From: Candidatus Woesearchaeota archaeon | GTDB lineage: Archaea > Nanobdellota > Nanobdellia > SCGC-AAA011-G17 > JACPNG01 | Direction of reading: 5' to 3' | Length of the DNA stretch: 61,841 nt | Assembly: GCA_016185605.1 (NCBI GenBank) | Contig: JACPNG010000011.1 | Location: forward strand, 1 to 61,841 | Shown: piece after piece, positions 1-61,841 of the stretch | Layout of the letters: every line of letters starts with the position of its first letter | Numbering within the stretch: the first letter of the stretch is position 1 | Program-made: the position numbers and the translations under genes | Notes under the pieces: generated by a model | Seen by the model: the letters and a program-made list of their open reading frames with translations, nothing else | What the model was told of the DNA's origin: nothing | Database searches by the model: none

Positions 1-427
1 TTTCTTCTTTACCTTTATCCACTTTAACAATGTTTATTTTTTTCTCTTTTTTATCAACTTTAAGAGTAAACCCTTGAGTATTAACCATCCCAACTTTCAT
101 TGTAATTTTTAACCCTATTCTTCCATCTTTATCCTTGTAGCCATATTTTTTCAATAACTCAGCATCACTATATTTTTTATACCTTGGTTCAAATGTGAAT
201 AAAGTAATATTTGAAGAAGTATCTTTTCTCTGTGCTTTTAATTCAACTATTTTTCCTTTGTAAATCAAATCTCCTTTAGGATTATTATTCTCATTAATAC
301 CTAACTCAGTTTCAAGTGTTTTTCCAATACCCGTATCAGCATTTCTCAATGTCTTTATATATCCTTTATTATTTATTTTAAGTAATTCTTTCTTAATATC
401 AACTTCTGGAATTTTGTTAGTAGCCAT
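1..427 (-). CDS. MvaI/BcnI-like restriction endonuclease, N-terminal part (truncated by window edge)
   Basis: Reverse-strand ORF from ATG at 427 open to the edge: MATNKIPEVDIKKELLKINNKGYIKTLRNADTGIGKTLETELGINENNNPKGDLIYKGKIVELKAQRKD...; 'TGIGKTLE..LGI..N....GD' and 'VELKAQR' resemble the MvaI/BcnI core. Confidence 0.6.
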   Translation of the reverse strand, partial: MATNKIPEVDIKKELLKINNKGYIKTLRNADTGIGKTLETELGINENNNPKGDLIYKGKIVELKAQRKDTSSNITLFTFEPRYKKYSDAELLKKYGYKDKDGRIGLKITMKVGMVNTQGFTLKVDKKEKKINIVKVDKGKEE

Positions 428-560
428 GATTAAAAATGAAGTAATAAATTTATATATAGGAATACCACAATTTAAGTATAAATTAGATTACGGAAAGTCC
501 TACTGCTCAGGAGAATTAGAGACTCTGTGCTCACAAAGTTCGCTACTTACAGGAAGAAGA

Positions 561-1664
561 TCAATCCTCAATAAATATTTTTCCAGGATTTAATCCCTGG
601 TAATGATGGGGGGTTTTTATGTCAGCATCTTTCTCATCCAGAGGATTTAGTAATTTATGATAATTAAGATAGGCAATTGGATCTCCATCGCTTAAAGTAA
701 AAGGCACTTTGTTGACTGTTGTTTCTAATATTAAAGGGGTGCCTAATATCTTATCAACCCTATTTAGCCCCCAGCCAGGATGCACAAATCCAGCTTCATG
801 AACGCTTATCTCCCCTAAAGTTTCTTCAAATTTTTTTAATTCAGCCACATAATCTAAAGGGACAATTAAATTTTCCTTTGTTTTTATTATATAAAACTCC
901 CCTAATCTTAAGGTATATTCACCTCTTTTATCCATAAACTCTTTATGCCAGTAATCCCCAAATTTTAGAAGATTAGTCTTTCCATGAATATCAAAGTCAA
1001 CAGTCAAGTCTACTGTTTCTCCTTCTTTAGCTCTTAAAACCCCCTCGCTTAGATCGCAAGTTACTAATACTCCATTATCCTTGATAACATCTTTTCTATC
1101 AGAAATAGCTCCATAAAGTTTATTTGCATGAAATAAAGTCATTAATTCATGATTGGCTAATTGTCCAGTTCCATTATAAAAAAATCTAATTTGATTTAAT
1201 GAAATCCCTTTCTTAATTATAATATTAAATTTCATAGAATAAAATTCAATATATAATTGCCCTTCATAGCCGTCTGAAACATTATTGTATAAATGCCCGT
1301 CTTCTGTTATTAATCTTGTCAATATCGCTAATCTTCCTATTGAGCTTTTGGAAGACGCCTTGGCAAAGCATCCCTTGGGCAATTTTAATTTTTCCATTAA
1401 CGGAATAATATATATTTTTCCATAGTCAAGGAAAATTCTATCATTTTTTTCAACAGCATACTGTGATCTTTCCTTTAATATCTGGGTCATTGATCTTCCC
1501 CTGGGCAGTATGCTCTTGCCAATAAAGCATATCTTGCCTTGTATTCTGGGCTCAAAAGAAGATGGCTGTATTTGTTTTTCTGCATCTATCGGCTCATCTG
1601 AATAAATTAATCCATTATCAATCATTAATTTTATATCGTTTTTATTATATACTCCTATTTCCAT
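561..1664 (-). CDS. 2'-deoxycytidine 5'-triphosphate deaminase-like protein (two-domain DCD family)
   Basis: 367 aa; 'IQPSSFEPRIQGKICFI', 'AKASSKSSIGRLAI', 'YEGQLYIEF' typical of dCTP deaminase/dUTPase fold. Confidence 0.75.
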   Translation of the reverse strand: MEIGVYNKNDIKLMIDNGLIYSDEPIDAEKQIQPSSFEPRIQGKICFIGKSILPRGRSMTQILKERSQYAVEKNDRIFLDYGKIYIIPLMEKLKLPKGCFAKASSKSSIGRLAILTRLITEDGHLYNNVSDGYEGQLYIEFYSMKFNIIIKKGISLNQIRFFYNGTGQLANHELMTLFHANKLYGAISDRKDVIKDNGVLVTCDLSEGVLRAKEGETVDLTVDFDIHGKTNLLKFGDYWHKEFMDKRGEYTLRLGEFYIIKTKENLIVPLDYVAELKKFEETLGEISVHEAGFVHPGWGLNRVDKILGTPLILETTVNKVPFTLSDGDPIAYLNYHKLLNPLDEKDADIKTPHHYQGLNPGKIFIED

Positions 1665-1732
1665 TTCAATTTTTCATCTGATTAGATTAATATAAATATG
1701 TATTTTTTAAAATAGGTTTTATTTTTATTGTC

Positions 1733-2140
1733 TTATCTAATACTTATCTTTCCATTTCTTTTTTGATTTTTCAATTCTTCCAATAGTAAATTTAGATACC
1801 ACTCAGTTCCATCAAATGCATCATTTAAAACATCTGGATCTACATAAATCCTGCCATTTTTTGTTATTATAGCTCTTGGTCTAATTCTCCCAAATTTAGG
1901 ATACATATTAAGCTGTAGAGAGAAAGGTAATTTTATTACCTTTTCATCTAATGGTGATAGTCTTATATCTAAGAATCTCACAAAATCCTCAGTAAGCTTG
2001 GATAAAATATAATAAGATGGTTTATCTATTATTGATGTAATGCCATCTAGAGTATCAACACCAAGTACATAATCAAATAAATTGATTTGTCTTCTATTTC
2101 GGACACCATAGTATCCTTCAACAAAAACTCCCAGTTCCAT
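1733..2140 (-). CDS. hypothetical protein
   Basis: 135 aa ORF, no recognised family. Confidence 0.45.
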   Translation of the reverse strand: MELGVFVEGYYGVRNRRQINLFDYVLGVDTLDGITSIIDKPSYYILSKLTEDFVRFLDIRLSPLDEKVIKLPFSLQLNMYPKFGRIRPRAIITKNGRIYVDPDVLNDAFDGTEWYLNLLLEELKNQKRNGKISIR

Positions 2141-2225
2141 TTTAACTAAAATAAAGGGATTAGTTTTTATAATTTTATATATTAAGATATTTATTTTTCA
2201 AGGATAATATTTTTATTGGAAAAAT

Positions 2226-2256
2226 CCAAAAGCTTTATAAATAAGCTAAATCAGAA
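2226..2256 (+). promoter_or_regulatory. 16S rRNA promoter segment (BRE/TATA-like)
   Basis: CCAAAAGCTTTATAAATAAGCTAAATCAGAA; matches 39213-39243 upstream of 23S in 30/31 positions. Confidence 0.75.
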
Positions 2257-2347
2257 TAAATTTCTAAATGAGAGCGTTTGCTTGATTCTAAGTTTAATGT
2301 CCTTAGGGACATAATAGGTGAGTGCTTTATTCTAATAATAAAGTATG

Positions 2348-2357
2348 AGGTATGAGT
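2348..2357 (+). other. 16S processing stem, 5' strand (pairs with 4849-4858)
   Basis: AGGTATGAGT is the exact reverse complement of ACTCATACCT at 4849-4858, bracketing the 16S gene. Confidence 0.6.
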
Positions 2358-2834
2358 GAGCTATTGTAGGATGCTCTTTAAATTTTTTTAAGATTGCGAC
2401 CATAATTTCCGTTGATCCTGCGGAAGACCGCTGCTATTGGGATTGGACTAAGACATGCAAGTCATCTCGCAAGAGAGGCGAAAGGCTCAGTAACACGTCG
2501 ATAATCTGCCCTTAGGTTCAGGATAACCTCGCGAAAGTGAGGATAATACTGGATAGGTGATTGAGGCTGGAATGCGCTTTCACTTAAAGGCAACGCCTAA
2601 GGATGAGTCGGCGGCTGATTAGGTAGTTGGTGAGGTAAAGGCTCACCAAGCCTGTGATCAGTAGGGGGGATGAGAGTCCTAACCTCGAGAAGGACACTTA
2701 GATAAGGGTCCTAGCCCTAAGGGGTGCAGCAGTCGCGAAACCTTTACAATGCACGAAAGTGTGATAAGGTAATCCCAAGTGCTTACTTTTTAAGTAGGCT
2801 TTTGTCAAGTGTAAGAAGCTTGGAGAATAAGTGG

Positions 2835-2873
<39 letters not shown>

Positions 2874-3245
2874 CCACAAGTGGGGGTCAGATTTATTTGG
2901 TCTAAAGCATTCGTAGCAGATTATGTAAGTCTTCTGTGAAATCGTTGGGCTTAACCTAGCGGCTTGCGGAAGATACTGCATAGTTAGAGACCGGGAGGAG
3001 CTAGGAGTATTCCTTGGGAAGCGGTAAAATGCTTTAATCCTTGGAGGACTACCAGTGGCGAAGGCGCCTAGCTAGAACGGGTCTGACTGTGAGGGATGAA
3101 AGCTGGGGGAGCGAACTGGATTAGATACCCAAGTAGTCCCAGCTGTAAACGCTGTGAATTATGTGTTGCATAATTCAAGTAATTATGCAGTGCCGTAGTG
3201 AAGACATTAAATTCACCACCTGGGAAGTACGGTCGCAAGGCTGAA

Positions 3246-3287
3246 ATGATAGAAGTTTAGGACGTTTTAAGGCTTCTATCACACTAG
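3246..3287 (+). other. BHB microintron, 16S intron 1 (42 nt, E. coli ~908)
   Basis: Inner helix TGATAGAAG/CTTCTATCA (9 bp), central GCTG/CACT (3 of 4 pairs), bulges AAA and AGA, outer AAG/CTT. Splicing restores GGCTGAA|ACTTAAAGG. Confidence 0.82.
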
Positions 3288-3298
3288 ACTTAAAGGAA

Positions 3299-4000
3299 AG
3301 ATGAGATAGTCGATAGCTCTAGATTTGTATACTGCAGAATATACCTAACGGACACAGCGGACAGGAACGCACGTGAGACTTATAAACAATAATAACATTT
3401 AGATTACAAAGATGGTTAGTAATGACTTATGTTATTTGTTTGGAGCATTAAGAGATGCTAATCTTGATATAAGGCCAAATAAAAATTATGAGATTAAATT
3501 TGGTCAAAAGGACGAGAGATGGCTCTTTTGCATTTCAGATATTATATTTAAATTATATAATAAAAGATTTAATCCATCAAATAACATGTTAAGATTATGC
3601 AACAAAAAGATAGTAAATGATTTAGTGAAGATTTCCGGGATAAAATCGCCACAATCAGAATGGTCCACTCCACTTATTGTAAAGGATTTTACATTTGAAA
3701 ATATTCAATCATATATAAGTGGATTTTTTGATGCAGAGGGAGGTTTGCCTATTAATCCAGAAACAGCTAAACAAAAGTATATATCATTTGATCAGAAGAA
3801 TAAGTCTTCACTATCATTTATTAGGGATAAACTAATTGAATTGGATTTTATCCCAACTAACTTAACATATACTGGAAATGTATGGCAATTTAGATTAACA
3901 AGAAAAAAAGACATAATAAAATTCTGTGATTATATAAAATCTAGACATCCTTCAAAATCTTTAAGATTAAGAAGGTTGATATTGGCTATTTCTCCCTGAG
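3299..4000 (+). other. BHB-type intron, 16S intron 2 (702 nt, E. coli ~919) encoding LAGLIDADG protein
   Basis: Interrupts conserved GGAA|TTGGCGGGG; weaker BHB (central AAGG/CCTG 3 of 4, bulges AAA/AGT); contains ORF 3412-3999. Confidence 0.85.
3412..3999 (+). CDS. LAGLIDADG homing endonuclease (two-motif)
   Basis: 'YLFGALRDANLD' and 'YISGFFDAEGG'; inside 16S intron 2; TATA-like CTTATAAAC ~27 nt upstream. Confidence 0.9.
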   Translation: MVSNDLCYLFGALRDANLDIRPNKNYEIKFGQKDERWLFCISDIIFKLYNKRFNPSNNMLRLCNKKIVNDLVKISGIKSPQSEWSTPLIVKDFTFENIQSYISGFFDAEGGLPINPETAKQKYISFDQKNKSSLSFIRDKLIELDFIPTNLTYTGNVWQFRLTRKKDIIKFCDYIKSRHPSKSLRLRRLILAISP

Positions 4001-4288
4001 TTGGCGGGGGCGCACTACAAGGGGTGCGGCGTGCGGTTCAATTCAATTCCACACGGAGAATCTCACCAGCAGCGACGGCAGGATGAAGGTCAGATTAAAG
4101 GTTTTACCTGACGAGCCGAGAGATGTTGCATGGCCGCCGTCAGTTCGTGCCGTAAGGTGTACTGTTAAGTCAGTTAACGAACAAGACCTATATCCACAGT
4201 TGCAACCGAGTTCTACGGAATGATCGGGCACACTGTGGAGACTGCCCGCGTAAGTGGGAGGAAGGTGTAGGCAACGGTAGGTCTGTAT

Positions 4289-4463
4289 ACGCTAGCGAGT
4301 TTTGAACCGCAATAACCATATATTTATTATGCTATAAAACAATAAGTGAAAACAATGATGACTAAAGAAGAACAAGATCAAATTGAAAAATTTTTAAGTA
4401 AATTTAATTTTCATCATCCAAAATGGTTATTGCTGCGTTCTATAAGAATTCCTAGCGGCAGAG
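4289..4463 (+). other. BHB intron, 16S intron 3 (175 nt, E. coli ~1205)
   Basis: Inner CGCTAG/CTAGCG, central CTGT/GCAG (4/4 with wobble), bulges ATA/AGG; splicing gives GGTCTGTAT|GGCTCGAATCTGCTGGGCTACACGCG, the expected 16S sequence. Confidence 0.88.
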
Positions 4464-4621
4464 GGCTCGAATCTGCTGGGCTACACGCGCGCAACAATGG
4501 CAGGAACAATGGGATGCAACTCTGAAAAGAGAAGCCAACCCTCTAAATCCTGTCTTAGTTCAGATCGAGGATTGTAACTCATCCTCGTGACGCCGGAATC
4601 CCTAGTAATCGGGTATTAGCA

Positions 4622-4659
4622 TAGCTAAGGATAGCAAAATCTATGTCTTAGCTCTAAAT
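4622..4659 (+). other. BHB microintron, 16S intron 4 (38 nt, E. coli ~1355)
   Basis: Inner AGCTAAG/CTTAGCT, central TTAG/CTAA (4/4), bulges CAT/ATG, outer GGGTA/TGCCC; mature TCGGGTATTAGCA|GTGCCCGG has the length of the E. coli hairpin TCGTGGATCAGAATGCCACGG. Confidence 0.88.
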
Positions 4660-4848
4660 GTGCCCGGTGAATATGTCAATGTGCCTTGCACACACCGCCC
4701 GTCATCCCAATCGAGCAGGGTTTAGGTGAGGCTTAGCTTTAACTAAGACGAACCTAGGCTCAGTGAGAAGGGGCAAGTCGTCACAAGGTAACAGTAGGGG
4801 AACCTGCTGTTGGATCACCTCCTTTAATTTACATTCTACAAGCTTAAA

Positions 4849-4858
4849 ACTCATACCT
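4849..4858 (+). other. 16S processing stem, 3' strand
   Basis: ACTCATACCT pairs with 2348-2357. Confidence 0.6.
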
Positions 4859-4905
4859 TAACTATTACTAAATAAATTTTTAAATTAGTTAACCAAACAG
4901 ACTTT

Positions 4906-6060
4906 GTGATTTTACCAAATTACAAAGATGGAAGTATTGTAAATTTAATGAGTTCTATATCAAAGGCTTTAGGTGATAAGCCAATATATAAACCATTAAA
5001 ACAGTTAAATCCAAAAGAATTATCAACAAAAAATATTGTTTTATTATTTATTGACGGATTGGGTTATGAATTTATAAAGAAAAACGGAAAAAATACTATT
5101 TTTAACAAATATTTGAGGGGTAAAATAACATCTGTTTTGCCCTCTGCTACTGGCGCTTGTGAACCCTCATTTATGACAGGGGTTGCTCCCCAACAACATG
5201 CAATGACTGGCTGGTTTGTATATTTAAAGGAAATCGGATTAGTAACTATATCATTGCCTTTTGTTTCAAGAGTAGGAAATTTTCCATTAACTAAATTAGG
5301 AATAAATCCTAGGACTTTTTTCAATCAAAAATCAATTTTTGACAAAATTAACGTTAAGTCATATACAATCATGCATCAGAGTATTATTAATTCTGGCTGT
5401 ACAATCGCAATGTCTGGAAAATCAAAAAGGATCGGATATAAAAATTTAAATTCATATTTTAAGGAAATAAAAAAATTAATTCTATCAAATAAAGAAAAAA
5501 AATTTATATATGCCTATTGGGGTAAATTTGATGGTTTATGCCATGACTATGGTGTAAAAAGCAAGGAAGTTCTTAAACATTTTAAAGAGTTAAATAAAAA
5601 ATTGAGCTCATTTTTAAAATCAATTGAAGATACAGATACAACAATAATTATTGTATCTGATCATGGGGCAATTGATACAGAAAAATCCAAGATTATAAGC
5701 TTAGAAGAACATCCAAAATTTGTTGAAACATTAACATTACCTTTATGCGGCGAGCCTAGATTTGTATACTGCTATGTTCACCCGTCAAAAATAAAACAGT
5801 TTAAAGATTATATCAAAAAGAATTTTAAGGGAAAATGCAGATTATACAGAAGTGAAGAGCTAATTAAAAAGAACTATTTTGGTTTGTTTAAGCCGAATAA
5901 GGATTTATTTGATAGAGTTGGAGATTATATTCTGATTATGGAGGATAACTATATAATGGAAGATTCTCTTTTGGGGGGAGAAAAATATTTTAATATAGGA
6001 AATCATGGGGGTGTTAGCAAAGAAGAGATGCTTATTCCTTTGATTGTTATAAAGACTTAA
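4906..6060 (+). CDS. type I phosphodiesterase / alkaline phosphatase superfamily protein
   Basis: 'LLFIDGLGYEF', 'PSATGACEPSFMTGVAPQQHAMTGW', 'TTIIIVSDHGA'. Confidence 0.8.
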   Translation: MILPNYKDGSIVNLMSSISKALGDKPIYKPLKQLNPKELSTKNIVLLFIDGLGYEFIKKNGKNTIFNKYLRGKITSVLPSATGACEPSFMTGVAPQQHAMTGWFVYLKEIGLVTISLPFVSRVGNFPLTKLGINPRTFFNQKSIFDKINVKSYTIMHQSIINSGCTIAMSGKSKRIGYKNLNSYFKEIKKLILSNKEKKFIYAYWGKFDGLCHDYGVKSKEVLKHFKELNKKLSSFLKSIEDTDTTIIIVSDHGAIDTEKSKIISLEEHPKFVETLTLPLCGEPRFVYCYVHPSKIKQFKDYIKKNFKGKCRLYRSEELIKKNYFGLFKPNKDLFDRVGDYILIMEDNYIMEDSLLGGEKYFNIGNHGGVSKEEMLIPLIVIKT

Positions 6061-6066
6061 AATAAA

Positions 6067-6759
6067 TTAGTTTCTTATTTTTATGTCTGAAGCTGGAATT
6101 TTATCAATAACTCTTAGATAGAATAACTTCTTTTCTTTTAGATAATGTTCATATCTTTCAAATCCATACCCATTAATTACTTTTTTAAAATGTTCAAATC
6201 TTCCAAATGGGGATTTTATATATCTTTTTCCACTAAGAACTCTCTGAAAATGCGCTGTTTCAAAACATCTAGATGAACCTTTAACGACAAGCACTTTATT
6301 TTTAAACTTAGATTTTTTAATAGACCATTTATATAACATGTTTACTAAATCAAATTCTGATTTTGTTAATTCTGGTTTTCTTTTTAATATATCATATGTA
6401 ATTGCTTTAATAGTTGTTACTAATGCTCCCCCTCTATGTCTCCTATAATAATATGTTTCTTTGTACAGTGGTGTGAAATCAATAAACGGTGAATTAATAT
6501 CTTTTAAGCTAGTCTTTACAATATATTTAGCGGTTACTATTTTAAAACCCCAATTCTGTTTATGAATAAATTTCTTTTTTTCTAATCTCAAAATTAATTT
6601 AAATAATCTCTTAATATCTGGGATTAATTTTTGATATGGATCTTTCTTGGGGTTTAATCCTTCCTCTTTTATATCATTTATATATTCTAGAGAGACTACA
6701 TGGTATAAGTCCTTATTAATATATTTTCTATAAAATCTAAGCAATTCTCTTTCTTTCAT
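6067..6759 (-). CDS. uncharacterised protein; possible ADP-ribosyltransferase-like N-terminus
   Basis: 'LYHVVSLEYINDIKEEGLNPKKDPY' resembles ART-fold H..S...I...GL.P; ATGA overlap with upstream NTPase ORF. Confidence 0.4.
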   Translation of the reverse strand: MKERELLRFYRKYINKDLYHVVSLEYINDIKEEGLNPKKDPYQKLIPDIKRLFKLILRLEKKKFIHKQNWGFKIVTAKYIVKTSLKDINSPFIDFTPLYKETYYYRRHRGGALVTTIKAITYDILKRKPELTKSEFDLVNMLYKWSIKKSKFKNKVLVVKGSSRCFETAHFQRVLSGKRYIKSPFGRFEHFKKVINGYGFERYEHYLKEKKLFYLRVIDKIPASDIKIRN

Positions 6760-7244
6760 TTTTCTTTAATCTTTTTAATTATAAGACCAACAGATTCATT
6801 AATTTTTAATTTATCTGTATTTATTTGAAAATCAATTTTTTCTGGTTTACTATACAAATAATGTGTTTTTCTTACTAAATCACCTCTTGTTTTTTTTGTT
6901 CTAGATTTATCTCTTTTTAAAGAAGTATTTAGGGAACAATAAAGATGAAACGAGATTAATTTATAATTAAATTTCTTGAAGTATGGTCTTAATTTTCTTT
7001 TTAAATCAATTGGATTTAATTCTTGAACCAAAATATTTTTCTTTAATTTCATTAACTCTTTAATTATTAAGAAAGTTGCTTTTTTGCTAATTTTTCTTGC
7101 ATTTTCTCTTCCTGCTGGTTTAAGCATTTTCTTTATATAAGCTCTATCTACATAGGAATAATTTTTCAATTTTTTATTCAGAATTTCGACTATGGTGGAT
7201 TTGCCGCTGGCCATGACACCATGAAGATTTACTATTTTTGGCAT
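6756..7244 (-). CDS. P-loop NTPase / small-molecule kinase-like protein
   Basis: Walker A 'LHGVMASGKSTI' at the N-terminus, ~160 aa. Confidence 0.65.
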   Translation of the reverse strand: MPKIVNLHGVMASGKSTIVEILNKKLKNYSYVDRAYIKKMLKPAGRENARKISKKATFLIIKELMKLKKNILVQELNPIDLKRKLRPYFKKFNYKLISFHLYCSLNTSLKRDKSRTKKTRGDLVRKTHYLYSKPEKIDFQINTDKLKINESVGLIIKKIKEK

Positions 7245-7319
7245 ATAATTAATATAGTTAATTAACTTAAAAACATTTTTATATTGATAATACTTTTATC
7301 ATAAGAAAAAGTGGTGATA

Positions 7320-9101
7320 ATGTCTAAAAAAAGAAAAAATATAGATTTTAATTATAATCTTAGAGTTTATCTAGATTTTTTAAAAAAGTATAAATGGATG
7401 CTTATTTTTGTTCTTATAATTGTATTTCTAGTTGAATTTAGCTATATAATTAATAATTATCTGTTTAAAGTTGTCATAGATGATGGAACTAAGTTCGTTA
7501 ATAAAAATTTAGATCATAATGAATATGTCAAAATCTTAATTATATTAGTTATAATTTATTTTTTAAATTTGGCTATTAGAAATTTTCTCAAATTTATTAG
7601 AATGCATTTATTAAACATACTTGAAATGAGAGTAATACTAGACTTAAAAAGAAAATTCTTTAATCATATTACTCATCTTTCTTATGGATTTCATACAACT
7701 CATAAAACTGGCTCGTTAATTTCTAGATTGGTTAGAGGAGGTAATGCAACTGAACGTATGACTGATGTCATTGTACTTAATATTGCCCCATTAATATCTC
7801 AATCTATAGTAGTTATAAGTTCATTACTATTTTTTGATTTGACTTCATCATTTATTGTAGCTATTACAATATTATTATTTGTAGTATATAGTATATTTAT
7901 TCAAAATAAACAAAAACTCTATAACCTTATTAGAAATGAAAAGGAAGATAACGAAAAAGCCTATATCAGCAATGTTATGACTAATATAGATTCTATAAAA
8001 TATTTTGGTAAAGAGAAATATATTAAAAATAGATTTAAGCGTATTAGTTATATAACCGGAAAGGCACTACTTAAATTCTGGAATTATTTTGTTTGGTTAG
8101 ACTTAGGACAATCAATAATATTAGGCATAGGAATTTTCTTCTTAGTTTATTTTCCAATGCTAAAATTCTTAAATGGAAATTTAGAAATTGGATCATTAGT
8201 CTTTATTTATACTGTATTTGGAAATCTTTTTGGACCTCTTCATGGTTTTGTTGGGGGAATAAGAAACTATTATAGCTCAATGGGCGACTTCCAGGACTTA
8301 TTTCAATACGGCAAGGTAGAAAATGAGATTAAAGATAAACCCGATGCAAAAAAACTAAAAATTAAAAATGGTGAGGTTGAATTTAAAGACATAAGTTTTA
8401 ATTATAACAAAAGAAAGATTTTTGATGGTTTTAATTTAAAGATAAATAAAAATCAAAAAGTAGCTTTAATAGGGCACTCGGGAGCCGGTAAATCCACTTT
8501 AGTTAAATTATTATATCATTTTTATAATTTAGATAAGGGAGAAATATTAATTGACAGTAAAAATATAAATGAATTTAAACAGGAGTCTCTGAGATCTGAG
8601 TTGAGCATAGTGCCCCAAGAATGTGTATTATTTGATGATACAATATATAATAATATAGCATTTTCCAATCCAAATGCAAACAAAAAGGATATTATTAATG
8701 CTATAAAGTTCGCACAACTTGATAAAATAATAAAAGAATTTCCAGATAAAGAAAATACAATAGTTGGTGAGAGGGGTGTTAGACTATCAGTTGGTGAAAA
8801 ACAAAGGGTTTCTATTGCAAGAGCTATTTTAGCTAATAAAAAAATATTAGTTTTGGATGAGGCTACTTCTTCCCTAGATTCGGAAACAGAACATAATATT
8901 CAAGTTGCATTGAAAAAATTGATGAAAGATAGAACTTCATTAATTATAGCACATAGATTATCTACTATAATGAATGCTGATAAGATAGTTGTAATGAAGA
9001 ATGGAAAAATTGTTCAAACTGGAAATCATAAAGAATTAATTAAACTTCCTGGAGTATATAAAAAACTATGGAATCTTCAGAAAGGAGGATATATAAAATA
9101 A
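7320..9101 (+). CDS. ABC transporter, fused permease and ATP-binding protein
   Basis: TM N-terminus; 'IGHSGAGKSTLVKLLY', 'LSVGEKQRVSIARAIL', 'LVLDEATSSLDSET', 'IIAHRLST'. Confidence 0.95.
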   Translation: MSKKRKNIDFNYNLRVYLDFLKKYKWMLIFVLIIVFLVEFSYIINNYLFKVVIDDGTKFVNKNLDHNEYVKILIILVIIYFLNLAIRNFLKFIRMHLLNILEMRVILDLKRKFFNHITHLSYGFHTTHKTGSLISRLVRGGNATERMTDVIVLNIAPLISQSIVVISSLLFFDLTSSFIVAITILLFVVYSIFIQNKQKLYNLIRNEKEDNEKAYISNVMTNIDSIKYFGKEKYIKNRFKRISYITGKALLKFWNYFVWLDLGQSIILGIGIFFLVYFPMLKFLNGNLEIGSLVFIYTVFGNLFGPLHGFVGGIRNYYSSMGDFQDLFQYGKVENEIKDKPDAKKLKIKNGEVEFKDISFNYNKRKIFDGFNLKINKNQKVALIGHSGAGKSTLVKLLYHFYNLDKGEILIDSKNINEFKQESLRSELSIVPQECVLFDDTIYNNIAFSNPNANKKDIINAIKFAQLDKIIKEFPDKENTIVGERGVRLSVGEKQRVSIARAILANKKILVLDEATSSLDSETEHNIQVALKKLMKDRTSLIIAHRLSTIMNADKIVVMKNGKIVQTGNHKELIKLPGVYKKLWNLQKGGYIK

Positions 9102-9284
9102 TTATTCCTCTTCCTCATCTTCATCTGATAAATCTCTATCTTCTCTATAAGAATTCTTTAATTTTATTAGGTCATACTCATCAGATTCTTTCATGTGGAA
9201 TATTAGATATTTTTAAGTATTTAAAAATTACTAAACCAATAAATTGAAGGAAAGGCTTAAAAATTAAAAAATTATGGTTTTAAT

Positions 9285-9455
9285 ATGTATACAGGAACTA
9301 GATTACAATATAGAAGTAGAGATTATGGAGCTAGTTTAGGCAGCTATAAGCCTATTGCTAGTTATACTCCAAGCTCTGTTTATTTAAGGAATTCTTATAC
9401 TAGAATGGATACTTCAGATGTCAAGTATAGTAATGATCATAAAAGAGGATTATAG
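9285..9455 (+). CDS. small Tyr/Ser-rich protein (56 aa)
   Basis: ATG...TAG: MYTGTRLQYRSRDYGASLGSYKPIASYTPSSVYLRNSYTRMDTSDVKYSNDHKRGL; AT-rich promoter-like sequence upstream. Confidence 0.4.
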   Translation: MYTGTRLQYRSRDYGASLGSYKPIASYTPSSVYLRNSYTRMDTSDVKYSNDHKRGL

Positions 9456-9469
9456 TCGAGGATAAGAAT

Positions 9470-10747
9470 TTAATCTTTCTTAAGTGGATCTCTAATATAT
9501 AAAATATATTTTCCATTTTCTTTATCTGGAAGATATTTGTTTGCTACTTCCATAACCCTTTCTGGACTAACTTCATCATATCTTTCAATAACTTCCTTAG
9601 GAGTTAATCCCTCATCAAGTTTTAATTCAATGGCAGATACAAGTCCTTCATTAGATTCAAATGCATTTGCAAGATTATATTTTACAGATCTTCTTACTCT
9701 ATCAACATTTTTACTACTGACTTTCTGCGTCTTTATTTCCCCCATCACTTCAAAAAGCGCATCAATAGCTTCATCAATTCTATTTGCAGGAACATGTGAT
9801 TCTATACTTAATTTTCCAGTATTATAACTACTATCAATTGTTACATCTGTGCTATATGCAAGACCCCTTTTTAATCCAAGATTTTGATAAAGAAGAGAGT
9901 CTGTGCCAGAACCAAGAATTTGGCCCATAGTTCTAATAGCATACTCATCTTCATGTCCATCTACTACTCCCATAAATGATAATAAAATTTGTGCAGAACT
10001 CTCATTTGGATTATCAAAATTGAAATTTCCTGGAGCTGGTCTATGCAATACAACTTTATCTGATAATGGCTCTAATCTTGGAAAACTTCTCCTTGTATTC
10101 TCTCCGATTGGTAATGATCCAAAATGTTTATTTATAATCCCTTCAATATCCCCTGGAAGTCCTCCAACAACAATTAAATCTATATTATTTGGATGATAAC
10201 CCTTTCTATGAAATCTTTTAATATCTTCAAGAGTAGCACTCTTTATTACATCTTCTTTTCCCATAGTGGGTTTCCCAAATGGGTGTCTCCTATAAAATAA
10301 ACTGTTAAATTCTATAGTTGCAGGATATTTTGGTGAGGTTTTAATATCTGAAATCTCTCTTAAAACTCTTTCGCGTTCACCATTAACTCTTTCTTCGTTA
10401 AATAAAGGATTAAATAAATGATCTGAATTATAATCTATCCATAGAAATATATCTTCTGATAACATATTTCCTACAAAAAAAGTCCTGCCTATGTTTGTAC
10501 AAGCGTTAAAATATCCAAAAGAACCCCTAATTTTATCAGCTGTTAAAGGATCAAATTTTTCACTTCCCCCTGTGACTAAGCAATGTTCAAGAAAATGAGC
10601 CATTCCCTCTTCACCATCTCTTTCATGTGAAGATCCGTAATTAACCCTTAATTTAGCTGCAACTGTTTGAGTTGGGGTATTTTGTAGAGCTATAACTAGT
10701 CCATTATCGAGTTTATACTCTTTATAATCTCCATTAAATTTTACCAT
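9470..10747 (-). CDS. M16 family zinc peptidase
   Basis: 'GMAHFLEHCLVTG' inverted zinc motif HxxEH; 'GLVIALQNTPTQTVAAKLRVNYGSSHE'. Confidence 0.92.
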   Translation of the reverse strand: MVKFNGDYKEYKLDNGLVIALQNTPTQTVAAKLRVNYGSSHERDGEEGMAHFLEHCLVTGGSEKFDPLTADKIRGSFGYFNACTNIGRTFFVGNMLSEDIFLWIDYNSDHLFNPLFNEERVNGERERVLREISDIKTSPKYPATIEFNSLFYRRHPFGKPTMGKEDVIKSATLEDIKRFHRKGYHPNNIDLIVVGGLPGDIEGIINKHFGSLPIGENTRRSFPRLEPLSDKVVLHRPAPGNFNFDNPNESSAQILLSFMGVVDGHEDEYAIRTMGQILGSGTDSLLYQNLGLKRGLAYSTDVTIDSSYNTGKLSIESHVPANRIDEAIDALFEVMGEIKTQKVSSKNVDRVRRSVKYNLANAFESNEGLVSAIELKLDEGLTPKEVIERYDEVSPERVMEVANKYLPDKENGKYILYIRDPLKKD

Positions 10748-10850
10748 GTTATTTTAACATGTTTTGACCTTTTTAAGGTTTACTATTTGTAATCTCTACA
10801 AAGTAATAACAAATAGTAAGACTTATAAATGGCAAAATCTCACTAATTCT

Positions 10851-11873
10851 ATGGAAAAAAAGGCTTTTTTTAGAGATAGAGAAGCTAGAGAAATAGCTCA
10901 ACTTAGATTAAAAAATGTCTATATACAAAGAGGATTAGTCAAAAGAATCCTAGATTTAGACCCAGAAGAAGAAGCTATAGTATTAAGAACACAAATGACT
11001 CCTGGAAGATTTTTTAGAGGGGTTGAGAATTCTGCAGAAGCTTCTAGAAAATGTTACAAACACGGAGATTTAATTGCATTATCTCAACCATTAACAAGAG
11101 AAGAAGCTTACAGAACTAAAGAGATTCCATTAGCAATAAGGAATAGGGATTTTAATAAACTAAAAGGGATGAAAGAAGAAGATATTAATTTTATTGGTTA
11201 TAGTTTTTATCCTGTTCAAGGAACAGACAGAAGAAAAAGAATAGTTCCTTTTGCTTGGTTGCCTGAAGGAAGAGATATATTTAGTTATGCTGAAAATTTT
11301 GCGAATGGAATTGAGATTAATGACTTTCCAGATGCTAAAAGAGTTTCTAGAGAAGGGGCAGATATAGTTTGCAGGGTTCCTTCAAGAACGGAGAAAAAAC
11401 AGAGATATGAATTAAAATTAAAGCATGTTCCAGTTGATGGAGTAACAGAAAGAAGAGCTATTCCTTGGAGTTTAAGAGCTGATTATAATGGTCCTGGACC
11501 AGAACATAGTTTATTCAATATAAGGTATACATGGGAATTAGAAAGAGAAGGTTCTGATGTTATTACATTTTATCCACACGACATTGCTGCATATATAGCT
11601 GTTGCCGGAGATTATTGGAAAAGACATAATCTAACTCCCATGGAGATGAATCCTTTTGCTTTAATCTCTAAAAAAGAATATGAATTTGATAAAAAATTAA
11701 ATAATAACATATTAGTTTATGATCCTTCATTGAGTTCTAAAACTAAATTAAGGACACTACATCTGGATGAAAAATGTATTTTGATAGGAAGAAGCATTCC
11801 TATTTTAGGAACAGAAGAAACAATGTATTGGGATCCTGGAAGAGATGGTAAATTAAAAGATTATGATTTGTAG
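10851..11873 (+). CDS. hypothetical protein
   Basis: 341 aa from ATG 10851; TATA-like CTTATAAAT ~22-29 nt upstream suggests a leaderless start downstream of the ORF-track start. Confidence 0.6.
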   Translation: MEKKAFFRDREAREIAQLRLKNVYIQRGLVKRILDLDPEEEAIVLRTQMTPGRFFRGVENSAEASRKCYKHGDLIALSQPLTREEAYRTKEIPLAIRNRDFNKLKGMKEEDINFIGYSFYPVQGTDRRKRIVPFAWLPEGRDIFSYAENFANGIEINDFPDAKRVSREGADIVCRVPSRTEKKQRYELKLKHVPVDGVTERRAIPWSLRADYNGPGPEHSLFNIRYTWELEREGSDVITFYPHDIAAYIAVAGDYWKRHNLTPMEMNPFALISKKEYEFDKKLNNNILVYDPSLSSKTKLRTLHLDEKCILIGRSIPILGTEETMYWDPGRDGKLKDYDL

Positions 11874-11881
11874 GATACTAA

Positions 11882-13036
11882 ATGGCTAGATGGAATAAAA
11901 TTAAAGAAGAAGATAAAAGAGCATTAGTTGATCTAGTTAAAGAGGAAATTGAGAAACATAAAAGAGGAAAGATAGAAAGATTATCTACTAATCAAGAATT
12001 AGCTGAAGTTATTGATTTAAAAAGTATAAGTAATGTTTCCTTACTTCTTAGAAGATTAACTAAAGATGAAAGAAAATATAGAATAAATAAAATCATTATG
12101 AGTATGTATGCTAATTCGACGCCAGAACAATTGAGTGAAAGAGGAAAAAAAGGTTATATAAATGGATTAGCTAAACGAACAAAAGAACAAAGAAGAGAAG
12201 ATGCTAGTAAACTAACTAAAGAACAAAGAAGAGAAAATTCTAAAAAAGGTATAGTCAATTCTAAGTTAACTGCAGAGCAAAGAAGTATAAATGGTAAAAA
12301 AGCTTATGAATCTAGTCTTGGAAAACTGAGTCATGAAGAAAAGATAAAACATGGAAAGAAGTATTATGATGTAAGTTTAGGAAGACTTACTGCTGAACAG
12401 CTGAGTAAAAATAGTAAAATGGGAAGAGCAAAACTTACATCAGAAAGAAAAAGAGAGATTGGAATTAATGCCGGGAAAAAATCTATGGAAACTTTAAGAC
12501 ATAAAAGATATAGTTTTGATGGAAATTTCTATGATTCTATGTCAGAAGCAGCTTGTGGAATTTTAATGGAAAGATATATTCCTAATTTTAAAGTAACAGA
12601 ACATGAAACGTTTCAATTAAATAGTAAAATTCCCATAACTATAGATTTCTTAGTTAATGGAAGATTTATAGAATATCATCCGATTTTACCATTTAAAGGA
12701 AGAAATGGATTGGGAGATTTCAAAACTCTAGAAGATTATGTTAAATTTAAAGAAATAAAAGACTCTTTGCCAGAAGAAGAAAGGAGACAATATGCAGAAC
12801 AAATGAGAGAAGAATTAGCACAACAATATTTCTTGACAAGAAGACAAGCAATAGAGCAAAGTCCATATAAGAACTCAGAATTAGTATTAGTACAATCTCC
12901 AGAACAGCTTTATGATTTTGTAATAACAAGATTTGGTCAAAATTATCCTTCAAAAGAAGAATTCTTAAGGGAATTTAAAGAAATAAAAAAACAAGTCAAA
13001 GAAACAAATAAAGCGAAAGAAGTCTTAATTAGTTAA
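11882..13036 (+). CDS. NUMOD3-like repeat protein with possible PD-(D/E)XK-like C-terminal region
   Basis: Tandem 'LTxEQRxxxxKKxxxxS' units; then 'ITIDFLVNGRFIEYHP'. Confidence 0.5.
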   Translation: MARWNKIKEEDKRALVDLVKEEIEKHKRGKIERLSTNQELAEVIDLKSISNVSLLLRRLTKDERKYRINKIIMSMYANSTPEQLSERGKKGYINGLAKRTKEQRREDASKLTKEQRRENSKKGIVNSKLTAEQRSINGKKAYESSLGKLSHEEKIKHGKKYYDVSLGRLTAEQLSKNSKMGRAKLTSERKREIGINAGKKSMETLRHKRYSFDGNFYDSMSEAACGILMERYIPNFKVTEHETFQLNSKIPITIDFLVNGRFIEYHPILPFKGRNGLGDFKTLEDYVKFKEIKDSLPEEERRQYAEQMREELAQQYFLTRRQAIEQSPYKNSELVLVQSPEQLYDFVITRFGQNYPSKEEFLREFKEIKKQVKETNKAKEVLIS

Positions 13037-13131
13037 GTTTTAGAGTAATTAAGGTGCTTTATATTATAAGTCTTTTCTTTTAAGTAGTTACAATCAGTAA
13101 GGCTTATAAATAAATTTTATTAATCTTTCTT

Positions 13132-14358
13132 ATGGAAGTATTAGATCATAGAGAAAAGGAATTCCCAAAAGATTTAGAAGGAAGATTAAATGCAGTACTT
13201 AATGTGGTTAATACAGAATTTAAAACTTTAACTTTATTACATTTAGATGACTATCCAGCTAGTTGTTCTGAGATAAAATCAAGAATTAGAGAAAATGTAG
13301 GTGTACAAATTTATCTACCTCATGAATCTTCTTTTGGAAAATACTGTAATCAATCACTATTTCCAATAGGAACAGTGGCTGAAGAAGATATTGTCTATGA
13401 AGATAAGAGAATAATCACGAGTTATAAATTAACTGAAGCTGGTAAAAAATATGGAAGACCAATAGCTGCTTTTACCTTAGATTATGGATTCAAAAATGAT
13501 CTAAGTATGTTAAGTATACTAGGAGTTACACACTCAAATAGGGAAAAAAGATCGCCCTCTAGCAGGATTAAGATATTAGAAAAACTAAGAGAAGGCGATT
13601 TAAGAGTAACGGATTTAATGATGGCATTAAATTTAGAAGATAGTACTATATCATTAGCTCTAAATACTTTTAATAAAATTGGTTTTGTCAATTTTGATTC
13701 TTTTGGTGAAACATTTGGGAAAGGTAGATTCAAGTATATATGGATTGAAGATAAAGATTATAATAAATTAGTACCATTATATAGGTATTCAAAACTAACT
13801 TATAAAATAGCTGAAAAATTAAAAGAATTGGGAAAATCTGATTGTCATGAATTATCAATTAGTCTGGGAAATATACATATAAATATGATATCAAGTATTT
13901 TGTCACATCTAGAAAAACATGGGTTTACTAGAAGAGAAGATATTAGGTGGAAAGCGGGTAAAGTATTATCAAAAATTGCTTTGTTAGACAAAGGAAAAAA
14001 ATTCTTAGACAATTATATATATTTGATAAAAGATGTATTAAATGATGGAATCAGATTGAAAGAAATGAACTCTTTGCATGAAAAGTTAGTTTTAGATGTA
14101 GATAGATTGAGGAAATATTCCATAAAAGCTGTTAATAATTATAAGCGAATATCACCACATGTTAATCAGAAACCAGTTGAAGAGACACAAGAAAAAATTA
14201 TTAAATATTTAAAAATAAATCCAGGAAAAAGAGCATGCGAAATAAAGAAGGATATATCTTTAAAGAACCTACATAGTTATTTAACTCCTTTATTTAATTT
14301 AGGCAAAGTAACTAAGACAAGAGATGGAAAGGTAGTAAGATATTATGTAAATGAATAA
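13132..14358 (+). CDS. multi-winged-helix DNA-binding protein
   Basis: Repeated wHTH-like segments ('KILEKLREGDLRVTDLMMALNLEDSTISLALNTF', 'IIKYLKINPGKRACEIKKDISLKNLHSYLTPLFNLGKV'); TATA-like CTTATAAATA upstream. Confidence 0.6.
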   Translation: MEVLDHREKEFPKDLEGRLNAVLNVVNTEFKTLTLLHLDDYPASCSEIKSRIRENVGVQIYLPHESSFGKYCNQSLFPIGTVAEEDIVYEDKRIITSYKLTEAGKKYGRPIAAFTLDYGFKNDLSMLSILGVTHSNREKRSPSSRIKILEKLREGDLRVTDLMMALNLEDSTISLALNTFNKIGFVNFDSFGETFGKGRFKYIWIEDKDYNKLVPLYRYSKLTYKIAEKLKELGKSDCHELSISLGNIHINMISSILSHLEKHGFTRREDIRWKAGKVLSKIALLDKGKKFLDNYIYLIKDVLNDGIRLKEMNSLHEKLVLDVDRLRKYSIKAVNNYKRISPHVNQKPVEETQEKIIKYLKINPGKRACEIKKDISLKNLHSYLTPLFNLGKVTKTRDGKVVRYYVNE

Positions 14359-14409
14359 ATAGATTACATAGTTAAGTTTTTAAATAATTTAAGAAGCTAA
14401 TTCTATTAA

Positions 14410-14481
14410 GGGCTCGTAGCTCAGCGGTAGAGCACCTCCCTTGCAAGGAGGGGGTCTCGGGTTCAAATCCCGACGAGTCCA
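14410..14481 (+). tRNA. tRNA-Ala (anticodon TGC)
   Basis: GGGCTCGTAGCTCAGCGGTAGAGCACCTCCCTTGCAAGGAGGGGGTCTCGGGTTCAAATCCCGACGAGTCCA; cloverleaf with G3.U70. Confidence 0.96.
14471..14481 (+). repeat. att site copy (tRNA side)
   Basis: CGACGAGTCCA. Confidence 0.8.
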
Positions 14482-14546
14482 AGCCTATTATTTGTTCTAT
14501 GCTCACACCACTTAAAACATATAAACCGAATAGGAGTGTGAATAAT

Positions 14547-15884
14547 ATGGCAGAAGATGATATATATGGCAACAAATCCACATATGAGAAATCAAAGAAT
14601 AATATCAAAGACTTTCTCAATAAACCAAAAGAATCAGAGAATAGAGTAGGAAGATTAAGGAAGTATTATTGTAAGAATCCAGATAATATAAAACACTTTG
14701 AGAAGCTGTTTAATAGATTGGAAGCAAAGGACAATAGCTATATACACAGGAATAGAATGATCAGCATATTAAAATTAATATGTCATGCAACAGATAAGGA
14801 ATTATCAAAAATACAAGATAGAGAAGATATAGACAAGATTGTTGCTTTTGCTCACACCACACAAAAGACTATAGACTCAAAAAGGGATTTTATAAAGCAC
14901 ATAAAGTTAATCTGGAAGATATTATTTCCAGAGAAAGATGAGAAAGGAAGAATAGATGAAGCAATAACTCCTTATGTCATAAGGCATTTGACTACAAAAT
15001 TTGACAAGAGCAAAGAGAAGAGAAAAAAAGATATCCTAGAGCCAGAGGAAGTAGAGCAGATAATTGGTTATTTCTCCAAAGACCCTAGAATACAGGCATG
15101 GTTATCTTTGATTTATTTCAGCTATGCAAGACCGCAGGAATTAGCTTATATTAAGATAAGGGATTGTGAAATTTATGACAACTATGCAAAGATATGGATA
15201 AGTGAGCATGGAAAAGAAGGGGTTGGATTTTTAGAGGTAATAGACAACTTTTATTATATCTCAAAATGGTTTAATATACACCAATATAAGAAAGATAAGA
15301 ATAGCTTTTTATTCTATTCTAATGGAGACAAAAAAAGACCATTAACACCTTTTAATGTTAATAAAAAACTAAGGGAGGCAGTTAAGAGATTAGGCATTAA
15401 TAAGAGGATTACAAATTATAGCTTTAAGAGAAGCGGAATAACAACAGACGCAATAAGGGGAAATTCTCCAACAGAGATAATGCACAGGGCTAGATGGTCT
15501 TCTGTAGATCAATTAAGGACTTATGATTATTCGGCTCATGAGGATACATTCAAGCGTCAGTTAGCCATTAAGGGAAAAATAACAGACGGGAAATATAAAG
15601 ACTTAATGCCAAAGACAAAGAAATGTAGTTTTTGTGATTTTGAGAATGGAATAGCTGAAGAGATATGCAATAATAAATCATGCGGTAGACCACTAAATAG
15701 AGAGAAAATAAAACAGCAAATTATCAATTTAGAAAGAATAGAACGAGCTAGTAAAATCTTAGATAGGACTATAGAAAAAGTTAAAGATAAATCACCAGAT
15801 TATGTTGTAGATAAGGAGAAGGAGCAAATAAGAGAAACAATAAGAGAAATGCTAGAATCAGGAGAATTAAAGAATTTAGAATGA
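14547..15884 (+). CDS. tyrosine recombinase / integrase
   Basis: 'YFSYARPQELAYIKIRD', 'NYSFKRSGITTDAIRGNSPTEIMHRARWSSVDQLRTYDY', C-terminal CxxC...CxxxxC zinc motif. Start set at ATG 14547 from a TATA-like CATATAAA upstream. Confidence 0.9.
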   Translation: MAEDDIYGNKSTYEKSKNNIKDFLNKPKESENRVGRLRKYYCKNPDNIKHFEKLFNRLEAKDNSYIHRNRMISILKLICHATDKELSKIQDREDIDKIVAFAHTTQKTIDSKRDFIKHIKLIWKILFPEKDEKGRIDEAITPYVIRHLTTKFDKSKEKRKKDILEPEEVEQIIGYFSKDPRIQAWLSLIYFSYARPQELAYIKIRDCEIYDNYAKIWISEHGKEGVGFLEVIDNFYYISKWFNIHQYKKDKNSFLFYSNGDKKRPLTPFNVNKKLREAVKRLGINKRITNYSFKRSGITTDAIRGNSPTEIMHRARWSSVDQLRTYDYSAHEDTFKRQLAIKGKITDGKYKDLMPKTKKCSFCDFENGIAEEICNNKSCGRPLNREKIKQQIINLERIERASKILDRTIEKVKDKSPDYVVDKEKEQIRETIREMLESGELKNLE

Positions 15885-15969
15885 TTATAATTTCATTAGA
15901 AAACATCATAACGCAACAATGTATTCTCAGCAGTAAATTTATTAAACACTAATTATTTCTTTTATTGAT

Positions 15970-18222
15970 ATGGGACACGAAAATATTCCTATTGGAAGGT
16001 TTATAGATGATATTAAAAGAGGAGAATATGTTATACCTCATTTCCAAAGGGATTTTGATTGGCACCCAAATATGGTTGCGGATTTATTCGAATCAATTAT
16101 TTATAATAGGTATGCTGGAACTATTTTATTATGGAATTTAGAAAATATTGAAAGAGAATTAAAAATGTGGGATCCTTTGTGGGGTGCTGAAAAAGGAGAA
16201 AAGCCGACTAAAGCTATATTGGATGGACAACAGAGATTATCTTCAATTTATTATGCTCTATGTTCACCTAAAAAACCGTTTCCTAATAAAACAGTGTTTT
16301 ATTACTTTTATATAGACTTGGATCAACTTTTTTCTGGAAATGAAGATGAATCTATAGTATATGATTACTCTAAATCACCACGAAAATTAGAATATTTTAA
16401 AAGAGAGAAGGAATGGTTTATAAAAAATGGTAAATTCCCTATTTGTTTGTTATCTGATAAAGAATTTTTAGATAGTGAAGAGTACCAAGGTTGGCTAAAT
16501 AAATATATTGATTCTCGAGAAGAATTATGTTTGACTGCTTTATCTGTTGCTAAAAAAATAGAAAGTATTTTGAGTTATAATTTTTTAACAGAAACCTTGG
16601 AAAAGAAAGAAGTGAAAGAAATTTGTACTATATTTGCAAATATAAATAGCAAAGGATTAAAATTAGATATTTTTGATTTAATGAATGCTTTTTTGTATCC
16701 AAAAGGGATAAAATTAAGAAAAGATTGGGATGAATTAGAAAATGATGAATTAAAAAATATAGACCAACAAATGAAAGTCTATGTATTAAAATTAATTTCT
16801 TTATATAAGCAAAGATATTGTTCTTCTAAATTTTTGTATAATCTTATACCTGGTTCTACAATAACAGATAAAAAAGGAAATAAAACCATTTTAGTTAAAG
16901 ATGATATTGAATTTGAAAACTTATGGAATAATAGTATAAAATATTCAGAGAAAGCTAGAATTAGGATTATGAGTAGTGGAATTAATGATCTTGGAGCTAT
17001 TAAAAATACATTTATCCCAAATACCACAATCATACCTGTTTTAGGGGCTTTGCTTCTAAACTATAAAATTTCAGATTTAAAAAACAAAATTTCTGAAAAT
17101 GAATTTTGGGGTAAAATAAATAAATGGTATTGGTGTGCAGTATTATCTGGGGATTATAGTGGTTCTTCAGATTCTATAATGTCTAAAGATTATAGAGATA
17201 TTATAGAATGGCTCAAAGATGATTCAAAAATTCCAGAACGTATCTCAAAAATTAATAGTATTTTTATAGAAGAGTCACTGAATCTTAGAAAAGTTAAAAA
17301 TACAGGCAGTGCTCAATATTGTGCTATATTAAGTTTGTTAGCAATTAAATCAGCAAGAGATTTATTTACTGGAAGGATTTTAGGAAACTATCCCATAAAT
17401 GAAATCAATGATCACCATATATTTCCTACAAAATGTGGATTAAAAATACCTTCAGATGAAATAGATTGTATATTAAATAGAACATTATTATGGCAAGAAA
17501 CCAATAATAAAATAAAAAATAAAAAACCTAGCGAGTATTATAAAGAAATACTTAAAGAAATTAAAAGTGAAAAAGAAGTTGAAAGCTTAATGAATACTCA
17601 TCTTATTTCCCAATCTGCATTGAGATATTTAATTAATAATGATTTCAATGGATTTGTTGAAGAAAGAAATAAAACTATAAAAGAAGAAATTAAAAAAACT
17701 ATAGGGATTAAAAAAAATGAATTAGACTATTCTTTAATATCTCCAGATAAAGAATATGACAACGAAATAAATTATGTTAGTTATATAGAAAATTGCGAGG
17801 ATTATATTTTTATTATAGACCCCTATATTAAAGAAAATTCTTTCAGATTAATAAGAAAAGGTCTTGTTAATAATAAAAGTATTAAAAAAATTAAGATTAT
17901 AACTAAAGCTGATGCTTTAGAAGAAGATTTCAAAGATTCCTTTAAAAAATTTTCTAAACAGATGAATAAAGAAGGAATAAATATAGAAATTAGAGTTTTG
18001 GTTGATCCAAAAATAAAAAATAAAATACATGATAGATACCTTATAACAAAGAATAAGACATATAATTTTGTAAGTGCTGATACTGTAAGCAGGGGGCAAT
18101 TAAGCCATATAAAGGAAGTTGGCGATATTACCCCTAAATTTAATGAATTTTGGGAAAGTGGATTAGAATTATTAAGTAATTGGAGTATAATAAAAAGTAA
18201 AAATATTAGGAGAGAAAAATGA
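15970..18222 (+). CDS. DUF262/DUF1524 (GmrSD-like) protein with C-terminal PLD-like domain
   Basis: 'IPHFQRDFDW', 'ILDGQQRLSSIYYAL', 'NDHHIFPTKC', and C-terminal 'YIFIIDPYIKENSF...KIHDRYLITKNKTYN'. Confidence 0.75.
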   Translation: MGHENIPIGRFIDDIKRGEYVIPHFQRDFDWHPNMVADLFESIIYNRYAGTILLWNLENIERELKMWDPLWGAEKGEKPTKAILDGQQRLSSIYYALCSPKKPFPNKTVFYYFYIDLDQLFSGNEDESIVYDYSKSPRKLEYFKREKEWFIKNGKFPICLLSDKEFLDSEEYQGWLNKYIDSREELCLTALSVAKKIESILSYNFLTETLEKKEVKEICTIFANINSKGLKLDIFDLMNAFLYPKGIKLRKDWDELENDELKNIDQQMKVYVLKLISLYKQRYCSSKFLYNLIPGSTITDKKGNKTILVKDDIEFENLWNNSIKYSEKARIRIMSSGINDLGAIKNTFIPNTTIIPVLGALLLNYKISDLKNKISENEFWGKINKWYWCAVLSGDYSGSSDSIMSKDYRDIIEWLKDDSKIPERISKINSIFIEESLNLRKVKNTGSAQYCAILSLLAIKSARDLFTGRILGNYPINEINDHHIFPTKCGLKIPSDEIDCILNRTLLWQETNNKIKNKKPSEYYKEILKEIKSEKEVESLMNTHLISQSALRYLINNDFNGFVEERNKTIKEEIKKTIGIKKNELDYSLISPDKEYDNEINYVSYIENCEDYIFIIDPYIKENSFRLIRKGLVNNKSIKKIKIITKADALEEDFKDSFKKFSKQMNKEGINIEIRVLVDPKIKNKIHDRYLITKNKTYNFVSADTVSRGQLSHIKEVGDITPKFNEFWESGLELLSNWSIIKSKNIRREK

Positions 18223-18283
18223 TAAATTTAATAAAGGCTGTTAATTCTTTTATATAATCATTTGGTAAGAAGATATTAAGAAG

Positions 18284-18874
18284 ATGAAATGTAAAAAATG
18301 TGGCAATGAACTAACAAAAGATGATTTATATTGTTCTGAGTGTGGTCATAAAGTAGACCATGATGAAAAACATAAAGAAAAGATTTCTTTCATTTCTCTT
18401 TTTACATATAAAAGAACGGCAGTCATAATTAGTATACTTTTTATAGTGGCATTCCTATATTTTATTTATCCAACACTTAAAACAAATGAAACAATCCCCC
18501 CAACAACCTCTGATAATTTAAAAAAAGAAGATGTAAAAGTAGAAAATGAGGTTAATGAACTTAATGATGAAAAAAATTATCTTAAAGATAAGATAAATGT
18601 CCGTGAAAATAGTATATTTAATAAAAATTGTGAGAATGGAGTTTGTGAGAATGAATGTTCGGCAGTAGTATCAAATGATGGAGATAATAAAGTAAGACTT
18701 TCTATGGAGATATCTTTTAGAAGTGATGATAAATTACGTTTTGGTGGAATTGAAGATGTAGCAGTTTTAGAACCATATGATCTTAAAAAAGTTTCATTTA
18801 GCTATAAACAAGATGAGCTTTTGAATATAGATAATTGTGAAATGAAAAAGAGTTTTGTTAAATTTACGAAATGA
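18284..18874 (+). CDS. zinc-ribbon membrane protein with extracytoplasmic domain
   Basis: 'MKCKKCGNELTKDDLYCSECGHKV' then one TM segment. Confidence 0.7.
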   Translation: MKCKKCGNELTKDDLYCSECGHKVDHDEKHKEKISFISLFTYKRTAVIISILFIVAFLYFIYPTLKTNETIPPTTSDNLKKEDVKVENEVNELNDEKNYLKDKINVRENSIFNKNCENGVCENECSAVVSNDGDNKVRLSMEISFRSDDKLRFGGIEDVAVLEPYDLKKVSFSYKQDELLNIDNCEMKKSFVKFTK

Positions 18875-19581
18875 AATACTGTAATAAATGTGGAACAAAA
18901 GTAAAGAAAGATGAGAAATTCTGTCATAAGTGTGGTAATAAGATTTCTAAAGAAATTAAACATGAAGAACATAAAAAAGAAGATGAATGTCTAAAATGTC
19001 ATTCAGAAATACAAAAACATGCCACTTTCTGTGGAGAATGTGGGCATAAACTTTCAGAATCAAAGACTAAAAAGAAGCTTTCTGAGAAAGTAGAACCTTG
19101 GCATGTTCCATGGATAATTATTGGAGCATTGATAATAATAGCTGGTATTATTTTATTACCTACAAAAGTAGTTACTTATCAAGTAGATGTAGATTATATA
19201 GATACTGAAACATATACAGAACAAGTACCTTATCAAGATGTTGAAGAGTATATTGAAAGAGTTCCTTATGAGACTACAGAAACATATGTAGAAAGCATTC
19301 CTTATGAAGAACAAGAACCTTATACAACTATTGAATGTGCATTTGCAGGATTATTTTGCAAAGAAGTTACTAAATACAGAACTGTAACTAAATATAGAGA
19401 TACAACTAAAACAAAACCAGTTACAAAATATAGGGATGAGACTAAATATAAGACTGTAACTAAGTATAGGACTGAAGAAAGGGAAAGAGATGTAAAGAAA
19501 ACAAGAACAGAAACAAGAAGAAAAGAAGTAAATTGGGTTTTTGGTTTTGATGCTATTATAAAATTTAGAAAATTAAATTAA
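18871..19581 (+). CDS. double zinc-ribbon membrane protein with charged Tyr-rich repeat tail
   Basis: 'YCNKCGTKVKKDEKFCHKCG', second CxxC pair, TM segment, then acidic V-P-Y repeats followed by basic TKYR repeats; ATGA overlap with preceding ORF. Confidence 0.7.
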   Translation: MKYCNKCGTKVKKDEKFCHKCGNKISKEIKHEEHKKEDECLKCHSEIQKHATFCGECGHKLSESKTKKKLSEKVEPWHVPWIIIGALIIIAGIILLPTKVVTYQVDVDYIDTETYTEQVPYQDVEEYIERVPYETTETYVESIPYEEQEPYTTIECAFAGLFCKEVTKYRTVTKYRDTTKTKPVTKYRDETKYKTVTKYRTEERERDVKKTRTETRRKEVNWVFGFDAIIKFRKLN

Positions 19582-19582
19582 A

Positions 19583-20599
19583 ATGAAATATTGTACTTCT
19601 TGTGGCAAGGAAATAAAAGGTAATGAAAAGTTTTGTATTCATTGTGGAGAAAGTTTACAAGGAACAAAACATAAAACAAAAATACAAATTGCCCAAATAG
19701 TATTTATACTAATAATTTTTATTGGTATCATAAGCTTCTCAGTCGTATTTCTTAAACAAAAAAATCAACAAGAATCTGAAGATATTATTCTACCAACTAA
19801 ATTATCTGATAGATTAATAAGAGCAATAGTACCAGAATCAAAAGAGTCTGATAATGGTGTTAAGAAAGAAGGTTACGCTTTTGAAATAGAAAAACCCTTT
19901 TATGAAGGAAATTATGAATATGATGAAAGGACAGTAGATTTTAGAATGGTATGTGAGAGACCTTGTCCTGTTCCTAGAAATATTTTAGATCAAGAATTTG
20001 TAGCAATTAGCTATGCGGTCTCTACTTTGAGAGGTCTTACACAAAGTGATTTTGAAGAACATATTCTACCTTTTGAGGTTCATGCTTCAGAAGATTCTAT
20101 TTGTCCTTTGCTTCCAACCGCTCTTGCTTATATGAGCACTTTTGTTGATAATAATGGTGTTGAAAGAGGTAAATTATGCTTTTTCTTTGAAGAACTGAAT
20201 TATAATAGGGACAAACTACCTTATTCTACCTCAATACATGAAGTTACCCATTTACTTGAATCTGGTAAAATAGAACATAATAGTGTTATTTGGGAAGGAT
20301 TATCTGAAATGATGGAATCTTTCTTTTTGAAAGGAAACGAGAGAAATAGTTTTTGTTGGCAAGGTAATGCATGGTATAAAGATATAGCACAAAATAATCA
20401 CGATCCTCATTGGGTTGGTGGAGCTTTATTTTTCGAATTATGTAATCAATATGGTTTTGATTATAATAGTTTACCTACTCTATTTGAAGAGATAGACAAG
20501 AGAGGGGAAGTTAGTATAAAAGAATTTGTTAATATAATAAATAATATTGTTGGAAGAGATACATCACCTTTATTTAGAAATGCTGGAGTTGATGTTTAG
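19583..20599 (+). CDS. zinc-ribbon membrane protein with extracytoplasmic metallopeptidase-like domain
   Basis: 'YCTSCGKEIKGNEKFCIHCG', TM segment, 'STSIHEVTHLLESG...WEGLSEMMESFF' (HExxH plus downstream Glu). Confidence 0.65.
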   Translation: MKYCTSCGKEIKGNEKFCIHCGESLQGTKHKTKIQIAQIVFILIIFIGIISFSVVFLKQKNQQESEDIILPTKLSDRLIRAIVPESKESDNGVKKEGYAFEIEKPFYEGNYEYDERTVDFRMVCERPCPVPRNILDQEFVAISYAVSTLRGLTQSDFEEHILPFEVHASEDSICPLLPTALAYMSTFVDNNGVERGKLCFFFEELNYNRDKLPYSTSIHEVTHLLESGKIEHNSVIWEGLSEMMESFFLKGNERNSFCWQGNAWYKDIAQNNHDPHWVGGALFFELCNQYGFDYNSLPTLFEEIDKRGEVSIKEFVNIINNIVGRDTSPLFRNAGVDV

Positions 20600-20601
20600 A
20601 A

Positions 20602-21453
20602 ATGGGAGAAAATATTCTAATAAAAGGTTTAAAATTACTGAGAGAAAATCCAGAAGGATTAATAAAAAAAGAATTAGAAAATGAACTTGGAAAAGACAAA
20701 TTCTATACAGAATTTTTATTTTTTGCATTAATGGGTAAACAAGAGGATCATTTAATAATACTAAATAATAAAGAGAAGTGGATTCTTACTAAAAGTGGTT
20801 TTGATTATTTAAGACAAGTAGAATTGGAGGAAAATCAAATAGAGGTAATAAATGTACAGAAAGAACAAAAAGAGATTTTATCCAAACAAGTTGAAGTATC
20901 AAAAGAACAAACTAAAATACAATCTGGTCAAAAGAGGTTTATGGGACTGCTTATTATAGTAACATTAATTTTAGGAGTATTATCTTATAATATTCAAATA
21001 AAACAAACAGAGATATTAGAGCAAACTAGCGTACCTAATCGTGCAGAATTGTTTATTAGAGGAGTAAGAACAAGTGGAGAAAATATCCCCACATATCATT
21101 ATTCAGCTTTTTCTGATCCAAATATGGGAGATATCGATATTTATATAGCTAATGTAGGTAGAATACCAAGCGGGGTGGTAAATTTAATAGGATGGGAGAA
21201 TGAAAATTGGTTAGATTCTAGTGTATTGAAAGAAGGATATCCAACTCATTTTTTAAATATAGAAAGTGGTGGACTAAATGTAACTGAATTAAAGATAAAA
21301 AATATATCTGATGTTCCTTTAGGAGTTAGTGATTTGATATTAAAATATGATTGTAATTTTTGTGAACCACTAACAAATTTTATTAATATAACTATTTGCG
21401 TTTATGAATCAAGCTATGGAGAATGTCAGAAACTCATAAATGAGATAAAATGA
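20602..21453 (+). CDS. winged-helix-like, coiled-coil membrane protein
   Basis: N-terminal wHTH-like region, long charged helix, TM 'FMGLLIIVTLILGVLSYNI', extracytoplasmic C-terminus. Confidence 0.55.
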   Translation: MGENILIKGLKLLRENPEGLIKKELENELGKDKFYTEFLFFALMGKQEDHLIILNNKEKWILTKSGFDYLRQVELEENQIEVINVQKEQKEILSKQVEVSKEQTKIQSGQKRFMGLLIIVTLILGVLSYNIQIKQTEILEQTSVPNRAELFIRGVRTSGENIPTYHYSAFSDPNMGDIDIYIANVGRIPSGVVNLIGWENENWLDSSVLKEGYPTHFLNIESGGLNVTELKIKNISDVPLGVSDLILKYDCNFCEPLTNFINITICVYESSYGECQKLINEIK

Positions 21454-21893
21454 TAATAGCTGAATCTGAAGAATCTAAAAGTATCAGAGGAATAATTTTG
21501 GCTGATTGCTCTGAATTAGATAAACTTCTCTCAAATTTTCTCTCAAATTACTTTAGTAAGGAAGATAAAAAGAAAGAATTATTTAATTTAGTTTTTAATA
21601 CAGATATGCTTAATTTATACAATAAAATTAAGATATTTAAGAGAGTAATTAATACTGATTTCTATTCTGATTATGATAAATTAATTGAAGCATTAATTTG
21701 GCTTAATAAGACAAGAAACCATCTTGCTCATTGGATTTGGGATCACGAAAAAAGTCAAGATAAAGATAAATTTTCTGTTCTGAAAAATCCTAGTGATGGT
21801 AAACAAATTCTCTTAGTTGATAATAATTTATTAAAAGAACATGAGAAAAGATTTATGGATATTTTAATGTTCTTTGATGTTTATTATGCTTAA
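21450..21893 (+). CDS. candidate HEPN-domain protein
   Basis: Helical, 'LNKTRNHLAHWIWD' contains RNxxxH; ATGA overlap with upstream ORF. Confidence 0.45.
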   Translation: MIIAESEESKSIRGIILADCSELDKLLSNFLSNYFSKEDKKKELFNLVFNTDMLNLYNKIKIFKRVINTDFYSDYDKLIEALIWLNKTRNHLAHWIWDHEKSQDKDKFSVLKNPSDGKQILLVDNNLLKEHEKRFMDILMFFDVYYA

Positions 21894-21895
21894 TT

Positions 21896-22099
21896 CTATC
21901 TCTTTCTCCAAAAGAAACCAGCCTTAGATTTTAGTTTTTCTATTTTATTTTGAGATTCCAATTCCATTAAAATTCTATACAAAGCATGCCAATTTATAAT
22001 CTTTTTAACTTTAGATTCTAATTCTTTTAACACTTCATTAGTACTTTTAATTTGATCTTTTTTTATTATATCCAATAATTCCTTATCATATTTACTCAT
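21896..22099 (-). CDS. small winged-helix-like protein
   Basis: 67 aa 'LLDIIKKDQIKSTNEVLKELESKVKKIINWHALYRILMELESQNKIEKLK'. Confidence 0.5.
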   Translation of the reverse strand: MSKYDKELLDIIKKDQIKSTNEVLKELESKVKKIINWHALYRILMELESQNKIEKLKSKAGFFWRKR

Positions 22100-22227
22100 A
22101 TAAATATTTATATCAAATCTTTTTATATTCTAATATACAAATCTTTATACCAAATATTTATATATAAGTAGTCTAAATGTTTATATATTAGAATCAATAT
22201 TATAAATATATAAGAAGAACTAAGAAG

Positions 22228-22896
22228 ATGAAATTTAAGATACTATTAGGCATATTTTTTATAATTATTCTAATTAATATATACAGTAGTGAAGCTCAAA
22301 TATTAAGATTAATTGGAGAACCCAAAATATTAGTTTGTCAAGAAGATATAGAATTAGTGTCTTTAGCATATAAAGAAGTTAAATTCGTTGTTCAAAATCA
22401 AGCAGAAAATAATGCTAATTTTAATGCTTTCATAGTATGTGAAGACGATAGTCATCAAGAAATTTTTCCAAGCAGAATACAATTTAAGAGTGACGAAATT
22501 GAGACAATCCAAGGAAGAGTTAGTTTTGGTACTCAAGAAGATAAGTCTGTATCTTGTATATTTACTGTTCAAGATTTAAATAATCCAGATAATAAAGATA
22601 GTTGTAATTTTAATGTTAATGTTAAACCTAGACCCATAGATTGTGATATTGGAGATACTATATGTAGAGACAATGATTTATATGCCTGTGAAAGTGGAAC
22701 TAAATTTGTCAAGATTAAAACATGTGAATTAGGATGTGAAGAAACTGGAAAAGTGGGTGTTGCAAAATGTAAGGGAGAACAATTAGTCACTAATAAAAGT
22801 TATCAAAAGAAAGAATCTAATTATATAATACCTTCAATAATTATTGCATTTGCTATCATCATAGGAGCTTGGATAATTAAAAGAAAAAGAAAATGA
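22228..22896 (+). CDS. secreted/membrane-anchored protein
   Basis: N-terminal signal sequence, cysteine-rich segment, C-terminal TM 'IIPSIIIAFAIIIGAWIIKRKRK'. Confidence 0.6.
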   Translation: MKFKILLGIFFIIILINIYSSEAQILRLIGEPKILVCQEDIELVSLAYKEVKFVVQNQAENNANFNAFIVCEDDSHQEIFPSRIQFKSDEIETIQGRVSFGTQEDKSVSCIFTVQDLNNPDNKDSCNFNVNVKPRPIDCDIGDTICRDNDLYACESGTKFVKIKTCELGCEETGKVGVAKCKGEQLVTNKSYQKKESNYIIPSIIIAFAIIIGAWIIKRKRK

Positions 22897-23255
22897 AAGT
22901 TGATTTCAAAATATTGTTAATCTTAATCTCTTTAGTTGTATTAGCTGGTTGTACCAATCAAAATTCAAATTATCCAGTTGCTAATTCAGAAAATTGTAAA
23001 GATTACTGTCCTACTAAAAATTTCCCTGCTTGGACTGAATTTTCAGAAGAACCAAAAAGCGATTTTTTTGATTTACATATTCCAATATCAGATTGGAATG
23101 AACATCCTCAAGTTTTAACGAGTGACTGTTCGAAGGAATTGCGAAAACGAACAGGAATCACTCAAACAGAAGGTTGTGGTATATGTAGGATAGGAGATGT
23201 TACTGTAACTGATGATGCTACTATTGGTTGTGAATGTTACTATGGCAGATGTTAA
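22893..23255 (+). CDS. lipoprotein-like secreted protein
   Basis: 'ILLILISLVVLAGCTNQ' lipobox; cysteine-rich. Confidence 0.6.
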   Translation: MKVDFKILLILISLVVLAGCTNQNSNYPVANSENCKDYCPTKNFPAWTEFSEEPKSDFFDLHIPISDWNEHPQVLTSDCSKELRKRTGITQTEGCGICRIGDVTVTDDATIGCECYYGRC

Positions 23256-23280
23256 AATGAATGGAGGAAATGAATAAAAA

Positions 23281-23721
23281 ATGAATAAAATTATTAGATA
23301 TTCAATTACTACTCTAATAATTATAGGTTTTCTTATTGGTTTTTTTATATTTCTAAAGAGAGGACAAGTTCCAGACATAATAATACCTTATAATATTGGT
23401 GTATTATTTACTCAATTTGGTTCTACTCCAGACAGTTTTTGGAGAGACCACAAGTTAGTATCTACTACATTTAGAGTTGATAGTGGATTAGGAGATTACA
23501 ATGGGGGTAAACATAAAGATATAAGTGCTAGACAAACCTGTAATGACGAGTTTGATAAAAGAAATTATCCCGTTGAGTATTACTCTGATGGAAATAATAA
23601 TTACCCTATAAGGTCTTGTTGGATTGAAGGAATAGGCTCAAGAGAATTTGAATGTGAAGGAAATACTTGTCATACAAATGCTTATGTTGATTGTGATTGT
23701 TTTTATGCAGTTAGGAACTAA
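23281..23721 (+). CDS. membrane-anchored cysteine-rich protein
   Basis: N-terminal TM; C-terminal 'VDCDCFY' resembles 'IGCECYY' of the preceding ORF. Confidence 0.55.
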   Translation: MNKIIRYSITTLIIIGFLIGFFIFLKRGQVPDIIIPYNIGVLFTQFGSTPDSFWRDHKLVSTTFRVDSGLGDYNGGKHKDISARQTCNDEFDKRNYPVEYYSDGNNNYPIRSCWIEGIGSREFECEGNTCHTNAYVDCDCFYAVRN

Positions 23722-23742
23722 TAGATAATATAATTATATTTA

Positions 23743-24480
23743 TTATCTTCCAAATCTCCCTTTTATTCTTTTATTAGCTTTCTCAAACTCTTCTTTTTTT
23801 ATAATTCTTTCTTCTAAGTAGATTTTATTCCTAATTATAGAATAAACAGAAGCTAAAGATATCCCATATTTATCAACAATCTCATTATAAGTACTACCTT
23901 CATTCCATAATTTAAATATCTCTTTAATATCATTAATACTATTAGGATCTTGAATCATGACACCATCTTTAACTTTAAATCCATATGGGGCTCTTCCAAC
24001 TCTAACACCTAAACTAATTTTCCTTTTTAATCCTAAAATAGTTCTTTCAGATATAAGCTCTCTTTCAAATTGAGCTACAGAAGAAAATAGATTAAGTACT
24101 AAATTTCTAGATGCTCTACCTATAATAGAATTATCTCCAGTATCTATATTTTCTCTTATAATAATAAATCTCTTGTTTAGCTTATCTAATATATTAAAAG
24201 ACTCATGCAAATGAATTAAAGACCTCATCCATCTATCTACAGAATAACAAATTATAATATTAAACTTATCATCTTTAGCTTCTTTCATTAGTTGATCTAA
24301 AAAAGGTCTAGAAGCCTTTCCTCCACTCTCTCCTTTGTCAATATATTCTTTATAGAGATCCCATTTATTCTGTTTTATCTTATCTCTGCATATCTCTAAT
24401 TGGTTTTCTATGCTATTAGAAGGCTCATCCTTATTCCTAATTACGCTGATCCTTGCATATATACAAGCTATATCCTTCAT
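23743..24480 (-). CDS. serine recombinase (resolvase/invertase family)
   Basis: 'CIYARISV', 'IICYSVDRWMRSLIHL', 'FERELISERTILGLKRKISLGVRVGRAPYGF', C-terminal HTH. Confidence 0.93.
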   Translation of the reverse strand: MKDIACIYARISVIRNKDEPSNSIENQLEICRDKIKQNKWDLYKEYIDKGESGGKASRPFLDQLMKEAKDDKFNIIICYSVDRWMRSLIHLHESFNILDKLNKRFIIIRENIDTGDNSIIGRASRNLVLNLFSSVAQFERELISERTILGLKRKISLGVRVGRAPYGFKVKDGVMIQDPNSINDIKEIFKLWNEGSTYNEIVDKYGISLASVYSIIRNKIYLEERIIKKEEFEKANKRIKGRFGR

Positions 24481-24525
24481 TTTTACTCTTTTTAAGGCAT
24501 ATATAATTAAATTTTAGATACTTAT

Positions 24526-24555
24526 TATTTTAGTAAACGGTCGTTTTCTAAAATA
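24526..24555. promoter_or_regulatory. candidate serine-recombinase crossover site
   Basis: TATTTTAGTAAACGGTCGTTTTCTAAAATA: inverted half-sites (one T/T mismatch) around an asymmetric GT centre, 46-75 bp upstream of the recombinase start. Confidence 0.6.
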
Positions 24556-24854
24556 TAAATGCTACTAAAATGGCTTAGAATAGCCTTTAAATCCATTATT
24601 TTAAGTTTTAAAAGTCTAAAACAATTATTAACTATATTAGAAAATATAAGTAATAATTTTATTTTTGATTTAAATTTTTCTAAATAGTAATACCAGTCTA
24701 TAAAGGGAAAAATTATTCTATTAAAATATAAATTTTTTTGGTTATTAATTAATAATCGCATTTTTTTATGATTTTCTAGGTTTTATTTAAGATTATAATT
24801 TAGTTTTAAAACAAAAAATATACTATTGAGGCATGTCTATTGATAATCTCCTGC

Positions 24855-25238
24855 TTATTGTTTTTTCTTAGGTTCAAACCATGAGAATTTAGATATTCTC
24901 CTTAATTCAACATACTCGGGAATGTATTTTACTTCATTCTTTCCTTCTTTTAAGTCAATTATAGCTATTCTATAAGGTCTTAATCTCTCTTTCTTCTTAT
25001 AGTAGCCTTGTCTCCAGATATAAAGGTAAAAATAACCATTTCCAAACTTATTATAAAGCCATTTTGCTAGTTTATCTCTTCTTTCTAGTTCAGAATAAGG
25101 GATTAAGAATGTGCCTTTGGATCTAAACACATATCTGTAGACTTTTTTTCTTATTTTAGGACTCCAATGTTTTAATCCTTCATTTGACATTGGCTCTCTA
25201 ACAACAATCATAATTTTTCTAGCTTGAATCATTATCAA
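24855..25238 (-). CDS. hypothetical protein
   Basis: 127 aa; overlaps the ATPase ORF. Confidence 0.5.
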   Translation of the reverse strand: MIMIQARKIMIVVREPMSNEGLKHWSPKIRKKVYRYVFRSKGTFLIPYSELERRDKLAKWLYNKFGNGYFYLYIWRQGYYKKKERLRPYRIAIIDLKEGKNEVKYIPEYVELRRISKFSWFEPKKKQ

Positions 25239-26802
25239 CCTCTTTTAATTTTCTTAATATATTGAAGACCATGGGTTGAGAAATTTTATATTTCTGGGCT
25301 ATTTTGCTTTGAGAAAGTCCAGCTTCAGAATCTTTTAGAATATCCAAGTTTCTCTTTTCTAGTTCTATCCTTTTTTCTGATACCTTTTCTTGCTTAATTT
25401 TTTGTAATTCTTCTTTAATATTTTCACTTTTAGTCTTTTCTTCTTGTATTTTCCTTCTTGCTTCTATTCTTCTTTTAACTTTATTTCTTGCAATCTGCAT
25501 AAAATAGTTTATGCTTTTTTGCTTCTTTTCATTCATTTGCCTCTTTAAACTAGAATAGTTAATCATTTTTTCTGGAAAGAATTTCTCATAGAATTTATCA
25601 AATTTGTACCCTGCTTCACAATGAGGAAAGGGACTAAAACAAAATCTTAATGGTATCTCATTTTCTACTCCTAAACCTCCACCAATTATATAAAATTGGT
25701 TTCTTTCTAGATCTAAGATGAACTGAATATCATCATTATTATAACCATAAACTTTTCTTAGAGTATCTAAATCAGTTTCTCCGCTAATCTTCATTACTAT
25801 TATTTTAGTAAATGAATTGCTTCTCAATAAAGATTTACTTAGTCCAGCTAAAGATTGCGATGTGGATAATGAGTTAATCTTTCGTGCTCTAAAATTGGTA
25901 TTAAGGTGTCTAGCTATTTGATTGCTTAATATTCTAGAATATTGAACTGTAGAATCAGAGGGGCAAATATCCTTAATCTCATCTAATACTACTAAAATTC
26001 CTTTTTTAGATAAATGAGCATGTTCTACTAATTGATTTAAAAGCATTAAAACAAAAAAATCCTTTGTTTTTTGGTCTTTTATATATCTTGTTGAAAATAT
26101 TTTAATTGAAGTATCTGAAAATATCTCCTTTTTCCAATCTAAACTTAAAGTAGAATTAGATTCTTGTAAAAACATATGTCTTTGAAATCTGTTGAATATT
26201 CTGACTAATTCGTCTAGGTTCTTTATAGTTCCTAAACTAACGCCACTCAAAGCGAAATTTTCAGGATCTGGCATTCTAAATTCATAAGATCCCTCTAATT
26301 GTGTTTTTCTCTCTATTAAATGGCTAAGGTTGAACATAAAAGACCATAAATCTTCATTTTCTTTTAAGGAATCTCTGGCAGAAATTAATAGTTCCCTTGT
26401 GCTTTTATCCTCTGATGTCTCAATTAGCAAATTAAATGCCGAATCATCTATTGATAATATAGGAAAAGAAAAAAATCTTGTCTCTGGGATTTTTATATTT
26501 GGAATCTCAAAAGTAAAGGGGTGAAGAATTCTAATAGAAACTGACTCTGGTTTATTATCTTGAATATTTAATCTTTTTCTATGATATTGCTTCATTATTG
26601 TATCTGGAAAACACATAAATCCTAATTCCATTAAACCCTTAACATCGCTACAAATAAGAATATCAAAACCCTCTTTCCAATAACTATAAATTGTTCTTTC
26701 TATGGCATGTGTCTTCCCAATTCCAGATTGTCCAATTATTAAGAGCTGTTCATCTTCATCAATTTCTTTTTCATCTGACTTTCTTAATGCTAATTTTGTC
26801 AT
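25219..26802 (-). CDS. HerA/VirB4-like ATPase with C-terminal HTH
   Basis: Walker A 'IIGQSGIGKTHAI', Walker B 'GILVVLDEIKDI', 'NQIARHLNTNFRARKINSLSTSQS'; C-terminal 'AGLSQSKIAQKYKISQPMVFNILRKL'. Confidence 0.75.
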   Translation of the reverse strand: MTKLALRKSDEKEIDEDEQLLIIGQSGIGKTHAIERTIYSYWKEGFDILICSDVKGLMELGFMCFPDTIMKQYHRKRLNIQDNKPESVSIRILHPFTFEIPNIKIPETRFFSFPILSIDDSAFNLLIETSEDKSTRELLISARDSLKENEDLWSFMFNLSHLIERKTQLEGSYEFRMPDPENFALSGVSLGTIKNLDELVRIFNRFQRHMFLQESNSTLSLDWKKEIFSDTSIKIFSTRYIKDQKTKDFFVLMLLNQLVEHAHLSKKGILVVLDEIKDICPSDSTVQYSRILSNQIARHLNTNFRARKINSLSTSQSLAGLSKSLLRSNSFTKIIVMKISGETDLDTLRKVYGYNNDDIQFILDLERNQFYIIGGGLGVENEIPLRFCFSPFPHCEAGYKFDKFYEKFFPEKMINYSSLKRQMNEKKQKSINYFMQIARNKVKRRIEARRKIQEEKTKSENIKEELQKIKQEKVSEKRIELEKRNLDILKDSEAGLSQSKIAQKYKISQPMVFNILRKLKEVDNDSS

Positions 26803-27269
26803 TTCTTTTCCTCTCTTTTTTTCTCAATTTCTGACCAGAACGAATTTGGAATATCCATATGTTTTAGCTTTTTTGTCTCATTTAATAGAATGTAAAAAGC
26901 TTCATAAATAATATCTATATATAAAGAGGATTTTGCAAATAAATTTCGGTATTTAATTACATAAGGAGACGTAACATCAATTTCTTTTCTTAATTTTCTA
27001 TCGTCTAACTGAAAGAGATAAAAATTTAATTCCGATAAGATTATTCCAACCTTTCTCAATTTCTTTATTTTAATATCATATTTTTCCTTCCAGACTTTTT
27101 TTAACGGGTCATCTCCTAATTTCCCCCTTAGCATTGCTATAACTTCGTATAAAATTAGGTAACCTGTTCCAGAAGTGTCAGAATAAGCTTTAGCCATCCT
27201 CATCAAAATTCCTTGTTGAGTTGAGCTTTTGAATTCTCTTCTTAGATCAAATGCGTTATCATCTTCCAT
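26799..27269 (-). CDS. hypothetical element protein
   Basis: 156 aa in a tightly packed operon. Confidence 0.5.
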   Translation of the reverse strand: MEDDNAFDLRREFKSSTQQGILMRMAKAYSDTSGTGYLILYEVIAMLRGKLGDDPLKKVWKEKYDIKIKKLRKVGIILSELNFYLFQLDDRKLRKEIDVTSPYVIKYRNLFAKSSLYIDIIYEAFYILLNETKKLKHMDIPNSFWSEIEKKREEKK

Positions 27270-27734
27270 TTAGAAATCCTCCCAAACAGCTACAATATGA
27301 TGATCTATCCTAGTTAATTTTCTAATCTCTTTTTCTTGTTCTTTAGATTGTATAATCTTAAATAAGATACTATAATCTTCTCTTATCTTTTGTTGCAAAA
27401 AAGAGAATGCTTTTTTTCTCAATAAAAAGTATCTCTTTCTGATTCTTCTGTTATAATCTCTATCTGACTCATTATCTTGTTTTGGAGCACTATTTTCTAT
27501 AGCTTCTTTCAATGCACCAAAGATATAATAAGCAAAATACTGTCTTCTAGTCTTTTCTAACTTATGATTTATAGGAAACCCTTCAAACTTTAGTTGTTGT
27601 AGAGCTAAATCATAGGACTTATAGAAATTATATGGACTAAATCTTAGTTCATTAAATATTTTTAAATTATGTTCTATTAAATTTCTAATTATCATCATTA
27701 TCCTCCTCCAAATCTTGATCTTCTGTGGACTCAA
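27270..27734 (-). CDS. hypothetical element protein
   Basis: 154 aa in the same operon. Confidence 0.5.
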   Translation of the reverse strand: MSPQKIKIWRRIMMIIRNLIEHNLKIFNELRFSPYNFYKSYDLALQQLKFEGFPINHKLEKTRRQYFAYYIFGALKEAIENSAPKQDNESDRDYNRRIRKRYFLLRKKAFSFLQQKIREDYSILFKIIQSKEQEKEIRKLTRIDHHIVAVWEDF

Positions 27735-28206
27735 ATTCTAGGCTACTTATGTTAAATTTTAACTTCTTGAGAATTTCTAGAGAAACATCAAATAAATAAT
27801 TAAAATCATAAAGAAATACATCCTTGACTATAAAAAAATCATTACTAGCCCTTTCTAGCTTTTTAAATAGCATATCAAATTCTTTATCATTTTCTTTTTT
27901 ATTTTCAAATAATAATTTTTCTAATCTTTCTTTTTTTTCCAGCAATTTTTGAAAGATTAAGAATTTATCTTGAAGGATCACAATTCCTTTTTTTATATCT
28001 GGATTCTTTATGAATTTTTTTGTGAGTAAAATTATATTAAGCCCAGCTTGATAATCATTAGTATCATTATATTTTACAAAATTTTTGTTTAATAAAGTCG
28101 AATCTAAACTGTCCAATTTTATGTCTTCAATAAGTTCAATTTTATCTAATTCTATCCTTTCTATCTCCATATTCAATATATTTACATCTCGATTTTCTTT
28201 TTCCAT
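27685..28206 (-). CDS. hypothetical element protein, Glu/Lys-rich
   Basis: 173 aa in the same operon. Confidence 0.5.
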   Translation of the reverse strand: MEKENRDVNILNMEIERIELDKIELIEDIKLDSLDSTLLNKNFVKYNDTNDYQAGLNIILLTKKFIKNPDIKKGIVILQDKFLIFQKLLEKKERLEKLLFENKKENDKEFDMLFKKLERASNDFFIVKDVFLYDFNYLFDVSLEILKKLKFNISSLEFESTEDQDLEEDNDDN

Positions 28207-28257
28207 TTTATCACCCCAATGTTGTTTATTTCTTTAAAGTTTTACTTAAATATAAAA

Positions 28258-28316
28258 CAACCCTGACATCGTGACAACCTTGACATCATTCAGTCAACCC
28301 TGTCACAAGGTCAACC
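28258..28316. repeat. iteron-like direct repeats
   Basis: CAACC at 28258, 28275, 28295, 28312 (spacing 17/20/17); first three extend as CAACC[C/T]TG[A/T]CA. Confidence 0.5.
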
Positions 28317-28337
28317 TTTTTTTCTATTTTACTTTTA

Positions 28338-29759
28338 CTACCCATTATAATTTATCCCCTTCCAACATTGAACTCTTTGTTTATTGCCGTTAGTATCTAA
28401 ATTAGGTCTATAATCTTCTACCCTTACTTGTCTTTGAAGTTCCTTATGAAACATATTCTCTGGTACCATTGGATAATTATTGTTTCTGCAATAATCAGTA
28501 TAATGTGTGTATAGTTGTTTTTTTGCTACAAAATCATCAAAAGAGATAAGAATGTGGTCTATCACAAATGAAGCCACAGAATCAGACTTTCGGACATATT
28601 CATCTCTAACTTCATTTATGGATTTAGCATTACTGAAATCCCCTTGTTCTAAAAGTCTTTTTAGCCCTTCTATTGCCCAATTTAATAACCCAGACATTTC
28701 TTCTGGAGTTGTTAATCTCTCCAAAAGCTTCTTATCAACTTTATTTCCTATGAATTGGTTAGGAAACATCAAGATGATCCATCTTCTAAAGAAAGCGTCT
28801 GTATCATCTGGAGTTTTTGGAATTTGATTGCAACTAAATATTTGTTTGGCATAATTTATAAAAAAGAATTTATCCTTAAACTTCTTTTCAGCAGGGATCA
28901 AGTCTTCTCCAGTTAACATTTTAAAAAAAGAGGTTTGTTGTAACGCTTTTGATGGTAAATCAGCAAACATATTTGCTAATTTTCCAAATAAAGAGGATAG
29001 TGAAAATCTATTATTCTCCAATGATTGTAGTTGAAGTGAAGCAACATTCCTTTGTCCGAGAAACATTCTTAATAAATTAATAAGGGTTGATTTCCCATTT
29101 GCACCAGTTCCAACTAACATAAATGCTTTATGTATTGGATAAGATTTATATAAACAATATCCAAATAATTCTTGTATAACATTTATTGAATCATCCTTAA
29201 CAATTTCACTTATGAATTTCATGATCTTGGGACAAGTAGCATTTCTTAGATAAACTACTGGGATTTTACCAAAAAAGAATAAATTCGAAGAATATGGTTC
29301 AACTTGCATGGAATTAAGATCAAGAACACCTCCAATTAAGCATATTTTATCTTTCGGTTCTTGAATTTTTTCTCTGTTTTCATAAGTCCTTCTTTTAATA
29401 TGTGCTAACGTTTCATTTACAATGTGGGTATTATTTAAATTTCTTAATATAGATTGTATTTGGCTACTGAGTATTTTTTCTCCTAGATTTTCATAGATTC
29501 CTTCTTGTTTATTGTAAATAAAAACCTCATCAGTGTCCTTGAATGTTATTATAATTTTTGTATTCAATAGATGATTACTTAATTGATAAATTCCTTCTTG
29601 TTTATTGTCCTTTATTAAAATCCTGATTCCTTCTAATTCTTTTTCAGTTTCAATTTTTTCTAATATTGGAATAAATTTATTATTTGGATCTTCTTTTCTT
29701 TTTTGATTTCTAAACTCTCTTGCTTTTTCTTCTGTTACAATTAAATTATCGGTTGTCAT
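28338..29759 (-). CDS. D5-like / P4-type primase-helicase (SF3 ATPase)
   Basis: 'MLVGTGANGKSTLINLLRMFLG', 'KQIFSCNQIPKTPDDTDAFFRRWIILMFPNQF'. Confidence 0.9.
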   Translation of the reverse strand: MTTDNLIVTEEKAREFRNQKRKEDPNNKFIPILEKIETEKELEGIRILIKDNKQEGIYQLSNHLLNTKIIITFKDTDEVFIYNKQEGIYENLGEKILSSQIQSILRNLNNTHIVNETLAHIKRRTYENREKIQEPKDKICLIGGVLDLNSMQVEPYSSNLFFFGKIPVVYLRNATCPKIMKFISEIVKDDSINVIQELFGYCLYKSYPIHKAFMLVGTGANGKSTLINLLRMFLGQRNVASLQLQSLENNRFSLSSLFGKLANMFADLPSKALQQTSFFKMLTGEDLIPAEKKFKDKFFFINYAKQIFSCNQIPKTPDDTDAFFRRWIILMFPNQFIGNKVDKKLLERLTTPEEMSGLLNWAIEGLKRLLEQGDFSNAKSINEVRDEYVRKSDSVASFVIDHILISFDDFVAKKQLYTHYTDYCRNNNYPMVPENMFHKELQRQVRVEDYRPNLDTNGNKQRVQCWKGINYNG

Positions 29760-29927
29760 AGCTGACTCCCGACAACGCTTCCTGATATTAAAACTAAAGA
29801 TGAAACATCTTCCAAGTTGACAAAAACCAAAGATCCAAATTTATCACGAACTGTGAGAGAATTATTACTGATAGAAAGAAGGACACAATGGTAAACTATC
29901 CTATTTTTTAGAAAAATCTTAAATCTT

Positions 29928-30176
29928 TTACCTAACTAATTTTAATTCATTCTCTATTTTTAATTTTAATTTTGTGTCTTCCTCGAGCTTTCTAAAGATT
30001 AATAAACGGATTACATGTGAAAATGAAAGGTCTTTTCCAACTAAGACACTAAACAATTTTTGATAATTTTTTATATAAGAAATTTCTGATTGACGGAGAT
30101 AAATCTGTTTTTGAATTCTTGCCCCATTAGATACAATTTGCTTTTTAATTTCTAATATTTCACCCATTTTCAACAT
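29928..30176 (-). CDS. small basic protein, possible RHH-type DNA-binding protein
   Basis: 82 aa; 'QIYLRQSEISYIKNYQKLFSVLVGKDLSFSHVIRLLIFRKL'. Confidence 0.4.
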   Translation of the reverse strand: MLKMGEILEIKKQIVSNGARIQKQIYLRQSEISYIKNYQKLFSVLVGKDLSFSHVIRLLIFRKLEEDTKLKLKIENELKLVR

Positions 30177-30403
30177 TACTTAATATATTTAAACTCAACA
30201 AAGAAATTAATATTGTAAAATCATCAGTGAAGATTCTTAATCTTTGCTGGTTTTTTTTGTTTTAATTCTTTTTCGACTTCTTTGATGAGTTGCTCTATTC
30301 GGGTTACCCATAAAGGAAGTTCTTTCATATACATCATATATCAACACAATATTTAAATATAGAGGTTAGTTAAAGTTAACACCTATATTTATCATAAGAG
30401 AAA

Positions 30404-31948
30404 ATGTTAGATAATATAAATAATTCATTACGAGGTAAAGAGAATGAAGTATTCTCACTATTTTTTAGTCAGTGGAATAATATAAAGGGCTTCTCAAAGA
30501 TTTATGATAAAAGATATCCTACTAAGAAAAATGGGAAATATGTATGTAAAAAATGCAATATGTCTACAAACTCTCCACCGAATAATAAAATATGGAGATG
30601 TGAAAATAATATAGAAAAAAATGAAAAATGTAACCAAAAATTTATTATTCCTGGGTCTAAGGAAGATAAAAATTATAGTAATAATCCAGTGGTACGTGAT
30701 TTTTTTGATAAATGTAAAGAAAGAGGTTGGCTAGATTTTAAGAAAATAGAAAAAGAATCAGATAGATCAAGTAAAAAAGGAAAATTACATAAAGTACCAA
30801 ATGATAAGATTGGTGGGTTTAGACTTAATATTAATTCACTTCTTGATTTAAACAATATTAATCTTAGTGAAAATGAAAAAACAAAACGCTTTTTAGAGTT
30901 ATATTTAGAACTATCAGAAATTAGAGATATCGTTTCTAAGAATATAATAGAAAAATTAGATATATTTACAAACATATTAGAAAGAAGACTCATAAAACAG
31001 TTACTTAATATAAATTTAATAATCAACCCTTATAAAAATATGAAATATTTGGGAATTCTTAACTATTTTGATACTTCAGATATAAAATCTGAAGATATTA
31101 AAGAATTTAGATATTTTTCATCTAAACCTTCAAAAGAAGCTAAGAAATTACTCAAACAATCTATGCCTTCTGAATTTATAGAAAATATAAAAAAGAGAGA
31201 CAAAGAAAGGAAAATCTCATTAGTTCAATCTATTAAATATTTTCTTAATGATCCAAAATTCAATAATAAAGAAGAGAGAATTAAAAAAAGAATTTCCATA
31301 ATAGATAATTTTGATTTATTATTATCTAATATAAAAAAAGATGAGTTGTCTGATGAAGAAAAAGAGATATTGAAAGATAAAGTGGAAACTTTTACAATAT
31401 TAATGTCTTATTATTTTATAGAGAATATTGTAGAGATTTTAGCCAATATGAATAAACCAACTCTTAAAGAAGCTATAGAATTAAATTTAAAGAATAAATA
31501 TTTTGAGTTAGTAAATAAGTACAAAAATTTACCTAAGAAATTTTGGGAAGAGAAAACTTATCCTTTTAACGAAAATGAAAATGAAGGATTATTTATGTTT
31601 AAGATGAGGTATCTCAAATGGGAAAATAAAATAAACAAATCCGAATTTGAATTAATCAAAATTATATATATAGAAGAGATTTCTAAAAGATTTGAAGTGA
31701 TATCATTAAGCTTGTTAAAATTATTAGTAATTTTAAATGAAGAATTTTCATACAATGAAGAGAAAGAAGAGATAAGCAAAATTAAGGGAAAAATTATTGA
31801 TGAAGGCATAAAAAAATTTAAAGAGATTACATTAGATAAAATAAAGAACCTTCCAAAAAGGTTTGAACAAATTATAAATTATTTTAAAAATGAATCTCAA
31901 GAAGAATATGGAGAGCTTATTAAAAGATTAGAATCATTTGAAAATTAA
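30404..31948 (+). CDS. hypothetical protein with zinc-finger-like N-terminus
   Basis: 514 aa; 'YVCKKCNMSTNSPPNNKIWRCENNIEKNEKC'. Confidence 0.55.
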   Translation: MLDNINNSLRGKENEVFSLFFSQWNNIKGFSKIYDKRYPTKKNGKYVCKKCNMSTNSPPNNKIWRCENNIEKNEKCNQKFIIPGSKEDKNYSNNPVVRDFFDKCKERGWLDFKKIEKESDRSSKKGKLHKVPNDKIGGFRLNINSLLDLNNINLSENEKTKRFLELYLELSEIRDIVSKNIIEKLDIFTNILERRLIKQLLNINLIINPYKNMKYLGILNYFDTSDIKSEDIKEFRYFSSKPSKEAKKLLKQSMPSEFIENIKKRDKERKISLVQSIKYFLNDPKFNNKEERIKKRISIIDNFDLLLSNIKKDELSDEEKEILKDKVETFTILMSYYFIENIVEILANMNKPTLKEAIELNLKNKYFELVNKYKNLPKKFWEEKTYPFNENENEGLFMFKMRYLKWENKINKSEFELIKIIYIEEISKRFEVISLSLLKLLVILNEEFSYNEEKEEISKIKGKIIDEGIKKFKEITLDKIKNLPKRFEQIINYFKNESQEEYGELIKRLESFEN

Positions 31949-31956
31949 TAAAATAA

Positions 31957-32229
31957 TTATATTCTTTCAAAAAATCCTAGAGTATCTGGAGTCCAATTCT
32001 GCTTACATTTTTTGTTTTTACATTCAATAGTTACCCATTGTCTTTTATTTTTTCCTTTTATCTTATATCCATTATCATGGTCACACATATTAATTTTATC
32101 TAACGATAATGGTTCTCCACAAAAACAAGTAGTACGCCTAAATTTCCTACTCATAGCTTTTCTTAATCTTTCTTTAATCTCTTCTATTTCCCACTCTTTA
32201 TTGTTTAAATATTCCACATTATCTCTCAT
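31957..32229 (-). CDS. zinc-finger-containing hypothetical protein
   Basis: 90 aa with 'TTCFCGEPL....MCDH' and 'IECKNKKCKQNW'. Confidence 0.55.
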   Translation of the reverse strand: MRDNVEYLNNKEWEIEEIKERLRKAMSRKFRRTTCFCGEPLSLDKINMCDHDNGYKIKGKNKRQWVTIECKNKKCKQNWTPDTLGFFERI

Positions 32230-32250
32230 TTAACCTCCTATAATTAATTT

Positions 32251-32454
32251 TTAGAACTTATGATCTCTTTTTGTAATCTTAAATATCAAGGTCTTAGTCT
32301 TTGGGTTGTATTTAACGAATTTAAGCTTCATAACCTCGCTTTTCTTGTATTTCTTGTCTGGAATAAGAACTAAATCTGGTAAATGGTCTCTTTTCTTTAA
32401 TTCAGCTTTTGCTGTTCTATAGATATATTTTCCTGTCTCTTTTATCCTTGCCAT
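32251..32454 (-). CDS. hypothetical small basic protein
   Basis: 67 aa ORF. Confidence 0.45.
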   Translation of the reverse strand: MARIKETGKYIYRTAKAELKKRDHLPDLVLIPDKKYKKSEVMKLKFVKYNPKTKTLIFKITKRDHKF

Positions 32455-32987
32455 TTGAATATAACTATTAAAGTATATAAATAGAATATTTTAAAGGTTT
32501 CTGTGATTTACGACCTTTTTATTATTTTTAAAAGATTATATAATCAGCTTTGACGAATAACTAGTAAAAAACACTAAATTGAAGAATAACCCATAGTTTT
32601 GAAGAATAAGTCAGAACACCCCTCAAATTGATGATAATAAAATAATTACATCAATCATCAATCCAAATACAGCACCAATATATCCACCAATTCCTTTCTT
32701 TAATCCAAGTAGTTGTTTTCCTATTGCTTCTCCTATCACAGTAGATATAAAGAAAATTATTGCTGAAAATACCCAAATTTTAATCATATCAATGTCGCTT
32801 GGCATTTTAACTTCCCTTTTTAAATTAAAAATGCATATGACCATCCAATCATTGAGAGGGGTATAGCAACATAATTATTTCTAGAGAGAACCGCTATAAA
32901 GATGGCAATACTAAATAAAGCTGGGGGGATAAGTTCCACAATTTCTATCATTTTAATCGATTAAAACTATAGTAGTTTATATAAATT

Positions 32988-33275
32988 TTACTTTTTTCTA
33001 GCCTTTGATTTCTTTGAAGATTTTACATATTTAACCCTATTTTCCAGAATTATCTTTATTTTATTTAATCTGTCTAATATTGATTTTTTGGGAGAATATA
33101 CTACTCCAGCGATGTTCCAAACAACTGCCTCGCAGTCATTAGAACAGACATTCCCTATCTCTTTCTTTGAAGCTCTTATCTTGAAATAGGTATTAGGTAG
33201 ATTATTAAGACAGACAATACAACTGCCAGAAGGCTCTTTCGTTTCAATTCTTGTTGAGTTTAGATATGATCCCAT
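32988..33275 (-). CDS. zinc-finger-containing hypothetical protein
   Basis: 'CIVCLNNL...GNVCSNDCEAVVW'. Confidence 0.5.
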   Translation of the reverse strand: MGSYLNSTRIETKEPSGSCIVCLNNLPNTYFKIRASKKEIGNVCSNDCEAVVWNIAGVVYSPKKSILDRLNKIKIILENRVKYVKSSKKSKARKK

Positions 33276-33800
33276 ATTAAATCAATCATCTATGGATTTA
33301 AAAAATTAATTATGACAAAAAGTAATAAAACAGCTTAAATTCTTTTTTATTATCTATATGCTTATTCCAATATATTGATTCACAGTCATTGCCACAGAAA
33401 TAATAATTATCCTTAGTTATATTCTTGTTTGTTACTATATTACCACAGATAAAGCATGACTCTTTTTTCATATGATTTTAGAATATCTTTGGTTTTTTAT
33501 AATTATTGTGGTATTCTATAGTTCTATAAGGATCTTATACAGAAGAAGTGATATTCCTATCAGTCCAAGAACTATGCCTATTATTGCCAAAATGTTTATT
33601 ATTAACTTTTTATTAGACATCTTACATTAGTTGATATAGTTTTCCTTTATAATTGTTGTACTATAAAAATTTTAAGATTATTTTTTATTGTTCTTTACTT
33701 TTTAATAGTAATGGATTATTAGAAATCTCGTAAGAGTGATATGGGGAAAGATAATATGAATGTGGAAAAAAGAAGAGAGATTAGATGGGGTGGTAAATAA

Positions 33801-33980
33801 ATGAAAAGAAGAAATGAAGAATATATAACCAATAAAACAATAAGTGAACTTATAAATGAGAATATTTGTCCAAGTTGTGAGTGTAGATTAATCTTAGATG
33901 GCAAATATTGTAAGAATTGTGGTTGGACACATAAATATGGGGAATATATAATTAGTTTATATAATGAAGAGGATAATTAA
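33801..33980 (+). CDS. small zinc-ribbon protein (59 aa)
   Basis: 'ENICPSCECRLILDGKYCKNCGW'; not in the supplied ORF track. Confidence 0.5.
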   Translation: MKRRNEEYITNKTISELINENICPSCECRLILDGKYCKNCGWTHKYGEYIISLYNEEDN

Positions 33981-34023
33981 TAAAACTTATTAATCTAGTA
34001 AAATTCATAATTAAGTTAAAAAA

Positions 34024-34938
34024 ATGACTCTATTTGAAACTATAGTTGTAATTTTGATACTTTTACTAATTGGTTTAGTCATACACTTAATTAGAAAAAT
34101 AAAGCCTATAGAAGAGCCTAAAACTCATGGAGAAATAATGAGCAGATTTGCTGAAATAAAAACTATTATTGATGAAAGAGAAAAGAAGCATGAAAAGATA
34201 GAAGAAAAGAGGGATGAATTTCTAAAGCAAAATACTGATAATTTATCAAAAGAATTAACAAATTTTACAAGATTAATAAGTGGTACAAAGAAAAGTGGTA
34301 ATATTGGAGAAAATATGCTAAAAGAGGTTTTACATCCATTCATAAAATCAGGTAAAATAATGACTAATCTACATATAGATAACAAAGTTGTTGAGTTTGC
34401 TTGGAAAATAACTAATAATAAATTTGTTCCTATAGATTCCAAATTTCCAGATATAATAGATTTATATAAGGATTATTTTGAAGCAAAAGAGGAAAAAGAG
34501 CAACAAAAGTATAAAAGAGAAATAATAAATAAATTAAGAAAGTCTATAGATGAAGCAAAGAAGTATAAAAATAAAAGAAATACCACAGACAAAGTTATAA
34601 TAGCCATACCAGATGCTATTTTTGAATTAATACCAGAAATTAACTCTGATTTTGAATCTACTGGTGTTATTGTTTGTGGTTATAGTTTTGTTACATACAT
34701 ATCAGCACATATTGAAAGAGAATACTTAATTATTGTTGAAAGTGGAGAGATTGGAGAATATAGGGAATTATTAGATAAGATTATGTCTCTTATATATGAA
34801 ATTAAGAAAAAAACTGAAACTATAGATAAAGGAGTTAATATGGTTGGTAATGCTAATATAGAAATTAAAAAATCAGTTATAGAAGCAGAAAGCAGTAAAC
34901 CCAAACAAAAGAAAAAAATTGTTGTAGGTAATAAATAA
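34024..34938 (+). CDS. RmuC-like DNA recombination protein
   Basis: N-terminal TM; 'SGNIGENMLKEVLHPF', 'FVPIDSKFP', 'DKVIIAIPDAIFELI'. Confidence 0.7.
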   Translation: MTLFETIVVILILLLIGLVIHLIRKIKPIEEPKTHGEIMSRFAEIKTIIDEREKKHEKIEEKRDEFLKQNTDNLSKELTNFTRLISGTKKSGNIGENMLKEVLHPFIKSGKIMTNLHIDNKVVEFAWKITNNKFVPIDSKFPDIIDLYKDYFEAKEEKEQQKYKREIINKLRKSIDEAKKYKNKRNTTDKVIIAIPDAIFELIPEINSDFESTGVIVCGYSFVTYISAHIEREYLIIVESGEIGEYRELLDKIMSLIYEIKKKTETIDKGVNMVGNANIEIKKSVIEAESSKPKQKKKIVVGNK

Positions 34939-35002
34939 TGATCAATATGACTTTATCTAAGTACTATATTATATTAATCTAAGATAATCCTCCATTTAAG
35001 AT

Positions 35003-36550
35003 TTAAAAGCTTCTTTCTTTTTTTAAATCTCTATTTTCAGCTTTCAAATATATTTCATCAATCTCTTCTTGTGTACAATCATCAAAACTTTTCTTTTTCC
35101 TTCTACACAATTCAATATATTTTGGTAACATTTTCTTTTGATATGGACTAATTTCCATAGCCTTTTCAAAAAAATTAATAGCTTCTTTAAAATTACCTAA
35201 ACCCATATAACAATAACCTACTCCCTTTAGTAAACTTCCAGTAGTTTTTATTTTCATAGCTTCTTTAAAATATTCAATTCCTTTCTGAAATTTACCAGAT
35301 TCTTTACATAAATAACCTTTATTCATTAACTCTTCAAATGGACTGAGTTTCTTTTTAATTGTTTTTTGCTTTTTTAATTGGATATAAGGTTGCTCTTTTA
35401 GTACTAATTCCTTAACTTCATTAAAATCAAAATTTATAAGCGGTTTTTTTGATAAACTATTCTTTGCTTTTTTAACTAATTTTTTATCTCTAATACTAAA
35501 TAGATAAATCGTATTTTCAGGATTAGCAGTAGTTACAATAATCTCAGTTCCATCATCTGATATAGCTTGTCCGCCAATATTAGAGCTAAATTTCTTTTCA
35601 AATAATTTTTTTCCATTCTTACTAAAAAAATATATTTTTCCAGCAAGTTCACCAGTAAAGGATATCCAATCTATAATTACAACTATTCCATCATTAGTGA
35701 CAAAAGCTCCATTTGGTCTGGAGATGTCCTTTTGCCATAAAATCTTTCTTTCATTTTCTATTAAATATACCTGACCAGAAATAGTCTTTTCATTGCCATA
35801 TTCATCTTCTTCCCCATGTGCATCACAATAAGCTACAATATATTTATTATTATTTGATTTACTATATTGACCATAGAATTCTCCTTCTTTATCCCCTAAT
35901 GTTATCCATTCATCATCAATGTCTATAGAGAAATTATTGAAATCAGTTACTTTTTCCAAAAGCATATCATCTTCGTTATAATCCTCATCATCAATATCAA
36001 ATCCAATTGAGAAACCAGCTTTATCTCCATAGTTTTTAATCTGACTAACTTTTAATTCCTTTCCTAATAGTTTAATATCTTTTTTAAATTGAGTTATCTC
36101 ATTCTTACAAGAATCAATATCTATATGTTTTTCTATTTCTAATACTAGTTTGAAAGCACCCTTACTAATTTTTCCTATTTTCTGTCTAAAATCTTGATAA
36201 ACATTAGAATTAATTTTACCTTCATTCGATCCAGATTCTATAGTTTCATCACATCTATCAAAAATTTCTTCAAATTCTTTATATATCTTTTTTAATTCAT
36301 TTTGAGTAATATTTAATTCTTTTAAATTCTCTTCATTAAGATTATTCTTATAATTATTTATAAGATTGCTATAAAAAAATCCTTCAACTACATCTATGGC
36401 TAGATTTTGAATTGTATCTACTTTAGGTGACTTTGAAACCATCCATTTAGCCTGTTCAATAACTGGTCTAAGTTTATTAAGAAATTCATTTGATGTGCTT
36501 TGAACCTTTCCTTTTTCAGAACCAAATAATTTATCAAAAAATCCAGTCAT
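35003..36550 (-). CDS. TPR-repeat protein with propeller-like central region
   Basis: C-terminal TPRs 'GYLCKESGKFQKGIEYFKEAMKI...GYCYMGLGNFKEAINFFEKAMEI'. Confidence 0.6.
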   Translation of the reverse strand: MTGFFDKLFGSEKGKVQSTSNEFLNKLRPVIEQAKWMVSKSPKVDTIQNLAIDVVEGFFYSNLINNYKNNLNEENLKELNITQNELKKIYKEFEEIFDRCDETIESGSNEGKINSNVYQDFRQKIGKISKGAFKLVLEIEKHIDIDSCKNEITQFKKDIKLLGKELKVSQIKNYGDKAGFSIGFDIDDEDYNEDDMLLEKVTDFNNFSIDIDDEWITLGDKEGEFYGQYSKSNNNKYIVAYCDAHGEEDEYGNEKTISGQVYLIENERKILWQKDISRPNGAFVTNDGIVVIIDWISFTGELAGKIYFFSKNGKKLFEKKFSSNIGGQAISDDGTEIIVTTANPENTIYLFSIRDKKLVKKAKNSLSKKPLINFDFNEVKELVLKEQPYIQLKKQKTIKKKLSPFEELMNKGYLCKESGKFQKGIEYFKEAMKIKTTGSLLKGVGYCYMGLGNFKEAINFFEKAMEISPYQKKMLPKYIELCRRKKKSFDDCTQEEIDEIYLKAENRDLKKERSF

Positions 36551-36945
36551 TTTAATTTTTTCTTCTTTTCAAATAATTGAACTATTTTAATAAATAATCC
36601 TCCTAATATACCACTGCTAGTAAAAATAGCACTTACTAATAACATTAATATTCCAATAATAAATAGAATAACCCCAATGAAAGCACCGATTATTGTGAAA
36701 ATTAAAATTATTCCTATAAAAATGAGTATAACTCCTAAAATAGATAAAGCAAAGCCACTCAATAATCCAATTCCTGCTGTTTGAGTAGCTGTACTAAATT
36801 GACTAAATTTCTTAACTTTTATAGGATGCCTATTAGCATATTTATCCTTACAACTTATACTGCAAAATCTTTTACTATTATACCAATATAAATAACCTAT
36901 CTTAAATTTATTAAGTTTATTACCACAATAAGGACAATCATTCAT
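36547..36945 (-). CDS. zinc-ribbon multi-pass membrane protein
   Basis: 'CPYCGNKLN...FCSISCKDKYA' then hydrophobic helices; ATGA overlap with TPR gene. Confidence 0.6.
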   Translation of the reverse strand: MNDCPYCGNKLNKFKIGYLYWYNSKRFCSISCKDKYANRHPIKVKKFSQFSTATQTAGIGLLSGFALSILGVILIFIGIILIFTIIGAFIGVILFIIGILMLLVSAIFTSSGILGGLFIKIVQLFEKKKKLK

Positions 36946-37034
36946 AAAAAGAATCTATATTATTAGAATTTAAAGGTTTTTAGTCTTTGTAGCTTTGCCC
37001 GACAACTAACTCCTGCCCGAAAAGTATAATTACT

Positions 37035-37322
37035 TTAAAACCTCAAAATTATTAAGGTATTTGTTACTTCTATGTTTTCCTCTCCTTTAATAGTTCTTAA
37101 GAGATACTTATTTTCGATCTTATCAACTATGAAATGCCATCTACCAAAATCTTTTTCCTTTTTCTTGTCTAATTTTACTCTTTTTAGCATATCATTTAAG
37201 GTTAAGGATGGAATTATCAAAATCTGCCCCTCATCCTCACAAATAAACATAAAATAGAAATAATGTCTCGGTTTGAATGTCCTCTCATTAATCTGAAACC
37301 AATAATTTTCTGTAGCATCCAT
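37035..37322 (-). CDS. hypothetical protein
   Basis: 95 aa ORF. Confidence 0.4.
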   Translation of the reverse strand: MDATENYWFQINERTFKPRHYFYFMFICEDEGQILIIPSLTLNDMLKRVKLDKKKEKDFGRWHFIVDKIENKYLLRTIKGEENIEVTNTLIILRF

Positions 37323-37648
37323 ATACTTTTTAGAATATTTTACTTATATTTCATTATAGGTTATGTTTTCTCCTTTATCATTCCTTACTATTAAATCAAT
37401 AGCTTCTTTATCCAAAAATCTGCTATAAGGGTTATAGCCATTTTTATGTAAAACTAACTTTGCCATAGTTTCTCCGATTATTTCTTTATGTCCAGATGTT
37501 GAATTATCACTAATAAATTTATTTATCATTTTCTCTTAATAATCCTTTTTCTATAAAGATATATTGTAAGCATTATCCCAATCCCTAATCCAAGCATAAA
37601 ACCACCAATTACTAATCCTGTCTGTTGTAATGTTAGGTTCATTTTTTC

Positions 37649-38008
37649 CTATAATTTATCAATTATCTTCCTTAAAGACTCTTCCACTGCCTCATATCCT
37701 TTTCTTGATTTATCCAATTCTTCTGACACCTCATTTTTTTTATGCATAGCTACTTTATACCACATCTCTAACTTCTTGCCAGTATCCTTGTAGTCATCTA
37801 TTATATGTATTAACCATTCTATATATCCTTCAGTTGACCATTTAGAGAATATGAATGTAGAATCCTCTTTATTGTTTGGGTCATGTCTTTCTTTTCTATG
37901 ATCCTTACCTAGATATTTTTGAGGTTCATCTATCCACATATGCAATTCTCTATATTCTTTTCCTGTTCTTTTTTTGCTTTCCTCACAATGTATATTTAAT
38001 TCAGTCAT
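37649..38008 (-). CDS. hypothetical protein
   Basis: 119 aa; 'YRELHMWIDEPQKYLGKDHRKERHD'. Confidence 0.5.
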   Translation of the reverse strand: MTELNIHCEESKKRTGKEYRELHMWIDEPQKYLGKDHRKERHDPNNKEDSTFIFSKWSTEGYIEWLIHIIDDYKDTGKKLEMWYKVAMHKKNEVSEELDKSRKGYEAVEESLRKIIDKL

Positions 38009-38018
38009 TTTTCTTTAT

Positions 38019-38363
38019 CTATTTACTCTTCCAATAATCAAAAACTTTTCTTAATTCTCTAGCAAAGAATATTTCTCTACTCTCACCTTTATTTCTAAGC
38101 CCCAATTCTTCCCATAATGTAAAGAATCCATAAGCTGGACTTGGAGGATGAGAACCTTTCATAACTACAACTGTAGAAAGTAGGGGTCTACCATTTTTAT
38201 ACTCTTCCTTTGATATATCTCCTAAGATATGAGCAATCTCATTTCTATCTTTAATATTATCAAAGTCTAGGTTTAGATTACACTCATTATTTAAATCTGT
38301 ATAAGTCATAGTAGTTCCTCTTCTTGCCACATCCTTTAATTTTTCATAGACTTTTTTATTCAT
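38019..38363 (-). CDS. hypothetical protein
   Basis: 114 aa; coupled to the upstream AbrB-like ORF (TGA/ATG overlap). Confidence 0.5.
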   Translation of the reverse strand: MNKKVYEKLKDVARRGTTMTYTDLNNECNLNLDFDNIKDRNEIAHILGDISKEEYKNGRPLLSTVVVMKGSHPPSPAYGFFTLWEELGLRNKGESREIFFARELRKVFDYWKSK

Positions 38364-38506
38364 TTTTTCTTTAATATCAAACTTAGTTTCTCACCAGCCT
38401 TGATCTCAATTTTATCTTTATGTTGCCAACCGAAACTTTCAACTAAAGCTTTAGGCAAAGTCATAAGATATTGTTCTTTGTTTTTTACTAATGTTCTTAT
38501 AGTCAT
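38360..38506 (-). CDS. AbrB/MazE-like DNA-binding protein
   Basis: MTIRTLVKNKEQYLMTLPKALVESFGWQHKDKIEIKAGEKLSLILKKK; 48 aa, not in the ORF track. Confidence 0.55.
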   Translation of the reverse strand: MTIRTLVKNKEQYLMTLPKALVESFGWQHKDKIEIKAGEKLSLILKKK

Positions 38507-38615
38507 AATTTCACCCCAATAATCTTTATTAATATTACCACCAATAATAATAGTAATATTTATATAGTTTAAGTGGTTGTATTACTATAGGCATAAAACT
38601 TATAGGGCTAGTTCT

Positions 38616-38626
38616 CGACGAGTCCA
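38616..38626 (+). repeat. att site copy (distal end)
   Basis: CGACGAGTCCA identical to the tRNA-Ala 3' end. Confidence 0.8.
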
Positions 38627-38646
38627 TATTTTAATCAAGATTCTTA

Positions 38647-39182
38647 TGGAAGATTACAAAGAAGATAATATAGAAGAGATTCCCCGGAGCAAAATAAAAA
38701 GATATCTTGTATTAATTCTGGCTGTAATTTTAATTTTCTTGGTTTCAACTTATTATGTTATATTTTACGGCGTTGATGATGTACTATCTGGATTAATCCA
38801 AAGCTATAAAATAGATGATAAATTAACATTGAGTTTTAAAAACAATAAAATTATTTTTTCCAAAGAAGTTTATGATGAATTAAATAACATTTATAATGAA
38901 AATAAAGAACTGGAATTTAAAGCTTGTTTAATGGGCTATGTAAAAAATAATATCTATAATATTGATAATATCATAATTCCAAAAACTTTTTCTCAAAAAT
39001 ATAATGAAGTTGTCTCAGAAAGGTGCGACAATGAAACTCTAATAGACTTGCATAGCCATCCATTCAGGAGATGCTTGGCTTCTTTTCAGGATATAATAAA
39101 TTTCAGAATATTAAAGATTACAAATGAAAATATCCTATTGGCTGTGATGTGCGAGAAGGACAGATTTTATATTTATGGATGA
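38647..39182 (+). CDS. membrane-anchored JAB/MPN (JAMM)-like protein
   Basis: N-terminal TM; 'LIDLHSHPFRRCLASFQD' fits HxHP(x)nSxxD. Start set downstream of the att site. Confidence 0.65.
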
Positions 39183-39212
39183 TTAAGAATGTTTTTCATA
39201 ATTCATAAAACA

Positions 39213-39243
39213 CCAAAAGATTTATAAATAAGCTAAATCAGAA
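39213..39243 (+). promoter_or_regulatory. 23S rRNA promoter segment
   Basis: CCAAAAGATTTATAAATAAGCTAAATCAGAA, 1 mismatch to 2226-2256. Confidence 0.75.
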
Positions 39244-39303
39244 AATAAATCATGGCAGACTAAATTAGAGCATTGGTTTCTAAATAAATTTGTCAATTAT
39301 ATT

Positions 39304-39311
39304 TTTCTGCA
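39304..39311 (+). other. candidate 23S processing stem, 5' strand (pairs 44583-44590)
   Basis: TTTCTGCA complementary to TGCAGAAA. Confidence 0.4.
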
Positions 39312-39476
39312 GCTCAAATCTGAATTGAATTTGGGTGAAGGGCGCTAATTTTGACGAGACTTTTCAAGAAAAGTTTCTTTAGCGTCGTGCATAGGTAAGG
39401 CATCCTACGCAATTAGGTGGATGACTTGGCTCAAAACAGCGATGAAGGACATGGCAAGCTGTGATAAGCCTAGGGT

Positions 39477-39552
39477 ACTGCTGTGAAGTGTATTGGAGTG
39501 GAGAAATATTTATATTCTTTGAAATTAAAAAGACACTTTACAGCAGCCTAAG
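39477..39552 (+). other. BHB microintron, 23S intron 1 (76 nt)
   Basis: Inner CTGCTGTGAAGTGT/ACACTTTACAGCAG, central TAGG/CCTA, bulges GTA/AGA, outer GCC/GGC; mature CCTAGGGT|AGGCGCACGCAGCC. Confidence 0.9.
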
Positions 39553-39817
39553 AGGCGCACGCAGCCCTTGAACCTAGGATTTCTGAATGGGACTTCCTGA
39601 ATATTCCGAAAGGAAGGCCAACGCGGTGAATTGAAACGTCTTAGTAACCGCAGGAAAAGAAATTAACAAAGATTCCGTTAGTAGCAGCGAGCGAAAACGG
39701 AGGAGAGCAAACTGAATTTCTTACAGTAATGTAAGATAGATGTGGTGTTGTAAGACTCGCTTTTAGTCCTTTTTAGTTGCCTAAATTCCTCTGGAAAGGG
39801 GAACCATAGAGGGTGAT

Positions 39818-40504
39818 ATAGAGCCAGTCAAAAATCTTTTTTAACTCAAAAAACATAGTAGATAGGTGATAGAAAAACAAAACTATCTTGCTTATCTTTT
39901 AGGGGTTTTGAGGGATGGACATATTAGAATAGACAAAAATAAAAAGTATGTTCATTACACAATGGAGTTTTGCAGTAACGACAAGGTATGGTTAGATAAT
40001 ATCGCAAATATTATTGAAATATTAGCTAACAAAAGACCAAGTATTAGACCATTTAAGAAGATATATTGGAGACTTAGGTTGAGGGATAAAAACTTTATAT
40101 TAAAACTAAAAGAATTATCTCAGTTTAAGGTTCCACAGTCAACATGGTTTACACCTCCATTTATAATGAAGTCAGATAAAGAAACTAAGAAATGGTATAT
40201 AAGTGGTTTCTTTGATGCAGAAGGGTGCATTGGGAAAGGTAACTACAAATATTATAATTTTGATATTTATCAATCTTGGTTTCACGACAATAACTGTCCT
40301 CCATTAGATGATATAAAAGAGATGTTATTAGATTTCAATATTAAATCATCTAAGATAAAATTAAGAAAAAATAGAAATAATCTTTTTGTTTTAAGAATAA
40401 CAAATAAAGAGTCTATAATTAATTTTTGTAATAATTTTCAGTTGTTAAATTCAAAGAAGAGTGAATTAATAAAAAAGATTGTAATTTGACTGGTTCTACA
40501 CCAT
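39818..40504 (+). other. BHB intron, 23S intron 2 (687 nt) with LAGLIDADG ORF
   Basis: Inner TAGAGCCAGTC/GACTGGTTCTA, central GGTG/CACC, bulges ATA/ATA; mature GGTGAT|AGTCCCGT. Confidence 0.9.
39866..40489 (+). CDS. LAGLIDADG homing endonuclease (two-motif, GTG start)
   Basis: 'YLLGVLRDGHI' and 'YISGFFDAEGC'. Confidence 0.9.
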   Translation: MIEKQNYLAYLLGVLRDGHIRIDKNKKYVHYTMEFCSNDKVWLDNIANIIEILANKRPSIRPFKKIYWRLRLRDKNFILKLKELSQFKVPQSTWFTPPFIMKSDKETKKWYISGFFDAEGCIGKGNYKYYNFDIYQSWFHDNNCPPLDDIKEMLLDFNIKSSKIKLRKNRNNLFVLRITNKESIINFCNNFQLLNSKKSELIKKIVI

Positions 40505-41282
40505 AGTCCCGTGGGGTAACATGAAAAGGATGTGTGAGTATCTTGAGTAGTGCTTCTTGGATATGAAGCATCAATCTGGGAGTCATTAACTTCTAACTCT
40601 AAATATGTTTTGAGTCCGATAGCGCATAGTATAGTGATAAAACGTTGAAAAGTACCCTTAACAGGGTGTGAAAAGAGCCTGAAACCTAATTGTTACAGTG
40701 TGATACTGCTCTTCGGAGTTGTATCGTATGTTTTGAATAACAGGCCAGGGAGTTTATCTAAGTGGCAAGAATAATCTAACAAGAGTATTCATAGAGAAAT
40801 CAAATTCCCGCAGTTCACGAGGGGAAGGGTTTTAACTAGCCCAAGTCACTTGGATATTACCAGAACGCGGACGATCTAATCTTGAGCAAGGTGAAGCGGT
40901 CTTAACAGACCGTGGAGGCCTGAAGGGATTCTGTGTGCATGCGTCCCTCTGACTTGAGATTAGGGGTGAAAAGCCAATCGAGTCCGCTGATAGCTGGTTC
41001 CTGCCGAAATATGCCGCAGTATAGCCTCGATGGAGGTAACTAAGATTGTAGAGCTACGGATTTGAGGGTAAGGGGTAGAAATACTTCGCTTTCTTGTCCA
41101 ACTCCAAATGTCTTAGCGCCGTAGAAGTCGGGAAACAGGGGAGCGCGGTAAACGTGTTTTCCAATAGGGGAACAGCCCTCTCTAGAGTTAAGGTCCCAAA
41201 ATGCTAGTTAAGTGTTAAAGGGTGAAAGGTGTATAATACCAAAGACAGCTGGGAGGTTGGCTTAGAAGCAGCCATCCTTTAA

Positions 41283-41326
41283 ACTTTTTAGGAAAAAGTT
41301 TAATCAAAAATCCTAAAGAGAAAGAG
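41283..41326 (+). other. BHB microintron, 23S intron 3 (44 nt, GTPase-associated centre)
   Basis: Inner CTTTTTAGGA/TCCTAAAGAG, central CTTT/AAAG, bulges AAA/AGA; mature CATCCTTTAA|AGAAAGCGTAACAGCTCACC. Confidence 0.9.
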
Positions 41327-41997
41327 AGAAAGCGTAACAGCTCACCAGTCAAGGTATTATGCCCTGAAAATGGACGGGGCTAAATTAGCTACCGATACTC
41401 TAGACTCCAGAAATGGATGTGGTAGGCAGGCGTTCTGTTAGGGCAGAAGTTTTTTCGTAAGAGGAAATTGACCTAATAGAAATGAGAATCCTGGCGGTAG
41501 TAGGATCAATACAGAGTGAGAATCTCTGATATCGTAAGGGTAAGGGTTTCTTAGCAATATAGATTAGCTAAGAGTAAGTCGATCCTAACTGGATTCCTAA
41601 TTGGACATCCGGGAATGGGAAACAGGTTAAGATTCCTGTACTATCTAAGATTTGCTCAGATTACGCTTTGGGATAAGCTGACAATCCTCGTCTAGATTGC
41701 CCTTGAAAATAATTTTGTGGAGTATCGTAATGATGAGAAACAAAATAAGTTTAAGGGGCTAGCAATAGTTCAGCTGATTCCTAGAGCCCGTGAAAAAAAT
41801 CTGAGGCCATACTTAGATAATCGTACCCAGAACCAGCACTGGTGCCCTAGCTGAGAAGGCTAAGATATGAGAGAATAATCTAACTAAGGGAAATCGGCAA
41901 ATTAGGTGCGTACCTTCGGTATAAGCACTCCCTGCGATTGTTAGTCAAGCTAGCGATTACAGGGTTCAATAACAAGGGAGGTCCGTCTGTTTAACAA

Positions 41998-42563
41998 ATG
42001 GAAATAAGAGAAATGTTTAAATACAACGTTGGCTGAATTTTAGCTAATGGATCAGTATTTAACAGGACTATTTGTGGGAGATGGGTCAATTCATCTTGGT
42101 AAAAATTGGAAGTACCAAGTTTGGATAGACCAACATAACAGAAATGCTGACATTCTGAAAAAAGCTGCTGAAATTCTTCAAAAAGAAGGATTCAATGTTT
42201 GCGTATATAAAATTCCTGATAATAAAATTAGGGTATATGTATGCGCAAAAAGGCTTTTCACAGAATTTTCTGAAGTAAAGAAAAATCCTGTAAATCATTT
42301 TCTTAATTTGAATGAAAACGATAAAAAAGAATTTGTTGCAGGATTTTTTGATGCAGAAGGAACAGTTACAGACAGATTTGTAATCTACAATGGAAATATA
42401 ACACTTCTACAAGCAATAGAAAAATTCCTTAAAAAACTTGGAATTGTATGTTATATATACAGATTCGGAAAGATTTTTGGAATTCAAATTTATCAGAAAA
42501 AATCTGTAGAAAAATTCGTTAACCACATTAAATGTATTAAAATATCTCGTATTTCCGGTTAAG
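41998..42563 (+). other. BHB intron, 23S intron 4 (566 nt) with LAGLIDADG ORF
   Basis: Inner TGGAAATA/TATTTCCG, central TAAC/GTTA, bulges AAA/AGA, outer TGTT/AACG; mature CTGTTTAACAA|AAACGCCGC. Confidence 0.92.
42047..42562 (+). CDS. LAGLIDADG homing endonuclease (two-motif, divergent from the other three)
   Basis: 'YLTGLFVGDGSI' and 'FVAGFFDAEGT'; TATA-like TTTAAATAC ~23-31 nt upstream. Confidence 0.9.
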   Translation: MDQYLTGLFVGDGSIHLGKNWKYQVWIDQHNRNADILKKAAEILQKEGFNVCVYKIPDNKIRVYVCAKRLFTEFSEVKKNPVNHFLNLNENDKKEFVAGFFDAEGTVTDRFVIYNGNITLLQAIEKFLKKLGIVCYIYRFGKIFGIQIYQKKSVEKFVNHIKCIKISRISG

Positions 42564-42834
42564 AAACGCCGCTATCTGCTAGCCAGCAATGGTTTGTATA
42601 GATAGCCACGTCTGCCCAGTGCCAGTACTTCAAACTCCTTTTCAAGGGAGCTAAGAGCTGGTAAACGGCGGGAATAACTATAATTCTCTTAAGGTAGCGA
42701 AATGCCTTGCCGTTTGATTGGCGGCCTGCATGAATGGCGTAACGAGATCTCCACTGTCCCTAGTTAGAGTCTCCCGAATACATCCTTCTGGTGTAAAGAC
42801 CAGAGATGCCTAGTGGGACGTAAAGACCCCGTAG

Positions 42835-42866
42835 ATGGATTTATATTAAATATATCTCCAACGGAA
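42835..42866 (+). other. BHB microintron, 23S intron 5 (32 nt)
   Basis: Central CCGT/ACGG, bulges AGA/AAA, inner TGGATTTATA/TATATCTCCA with 2 mismatches; mature GACCCCGTAG|AACTTTACTGTAGC. Confidence 0.78.
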
Positions 42867-43090
42867 AACTTTACTGTAGCATGTTGCTGCAGTGTGGAAT
42901 TTATTGTGCAGTATAGGTAGGAGTCGCTATGGCCTAGTCGCCAGATTAGGTCTAGACAAAATTGAGATACTACCCTTTAGATTCTATACTGCTCACCTAT
43001 GGGACACCGGCATGCAGACAGTTTGGCTGGGGCGGCACCCTGCTGAAAGGATATCAGCAGGGCCCAAAGGTAAGCTCATCCAGTTTAGAA

Positions 43091-43136
43091 AGAAACTTTT
43101 AGGAAAAGTTTCATCAAAATCCTAAGTTTCATAAAG
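43091..43136 (+). other. BHB-like microintron, 23S intron 6 (46 nt; boundary +/-2 nt)
   Basis: Inner GAAACTT..AGGA/TCCTAAGTTTC, central TTAG/ATAA (3 of 4), bulges AAA/AGA; mature TTTAGAA|ATCTGG. Similar to 23S intron 3. Confidence 0.75.
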
Positions 43137-43304
43137 ATCTGGAGTAGAGCGCAAGAGCAAAAGCTTGCTTGACTGTGTCTTCCTCAGTAAGAGACGCAGG
43201 GGCGAAAGCCTGGTCTAGCGAACCTCTATACCTCTTTAATGGGGGTTAGAGATTACAGAAAAGCTATCTCGGGGATAATTGAGTTGTAGCGCCTGAGAGC
43301 TCAA

Positions 43305-43350
43305 AGAGCTTTTTCTTAAAAAGAAAAACCTCGGAAAAAGAAACGAGTAT
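43305..43350 (+). other. microintron, 23S intron 7 (46 nt, helix 89 loop; weak BHB)
   Basis: Extra sequence between GAGAGCTCAA and ATCGACGGCGC; central GCTC/GAGT, bulges AAA/ATA, inner helix poor. Confidence 0.65.
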
Positions 43351-43407
43351 ATCGACGGCGCTGCTTGCTACTTCGATGTCGGCTCTTCCTATCCTGGGCG
43401 TGCAGAA

Positions 43408-43480
43408 TTGTACGCAGGAAGAGAGAACTCAAGGTCTTTACTAAAAAAGTCACTTGACAATGCTCTTCACGATACTGTGA
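43408..43480 (+). other. BHB-like microintron, 23S intron 8 (73 nt, helix 91)
   Basis: Central GCAG/CTGT, bulges AAT/GAG, inner TGT[A]CG/CGATA then GAAGAG/CTCTTC, outer GGGCG/CGCCC with a bulged T; mature GGGCGTGCAGAA|GCGCCCAAGGG. Confidence 0.78.
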
Positions 43481-43543
43481 GCGCCCAAGGGTGAAGGGGT
43501 TCACTTATTAAAAGGGATCGTGAGCTGGGTTAAGTACGTTGTG

Positions 43544-44293
43544 ATTCCCACTGTAAGTTTTAGCCTTAATTGATTTATAGCGTCGACAAAACAAAACATT
43601 TAAATCCATTTAACTTAGTAACAACATGGAGTTGAATGCTAAGAATAACAGTAATATAGCATATATAATTAGTGCTTTAAGAGACGGTTGTTTTACTCAA
43701 CAAAACAGTAATTACATCTATAGAATCAGAGTTTATCAGAAGAATAAAATTTGGATAAACAGACTATCCAATATTTTAGAGAGTACTTTTGACAAAACAC
43801 CAAGAATAACCTTTGATAAAAGAAAGGGGATTTGGTGTTTAGAAATAAACTCTAAAACTATTTTTAAAGAGATAGTAAAGTTGAGCGAATATCCTGGAAG
43901 CCAGAAAGAATGGAAAACTCCTTCATGGATACTGAAATCCTCTAATGAGATTATCAAAAGCTACATAAAAGGGTTTTTTGATGCTGAGGGTGGAATTCCA
44001 CATATAGAAGAAAGAGAGATTGCACCAAAAGACATAAGGATTCATTTTTCACAAGGCAACAAGCAGTCTTTAAGCGAATTAAAGTCTCTAATTGAAAGAT
44101 TTAACATCAAGACTGGAAAAGTATGCGGACCATATTACAAAAAAGGATACAGCAATCCGCAGTATGTTTTAATGATCCATGGAATAAAAGAAATGATAAA
44201 ATTCTATAATTTAATCGGCTCTTTACATCCATTAAAAATCAAAAGATTTGAAATAATAAAACAGGCTAAATAAAACTTGCATGGGGACAACAA
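43544..44293 (+). other. BHB intron, 23S intron 9 (750 nt, helix 93) with LAGLIDADG ORF
   Basis: Inner TTCCCA/TGGGGA, central GTTG/CAAC, bulges TGA/AAA; mature TACGTTGTG|AGACAGTATG. Confidence 0.9.
43626..44273 (+). CDS. LAGLIDADG homing endonuclease (two-motif)
   Basis: 'YIISALRDGCF' and 'YIKGFFDAEGG'; TATA-like TTTAAATC ~20-27 nt upstream. Confidence 0.9.
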   Translation: MELNAKNNSNIAYIISALRDGCFTQQNSNYIYRIRVYQKNKIWINRLSNILESTFDKTPRITFDKRKGIWCLEINSKTIFKEIVKLSEYPGSQKEWKTPSWILKSSNEIIKSYIKGFFDAEGGIPHIEEREIAPKDIRIHFSQGNKQSLSELKSLIERFNIKTGKVCGPYYKKGYSNPQYVLMIHGIKEMIKFYNLIGSLHPLKIKRFEIIKQAK

Positions 44294-44582
44294 AGACAGT
44301 ATGTATAATAGCTACTAGGTATGTTCAAGATCTGAGTGGAAGGACCCTTTAGTACGAGAGGAACAAGGGTTCGGCGCCTCTAGTCAACCTGTTGTCTGAC
44401 AAGGCAGGCAGGGCAGCCACGCGCTATGGGATAAGAGCTGAAAGCATCTAAGCTCGAAACCCTCCGCAAAAATAGATTCAGAGCACTTCCATAACAGAAG
44501 TTTGATAGGATTGGGGTGTAAGCTTCAAGGCAACGAGAAGTTCAGCCTGCAATTACTAACAGCTCAAAATATGCCTTACTTA

Positions 44583-44590
44583 TGCAGAAA
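44583..44590 (+). other. candidate 23S processing stem, 3' strand
   Basis: TGCAGAAA complementary to 39304-39311. Confidence 0.4.
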
Positions 44591-44703
44591 TTATTTTATT
44601 TCTTGAATATTTTTTATAAGTAAAATCAATTTAATATAGTTAGTAATATCTAAATTAATTCCAGTTACAAAATATTTATAATAAACATCTCTTGTGTATT
44701 TTT

Positions 44704-45057
44704 ATGATAGAAACACAAAATAAAATTAAAAAGTTCAACGATGAAAGGGAATGGAGTGATCCATCTTCAATTAAAGACCTTCTTTTGAATATGAATGAAG
44801 AGGTTGGTGAGATGTGGAGCATCATTAAATGGGTTGATGTTCAAACACAGCAGAAATTAATTAAAGAAAACAAGGAAGAGGTTGAGAATTTTATAGGGGA
44901 CATGATATATTTAATTATGAAAGTCTCTTATTTGTGCGATGTTGACTCTAAGAAAGCCATAAATGATGTTTTAAATGAATATGAAAAAAGATTTCCTGCT
45001 GAAAAATCTAAGGGAAACCATGGAAACATTAAAGCTGGTGGGATTGACTTGAAATAA
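44704..45057 (+). CDS. MazG-like nucleotide pyrophosphohydrolase
   Basis: 'LLLNMNEEVGEMWSIIKWVD...EEVENFIGDMIYLIMKV'. Confidence 0.75.
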   Translation: MIETQNKIKKFNDEREWSDPSSIKDLLLNMNEEVGEMWSIIKWVDVQTQQKLIKENKEEVENFIGDMIYLIMKVSYLCDVDSKKAINDVLNEYEKRFPAEKSKGNHGNIKAGGIDLK

Positions 45058-45153
45058 TTACTCCAATCTTAGATAATAATTAATAAATGGGATAATAAAT
45101 TCTATATTCTAAATCTTAATAAAGTTATTAAATGGTTATTTTCATATATTTCT

Positions 45154-46212
45154 ATGGATACTATTAGGGTTGCTTTTGATTTGTTTTATGATTTAATAAA
45201 ACCAGTTGTTTTTAAGTTAACAGATAAGGATCCGCAGACAGCCCATGAGTTGTTTATTAAATTCTGCAAGCTTATCCATAGATTTGGCTTAGAAGAACTA
45301 ATTTTAGACAATAAAAGAAATAATTCCATATTACCATTTGAATTATCCAATGCAGCTGGATTTAATAAAAATGGGGATATTCCTCCAACTGTTCTTAATT
45401 TTTTGGGATTTGAAAGAGTGGTTGTTGGCACTGTAACATATGATAGATGGGATGGAAACCCCAGACCAACAATTAGAAGATATCCAGAAACAGAATCAAT
45501 GGTTAACTGGATGGGATTACCTGGAGTTGGTGCTAAAGAGGTTGCGCAAAGATTAGCTAGTTATGGAAATCATGGAGTACCAATTACAATTAATATTATG
45601 TCAACTCCAGGAAAACAAGGGAATGAATTATTAAGAGATCTTGAAGGAACAATATTATCAACAAGGAATCTTAATTATGTTAATAGATTTGAGTTAAATG
45701 TTTCTTGTCCTAATACCCATGGTAAAAGTGGAGAGATGGATGCCAGAGATGAAAATCTTAGAATGTTAGATTATATGTTAAAAGTAATGGATAAATGTTT
45801 ACATCATTATCAAGAAGCTTACTTTAAAGTATCTCCTGATTCCACATCAGCTGATATTGATGATACTATAAATGTTGCAAAAGAACATAATATTAGAGGT
45901 GTTGTTATAGGAAACACAACAACACAGCATAATAAAAAGTATATTCCAATTTCTCCTATGATTAACGGAAAACAAGTTGGTGGCGCTAGTGGAAATGCTG
46001 TTTATACCAATTCATTAAAAGTGCAAAAAGCATATGATAAAAAAATAAAAGATATTGGAAAAGATTGGAAATTAATTGTATGCGGGGGAATCAACTCATT
46101 GGAAAGATTATCAGATAGATTAATGTATGGGGCTAATGGTATACAAATTTATACCCCATTAGTATTTTCAGGACCAAAATTGTTAAGAGAATTAAGAGGT
46201 TATAAAAAATAA
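45154..46212 (+). CDS. pyrD: dihydroorotate dehydrogenase
   Basis: 'NAAGFNKNGDIPPTVLNFLGFERVVVGTVTYDRWDGNPRPTIRRYPETESMVNWMGLPG', 'FELNVSCPNTHG', 'VIGNTTTQ'. Confidence 0.88.
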   Translation: MDTIRVAFDLFYDLIKPVVFKLTDKDPQTAHELFIKFCKLIHRFGLEELILDNKRNNSILPFELSNAAGFNKNGDIPPTVLNFLGFERVVVGTVTYDRWDGNPRPTIRRYPETESMVNWMGLPGVGAKEVAQRLASYGNHGVPITINIMSTPGKQGNELLRDLEGTILSTRNLNYVNRFELNVSCPNTHGKSGEMDARDENLRMLDYMLKVMDKCLHHYQEAYFKVSPDSTSADIDDTINVAKEHNIRGVVIGNTTTQHNKKYIPISPMINGKQVGGASGNAVYTNSLKVQKAYDKKIKDIGKDWKLIVCGGINSLERLSDRLMYGANGIQIYTPLVFSGPKLLRELRGYKK

Positions 46213-46247
46213 TTATTCCAATTCTAAGAAGCAAAGATTAATTTAAT

Positions 46248-46469
46248 ATGGAAAAAAGATTTCATGTATTAATAGAACAAGATGAAGACGGGGGATATAT
46301 AGGGAGAGTTCCAGAGTTGCAGGGATGTTTAAGCCAAGGCGATACTTTAGATGAACTAATGAGAAATATTAGAGAAGCTATTGAATTATGCCTAGAGGTT
46401 GAAAAGGGAGAAAAGTCTATTTCTGAAGAAGATATTAAATTTGTAGGTGTCCAAGAAATTACTGTATAA
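46248..46469 (+). CDS. hicB: HicB-family antitoxin-like protein
   Basis: 'FHVLIEQDEDGGYIGRVPELQGCLSQGDTLDELMRNIREAIELCLE'. Confidence 0.88.
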   Translation: MEKRFHVLIEQDEDGGYIGRVPELQGCLSQGDTLDELMRNIREAIELCLEVEKGEKSISEEDIKFVGVQEITV

Positions 46470-46688
46470 TGAAACTTCCTTTATTATCTGCTAAGGAGCT
46501 TTGCAAGTTTTTGGAAAAAAATGGTTTTGAATTTATAAGGCAGTCATAGATTCTATAGACATTCTGATGGAAGAACAACTGTTGTTCCCATTCATTCTGG
46601 CAGAGATATAAAAAGAGGCCTTCTTAAAGGAATACTTGACGAGATAAGAATGAGCAGAGAAGAGTTCTTTAATAAATATAAGAAATAA
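46469..46688 (+). pseudogene. hicA: HicA-like toxin, frameshifted
   Basis: Frame 1 MKLPLLSAKELCKFLEKNGFEFIRQS* ends at 46549; frame from 46539 continues GSHRFYRHSDGRTTVVPIHSGRDIKRGLLKGILDEIRMSREEFFNKYKK*. Confidence 0.85.
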
Positions 46689-47141
46689 TTATTCCAACCC
46701 CCAGTCATCACCTGCTGGTTTTCTTTCTTCATTTAATGTTCTTCTTTGTTTCATCTCTTGAGATCTAAAATAAACATCTCTATGAGATTTTAATCTTTTT
46801 AACTTGGCTATTAAAATATTTCTTATCTTGTCCCATAAAATCTTCTCAAAATCCTTGTCTTTTATCATATCTGGATAGACTGAAATGAAATCCACTCTTT
46901 CTTTATGGTAGATAGCTTGCTTTCTTTTCATAGCCCTTGTATACTCATTCTTGTCAGCCATCCCAAAATACTCTATAACAATATTAAAATCATCCAAGTA
47001 AAAATCAGGATGCCATATCTGCATCTTATTATCCAGAGAATCTTTTATTAAGATTGGTTTTTCATAGGTGAATCTAATCATTCTTTTCTTTAGAAATTCG
47101 AAAATTCTCTTTTCCCCGTCTGACTTGAAATTATAAGCCAT
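46689..47141 (-). CDS. PD-(D/E)XK nuclease-like protein
   Basis: 'KMQIWHPDFYLDDFNIVIEYFG'. Confidence 0.55.
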   Translation of the reverse strand: MAYNFKSDGEKRIFEFLKKRMIRFTYEKPILIKDSLDNKMQIWHPDFYLDDFNIVIEYFGMADKNEYTRAMKRKQAIYHKERVDFISVYPDMIKDKDFEKILWDKIRNILIAKLKRLKSHRDVYFRSQEMKQRRTLNEERKPAGDDWGLE

Positions 47142-47218
47142 TATTCTATTATCAACTTATAATATAAAAAGATTTAGCTCAACGAAAGCAATATAAATCT
47201 TTGGTAAAATATTAAAAT

Positions 47219-47794
47219 ATGAGTAAAATTCCTAATCCTAAAGAAAGTAAACCTAGAGAAATGGATAGGTTTTATGGAGACGAAAGAGATTGGTTTTTGA
47301 GAAGAGGCATTTCCAGATTAGTTGTTACATCAGGAATTACAGAGAATATTCTAAAAGAACATCCCCAATTAGCTTCGGATATAAGAGAAAAATTAGAACA
47401 AATTTACCCAAAACTAGAATTTGAATCAGCATTATTAGCTATTAAACATCTTTACTTTTGTGTTCCAAAGGAATCTGAAAAATCAACGATAGAATTATCT
47501 GATATATGCTCTAGTTATTTTGTAGATTTAGTTAGAGGATTGTTTATATGCTCCTCTTTTGATTACAGCAAATTACCCTTAAACGAACTAGATTACTTAA
47601 AATTTCTTGGAGATGAAGTGGTTAAAAGACTTGAAAATATGGGGTATATCCAGATAGATAGTAGAGGGGAAGGAAATAGAAGAGAACCTAGAGCTTATTC
47701 TTTAACTGGGAAAGGAAGAGAACTTGCAACAATATTAATAGAACAAGACTCTAAAACCATGGGAAATTTTAAGAGAGAATGGTCTAGTAGATAA
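47219..47794 (+). CDS. hypothetical winged-helix-like protein
   Basis: 191 aa; C-terminal 'RLENMGYIQIDSRGEGNRREPRAYSLTGKGRELA'. Confidence 0.5.
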   Translation: MSKIPNPKESKPREMDRFYGDERDWFLRRGISRLVVTSGITENILKEHPQLASDIREKLEQIYPKLEFESALLAIKHLYFCVPKESEKSTIELSDICSSYFVDLVRGLFICSSFDYSKLPLNELDYLKFLGDEVVKRLENMGYIQIDSRGEGNRREPRAYSLTGKGRELATILIEQDSKTMGNFKREWSSR

Positions 47795-47848
47795 TAATTT
47801 TTATTTACCAAACATAAGTTTTATAAGACTATATTTTAATATGGAATT

Positions 47849-48844
47849 ATGAGGATGAGAAGAAGGACCAAAGACAATATGATATTTATTTTGTTAATTT
47901 TATTAGTCGCTTCTATATTATTGAACACATTTTTATTCCAGGATTACCTAAATGAAAGAAATAATTATAATTTAGAAGAGATAATAAAGCAGACCACTCC
48001 TGCAGTAGTTTCTATATTTTCTCCAGACAAATCCGGATCTGGAATAATAATAACAAATGACGGCTATATAATAACAAACGAACATGTAATTTCGAAAGAA
48101 AAAAACATCACAATTTTATTGGCTGACAACAGAATTTATCAGGCAAATGTTACAGCATTGGATGATAAGACAGATATTGCCATACTAAAAATAAACGCCG
48201 ATAATCTTCCTGTAATAAAATTCGGGGATTCTGATAAAATTGAAGTCGGCCAGGATGTTATTGCAATAGGCCATCCTTATGGATTAGCTCATACAGCTAC
48301 TGTAGGAATTATCTCTGGAAAACACAGAAACAGAGGTCCAACACAATACAGGGATTTTATCCAGACAGACGCTTCGATAAATCCTGGAAATTCAGGCGGG
48401 CCTTTATTGAACACAAAAGGAGAGGTAATTGGATTAAACACTTTTATTGTCTCTGATACAAGAGCAGGAGAATTAGGATTTGCAATCCCGGTTAACGTCA
48501 TTAAAAGAGTATATAATGAATTATTAGAATATGGAAAGGTAAGAAGAGGCTATTTCGGGGTTAATGTTGCAGATATTGTTGACATAAACAAAACTACTGG
48601 GGAAGGAAGAATAGAAAAAGGAGCTGAAATAGTTAATGTTGAAAATAATAGCGCTGCGGATAATGCTGGATTAAAGATTGGGGATAAAATAATCGAAATT
48701 AATAATACAATAATAGAAAATCCAAATCATTTAAGGAATGAGATAGCTGATATATTTCCCGGAGAAAATGTCACTGTTACCATATTAAGGGATGATAAGA
48801 TATTAAATCTAAATATTAGCGTTGATGAAAGGCCTGATGAGTAA
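47849..48844 (+). CDS. HtrA/DegP-like trypsin-like serine protease with PDZ domain
   Basis: 'NEHVI', 'DIAILKI', 'NPGNSGGPLLN', PDZ 'AADNAGLKIGDKIIEIN'. Confidence 0.93.
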   Translation: MRMRRRTKDNMIFILLILLVASILLNTFLFQDYLNERNNYNLEEIIKQTTPAVVSIFSPDKSGSGIIITNDGYIITNEHVISKEKNITILLADNRIYQANVTALDDKTDIAILKINADNLPVIKFGDSDKIEVGQDVIAIGHPYGLAHTATVGIISGKHRNRGPTQYRDFIQTDASINPGNSGGPLLNTKGEVIGLNTFIVSDTRAGELGFAIPVNVIKRVYNELLEYGKVRRGYFGVNVADIVDINKTTGEGRIEKGAEIVNVENNSAADNAGLKIGDKIIEINNTIIENPNHLRNEIADIFPGENVTVTILRDDKILNLNISVDERPDE

Positions 48845-48875
48845 GCCTTATATTATTTTCTAATCTAATTAAAAT

Positions 48876-49502
48876 ATGGATAAAAATAAAAAATTGATAA
48901 TGGTTGTGGAGAGAGATGTTCTTTTTGGTAATGGCCACTTTATTGGATTTAAACATAAGGATGATTTAGATTATATGCAGATTATACTATCAAATTATTC
49001 ATGGAGGGAAAGAGGCCCAGTAGAAGATGATACAAGATTAAAACAACCAACAGGCTATACTGTTATTATAAATCCCACGTTAAAGGAAATTTTTGTATAT
49101 CAAAGATCCACTAAAGATAAAGAATATATAGAAAAGAGACTTCAAGGTAAATATTCTTGGGGTGTTGGGGGTCATGTAGAAAAAATTGATGAGGAATCAG
49201 AAAATCCAATTACTACAAGTATTATGAGGGAATTAAAAGAAGAGGTTGAGATGAATAATAATTTTCGAGATCCAGAATTATTTGGATATATTAATTTAGA
49301 ACATGATGTGCATGCAGTTCATTTCGGACTTTTATATATAGTTAAAACTGAATCAAGAATTGTAAAGCCAAAAGATCCTGAGATTAAAACAGGAGGATTA
49401 AGACCAATTAGAGAATTAGAAAAAATTTGTTCTTCTGGAAAATTTCAAGTAGAAGACTGGTCAAGAGTTGCGTTACCTTATATAAGCCTCTTATCCAGAT
49501 AG
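48876..49502 (+). CDS. NUDIX-family-like hydrolase
   Basis: 'GVGGHVEKIDEESENPITTSIMRELKEEVEM'. Confidence 0.8.
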   Translation: MDKNKKLIMVVERDVLFGNGHFIGFKHKDDLDYMQIILSNYSWRERGPVEDDTRLKQPTGYTVIINPTLKEIFVYQRSTKDKEYIEKRLQGKYSWGVGGHVEKIDEESENPITTSIMRELKEEVEMNNNFRDPELFGYINLEHDVHAVHFGLLYIVKTESRIVKPKDPEIKTGGLRPIRELEKICSSGKFQVEDWSRVALPYISLLSR

Positions 49503-49540
49503 TTAGTAAGTTTTATAAACATTAATTCTAACAATATATT

Positions 49541-49852
49541 AGTAGGAAGGTATCTAACTTTCGGATATTATCTGAGGAAAGTCCATCCACCGTTATAGGT
49601 TGCTTCTGAAAAGAAGTCCCAGAAATGGGAGGCGACCGCTAAGAAACGACACGGCCTATTAGAGCCATGATGTTGCGAAGGTTTTAGCAATAAAACTGAG
49701 TTAACCAGCTGAGCATTTTAATAGGATGCGATGAAACGACGAGTCCCAACTGGTGCAAGTCTAAACGACGCTTAGTTGAATGTTAGGATGAACTTTCAAT
49801 GACCTGTTTTTACAGGCAGAGTTCAACAAAAGATGGCTTATGCCTTCCTACT
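49541..49852 (+). ncRNA. rnpB: RNase P RNA
   Basis: Terminal stem GTAGGAAGG/CCTTCCTAC; conserved GAGGAAAGTCC; AGATGGCTTATGCC; TTTATAAAC upstream. Confidence 0.92.
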
Positions 49853-50591
49853 TCTTAAATAAATTCTTAAAGAAATTAATCATTTTTGAGAAGAACCCAA
49901 TTTTTTCCTCTTGAATTTCTTGTGTTTCCTCTTTAGTCTTATTTACTTCTTCAACCTCTTCTATTATTTTCTCAGTATTTTCTTCTGGTTTAAGTTCTTC
50001 CTGAGATTCTTCTATTCCGCATCCGGAAATATCCTCATTAAAGCATGTTCCATCCTCGCAATAGTCTTTTGTGCATTCATCTTTATCTTTACACTGTAAA
50101 CTAGAGGTGCATACAAATGTATGAATACACTTGCTACTTTTGCATTTATCTTCTGTAGTTGAGTTCTTATCGTCGCAGTCAATATCTTTCTTGCATTCTG
50201 GAATTATAATCAACTTACATTTATTCTCATCGCATTCATATCCTTTTGCACATTTACAATCCAGGCAGCAAGAATCTTTTTCCTCTTCATCGCATTTATT
50301 ATCCCCGCATACATAGACTGAAGAAGCTGTTATGTCTGCATAATTAATTTCAGGATCATCAGCATAGAATATTTCCAAGACTGTTATTTTTATCCCTTTT
50401 ATAATATTAGTCTCATCCAATCTCATTATTGCGCCCTGGCCATTTACTGACACTTTAATGGAGCTTGGACCTACACTTACTAATGTCACATTTTTTCCGC
50501 TAATGTCCATGTATTCATTTGATTTTAATTTATCAGCTAATGAAGGAGTAGTAAGAATTAATACAATTAATACGGGAATAATCCATTTCAT
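49848..50591 (-). CDS. secreted cysteine-rich hypothetical protein
   Basis: Signal peptide, cysteine-rich repeats, acidic C-terminal region. Confidence 0.6.
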   Translation of the reverse strand: MKWIIPVLIVLILTTPSLADKLKSNEYMDISGKNVTLVSVGPSSIKVSVNGQGAIMRLDETNIIKGIKITVLEIFYADDPEINYADITASSVYVCGDNKCDEEEKDSCCLDCKCAKGYECDENKCKLIIIPECKKDIDCDDKNSTTEDKCKSSKCIHTFVCTSSLQCKDKDECTKDYCEDGTCFNEDISGCGIEESQEELKPEENTEKIIEEVEEVNKTKEETQEIQEEKIGFFSKMINFFKNLFKK

Positions 50592-50627
50592 TTAATATAA
50601 ATATATTAACTTATTTTTTAATGTTTT

Positions 50628-50897
50628 CTAAGCCTTTTCATATATTATCCTTTGCAGGAATAAAATATACCAAAGAACCCCGTTAATCATAGTAACAACA
50701 GCTGAAAAGTATAATCCCAGGGAAATAAAAGATATTGTTAATGTAAATAGCCCAAGAAGAGTCAATAAAGAAGTCTGTAATACAATTAATCCCTTCTTTC
50801 TTACAAATCCATAATAGGCTTGCTGGGATAGTGAATAAGTGAATAATAAATTGCTCAAAGATACTGCTATGTCCTGCCATGCCATCTTATCCTCCAA
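50628..50897 (-). CDS. small membrane protein
   Basis: 89 aa with hydrophobic segments. Confidence 0.5.
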   Translation of the reverse strand: MEDKMAWQDIAVSLSNLLFTYSLSQQAYYGFVRKKGLIVLQTSLLTLLGLFTLTISFISLGLYFSAVVTMINGVLWYILFLQRIIYEKA

Positions 50898-50900
50898 ATT

Positions 50901-51665
50901 TTATGAATCCCCTTCATAAGTCAACTCGACTCTAATTTTTAAAGGGTTTTTATTATTAACATCTCTTAAAGAAACTGGATAACTTACTTCTAGAAAATGA
51001 TTTATTGGAAAACATTTTTCAAAATCACCCTCATTAGGTCTTATATTCTTCTCTTCCAATTTCCCTAATAAAACCCCTTCTACATTCAAATATTTATTAT
51101 CATTTGGGTCTTTTATAGAATATGAATCAAATTTTCCACCAGAAGTACTGACTTGTCTCTTATAATAGACATTTGGAATGTATTTACCATTATCTAATTT
51201 CATCGGAGGTAACATTTTACAATAAATAGCATGTGAAGGAATAGATTCTATAACCCCTGAAGGGCATCTATACCTGAGAGATCCTATTTTTTTTATATCT
51301 TCTGGATATAAGGTATATAGCATAATCGGTGGTTGTAGGTGACCCATAGATAAAATAGTTGATGCTTTTATATTAAAATAATCAAGATGAAGTTTTTGGT
51401 AGCATTCTAACCATTTCATACCGCCATCATATCCATTCAAAATTTCAGCTAAATCTATATCTCTATTAGATAAAGACAAATTTCTATGAAATAAAACTGT
51501 ATCTATCCAATCCTTTTTTTCCATCATCTCTGGGAGAATTACTCTCCCAAGCACTACTCCTTTTTTAGTTCTAATCTTTGCTGGTTCATAACCTCTTATT
51601 GTAGTTCCAGTTACATCTCCTGCAAAGAATTCCCTCTCTAAAAAACTAATTTTCAGTTCTGCCAT
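50901..51665 (-). CDS. hypothetical protein
   Basis: 254 aa ORF. Confidence 0.55.
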   Translation of the reverse strand: MAELKISFLEREFFAGDVTGTTIRGYEPAKIRTKKGVVLGRVILPEMMEKKDWIDTVLFHRNLSLSNRDIDLAEILNGYDGGMKWLECYQKLHLDYFNIKASTILSMGHLQPPIMLYTLYPEDIKKIGSLRYRCPSGVIESIPSHAIYCKMLPPMKLDNGKYIPNVYYKRQVSTSGGKFDSYSIKDPNDNKYLNVEGVLLGKLEEKNIRPNEGDFEKCFPINHFLEVSYPVSLRDVNNKNPLKIRVELTYEGDS

Positions 51666-51716
51666 CTTATCTATAAAAGCAAAAGATTTTTATATTATCC
51701 TATTTAATATATTAAA

Positions 51717-51887
51717 ATGGCAGATGAAAGGATACAGATGCCCTCTTCTGGAGGGGGATTAGTAAGGTATTTTGATGATTATAAGAGCAAGTTGCAATTC
51801 AAGCCGGAATGGGTTGTTGTATTCATAATAGTTGTAATAATAATAGAGCTAATTCTTTTCAGATTCGGCTCAAGATTTTTAGGCTAA
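51717..51887 (+). CDS. preprotein translocase subunit Sec61-beta (SecG)
   Basis: MADERIQMPSSGGGLVRYFDDYKSKLQFKPEWVVVFIIVVIIIELILFRFGSRFLG; not in the ORF track. Confidence 0.88.
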   Translation: MADERIQMPSSGGGLVRYFDDYKSKLQFKPEWVVVFIIVVIIIELILFRFGSRFLG

Positions 51888-51888
51888 A

Positions 51889-52212
51889 ATGTTTCCAAAT
51901 ATAAATCCAAGGGAATTAGAGAAAGCTATGAAGAAGCTTGGGGTAAAGCAGGAAGAGATTAAGGCTTCTGAAATAATAATAAAAACAGAAGACAAAGATT
52001 TAATTATAAAAAATCCCAATATAATGAAGATAAACATGATGGGCCAGGAGTCGTTACAGATAACTGGAAATATAGAAGAAAGAAAAAAAGAATTATTTGA
52101 TGAAGAGGACATTAAAACTGTAATGGAGCAGGCTAACTGCTCAAGGGAAGAGGCAATAGATGCTCTAAAAAGAGAAAAAGATATTGCGGCTGCAATATTA
52201 TCCCTAAAGTGA
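51889..52212 (+). CDS. nac: nascent polypeptide-associated complex protein
   Basis: 'NPRELEKAMKKLGVKQEEI', C-terminal UBA 'VMEQANCSREEAIDALKREKDIAAAILSL'. Confidence 0.9.
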   Translation: MFPNINPRELEKAMKKLGVKQEEIKASEIIIKTEDKDLIIKNPNIMKINMMGQESLQITGNIEERKKELFDEEDIKTVMEQANCSREEAIDALKREKDIAAAILSLK

Positions 52213-52246
52213 TAATGTTTATATATTAACTAATCTAAGGATAACC

Positions 52247-52735
52247 ATGGAAGTTTTAAAGGATTTAATGAAAGATTCAAATACTCATCTTAATACAGCA
52301 GATCATCTGGCTTATGTCAGCTATTCAAATATAAAAGACAATAAAATTATAGTAAGCATAGCTGATAATTTGTATAAGTCATTGCTAAAAGCTGTTGAGG
52401 CTGTATTGCAATATGAAAGGATGTACAAAAGAATCCCCCCTTATTCTGAAAATTTTAATGCTAAGCTTGAGATGTTCAAGACAAAGTGCGCTCCAAGATA
52501 TAATCTGGATAATGAGATTACAGCATTATTGGATAATTTAAGAGGAATAGTGGACCAAAAAAAAGAATTAATGGAAAACGGAAAAGAGAAATTTATTGCA
52601 TTTAATAATGAATACAAGGCAAGATCGCTTACAATAGAGAAAGTAAAAGAATATTTAGCTAAATCAAAGCCGTTTATACAAAAAGTTAACGAGATCATAA
52701 AAGAAGAATATGATAGAAGAATCAGAGAATATTGA
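52247..52735 (+). CDS. helical hypothetical protein
   Basis: 'NTADHLAYVSYSNIKDNKIIVSIADNLYKSLLKAVEAVL'; similar layout to next ORF. Confidence 0.55.
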   Translation: MEVLKDLMKDSNTHLNTADHLAYVSYSNIKDNKIIVSIADNLYKSLLKAVEAVLQYERMYKRIPPYSENFNAKLEMFKTKCAPRYNLDNEITALLDNLRGIVDQKKELMENGKEKFIAFNNEYKARSLTIEKVKEYLAKSKPFIQKVNEIIKEEYDRRIREY

Positions 52736-53156
52736 GAATGCAGTGTCTCAACTTAAGAGAGCAGACCATTTATTGTATGTAACACTAAAATATACAAGAA
52801 CTGTAGACGTAATAAAAAGCATAATAAAAAGACTAATATCTGCATTTGATTTTGCTGTAGAGGAGATGCTTGAAAAGTCAAAGGAAAAGAAAAAAATCAA
52901 GTCAGTTCCAAGGTCTCCTATAGAAAGGATAGAACTTATCAAAAAAATAATCAACGATAAGAAAATAAAAGACTATATAAAATTTTATTATTTGCTAAGG
53001 CAGATAGACAAATCATCATTCAAGGCAAAAGAAGAATACAGGAAACATGTCACTTTAATAACCCCGAAAATAGAGGTAGACGTGGAAAAAGTAAAGGAAT
53101 ATTATTATAAAACAAAAGATTTTGTAGAATCTTCAGCAAATTTCAAGGGAAAATGA
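52710..53156 (+). CDS. helical hypothetical protein
   Basis: 'KRADHLLYVTLKYTRTVDVIKSIIKRLISAFDFAVEEML'. Confidence 0.55.
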   Translation: MIEESENIENAVSQLKRADHLLYVTLKYTRTVDVIKSIIKRLISAFDFAVEEMLEKSKEKKKIKSVPRSPIERIELIKKIINDKKIKDYIKFYYLLRQIDKSSFKAKEEYRKHVTLITPKIEVDVEKVKEYYYKTKDFVESSANFKGK

Positions 53157-53929
53157 CAAGATATATAACGTGCATTTCAGGAAAAGGTGGAGTTTCAAAA
53201 ACAACAACATCAATTAATCTTGGAGCTGCATTCACTTATTTCGGCAAGGACACAACAGTAGTAGATGCTAATTTAACCACTCCAAATGTAGGAGTGCATC
53301 TAGGAGTTCCAATTGTTCCAATCAATCTTAATCATGTATTGCAGGGAAAAAACCATATTTCTGAGGCAGTTTACCTGCATCCAGTCGGAACAAAAATAGT
53401 TCCTGCAAGCATCTCAATAAATGACTTGAAAAATACAAATCCTGGAAATCTAAGAAGGGCATTAAGGGGACTGCATGGAACTACTGATATAGTATTAATA
53501 GATTCAGCAGCTGGATTGGGAAGAGAGGCTTTATTAGCGATGGAATCTGGAGATGAAATATTAATTGTGACAAATCCAGAATTGCCTGCAATAACAGATG
53601 CACTAAAAACAGTCAAGGTTGCAGAAGAGCTTGGAAAAAAGATTATTGGGGTAGTATTAACAAGGACTAAAAAAGATAATGGAGATTTATCAGCCAATAA
53701 TATAGAAACTATGCTCGAGAAGCCGATAATAGCTGTCATTCCAGAAGATAAATCAGTAAGAGAGGCATTGACAATGAAGGATGTTGTTGTCTATACCCAT
53801 CCAAAGAGCGATGCTGCTGTTGCATATAAAAAATTAGCTGCATCATTATTGAACAGAGAGTATAATGAAGAAAATCAAGAGGAAGGGACAATAAAAAGAT
53901 TATTGAAGAAATTAAAGATTGTTAAGTAA
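53153..53929 (+). CDS. MinD/ParA-family ATPase
   Basis: 'SGKGGVSKTTTSINLGAAF', 'DIVLIDSAAGLGREALLAM'. Confidence 0.92.
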   Translation: MTRYITCISGKGGVSKTTTSINLGAAFTYFGKDTTVVDANLTTPNVGVHLGVPIVPINLNHVLQGKNHISEAVYLHPVGTKIVPASISINDLKNTNPGNLRRALRGLHGTTDIVLIDSAAGLGREALLAMESGDEILIVTNPELPAITDALKTVKVAEELGKKIIGVVLTRTKKDNGDLSANNIETMLEKPIIAVIPEDKSVREALTMKDVVVYTHPKSDAAVAYKKLAASLLNREYNEENQEEGTIKRLLKKLKIVK

Positions 53930-53960
53930 ATTTTATAAGCTTATATTCTAGAATTTTAAA

Positions 53961-54890
53961 ATGGGATGTAAAAACTGCAAGATAAAACCAGTAATAGAAC
54001 TTACAAACAACAATATTAAGCTCTGCAAAAATTGCTTTTTAAAATATTTTGAAAGAAAAGCATTCAAAACAATCTCAAAATATAATTTAATAGAAGACAA
54101 TGATATTATAGGAATAGCTGCTTCCGGCGGAAAAGATTCATTTGCAGTATTATATTTACTAAACAAACTAGCAAATAAAAAAAAGGATATAAAAATAAAA
54201 GTAATAGCTATTGACGAGGGGATTAAAGATTATAGAAATCTGGATCATTTAAAGAATTACTGCAGGGAAAATAATTTAGAATTGCATATTTACTCTTTTG
54301 AAGATGAATTCGGGATGACTCTAGATAAAATTAAAAATAAAATAAGTTTAAAGCCTTGCAGCGCCTGCGGGGTATTAAGAAGATTTTTATTAAATTCAAA
54401 ATCAAAAGAATTAAATCTCAATAAGATAGCAACAGGGCATAATCTAGATGATGAGGCTCAAAATGTCCTGATGAATTTATTTAGGGGAAATTTGGAAAGA
54501 TCAGCCAGGCTTGGTCCAATTACAGGAATAAAAAGAGACAAAGGATTTATTCCCAGGATTAAGCCATTGTATTTTCTGACTGAAAAAGAAGTAGCTGCAT
54601 ATGTTTTTATAAAGAAATTTCCTGTTGATTTCTGCGAGTGTCCAAATTCTTCTGGATCCTATAGATCAGAAGTAAGAAAAATAATAAATGATTTTGAAGA
54701 GAAGCAAAAAGGCACAAAACATTCAATAATAAACTCATTCGTCGAGGAACTTCCAATGTTGAAGGAAAAATTCAAAGATTCAGAGATAAAATCATGCGAA
54801 AAATGCGGAGAGCCCTGCTCAAGCAATATTTGCAAGGCCTGCGAATTAATAGAGGATATTAAATCAAAACCTTTAAATAAAATGTCATAA
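53961..54890 (+). CDS. TIGR00269/TtuA-NcsA family tRNA thiolation protein
   Basis: 'IGIAASGGKDSFAVLYLL', 'IATGHNLDDEAQNVLMNLFRG', zinc CxxC at both termini. Confidence 0.9.
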   Translation: MGCKNCKIKPVIELTNNNIKLCKNCFLKYFERKAFKTISKYNLIEDNDIIGIAASGGKDSFAVLYLLNKLANKKKDIKIKVIAIDEGIKDYRNLDHLKNYCRENNLELHIYSFEDEFGMTLDKIKNKISLKPCSACGVLRRFLLNSKSKELNLNKIATGHNLDDEAQNVLMNLFRGNLERSARLGPITGIKRDKGFIPRIKPLYFLTEKEVAAYVFIKKFPVDFCECPNSSGSYRSEVRKIINDFEEKQKGTKHSIINSFVEELPMLKEKFKDSEIKSCEKCGEPCSSNICKACELIEDIKSKPLNKMS

Positions 54891-54900
54891 TAAGAATAAT

Positions 54901-55308
54901 ATGCTCACTACAAAAAAATATTTCACATTAGAGGAAGCAAACTCTTTATTGCCATACATTTCAAAGATTTTAATTCATATAATGAAGATAAATAACAACA
55001 TAAATGCCATTTATTCAGTATCTATAGACTATGAAGACGAGCTTAAGGCTGTCAAGAATGAAATAAATATAAATAAAAACTTCCATAGATCATATTATCA
55101 TTTGTACAAAAAAATAGAAACATTAACTGATATGGGCTGTATTGTAAAGGATGCTGATCTGGGAATAGTTGATTTCTATTCTATATATAATGAAAGAGAA
55201 ATTTTATTGTGCTGGAAATTAGGGGAAAAGCAGATTAAATACTGGCATTATCCAGAAGACGGCTATATTGGAAGACGTTCTGTTTCTGAATTAAAAAAAG
55301 AAAATTAA
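54901..55308 (+). CDS. DUF2203 family protein
   Basis: 'YFTLEEANSLLPYI', 'VKDADLGIVDFYSIYNEREILLCWKLGEKQIKYWHYPEDGYIGRR'. Confidence 0.8.
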   Translation: MLTTKKYFTLEEANSLLPYISKILIHIMKINNNINAIYSVSIDYEDELKAVKNEININKNFHRSYYHLYKKIETLTDMGCIVKDADLGIVDFYSIYNEREILLCWKLGEKQIKYWHYPEDGYIGRRSVSELKKEN

Positions 55309-56363
55309 ACTTTCGCTGTTGGTTTATTTCTAACAATTTCCATATAATTACATAATGTCTTAATATATCTAGCAACATTAAATACCCTATATTCTCCAGG
55401 CATTACCTCAATTGTTACATCTTTTTCATAATCATCCATTCCTAGAGTAATCGCCTCCTCCAAACACATTTCAATTCTCCTAAGTTGCCATTCATGTTTT
55501 CTTCTCTGATCACCATTTCCCATACCTCTTAAAAATTCCATCTCATAATCAATTTCTGCATTATCCTTATCTAATTGATCTTGGATACTTAATACAATTT
55601 TTCCTTTAGCTCCTTCAGCTTTTTCCTTTAGATCTTCTAATTTTCTCCTTCTTGCTTCAATTTTATCCCATAACTCTTTTTGTGATTTAGATAAAGAGTC
55701 TATTTTTAGAACTACTTTCTGTGCAATCCCACTATAATATTTCTCAGCCTTTACACGTAGTTCATCATCTATTTCTTTATCAAACTTCCCATAAATAGTT
55801 TTTAAAAGTAGTGGATTTGGATTATTTCCTAATAAGAATCTCTTGTTAATCTCATCCCAACCTTTATAATAACAAGAAACATATTCAACACTATTACTCC
55901 ATCTACTACCAATCTCCTCAGACTTGCAAGGCTCTAAAGAATGAACTTTTAATTCAAGACCCTCCATTTGGGTTTCAATAATCTTAAAAGACTTAACAGC
56001 CTTAAAATGAATTTTTCTTTTATCTGGAGTAACTACATACGTGGGATCATCCAACTGAACAACAAATTCATTATCTAAAATACAAACTTCATTTGATGGG
56101 AATTTTGATAACTTTTCTTGTAAACTTCTATTTTTTTCATTCAATTTATCAATAAAAGATGTGTCTAAAGATTGGTTTGCACTTACATAAAGAATAACAT
56201 AGTCTAATACAGGATTCCCTGTCGTTTCTCCTTGAGTGATTCTTTGTCCTAATAATCTAATATCAGAGATAAATCTTTTCTGCGATTCTGCTAATCTAAT
56301 TGAATGTAAATCCAATCTTTCTTGTCTTTTTGTAAAGGATAATATATCTTCTTGAATTCCCAT
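55305..56363 (-). CDS. hypothetical protein with coiled-coil region
   Basis: 352 aa ORF. Confidence 0.55.
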   Translation of the reverse strand: MGIQEDILSFTKRQERLDLHSIRLAESQKRFISDIRLLGQRITQGETTGNPVLDYVILYVSANQSLDTSFIDKLNEKNRSLQEKLSKFPSNEVCILDNEFVVQLDDPTYVVTPDKRKIHFKAVKSFKIIETQMEGLELKVHSLEPCKSEEIGSRWSNSVEYVSCYYKGWDEINKRFLLGNNPNPLLLKTIYGKFDKEIDDELRVKAEKYYSGIAQKVVLKIDSLSKSQKELWDKIEARRRKLEDLKEKAEGAKGKIVLSIQDQLDKDNAEIDYEMEFLRGMGNGDQRRKHEWQLRRIEMCLEEAITLGMDDYEKDVTIEVMPGEYRVFNVARYIKTLCNYMEIVRNKPTAKV

Positions 56364-56452
56364 GTGACCCCAATATTAATCTTAAGATATAGTAAAATTT
56401 ATATAACTTTCTAAAAAATATTTTGCACAGAAGAAGTTATGCCGAAGAAAAA

Positions 56453-57061
56453 CTAGAATAATTTTAACTGCTGTCCATTTGTCATGACAATACTAAATAA
56501 TTTATCAAATCTATCTCTGTATCTCTCATCTTTTATATCCAGTCTAAAATATTTAGGAGGTAAATGAATATCAAATGAAATTTCAGCACACGGATAAATC
56601 AATTTACCATCATCTCCATTAAACCTTAAATTTCCTCCAGCCATTTTATAATCTCTTTTTAATAACTCATCTAAGCAAGTTAGAAATATCCCAAACTCAT
56701 TAGCACCATAATATTTTCCAATGCTAAATTTCAACTTATTAATTTTACCGGGATTTATTACCTCATTTAAGGTAATCTTTGATGACCTAAATGGAATAGC
56801 AGTTTGCATTAAGGTTGGAACAAATTTTTCTGTATCCCTTGAATATTCGAACTCTCCTGATGAATAAGGGTGTATTCCATTCTCAATGCATTTTCTCAAA
56901 TAATCAGAATGATCTTTTTCTTTAGGATCTGGAATTGATATTCCATGCGCTAGAAAAGTAATCTCTGCAGAATTAGGATGAATAGGAATTCTTTTTATAG
57001 CCTCTGGAAAGGTTTCATCTAATAGTTTAGATATATCTTCGGTTTCAGAGATATTTACCAT
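56453..57061 (-). CDS. hypothetical protein
   Basis: 202 aa ORF. Confidence 0.55.
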   Translation of the reverse strand: MVNISETEDISKLLDETFPEAIKRIPIHPNSAEITFLAHGISIPDPKEKDHSDYLRKCIENGIHPYSSGEFEYSRDTEKFVPTLMQTAIPFRSSKITLNEVINPGKINKLKFSIGKYYGANEFGIFLTCLDELLKRDYKMAGGNLRFNGDDGKLIYPCAEISFDIHLPPKYFRLDIKDERYRDRFDKLFSIVMTNGQQLKLF

Positions 57062-57124
57062 CCCGTCTTATAATTTGATGAAAAGAATCAATATGCAGGG
57101 GGTTTATTAATATTTCCCTATTTT

Positions 57125-59029
57125 TTACTTTAACCTTATGCTCTCAAGATTCCTTGGAGCTTCAGTTTCTATCTGGTTTAGCTTATGCAATGAGCTTGAT
57201 AAGTCCAGACACTTGGAACTCTCTCCATGCAATGTTAATATTCTCCTTGGTTTTGGATCCATATTTTTTATGTAATTTAGTAATTGAACTCTTGAGCTAT
57301 GCCCTGAGAATCCGCTAATTAAGTGGACATCCATTTTTACACTTAACATATCCTGCTTTTCTGCTGAGCCGAAATTAATCTCCCTTTCTCCGTTTACAAT
57401 TCTCCTTCCCAAAGAGCCCTCTACTTGGTAGCATGTAAATATAAGACTATGTTTTGGATTTTCAGCTAACTGCCTAAAATACTCTTTTGAGGCTCCCCCA
57501 TTCATCATCCCGGATGTTGCTAAGATTATGCAAGATTCCCCCTTGTCTATTACTTGCTGCTGCTCTTTCTGGCTTCCAATCTGCTTGAATATATCGCTTA
57601 AGAATGGATTTTCATCCCTATGGAATATATTCCTTTTGACTTTTGGGTTAAAGAAATCCGGATAGGTTGTATGTATTGCTGTAACATCCCATAATATTCC
57701 CTGTAGATAAATGGGAATGCTTGGAATTAGATTTTCTCTTATGGCTCTTTCAATTATAAGCATTATTTCTTGGGATCTTCCAACCCCCAAGACAGGCATT
57801 AGTATCTTGCCTTTCCTGTCTATTGTATTCTTAATTATATCCAATAAATAGCTTTCACATTCTTTTCTGCTAAGATTTATATCATCTTTTCCGCCATAGG
57901 TAGCTTCCATAATAACACTTTCCACTCTTGGAAATGAATTTACAGCAGGAGCCAATAAATTTGTGCTTTCATAAAGAAAATCTCCTGTATAGACTAAATT
58001 ATGCAATCCATTTCCTATATGCAGATGGCATATTGCGCTTCCTAATGTATGCCCGGCATTATAAAATGTCAATCTTATATCAGGAGTAATATCTGTAACT
58101 TCCTCATAATTTAAGCAGACAGTATGCTTGACCATATTTTTAATATCTGAACTTGTATACATTGGATCCTGACCCTCTTTCTGTGATATTCCAATAAAAT
58201 CAAGCGTCATTAATGCTGTTATATCTCTACATGGAGCAGTACAGTATACTGGGCCATCATAACCCATCTTATATAAATATGGAACCAATGCAGAATGATC
58301 CAAATGACTGTGAGTTAATATTACAGCATCTATATCATTAATATTAAATTCAGGGGCGTCAAAATACGGAAATGCCTCTGAGTCATTTAAACTTTTTCCT
58401 GGATTTATTCCACAATCAAGCAAAACCTTTGATTCTGGAGTCTGCAATAATAAACAACTTCTTCCTACCTGGCGACCAGCTCCAAGATATGTGACTCTTA
58501 CCCATTCATGCTTTTTTTCTTTAGTCCAGCCGCCATATATTCTTTTTCCAATCTTATGAAGAAATTTTCTCCTAAAGTCGCTATTCTCATAAAGAACATA
58601 TCTTATGTTTTCTATTAATTTTGATCTTATTGCTGGAGTTCTCTGGATATAAGGAACCCATAATGTCTGCTTTTTTATTTCCTTTAATAATTCTCCCTGC
58701 TTTCCTATTACTAATCCAGGCTTCTCAGCTTCGATTATTACCCTTGATCTTTGGTTGTCAAATATAATATTAACTATCCCTGCATCTTTTGGGATTATAT
58801 TCTCTATAATCTCCTTTGCTTTTTCAGGATCTAGACATATACTGGGATCTGGCCTTATCTCGACTCTTTTCTTTATATCATCAACTATTTTTTTTATTAT
58901 TCCATTGCTGTTAAAGAAGAATTCCTTGTTTTTTGTATACACTACAATATTAGCTCCTTCAAATAGTGTATCGCTTACATTAGCGCTTTCTGGAATATAT
59001 TTTAGTATCTCTTGTAATATATCTGCCAT
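57125..59029 (-). CDS. beta-CASP ribonuclease aCPSF1 (FttA)
   Basis: KH 'AEKPGLVIGKQGELLKEIKKQTLWVP', 'LTHSHLDHSALVPYL', 'YTGDFLYEST', 'HLISGFSGHSSRVQLLNYI'. Confidence 0.95.
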   Translation of the reverse strand: MADILQEILKYIPESANVSDTLFEGANIVVYTKNKEFFFNSNGIIKKIVDDIKKRVEIRPDPSICLDPEKAKEIIENIIPKDAGIVNIIFDNQRSRVIIEAEKPGLVIGKQGELLKEIKKQTLWVPYIQRTPAIRSKLIENIRYVLYENSDFRRKFLHKIGKRIYGGWTKEKKHEWVRVTYLGAGRQVGRSCLLLQTPESKVLLDCGINPGKSLNDSEAFPYFDAPEFNINDIDAVILTHSHLDHSALVPYLYKMGYDGPVYCTAPCRDITALMTLDFIGISQKEGQDPMYTSSDIKNMVKHTVCLNYEEVTDITPDIRLTFYNAGHTLGSAICHLHIGNGLHNLVYTGDFLYESTNLLAPAVNSFPRVESVIMEATYGGKDDINLSRKECESYLLDIIKNTIDRKGKILMPVLGVGRSQEIMLIIERAIRENLIPSIPIYLQGILWDVTAIHTTYPDFFNPKVKRNIFHRDENPFLSDIFKQIGSQKEQQQVIDKGESCIILATSGMMNGGASKEYFRQLAENPKHSLIFTCYQVEGSLGRRIVNGEREINFGSAEKQDMLSVKMDVHLISGFSGHSSRVQLLNYIKNMDPKPRRILTLHGESSKCLDLSSSLHKLNQIETEAPRNLESIRLK

Positions 59030-59054
59030 TTTTCTTTATACATAGAATTATTAT

Positions 59055-59693
59055 TTACATCAAAACTGAGTTATTAACTTCTTTTTCAAAGACTTTCTTT
59101 ACCCCATCTTTGGTTATTGTATATACATCTATTCCATTGCCAGAGGCAGCATCCCTCTGCATGGAGGCATTAACTGCCTTAACCCCTAATCTAATTCCCT
59201 CTACTATTGGGATATCTTTTTTATAATTAGCTTCAAGAACTCCTGTAGCATACATCATGCCAGAGCCATCTGTTACATAATCATCATGCGACATTACAGA
59301 TCCATCAGGACCAAGCTCATATAAAAATGTTCCTTGGTCATCTTTGCCAGCCAATAGAAATGCAGCCACTCCTGAGAAAAATTGCCTCATGTTTGAATAT
59401 AATAAAGATCCCAATAAATTAGCAACTTCTTTTACTTTTAGTTTCTTATTTCTTCTAAGCTCTATTAATCTTATCTGCGCTTTTATTATTTTTGTCAATA
59501 ACTGGACATCAGATACTGAACCAGCCCATGTGACAGCCATCTCATCATTTAATACTGCTATTTTTTGAGTCTTTTTATGAGCGACAATTCTTCCGCCTAA
59601 TGTTGCTCTTCTATCTGCTGCCAGGACTATTCCCTCTTTGCACACTATTCCCAATGTTGTTGTTCCAGACTGTAAAATTTCTTTCATTGTCAT
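59055..59693 (-). CDS. psmB: proteasome beta subunit
   Basis: 'SGTTTLGIVCKEGIVLAADRRATLGGRIVAHKKTQKI', 'GSGMMYATGVLE'. Confidence 0.93.
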   Translation of the reverse strand: MTMKEILQSGTTTLGIVCKEGIVLAADRRATLGGRIVAHKKTQKIAVLNDEMAVTWAGSVSDVQLLTKIIKAQIRLIELRRNKKLKVKEVANLLGSLLYSNMRQFFSGVAAFLLAGKDDQGTFLYELGPDGSVMSHDDYVTDGSGMMYATGVLEANYKKDIPIVEGIRLGVKAVNASMQRDAASGNGIDVYTITKDGVKKVFEKEVNNSVLM

Positions 59694-59757
59694 CTTATTA
59701 GAATCAGTTATCTAAACTGAATTTAACATATTTATAAACCTTTCGTTTATAAAAAAA

Positions 59758-60192
59758 TTAAGATATTGTAAAGTGATAATTTACAAAATCATTTATCTCA
59801 TAGTCAAATAATTTGACATAATAGACTCCGGGCTCCCATGACGGCCATGTCTTATAACGCTCCTTAACATTATTATCGCAATTATATGAGCCGCACTGCA
59901 TATATGCCCTTAACAGGCATCTATCGCTGTCATCGCATATTCTATATTTTTTGTTTACTCCTTCCTTGCTTGGGATTATCTCAAACTCAACATATTCCCC
60001 TGGAGATATAACATTATTTGTAAATATTACTTTTGTGGATGATTTTTTTTCTTTAACTATTGATCCTGTAATACTGCTGAAATTAGCAACAACCAAGGCT
60101 ATTGCCAATATAACAAGAATAGCCAATACCAATGTTTTTGTTTCATTACTCAACATCACCGCCTCCTTTTTAGCGCTCCTCTTTTTCGGCAT
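59758..60192 (-). CDS. membrane-anchored hypothetical protein
   Basis: 144 aa, one TM segment. Confidence 0.5.
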   Translation of the reverse strand: MPKKRSAKKEAVMLSNETKTLVLAILVILAIALVVANFSSITGSIVKEKKSSTKVIFTNNVISPGEYVEFEIIPSKEGVNKKYRICDDSDRCLLRAYMQCGSYNCDNNVKERYKTWPSWEPGVYYVKLFDYEINDFVNYHFTIS

Positions 60193-60212
60193 GCTATTAT
60201 GACTAAATTGAA

Positions 60213-61421
60213 CTATTTAAATTTTACTAATTTTGCCATGGATTTAAGATTATTGTCATTTTTAATGAAATATTTAAGGAATTTTTCTGGATCAGTAAAT
60301 TTTCTCTTTATAATTACATATGAATAATTGTTTTTTACTTTGTAATTTCTCCATTTTTTTCTAAAGCTCTCTAATCTTATAGTATCTTTTAATGGAGGCC
60401 CTCTATGCTCTTTGAATTTTGATAATGGTTTTTTATCCAGGACATAATATAATATAGCTTTATTGCCCCAATCCCAGTTATATTTTAATAATTTAAAATC
60501 ATTTAGGGTTAATCTTTTTGCTATATAATTAAGGCATTTCAAGAGCTTTGCCCCAACAACATCTTTTTTTCCATTTAATGGCTCTGCCTCAAGTATTATT
60601 AGTTTATTTTTCTTGTATTTATTTTTTAGTTCATTTACATCAAATTTTTTCCTATCAAAGAATTTTTTGGATGGATTTTTCAGATAATTTTTAGATGATT
60701 TTATTAATTCACTGTATTTTTCCCTGCTTAAAGCTGCTGCTGTATTTCTATTTGGATCAACAGGATCTATTAATATTAAGGGAGATTCTTTTTTTGAGCT
60801 GTTTAACCTATTGATATCATCCTTATTTCCAATAAACTCTTTTTCTTTCCATTTGGCTGTGTTTTTTACAAAATTACTGAAACTTCCATATTTTATTGTT
60901 AATATCTCCAAAACATATCCGGAAAATCCGCCGATATAAGATTCTGCCCCATAGCAGTTTTGAGATTTGCAGAATAATTTTACTAATCTTATCTCATCCC
61001 CTTTATTTTGTTTTTTTACATATTTTACATGAAATGGGCTTATATCTGTTATATTTTCAGCTTCTTTTACTCTTTTTATATCCAATATGGGAATAATCTC
61101 TATTGTAAATCCTTTTTGTTTAAACTGAAAATAGTCTCTGCTGCCGTGCAGTTTAGAAATTTTAAAATTCTTTTTTAATTCCTTTTCCAAAATTAAAGAA
61201 ATATCTTTGCCATTATATGTTTCCAAGTCAAACTTTACATAAACATCTATATCATTTTCATTGTTTAGCCATGTGTCTTTTGCTCCTGAGCCCCCCAGTT
61301 CAACTTTTGCATTATTTATCCTTATTTTATTTCTTAGATTATTGCAAATATCATTAATCTTTGCTCTATCTTTTTCAGACGGCTTTATTTTTTCTAATAT
61401 TTCTTTTAGTATTTTGTCCAT
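60213..61421 (-). CDS. cca: CCA tRNA nucleotidyltransferase, archaeal class I
   Basis: 'VELGGSGAKDTWLNNENDIDVYVKFD', 'LIDPVDPNRNTAAALS'. Confidence 0.92.
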   Translation of the reverse strand: MDKILKEILEKIKPSEKDRAKINDICNNLRNKIRINNAKVELGGSGAKDTWLNNENDIDVYVKFDLETYNGKDISLILEKELKKNFKISKLHGSRDYFQFKQKGFTIEIIPILDIKRVKEAENITDISPFHVKYVKKQNKGDEIRLVKLFCKSQNCYGAESYIGGFSGYVLEILTIKYGSFSNFVKNTAKWKEKEFIGNKDDINRLNSSKKESPLILIDPVDPNRNTAAALSREKYSELIKSSKNYLKNPSKKFFDRKKFDVNELKNKYKKNKLIILEAEPLNGKKDVVGAKLLKCLNYIAKRLTLNDFKLLKYNWDWGNKAILYYVLDKKPLSKFKEHRGPPLKDTIRLESFRKKWRNYKVKNNYSYVIIKRKFTDPEKFLKYFIKNDNNLKSMAKLVKFK

Positions 61422-61463
61422 ATTACCAAACTAAAAAAATTGATGAGAATAAATAGGTTTCTA

Positions 61464-61841
61464 TTATAATTTATTTATCTTGGCTACAAAAAATCCTTCT
61501 GTATTATTATCCTGCGGCCAGATTCTCAGGCATTTTTTTATCTCTTCATTATAGGATTTATTTTCAAATTCCAAAATAGGGGGGCTTCTTTTTATATTTA
61601 AATCAATTTTCTCTAATTTAGAATTATCATGCTTGTCCAATAAAAAATTAATTACCCCTTCATTTTCCTCTGGCTCTAAAGTGCAAGTAGAATATACTAA
61701 AGTTCCATTTTCTTTTAGTATGGAAAAAGCCACATCAATAAGCTGCCTCTGTATTCCTGCCATTCTCTTAATTGCATTGGGATTCCACATTAACGGAGTA
61801 TTAGGGGATTTTCTTATTGCACCAATTCCAGAACATGGGGC
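61464..61841 (-). CDS. NOL1/NOP2/Sun family RNA m5C methyltransferase (C-terminal part; truncated by window)
   Basis: 'LMWNPNAIKRMAGIQRQLIDVAFSILKENGTLVYSTCTLEPEENEGVI'; open to the window edge with upstream 'APCSGIGAIRKSPNTP'. Confidence 0.9.
   Translation of the reverse strand, partial: APCSGIGAIRKSPNTPLMWNPNAIKRMAGIQRQLIDVAFSILKENGTLVYSTCTLEPEENEGVINFLLDKHDNSKLEKIDLNIKRSPPILEFENKSYNEEIKKCLRIWPQDNNTEGFFVAKINKL

Follow-up and report, generated by a model that had tools for sequence, protein, structure and literature searches.

Closest Described Systems

Among published categories, the cryptic integrated elements of Thaumarchaeota (PMC6563490) come closest to the element described here. In the sections of that paper that were compared, such elements measure 2.6–98 kb, carry an integrase beside a tRNA gene and short direct-repeat att sites at the tRNA 3′ end, and have their own replication genes, including SF3 helicases, with no capsid or conjugation genes. 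Their authors suspect that new plasmids and viruses are hidden among them.

The window, that is, the whole stretch of 61,841 nucleotides analyzed, is contig C5 of an 857-kb assembly. Within it, positions 14482–38626 share these features and this size range: an integrase lies at one end, att is a direct repeat of a tRNA end, no structural or conjugation genes are recognizable, and the region lies outside the conserved chromosome. The differences are the archaeal phylum and a module of ATPase and serine recombinase genes which is undescribed in the Thaumarchaeota elements, as far as the published account was compared. Since no gene of a known capsid or conjugation machine was recognized, the region is filed as a cryptic integrated element, and this is its best description. 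It is very probably an integrated 24.1-kb mobile element of a Woesearchaeota-like (DPANN) archaeon, which would work as proposed in the following sections.

The element resembles the “classical” archaeal elements which target tRNA genes with an intact integrase, of the pNOB8 or SNJ2 type (PMC8371274), in that the integrase is whole and att lies outside the gene. It differs from them in the conserved C-terminal Cys4 of its integrase, for which DPANN genomes alone yielded close relatives. It is not of the SSV (suicidal) type, in which att lies inside the integrase and the gene is split, whereas here the integrase ORF is intact and att is in the tRNA.

The only match of the integrase in the phage collection is to the pleomorphic virus ThalV2 (BK065158; 23%). 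This distantly related tyrosine integrase is the single protein in common, and ThalV2 has a rolling-circle Rep instead of a D5 helicase. The haloarchaeal fusexin elements (PMC9259645) share with the window a tyrosine recombinase, an ATPase that in the window is putatively of HerA type, and surface proteins, but they exceed 50 kb and carry VirB4/VirD4-like genes, and the window has no full fusexin.

A full-text literature search, with most subscription journals outside its reach, returned no paper on such Woesearchaeota elements (integrase/tRNA/plasmid or provirus). What is new here is an integrase family of DPANN archaea with tested att logic and a four-gene module.

Element Boundaries and the Integrase Family

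The boundary features and the integrase are as follows.

14410–14481, plus strand: tRNA-Ala(TGC), intact copy and attachment gene (ARAGORN and Rfam)
14471–14481, plus strand: attL core CGACGAGTCCA, the tRNA 3′ end (exact repeat)
14507–14525, plus strand: left inverted arm ACCACTTAAAACATATAAA, candidate integrase arm site (17/19 inverted match to 38559–38577)
14547–15884, plus strand: tyrosine integrase (PF00589, 8.6e-11; residues conserved)
38559–38577, minus strand: right inverted arm, pairing with the left arm ACCACTTAAAACATATAAA
38616–38626, plus strand: attR core CGACGAGTCCA, right end of the element (exact repeat)

The sequence CGACGAGTCCA has exactly two copies in the window, while dinucleotide shuffles gave 0, and the first copy forms the final 11 nt of the complete tRNA-Ala. 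Just inside both att cores, a 19-bp inverted repeat was found (17/19 matches; 0/200 shuffles). Inverted arms flanking a core are the expected look of the attP of a tyrosine integrase. If the crossover falls inside the core, the element occupies 14482–38626 (24,145 bp) or, equivalently, 14471–38615. Inverted arms are also located at the ends of the elements of G267, G025, G247, and archaeon GW2011_AR20 (0/200 shuffles each). The arm repeat is marginal or weaker in G072 and G062, and a significant one was not found in G064.

The integrase gene is intact and lies 65 bp behind the tRNA-Ala, on the same strand. Its longest ORF begins at 14499, but the start MAEDDIYG... is the one kept across the family. 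Numbered from this start, R195, K223, R295, W317, and Y326 are conserved in the family together with the C-terminal Cys4, and the five residues are read as the putative catalytic set.

Members of this family (E ≤ 1e-20) were found in 22 of the 371 genomes of the phylum that were searched, the window's own counted. Most of them are placed directly behind a tRNA of the same strand, for instance Gln, Ser, Tyr, Pro, Leu, Gly, Val, Glu, Cys, and others. At seven of the 12 testable tRNA-flanked loci (the window and six relatives), a second copy of the tRNA 3′ end lies 6.3–24.1 kb downstream; the remaining five gave no att repeat. The repeated stretch comprises the last 11–16 nt of the tRNA, or 58 nt in G064. 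In the controls, such repeats appeared in 5% of cases at shifted positions of the same sequences and in 0/192 when the tRNA ends were swapped between genomes. The boundaries are supported because two independent tests agree, namely the tRNA repeats of the integrase family and the inverted arms.

The first-pass annotation had proposed an element integrated in tRNA-Ala, with the tRNA 3′ end duplicated at 38616–38626 and the integrase beside the intact tRNA copy. The exact 11-nt repeat, the shuffles, the arms, and the tyrosine integrase directly downstream of the tRNA bear this out, and the case for an integrated DPANN element is strong; sister elements that share its integrase and att logic add to it. 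The integrase would recombine the att core of the element, flanked by the inverted arms, with the final 11 nt of tRNA-Ala, which have the same sequence. Integration of this kind would rebuild the tRNA and leave the integrase beside it, in agreement with the att duplication and the arms observed.

One of the sister elements, L267 in a tRNA-Glu (G062:C27:8001-20518), contains a 535-aa ORF (8258–9865) resembling a reverse transcriptase by eye and a tandem pair of similar 226–228 aa proteins.

Host Context and the rRNA Operon

In five genomes of the host family, the order 16S, tRNA-Ala, 23S is found, with ~85–160 bp between the tRNA and 23S. In the window, 16S (2405–4823), tRNA-Ala, and 23S (39393–43590) are far apart, with gaps of 9.6 and 24.9 kb. 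The element sits between tRNA-Ala and 23S and accounts for only 24.1 kb of the operon break-up. One gene lies between its right end and 23S.

38647–39182, plus strand: host gene, outside the element (70% over 106 aa to a gene of G001)

The G001 partner is located just upstream of 23S; therefore, this stretch is host DNA, and part of the separation of the tRNA from 23S predates the element. A true empty site was not found in a close relative; in those examined, the operon is compact. The gene upstream of the tRNA (13132–14358), taken as a guide to such a site, had no orthologue in the host-family genomes.

The element has only one copy in the assembly. The first-pass annotation had named a gene block belonging to the syntenic core genome as one observation that would speak against its reading. 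This search was carried out and left the element standing: the block is not syntenic core, because none of the other 102 genomes of the order has the module ATPase, and the D5 gene had no match in any host-family genome.

LAGLIDADG ORFs are located inside or beside 16S and 23S (3412–3999, 42047–42562, and 43626–44273), and both rRNA genes are ~1 kb longer than the Rfam models. These two observations indicate that 16S and 23S probably hold introns with homing endonucleases.

Replication, Probable Defense, and Other Cargo Genes

The following genes of the element lie outside the four-gene module.

15970–18222, plus strand: GmrSD-type (DUF262) restriction-like protein with an HNH-like HHIFP and a C-terminal IHDRY (PLD-like) motif (PF03235, 1.1e-28; PADLOC HEC-05, 6.9e-28)
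18284–18874, plus strand: zinc-ribbon membrane protein (PF13240)
18871–19581, plus strand: double zinc-ribbon membrane protein (zinc-ribbon similarity in sister element G064)
19583–20599, plus strand: zinc ribbon, TM, and HExxH (HEVTHLLE), putative zincin (sequence)
21896–22099, minus strand: 67-aa winged-helix-like protein (64% identical to one in sister element G064)
22228–22896, plus strand: secreted/anchored Ig-like protein with signal peptide, Ig-like fold, Cys-rich domain, and C-terminal TM (AF2 pLDDT 78)
22893–23255, plus strand: putative lipoprotein (sequence)
23281–23721, plus strand: N-terminally anchored small protein, convergent with the serine recombinase (sequence)
28338–29759, minus strand: P4/D5-type SF3 replicative helicase (TIGR01613, 8e-68; PF19263, PF08706, PF03288)
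30404–31948, plus strand: orphan 514-aa protein with an N-terminal Cys4 (no Pfam, PHROG, or PADLOC family)
34024–34938, plus strand: RmuC-family protein (PF02646, 6e-18)
35003–36550, minus strand: TPR protein (PF00515, 1e-11)
38360–38506, minus strand: AbrB/MazE-type DNA-binding protein (PF04014, 5.7e-6)

The helicase has an intact Walker A motif, and its near relatives are annotated as Woesearchaeota; in three Woesearchaeota contigs which also have a tyrosine integrase (G120, AR20, and L069), it is 54–63% identical. A primase (AEP) domain was not detected in the D5 protein, so that of the earlier label of D5-like primase/helicase the helicase part stands and the primase part does not. After excision, the circle would replicate with this helicase of its own.

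The GmrSD-like gene is probable defense (anti-virus) cargo. The several small zinc-finger proteins of the first reading were recovered as zinc ribbons by Pfam, and its RmuC-like and TPR proteins likewise have their Pfam families. It had missed three genes, that is, those of the GmrSD-type protein, the serine recombinase, and the AbrB/MazE protein. Many of the remaining ORFs have no recognized family.

The Ig-like protein at 22228–22896 is 30% identical to the domain III–IV part of the fusexin of AR20. Its identity as a fusexin was rejected: domains I–II are missing, Foldseek gave only generic Ig/PapD-like folds, and no fusexin appeared in the PDB sequence search or the Foldseek top 50. A complete fusexin gene was not found in the window.

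Archaeon GW2011_AR20 (G051; CP010426), of the same order as the host, is deposited as a complete chromosome. Its fusexin of 764 aa (L064:9054-11348, minus strand = CP010426 769054-771348) matches PDB 7p4l, the archaeal Fusexin1 (E 9.8e-20), is fused to a C-terminal M64-type peptidase, and shows no obvious C-terminal TM. The gene adjoins a tyrosine integrase and a D5 helicase in an element of 12.7 kb (765747–778450), bounded by exact 15-bp direct repeats (765747, 778436) with perfect 14-bp inverted arms; here a complete DPANN chromosome carries an integrated element with a fusexin. The fusexin paper treated assignments of MAGs outside haloarchaea with caution, and AR20 is unmentioned in its main text (PMC9259645). 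The AR20 element resembles that of the window in its D5 helicase (60% identical), tyrosine integrase, and membrane proteins. It differs in that its integrase is only 26% identical, its target is another, it has the fusexin, and the ATPase search gave no match in it.

The Four-Gene ATPase Module

The center of the element is occupied by a module on the minus strand.

23743–24480, minus strand: serine recombinase (PF00239, 6.3e-30; HHalign P 99.8 to the L294/L296/L297/L298 family)
24855–25238, minus strand: module protein B, basic, 127 aa (HHalign P 94.7, E 5.8e-8; same position in sister loci)
25219–26802, minus strand: putative HerA-superfamily ATPase with C-terminal HTH (HHalign P 100; relatives in L285/L294/L296/L297/L298)
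26799–27269, minus strand: module protein A, 156 aa (HHalign P 90, E 1.6e-6)
27270–28206, minus strand: two small ORFs in the C and D positions of sister loci (position only)

These HHalign values refer to the window proteins against families built without the window, and eight control ORFs of the element had P below 10 with all families. The homology of the two small ORFs to C and D of the sister loci was unsupported by HHalign.

Relatives of the ATPase with 26–31% identity are found in G389 (L285), G492 (L294), G477 (L296), G494 (L297), and an IMG/VR contig (L298). The order A, ATPase, B, serine recombinase is common to L294, L296, L297, and the window. L285 has A, ATPase, and B in this order up to the contig end, while in L298 the module genes are split, B and the recombinase lying in opposite orientation ~4.9 kb from the ATPase. 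Since the helicase type and the tyrosine integrase differ between the elements that bear the module, it acts as a unit that can be exchanged; L285, for instance, has instead an AAA ATPase and another integrase. In L294 (14349–17457), an intein apparently splits the P-loop of the module ATPase of G492, and the ORF at 16052–16894 may encode a homing endonuclease.

The module is sparsely distributed. Genomes with any match to the ATPase were 3/371 and 6/200, several of them weak, and a match in G117 was rejected as an ordinary HerA/DUF87 protein and not the module. In scans of viral contigs, neither the window ATPase nor the D5 protein nor a two-row alignment of ATPases found relatives, tblastn with the ATPases and protein B gave no matches in the phage and plasmid records tested, and PLSDB had no match for a relative of the module ATPase. 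The relatives are confined to DPANN contigs and one IMG/VR contig.

Curated families match the module only at the serine recombinase, at short HTH or P-loop stretches, and in one weak PHROG labeled terminase (E 3e-6), which covers part of the ATPase; there was no strong Pfam or PHROGs match for the ATPase, A, or B. The ATPase alignment contains the Walker A and Walker B motifs, and profile and BLAST searches gave a weak match to a HerA/DUF87 protein, although Pfam gave no direct HerA match. An AlphaFold model made without an alignment reached pLDDT 42 and was discarded. The motifs and weak matches suggest a divergent HerA-superfamily protein. Thus, of the HerA/VirB4-like ATPase with HTH in the first-pass annotation, a probable HerA relation and the C-terminal HTH are retained, and VirB4 is unsupported by any match.

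The block of A, ATPase, B, and serine recombinase would most likely move DNA and resolve or recombine it. The Walker motifs, the C-terminal HTH, and the weak similarity to a HerA/DUF87 protein suggest that the ATPase may be a hexameric HerA-type DNA pump, with genome packaging as the alternative. The serine recombinase could act in dimer resolution or in a second recombination reaction, and the GmrSD-like protein would serve in defense.

Plasmid, Virus, or Island

Besides the module genes, the IMG/VR contig IMGVR_UViG_3300022916_000003 (L298–L300; 40.8 kb) encodes DNA methylases and numerous large secreted proteins, some of which L294 also has. Its circularity is probable but not certain, because its 109-bp terminal repeat lies inside a repetitive PQQ-like gene.

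That only ordinary host genes lie between tRNA-Ala and 23S, with CGACGAGTCCA repeated by chance, has a negligible probability: the 11-bp core by itself is short, but the shuffles, the inverted arms, six replicate loci, and the absence from relatives oppose it. A formerly mobile island, now dead or domesticated as fixed host cargo, would be in line with the single copy in the assembly, the many orphan ORFs, and the fact that a circular form was not observed, and is nevertheless improbable in view of the intact catalytic residues of the integrase, att cores, inverted arms, helicase Walker A, and serine recombinase. More weight, at about an even balance of belief and doubt, is given to an integrative plasmid, or to an element that spreads through conjugation or cell fusion, whose ATPase would be a coupling or partition motor. 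The helicase, ATPase, serine recombinase, and restriction cargo fit this reading, the haloarchaeal fusexin elements reportedly have HerA ATPases and XerC/D recombinases among their signature genes (PMC9259645), and the sister AR20 element has a fusexin. Against it, the window itself has none, the relative of the ATPase compared with PLSDB had no match there, and no relaxase, VirB4, or VirD4 was recognized (Pfam on the main ORFs, PHROGs on ten), so that the element does not qualify as integrative-conjugative.

The same scans recognized no capsid, as the first-pass annotation had stated; divergent structural proteins would escape PHROGs and Foldseek, neither of which found a capsid or virion homologue. 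That the element is the provirus of a DPANN virus not yet described, probably with a membrane envelope, is rather unlikely. In this reading, the ATPase would package or move the genome, and the secreted Ig-like proteins of 22228–23721 would form the virion surface. This would agree with the many secreted/TM proteins and the terminal repeat of the 40.8-kb contig that carries the module, with the membrane-protein genes that, in the window, L297, and L298, converge on the serine recombinase, and with the ThalV2 integrase match. However, IMG/VR membership is no proof of a virus, and that terminal repeat falls within the repetitive gene. Apart from the weak partial terminase-labeled match of the ATPase, the scanned proteins of the window and L298 have no capsid, VP3/VP4-like, or terminase match. 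No ThalV2 protein other than the integrase matches the window, and VP3 and VP4 of ThalV2 had no match in the window or the sister loci, so that it is not pleolipovirus-like in this sense. We lean weakly towards a plasmid-like element over a virus.

An unrecognized set of four genes that recurs in further mobile elements of this group suggests a plasmid/virus family that has had no name so far. The new plasmid or virus family of DPANN archaea suggested at first is therefore plausible, given the distribution of the module. More tentatively, and with doubt prevailing, the A/HerA-like ATPase/B/serine-recombinase block may be the hallmark of such a family, in which the 40.8-kb IMG/VR contig would be a free circular member, the window element an integrated member with a swapped replication and integration module, and the ATPase with A and B a novel DNA-translocation or packaging machine.

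Mobile elements of DPANN archaea are poorly described. The gains from this locus are boundaries tested by the tRNA 3′ end and the inverted arms, an integrase family with which elements can be found across the phylum, and a four-gene module to seek. A free replicon of this type could serve as a genetic tool for hosts that now have none.

Follow-up and report, generated by a model that had tools for sequence, protein, structure and literature searches.

To our knowledge, little has been established about how surface proteins are processed and remodeled in DPANN archaea and methanogens. LapG/LapD/LapA is described in PMC3032545 and PMC4359373 as a surface-proteolysis system. Membrane-associated HEPN proteins carry transmembrane (TM) segments, in one group together with Zn ribbons, and are proposed to be stimulus-dependent RNases in section 15 of PMC3710099. 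The window analyzed here (the whole stretch of DNA, 61,841 nucleotides) belongs to a genome of 857 kb, and the named relatives of its proteins are Woesearchaeota. It holds an operon of five genes (ORF1-ORF5) which, with a probability of roughly 0.6, is the cargo of an integrated mobile element and joins two evolutionarily separable modules, a stalk-protease unit (ORF2-ORF3) and ORF4-ORF5. As far as we searched, the ORF2-ORF3 stalk-peptidase pair is an undescribed two-gene unit, and our search of the open-access literature returned no description of such a pair.

The probable element and its operon

An AT-rich stretch of ~24 kb in the window is a probable element integrated at tRNA-Ala, with a tentative boundary and a short repeat. 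An integrase gene lies 17 nt from the tRNA gene, and the last 11 nt of the latter, CGACGAGTCCA, recur exactly at 38616-38626, the combination of integrase and direct repeat of the tRNA end that characterizes tRNA-integrated elements. The landmarks of the element around the operon are:

14410..14481, + strand: tRNA-Ala(TGC), probable attachment gene (ARAGORN/Rfam)
14499..15884, + strand: tyrosine integrase (PF00589 8.9e-11; phrog integrase; homologues in L104, 35%, and in the G051 element)
15970..18222, + strand: GmrSD_N / HEC-05 type protein, upstream neighbor of the operon, with a GmrSD_N domain (PF03235 1.1e-28; PADLOC HEC-05 6.9e-28)
21896..22099, - strand: 67-aa wHTH-like protein (a protein of the G051 element, encoded near a stalk gene, is 63% identical)
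38616..38626, + strand: candidate right attachment repeat of the tRNA-Ala 3' end (exact 11-mer, expected 4e-5 in the island)

Further genes of the element encode a D5-like primase-helicase, an ATPase, RmuC and a serine recombinase. The related G051 element, which is 11.4 kb long and bounded by perfect 139-bp repeats, has the integrase and the 67-aa wHTH gene in common with the window, and its stalk gene lies 2.3 kb from that wHTH gene.

Several other genes in and around these elements were noted along the way. At the candidate right end, 38577-39182 encodes a TM protein with a JAMM-like HSHP...S..D motif, and the attachment repeat falls within this called ORF. Three more small surface/lipoprotein-like genes with Cys-rich C-termini (22228-23721) adjoin the operon, and L042 (3786-4376) and L016 (4436-5125) have lipoproteins like these close to ORF4-like or HEPN genes. 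The 16S and 23S rRNA genes (2405-4823 and 39393-43590) are unlinked, with the mobile element between them. Intron-like insertions interrupt both and contain homing-endonuclease-like ORFs (3412-3999, 39866-40489, 42047-42562); an additional ORF of this kind lies at 43626-44273. In the G051 element, a 213-aa protein with NGHGD and SRSC motifs (L074 2437-3078) adjoins the wHTH gene; it has no Pfam match, and a caspase/CHAT-like identity was dropped, as Pfam gave it no support.

The five ORFs of the operon are nearly gapless, their junctions being a 4-nt overlap (ATGA), 1 nt, 2 nt and a 4-nt overlap (ATGA):

18284..18874, + strand: ORF1, zinc ribbon, TM and small outer domain (PF13240 1.9e-6; one TM, 39-57)
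18871..19581, + strand: ORF2, two zinc ribbons, TM and stalk made of acidic arm, tip, basic arm and NWVFGF (PF13240 5.2e-12; family alignment; arms in 24/24 relatives)
19583..20599, + strand: ORF3, zinc ribbon, TM and putative HExxH peptidase domain (PF13240 5.6e-7)
20602..21453, + strand: ORF4, wHTH-like N-terminus, TM and outer domain with conserved Cys (relatives in L036, L037, L042)
21450..21893, + strand: ORF5, predicted HEPN protein (AlphaFold2 model and VIA-align; five-sequence alignment)

A sequence-only reading of this DNA had proposed five same-strand, back-to-back ORFs, and its coordinates, junctions (-4, +1, +2 and -4 nt) and coding frames were borne out, each ORF scoring as coding in no frame but the annotated one (codon log-odds of 0.29-0.42 per codon vs. 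<=0.11 in other frames). It had also given ORF1-ORF3 a common double-CxxC ribbon and a TM helix. The zinc-ribbon Pfam model PF13240 is indeed matched above cut-off by all three, and a single strong hydrophobic segment is present in each of ORF1-ORF4 (none in ORF5), but the ribbons are not uniform: ORF2 has two, and ORF1 and ORF3 have one four-Cys ribbon each. A TATA-like box 35 nt 5' of ORF1 is consistent with ORF1 as the start of the transcript. The scan of IMG/VR gave ORF1 one weak relative on a viral contig (28%, zinc-ribbon/TM region), and no relatives when run with the ORF2 and ORF3 alignments, ORF4 or the HEPN protein. Elsewhere, zinc ribbon-TM genes lie directly 5' of two stalk-peptidase pairs (L117 4994-5902, L114 1190-1678), in a position that resembles that of ORF1, without clear homology.

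ORF4 and the predicted HEPN protein ORF5

Structure prediction agreed with the earlier suggestion of a HEPN fold for 21450-21893. An AlphaFold2 model of ORF5, with four relatives in the alignment (pLDDT 77, pTM 0.72), returned HEPN or MtlR structures or Roquin in the top 11 rows of VIA-align (Z 7.0-8.4, next Z 5.2), the best matches being AF_0298 (Z 8.4), HepT (7.8), MtlR (7.4) and HepS (7.2), on a scale where values below about 13 can reflect an arrangement common in helical bundles. The Rx4-6H motif of the HEPN superfamily is intact:

21714..21731, + strand: RNHLAH, HEPN catalytic Rx4H motif, residues 89-94 (R89, A93 and H94 invariant in the five-sequence alignment)

Given the uniform identity of the top structural rows together with the motif, HEPN is the best reading of ORF5, a prediction of moderate strength that falls short of proof. 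Plain Foldseek with the same model gave no significant match (the insignificant ones were MarR-like only), a PDB sequence search with ORF5 gave nothing significant, and a plasmid tblastn with the HEPN protein gave nothing; the HEPN alignment is too divergent for a pattern scan. ORF5 belongs to an unnamed DPANN family without a Pfam match, is probably soluble and cytosolic, and is probably an RNase. Its HEPN relatives in four other genomes (L002, L014, L015, L016) sit in unrelated surroundings, without ORF1-4. One of these, L016, from a DPANN genome, has two HEPN-motif genes (7270-7809 and 8236-8778) with one small gene (7802-8239) between them.

ORF4 had been read as a membrane protein with a wHTH-like N-terminus. 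The TM segment stood, and the wHTH assignment is weak: a homologue in L042 matches a winged-helix model at 9.3e-6, just under cut-off, and ORF4 of the window has no match in the same profile search. Its outer domain is probably beta-rich, and a PDB sequence search gave nothing significant. Relatives of ORF4 occur without ORF2/ORF3: the one in L036 adjoins pyrG, for example, and the one in L042 adjoins a transglutaminase-like TM gene, in surroundings that include a Rep_1 gene. After an ORF4-like gene in G011 comes a transglutaminase-like gene with a TM segment, and a HEPN-motif protein is encoded 2.3 kb upstream. The relative in L037 lies in a region with integrases, and 7.5 kb away on the same contig (G087) is a HEPN-family gene (6.8e-12) that adjoins an integrase related to the window's and is the only HEPN-profile match among the fetched loci not recruited by the HEPN search. 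This G087 region is possibly mobile, with no att repeats detected in it. Among the loci examined, direct ORF4-HEPN adjacency is found in this window only, and the two may occur together on mobile DNA.

A toxin-antitoxin or abortive-infection pair, in which a HEPN RNase toxin would be restrained by the membrane wHTH protein, is conceivable here, though on balance somewhat unlikely. The intact Rx4H motif and predicted HEPN fold, structural matches that include the HepT toxin and prophage HepS, the GmrSD/HEC-05 neighbor and the G087 region all point in this direction, and they are countered by the HEPN relatives without an ORF4 neighbor, by the G087 region without detected att repeats, and by the missing MNT gene or other known antitoxin partner: the neighbors of ORF5 are ORF4 and the 67-aa wHTH-like protein, not an MNT gene as in HepT/MntA. 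Such a pair would be compatible with the two-module reading and would sharpen its second half. In that preferred reading, ORF4-ORF5 are most likely a separate regulator/RNase pair, possibly defensive: ORF4 would span the membrane and carry its wHTH-like domain in the cytoplasm, its translation being coupled to that of the soluble HEPN protein, and the two would more likely serve the defense or stability of the element than the stalk-protease unit. A defense or exclusion role, also raised by the sequence-only reading, is possible for ORF4 and the HEPN protein in view of the GmrSD-type neighbor and of the ORF4-like and HEPN-family genes in G087, with the two genes being element cargo at most.

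The stalk and its partner peptidases

The stalk of ORF2 runs from an acidic hexad-repeat arm over a tip to a basic hexad-repeat arm and a C-terminal NW[IVL]xxF motif:

19177..19338, + strand: acidic hexad arm, Y every 6 residues, net charge -15 (0/300 shuffles as good)
19372..19527, + strand: basic hexad arm, KYR-type, period 6
19528..19548, + strand: VNWVFGF motif, restricted to the paired subfamily and missing from unpaired stalks

All 24 of 24 stalk proteins have an acidic first arm (Tyr every six residues) and a basic second arm (K-Y/T-R every six), and the lengths of the two arms correlate (Spearman rho 0.64, p 8e-4, over 24 proteins that are not independent rows, with no phylogenetic correction). 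Cys residues are frequent on either side of the tip, and L076-L078 have one directly ahead of the first arm and another directly behind the second, which would fit antiparallel pairing of the arms. Judged by these repeats, the acidic and basic arms probably pair into a two-stranded stalk, which could reach roughly 18 nm by simple arithmetic, were each arm to form a beta strand some 54 residues long. The tip varies with the peptidase: most transglutaminase-type stalks have six Cys there, and the HExxH type has either a short loop or an insert of ~90 residues. TcaA-like NCBIfam models matched 4/13 stalks weakly, and a PDB sequence search gave nothing significant. Bdellovibrio-group proteins (L116, L118, L119) have like acidic/basic hexad arms, a tip with 10+ Cys and an extra C-terminal domain, without a neighboring peptidase of the HExxH or transglutaminase-like type; the opposite-charge hexad-repeat stalk, present also in Bdellovibrio, may be an unrecognized structural element.

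A genome scan with the ORF2 family gave 17 loci. The very next gene encodes a membrane-anchored peptidase in every testable archaeal locus with an NW-type stalk (12/12, window included), across Woesearchaeota/Nanoarchaeota, Methanoregula/Methanomicrobiales and GoM-Arc1. This count includes L117, where the peptidase ORF has its N-terminus outside the called frame, and leaves out L113, whose contig stops before the next gene can be judged. In 8 archaeal and 3 bacterial stalk homologues that lack the NW motif, no peptidase of these types is a neighbor. That ORF1-ORF5 are unrelated cargo packed together by element compactness, with the stalk-protease pair an accidental passenger, is unlikely: islands do gather unrelated genes, and the relative of ORF1 is a weak one at the zinc-ribbon/TM level in a single viral contig, but ORF2-ORF3 are kept together in 12/12 loci across archaeal phyla, and in the related G051 element, too, a stalk gene lies close to the 67-aa wHTH gene.

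Two peptidase types stand beside the stalk. The HExxH…EGLSE type occurs in three loci, namely the window, L105 and L106/L034, the latter two from Woesearchaeota; L105 is cut by the contig end inside the protease gene, so that ORF4 and HEPN genes could lie just downstream there, and the third member lies in two pieces, on contigs C85 and C42 of the genome G082, which we joined by inference. An HExxH protease-like outer domain in ORF3 had been proposed from the letters, and its motif was borne out:

20237..20251, + strand: HEVTH (H219-H223), invariant in all three homologues
20294..20308, + strand: EGLSE (238-242), putative third zinc ligand, invariant in all three homologues

The resulting HEVTH-x14-EGLSE is a gluzincin-like signature, with the HExxH and downstream Glu of the MA clan (invariant, n=3). 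The domain is 64% identical to that of L034 and 53-57% to that of L105, has no Pfam match and no significant PDB sequence match, and is, on its motifs, a putative zinc metallopeptidase. A phage tblastn with the domain gave nothing, and a weak G260 match to the ORF3 C-terminus was rejected, as the site has no intact gene.

The transglutaminase-like cysteine type occurs in nine loci (L107, L108, L109, L110, L111, L112, L114, L115, L117) from Woesearchaeota, Nanoarchaeota, Methanoregula/Methanomicrobiales and GoM-Arc1. These partners are built of a TM segment, a Gln-rich linker, a Ca-binding-like repeat and a transglutaminase-like domain; the catalytic Cys-His-acid residues (C232, H258, E284) are invariant (L107-L117), and Transglut_core (PF01841) is matched by 4/8, above cut-off in L112. 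The stalk tree divides the two peptidase types with 100/100 support, which is compatible with a single peptidase exchange. Two unrelated peptidases beside the same stalk suggest surface proteolysis as the shared function, with hydrolysis kept rather than a specific fold. Various transglutaminase-fold enzymes are not proteases, which speaks against this. The fold includes cross-linking enzymes, which favors a partner that cross-links or otherwise modifies surface proteins, with another hydrolytic role for ORF3, the shared function being maturation and not turnover; we consider this quite unlikely, since the position next to the stalk can also be taken by a putative metallopeptidase, and the chemistry common to both would then be peptide-bond hydrolysis.

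Two proposed modules compared with described systems

The two-module reading builds on the observed gene pair, TM segments, motifs, repeats and peptidase replacement. In the first module, ORF2 would be held by its TM segment with the zinc ribbons inside the cell, while outside the acidic arm would run out, turn at the Cys-containing tip and return as the basic arm. ORF3, anchored like ORF2, would carry the putative zinc metallopeptidase domain, and the unit, perhaps with help from ORF1, would likely cleave proteins at or just beyond the archaeal surface, the stalk acting as scaffold, regulator or substrate of the protease.

The sequence-only reading had suggested that the five proteins could be a surface-sensing complex coupled to an RNase. 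In a concrete form of this idea, surface proteolysis by ORF3 would be sensed by ORF4, whose cytoplasmic domain would control the HEPN RNase. Of this proposal the HEPN prediction stood and the five-gene unit did not. The near-gapless junctions, including the ATGA overlap of ORF4 and ORF5, the G011 gene order and the membrane-coupled HEPN proteins with Zn ribbons or sensors proposed in bacteria (PMC3710099) favor it, but the families occur separately in other genomes, the very finding that the sequence-only reading had named as refuting it, profile searches of hundreds of genomes gave no second ORF1-5 locus, and the recurring ORF2-ORF3 pair has no ORF4/HEPN with it in any locus with readable flanks, which makes a five-gene system improbable. 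Least probable is one transmembrane pathway, with stalk-protease proteolysis read by ORF4 and the HEPN RNase released inside the cell, which if true would be an archaeal regulated-proteolysis-to-RNase switch on a mobile element.

Compared with described systems, the stalks of the two-module reading resemble TcaA-like proteins in their N-terminal zinc ribbon, single TM and outer domain, whereas the outer domains themselves are unrelated; we know of no peptidase gene paired with TcaA. ORF5 shares a predicted helical bundle, an intact Rx4H motif and a small soluble form with HEPN MtlR/DUF4145-like and HepT/HepS proteins (PMC3710099; PDB 3brj, 6kcr, 7ae6, 9oij, 2hsb), but has only 9-16% identity to them in structural alignment and no directly adjacent MNT, mannitol or R-M partner. 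In the membrane-associated proteins of section 15 of PMC3710099 the HEPN domain is fused to a TM protein, whereas ORF5 is separate and predicted to be soluble. As with LapG/LapD/LapA, in the accounts cited at the outset, a transglutaminase-like cysteine protease and a membrane partner would act on cell-surface proteins. The partner here, in all loci read, is the stalk and not a LapD-like c-di-GMP receptor, the protease is itself membrane-anchored, the enzyme of the window is a putative metallopeptidase, and no adhesin gene is adjacent. In the way it would work, ORF2-ORF3 may be likened to LapG-type surface proteolysis. As a two-gene unit common to Woesearchaeota and Methanomicrobia, it offers a testable surface-proteolysis system, with either a putative metallopeptidase or a transglutaminase-like peptidase as the partner of one kind of stalk.
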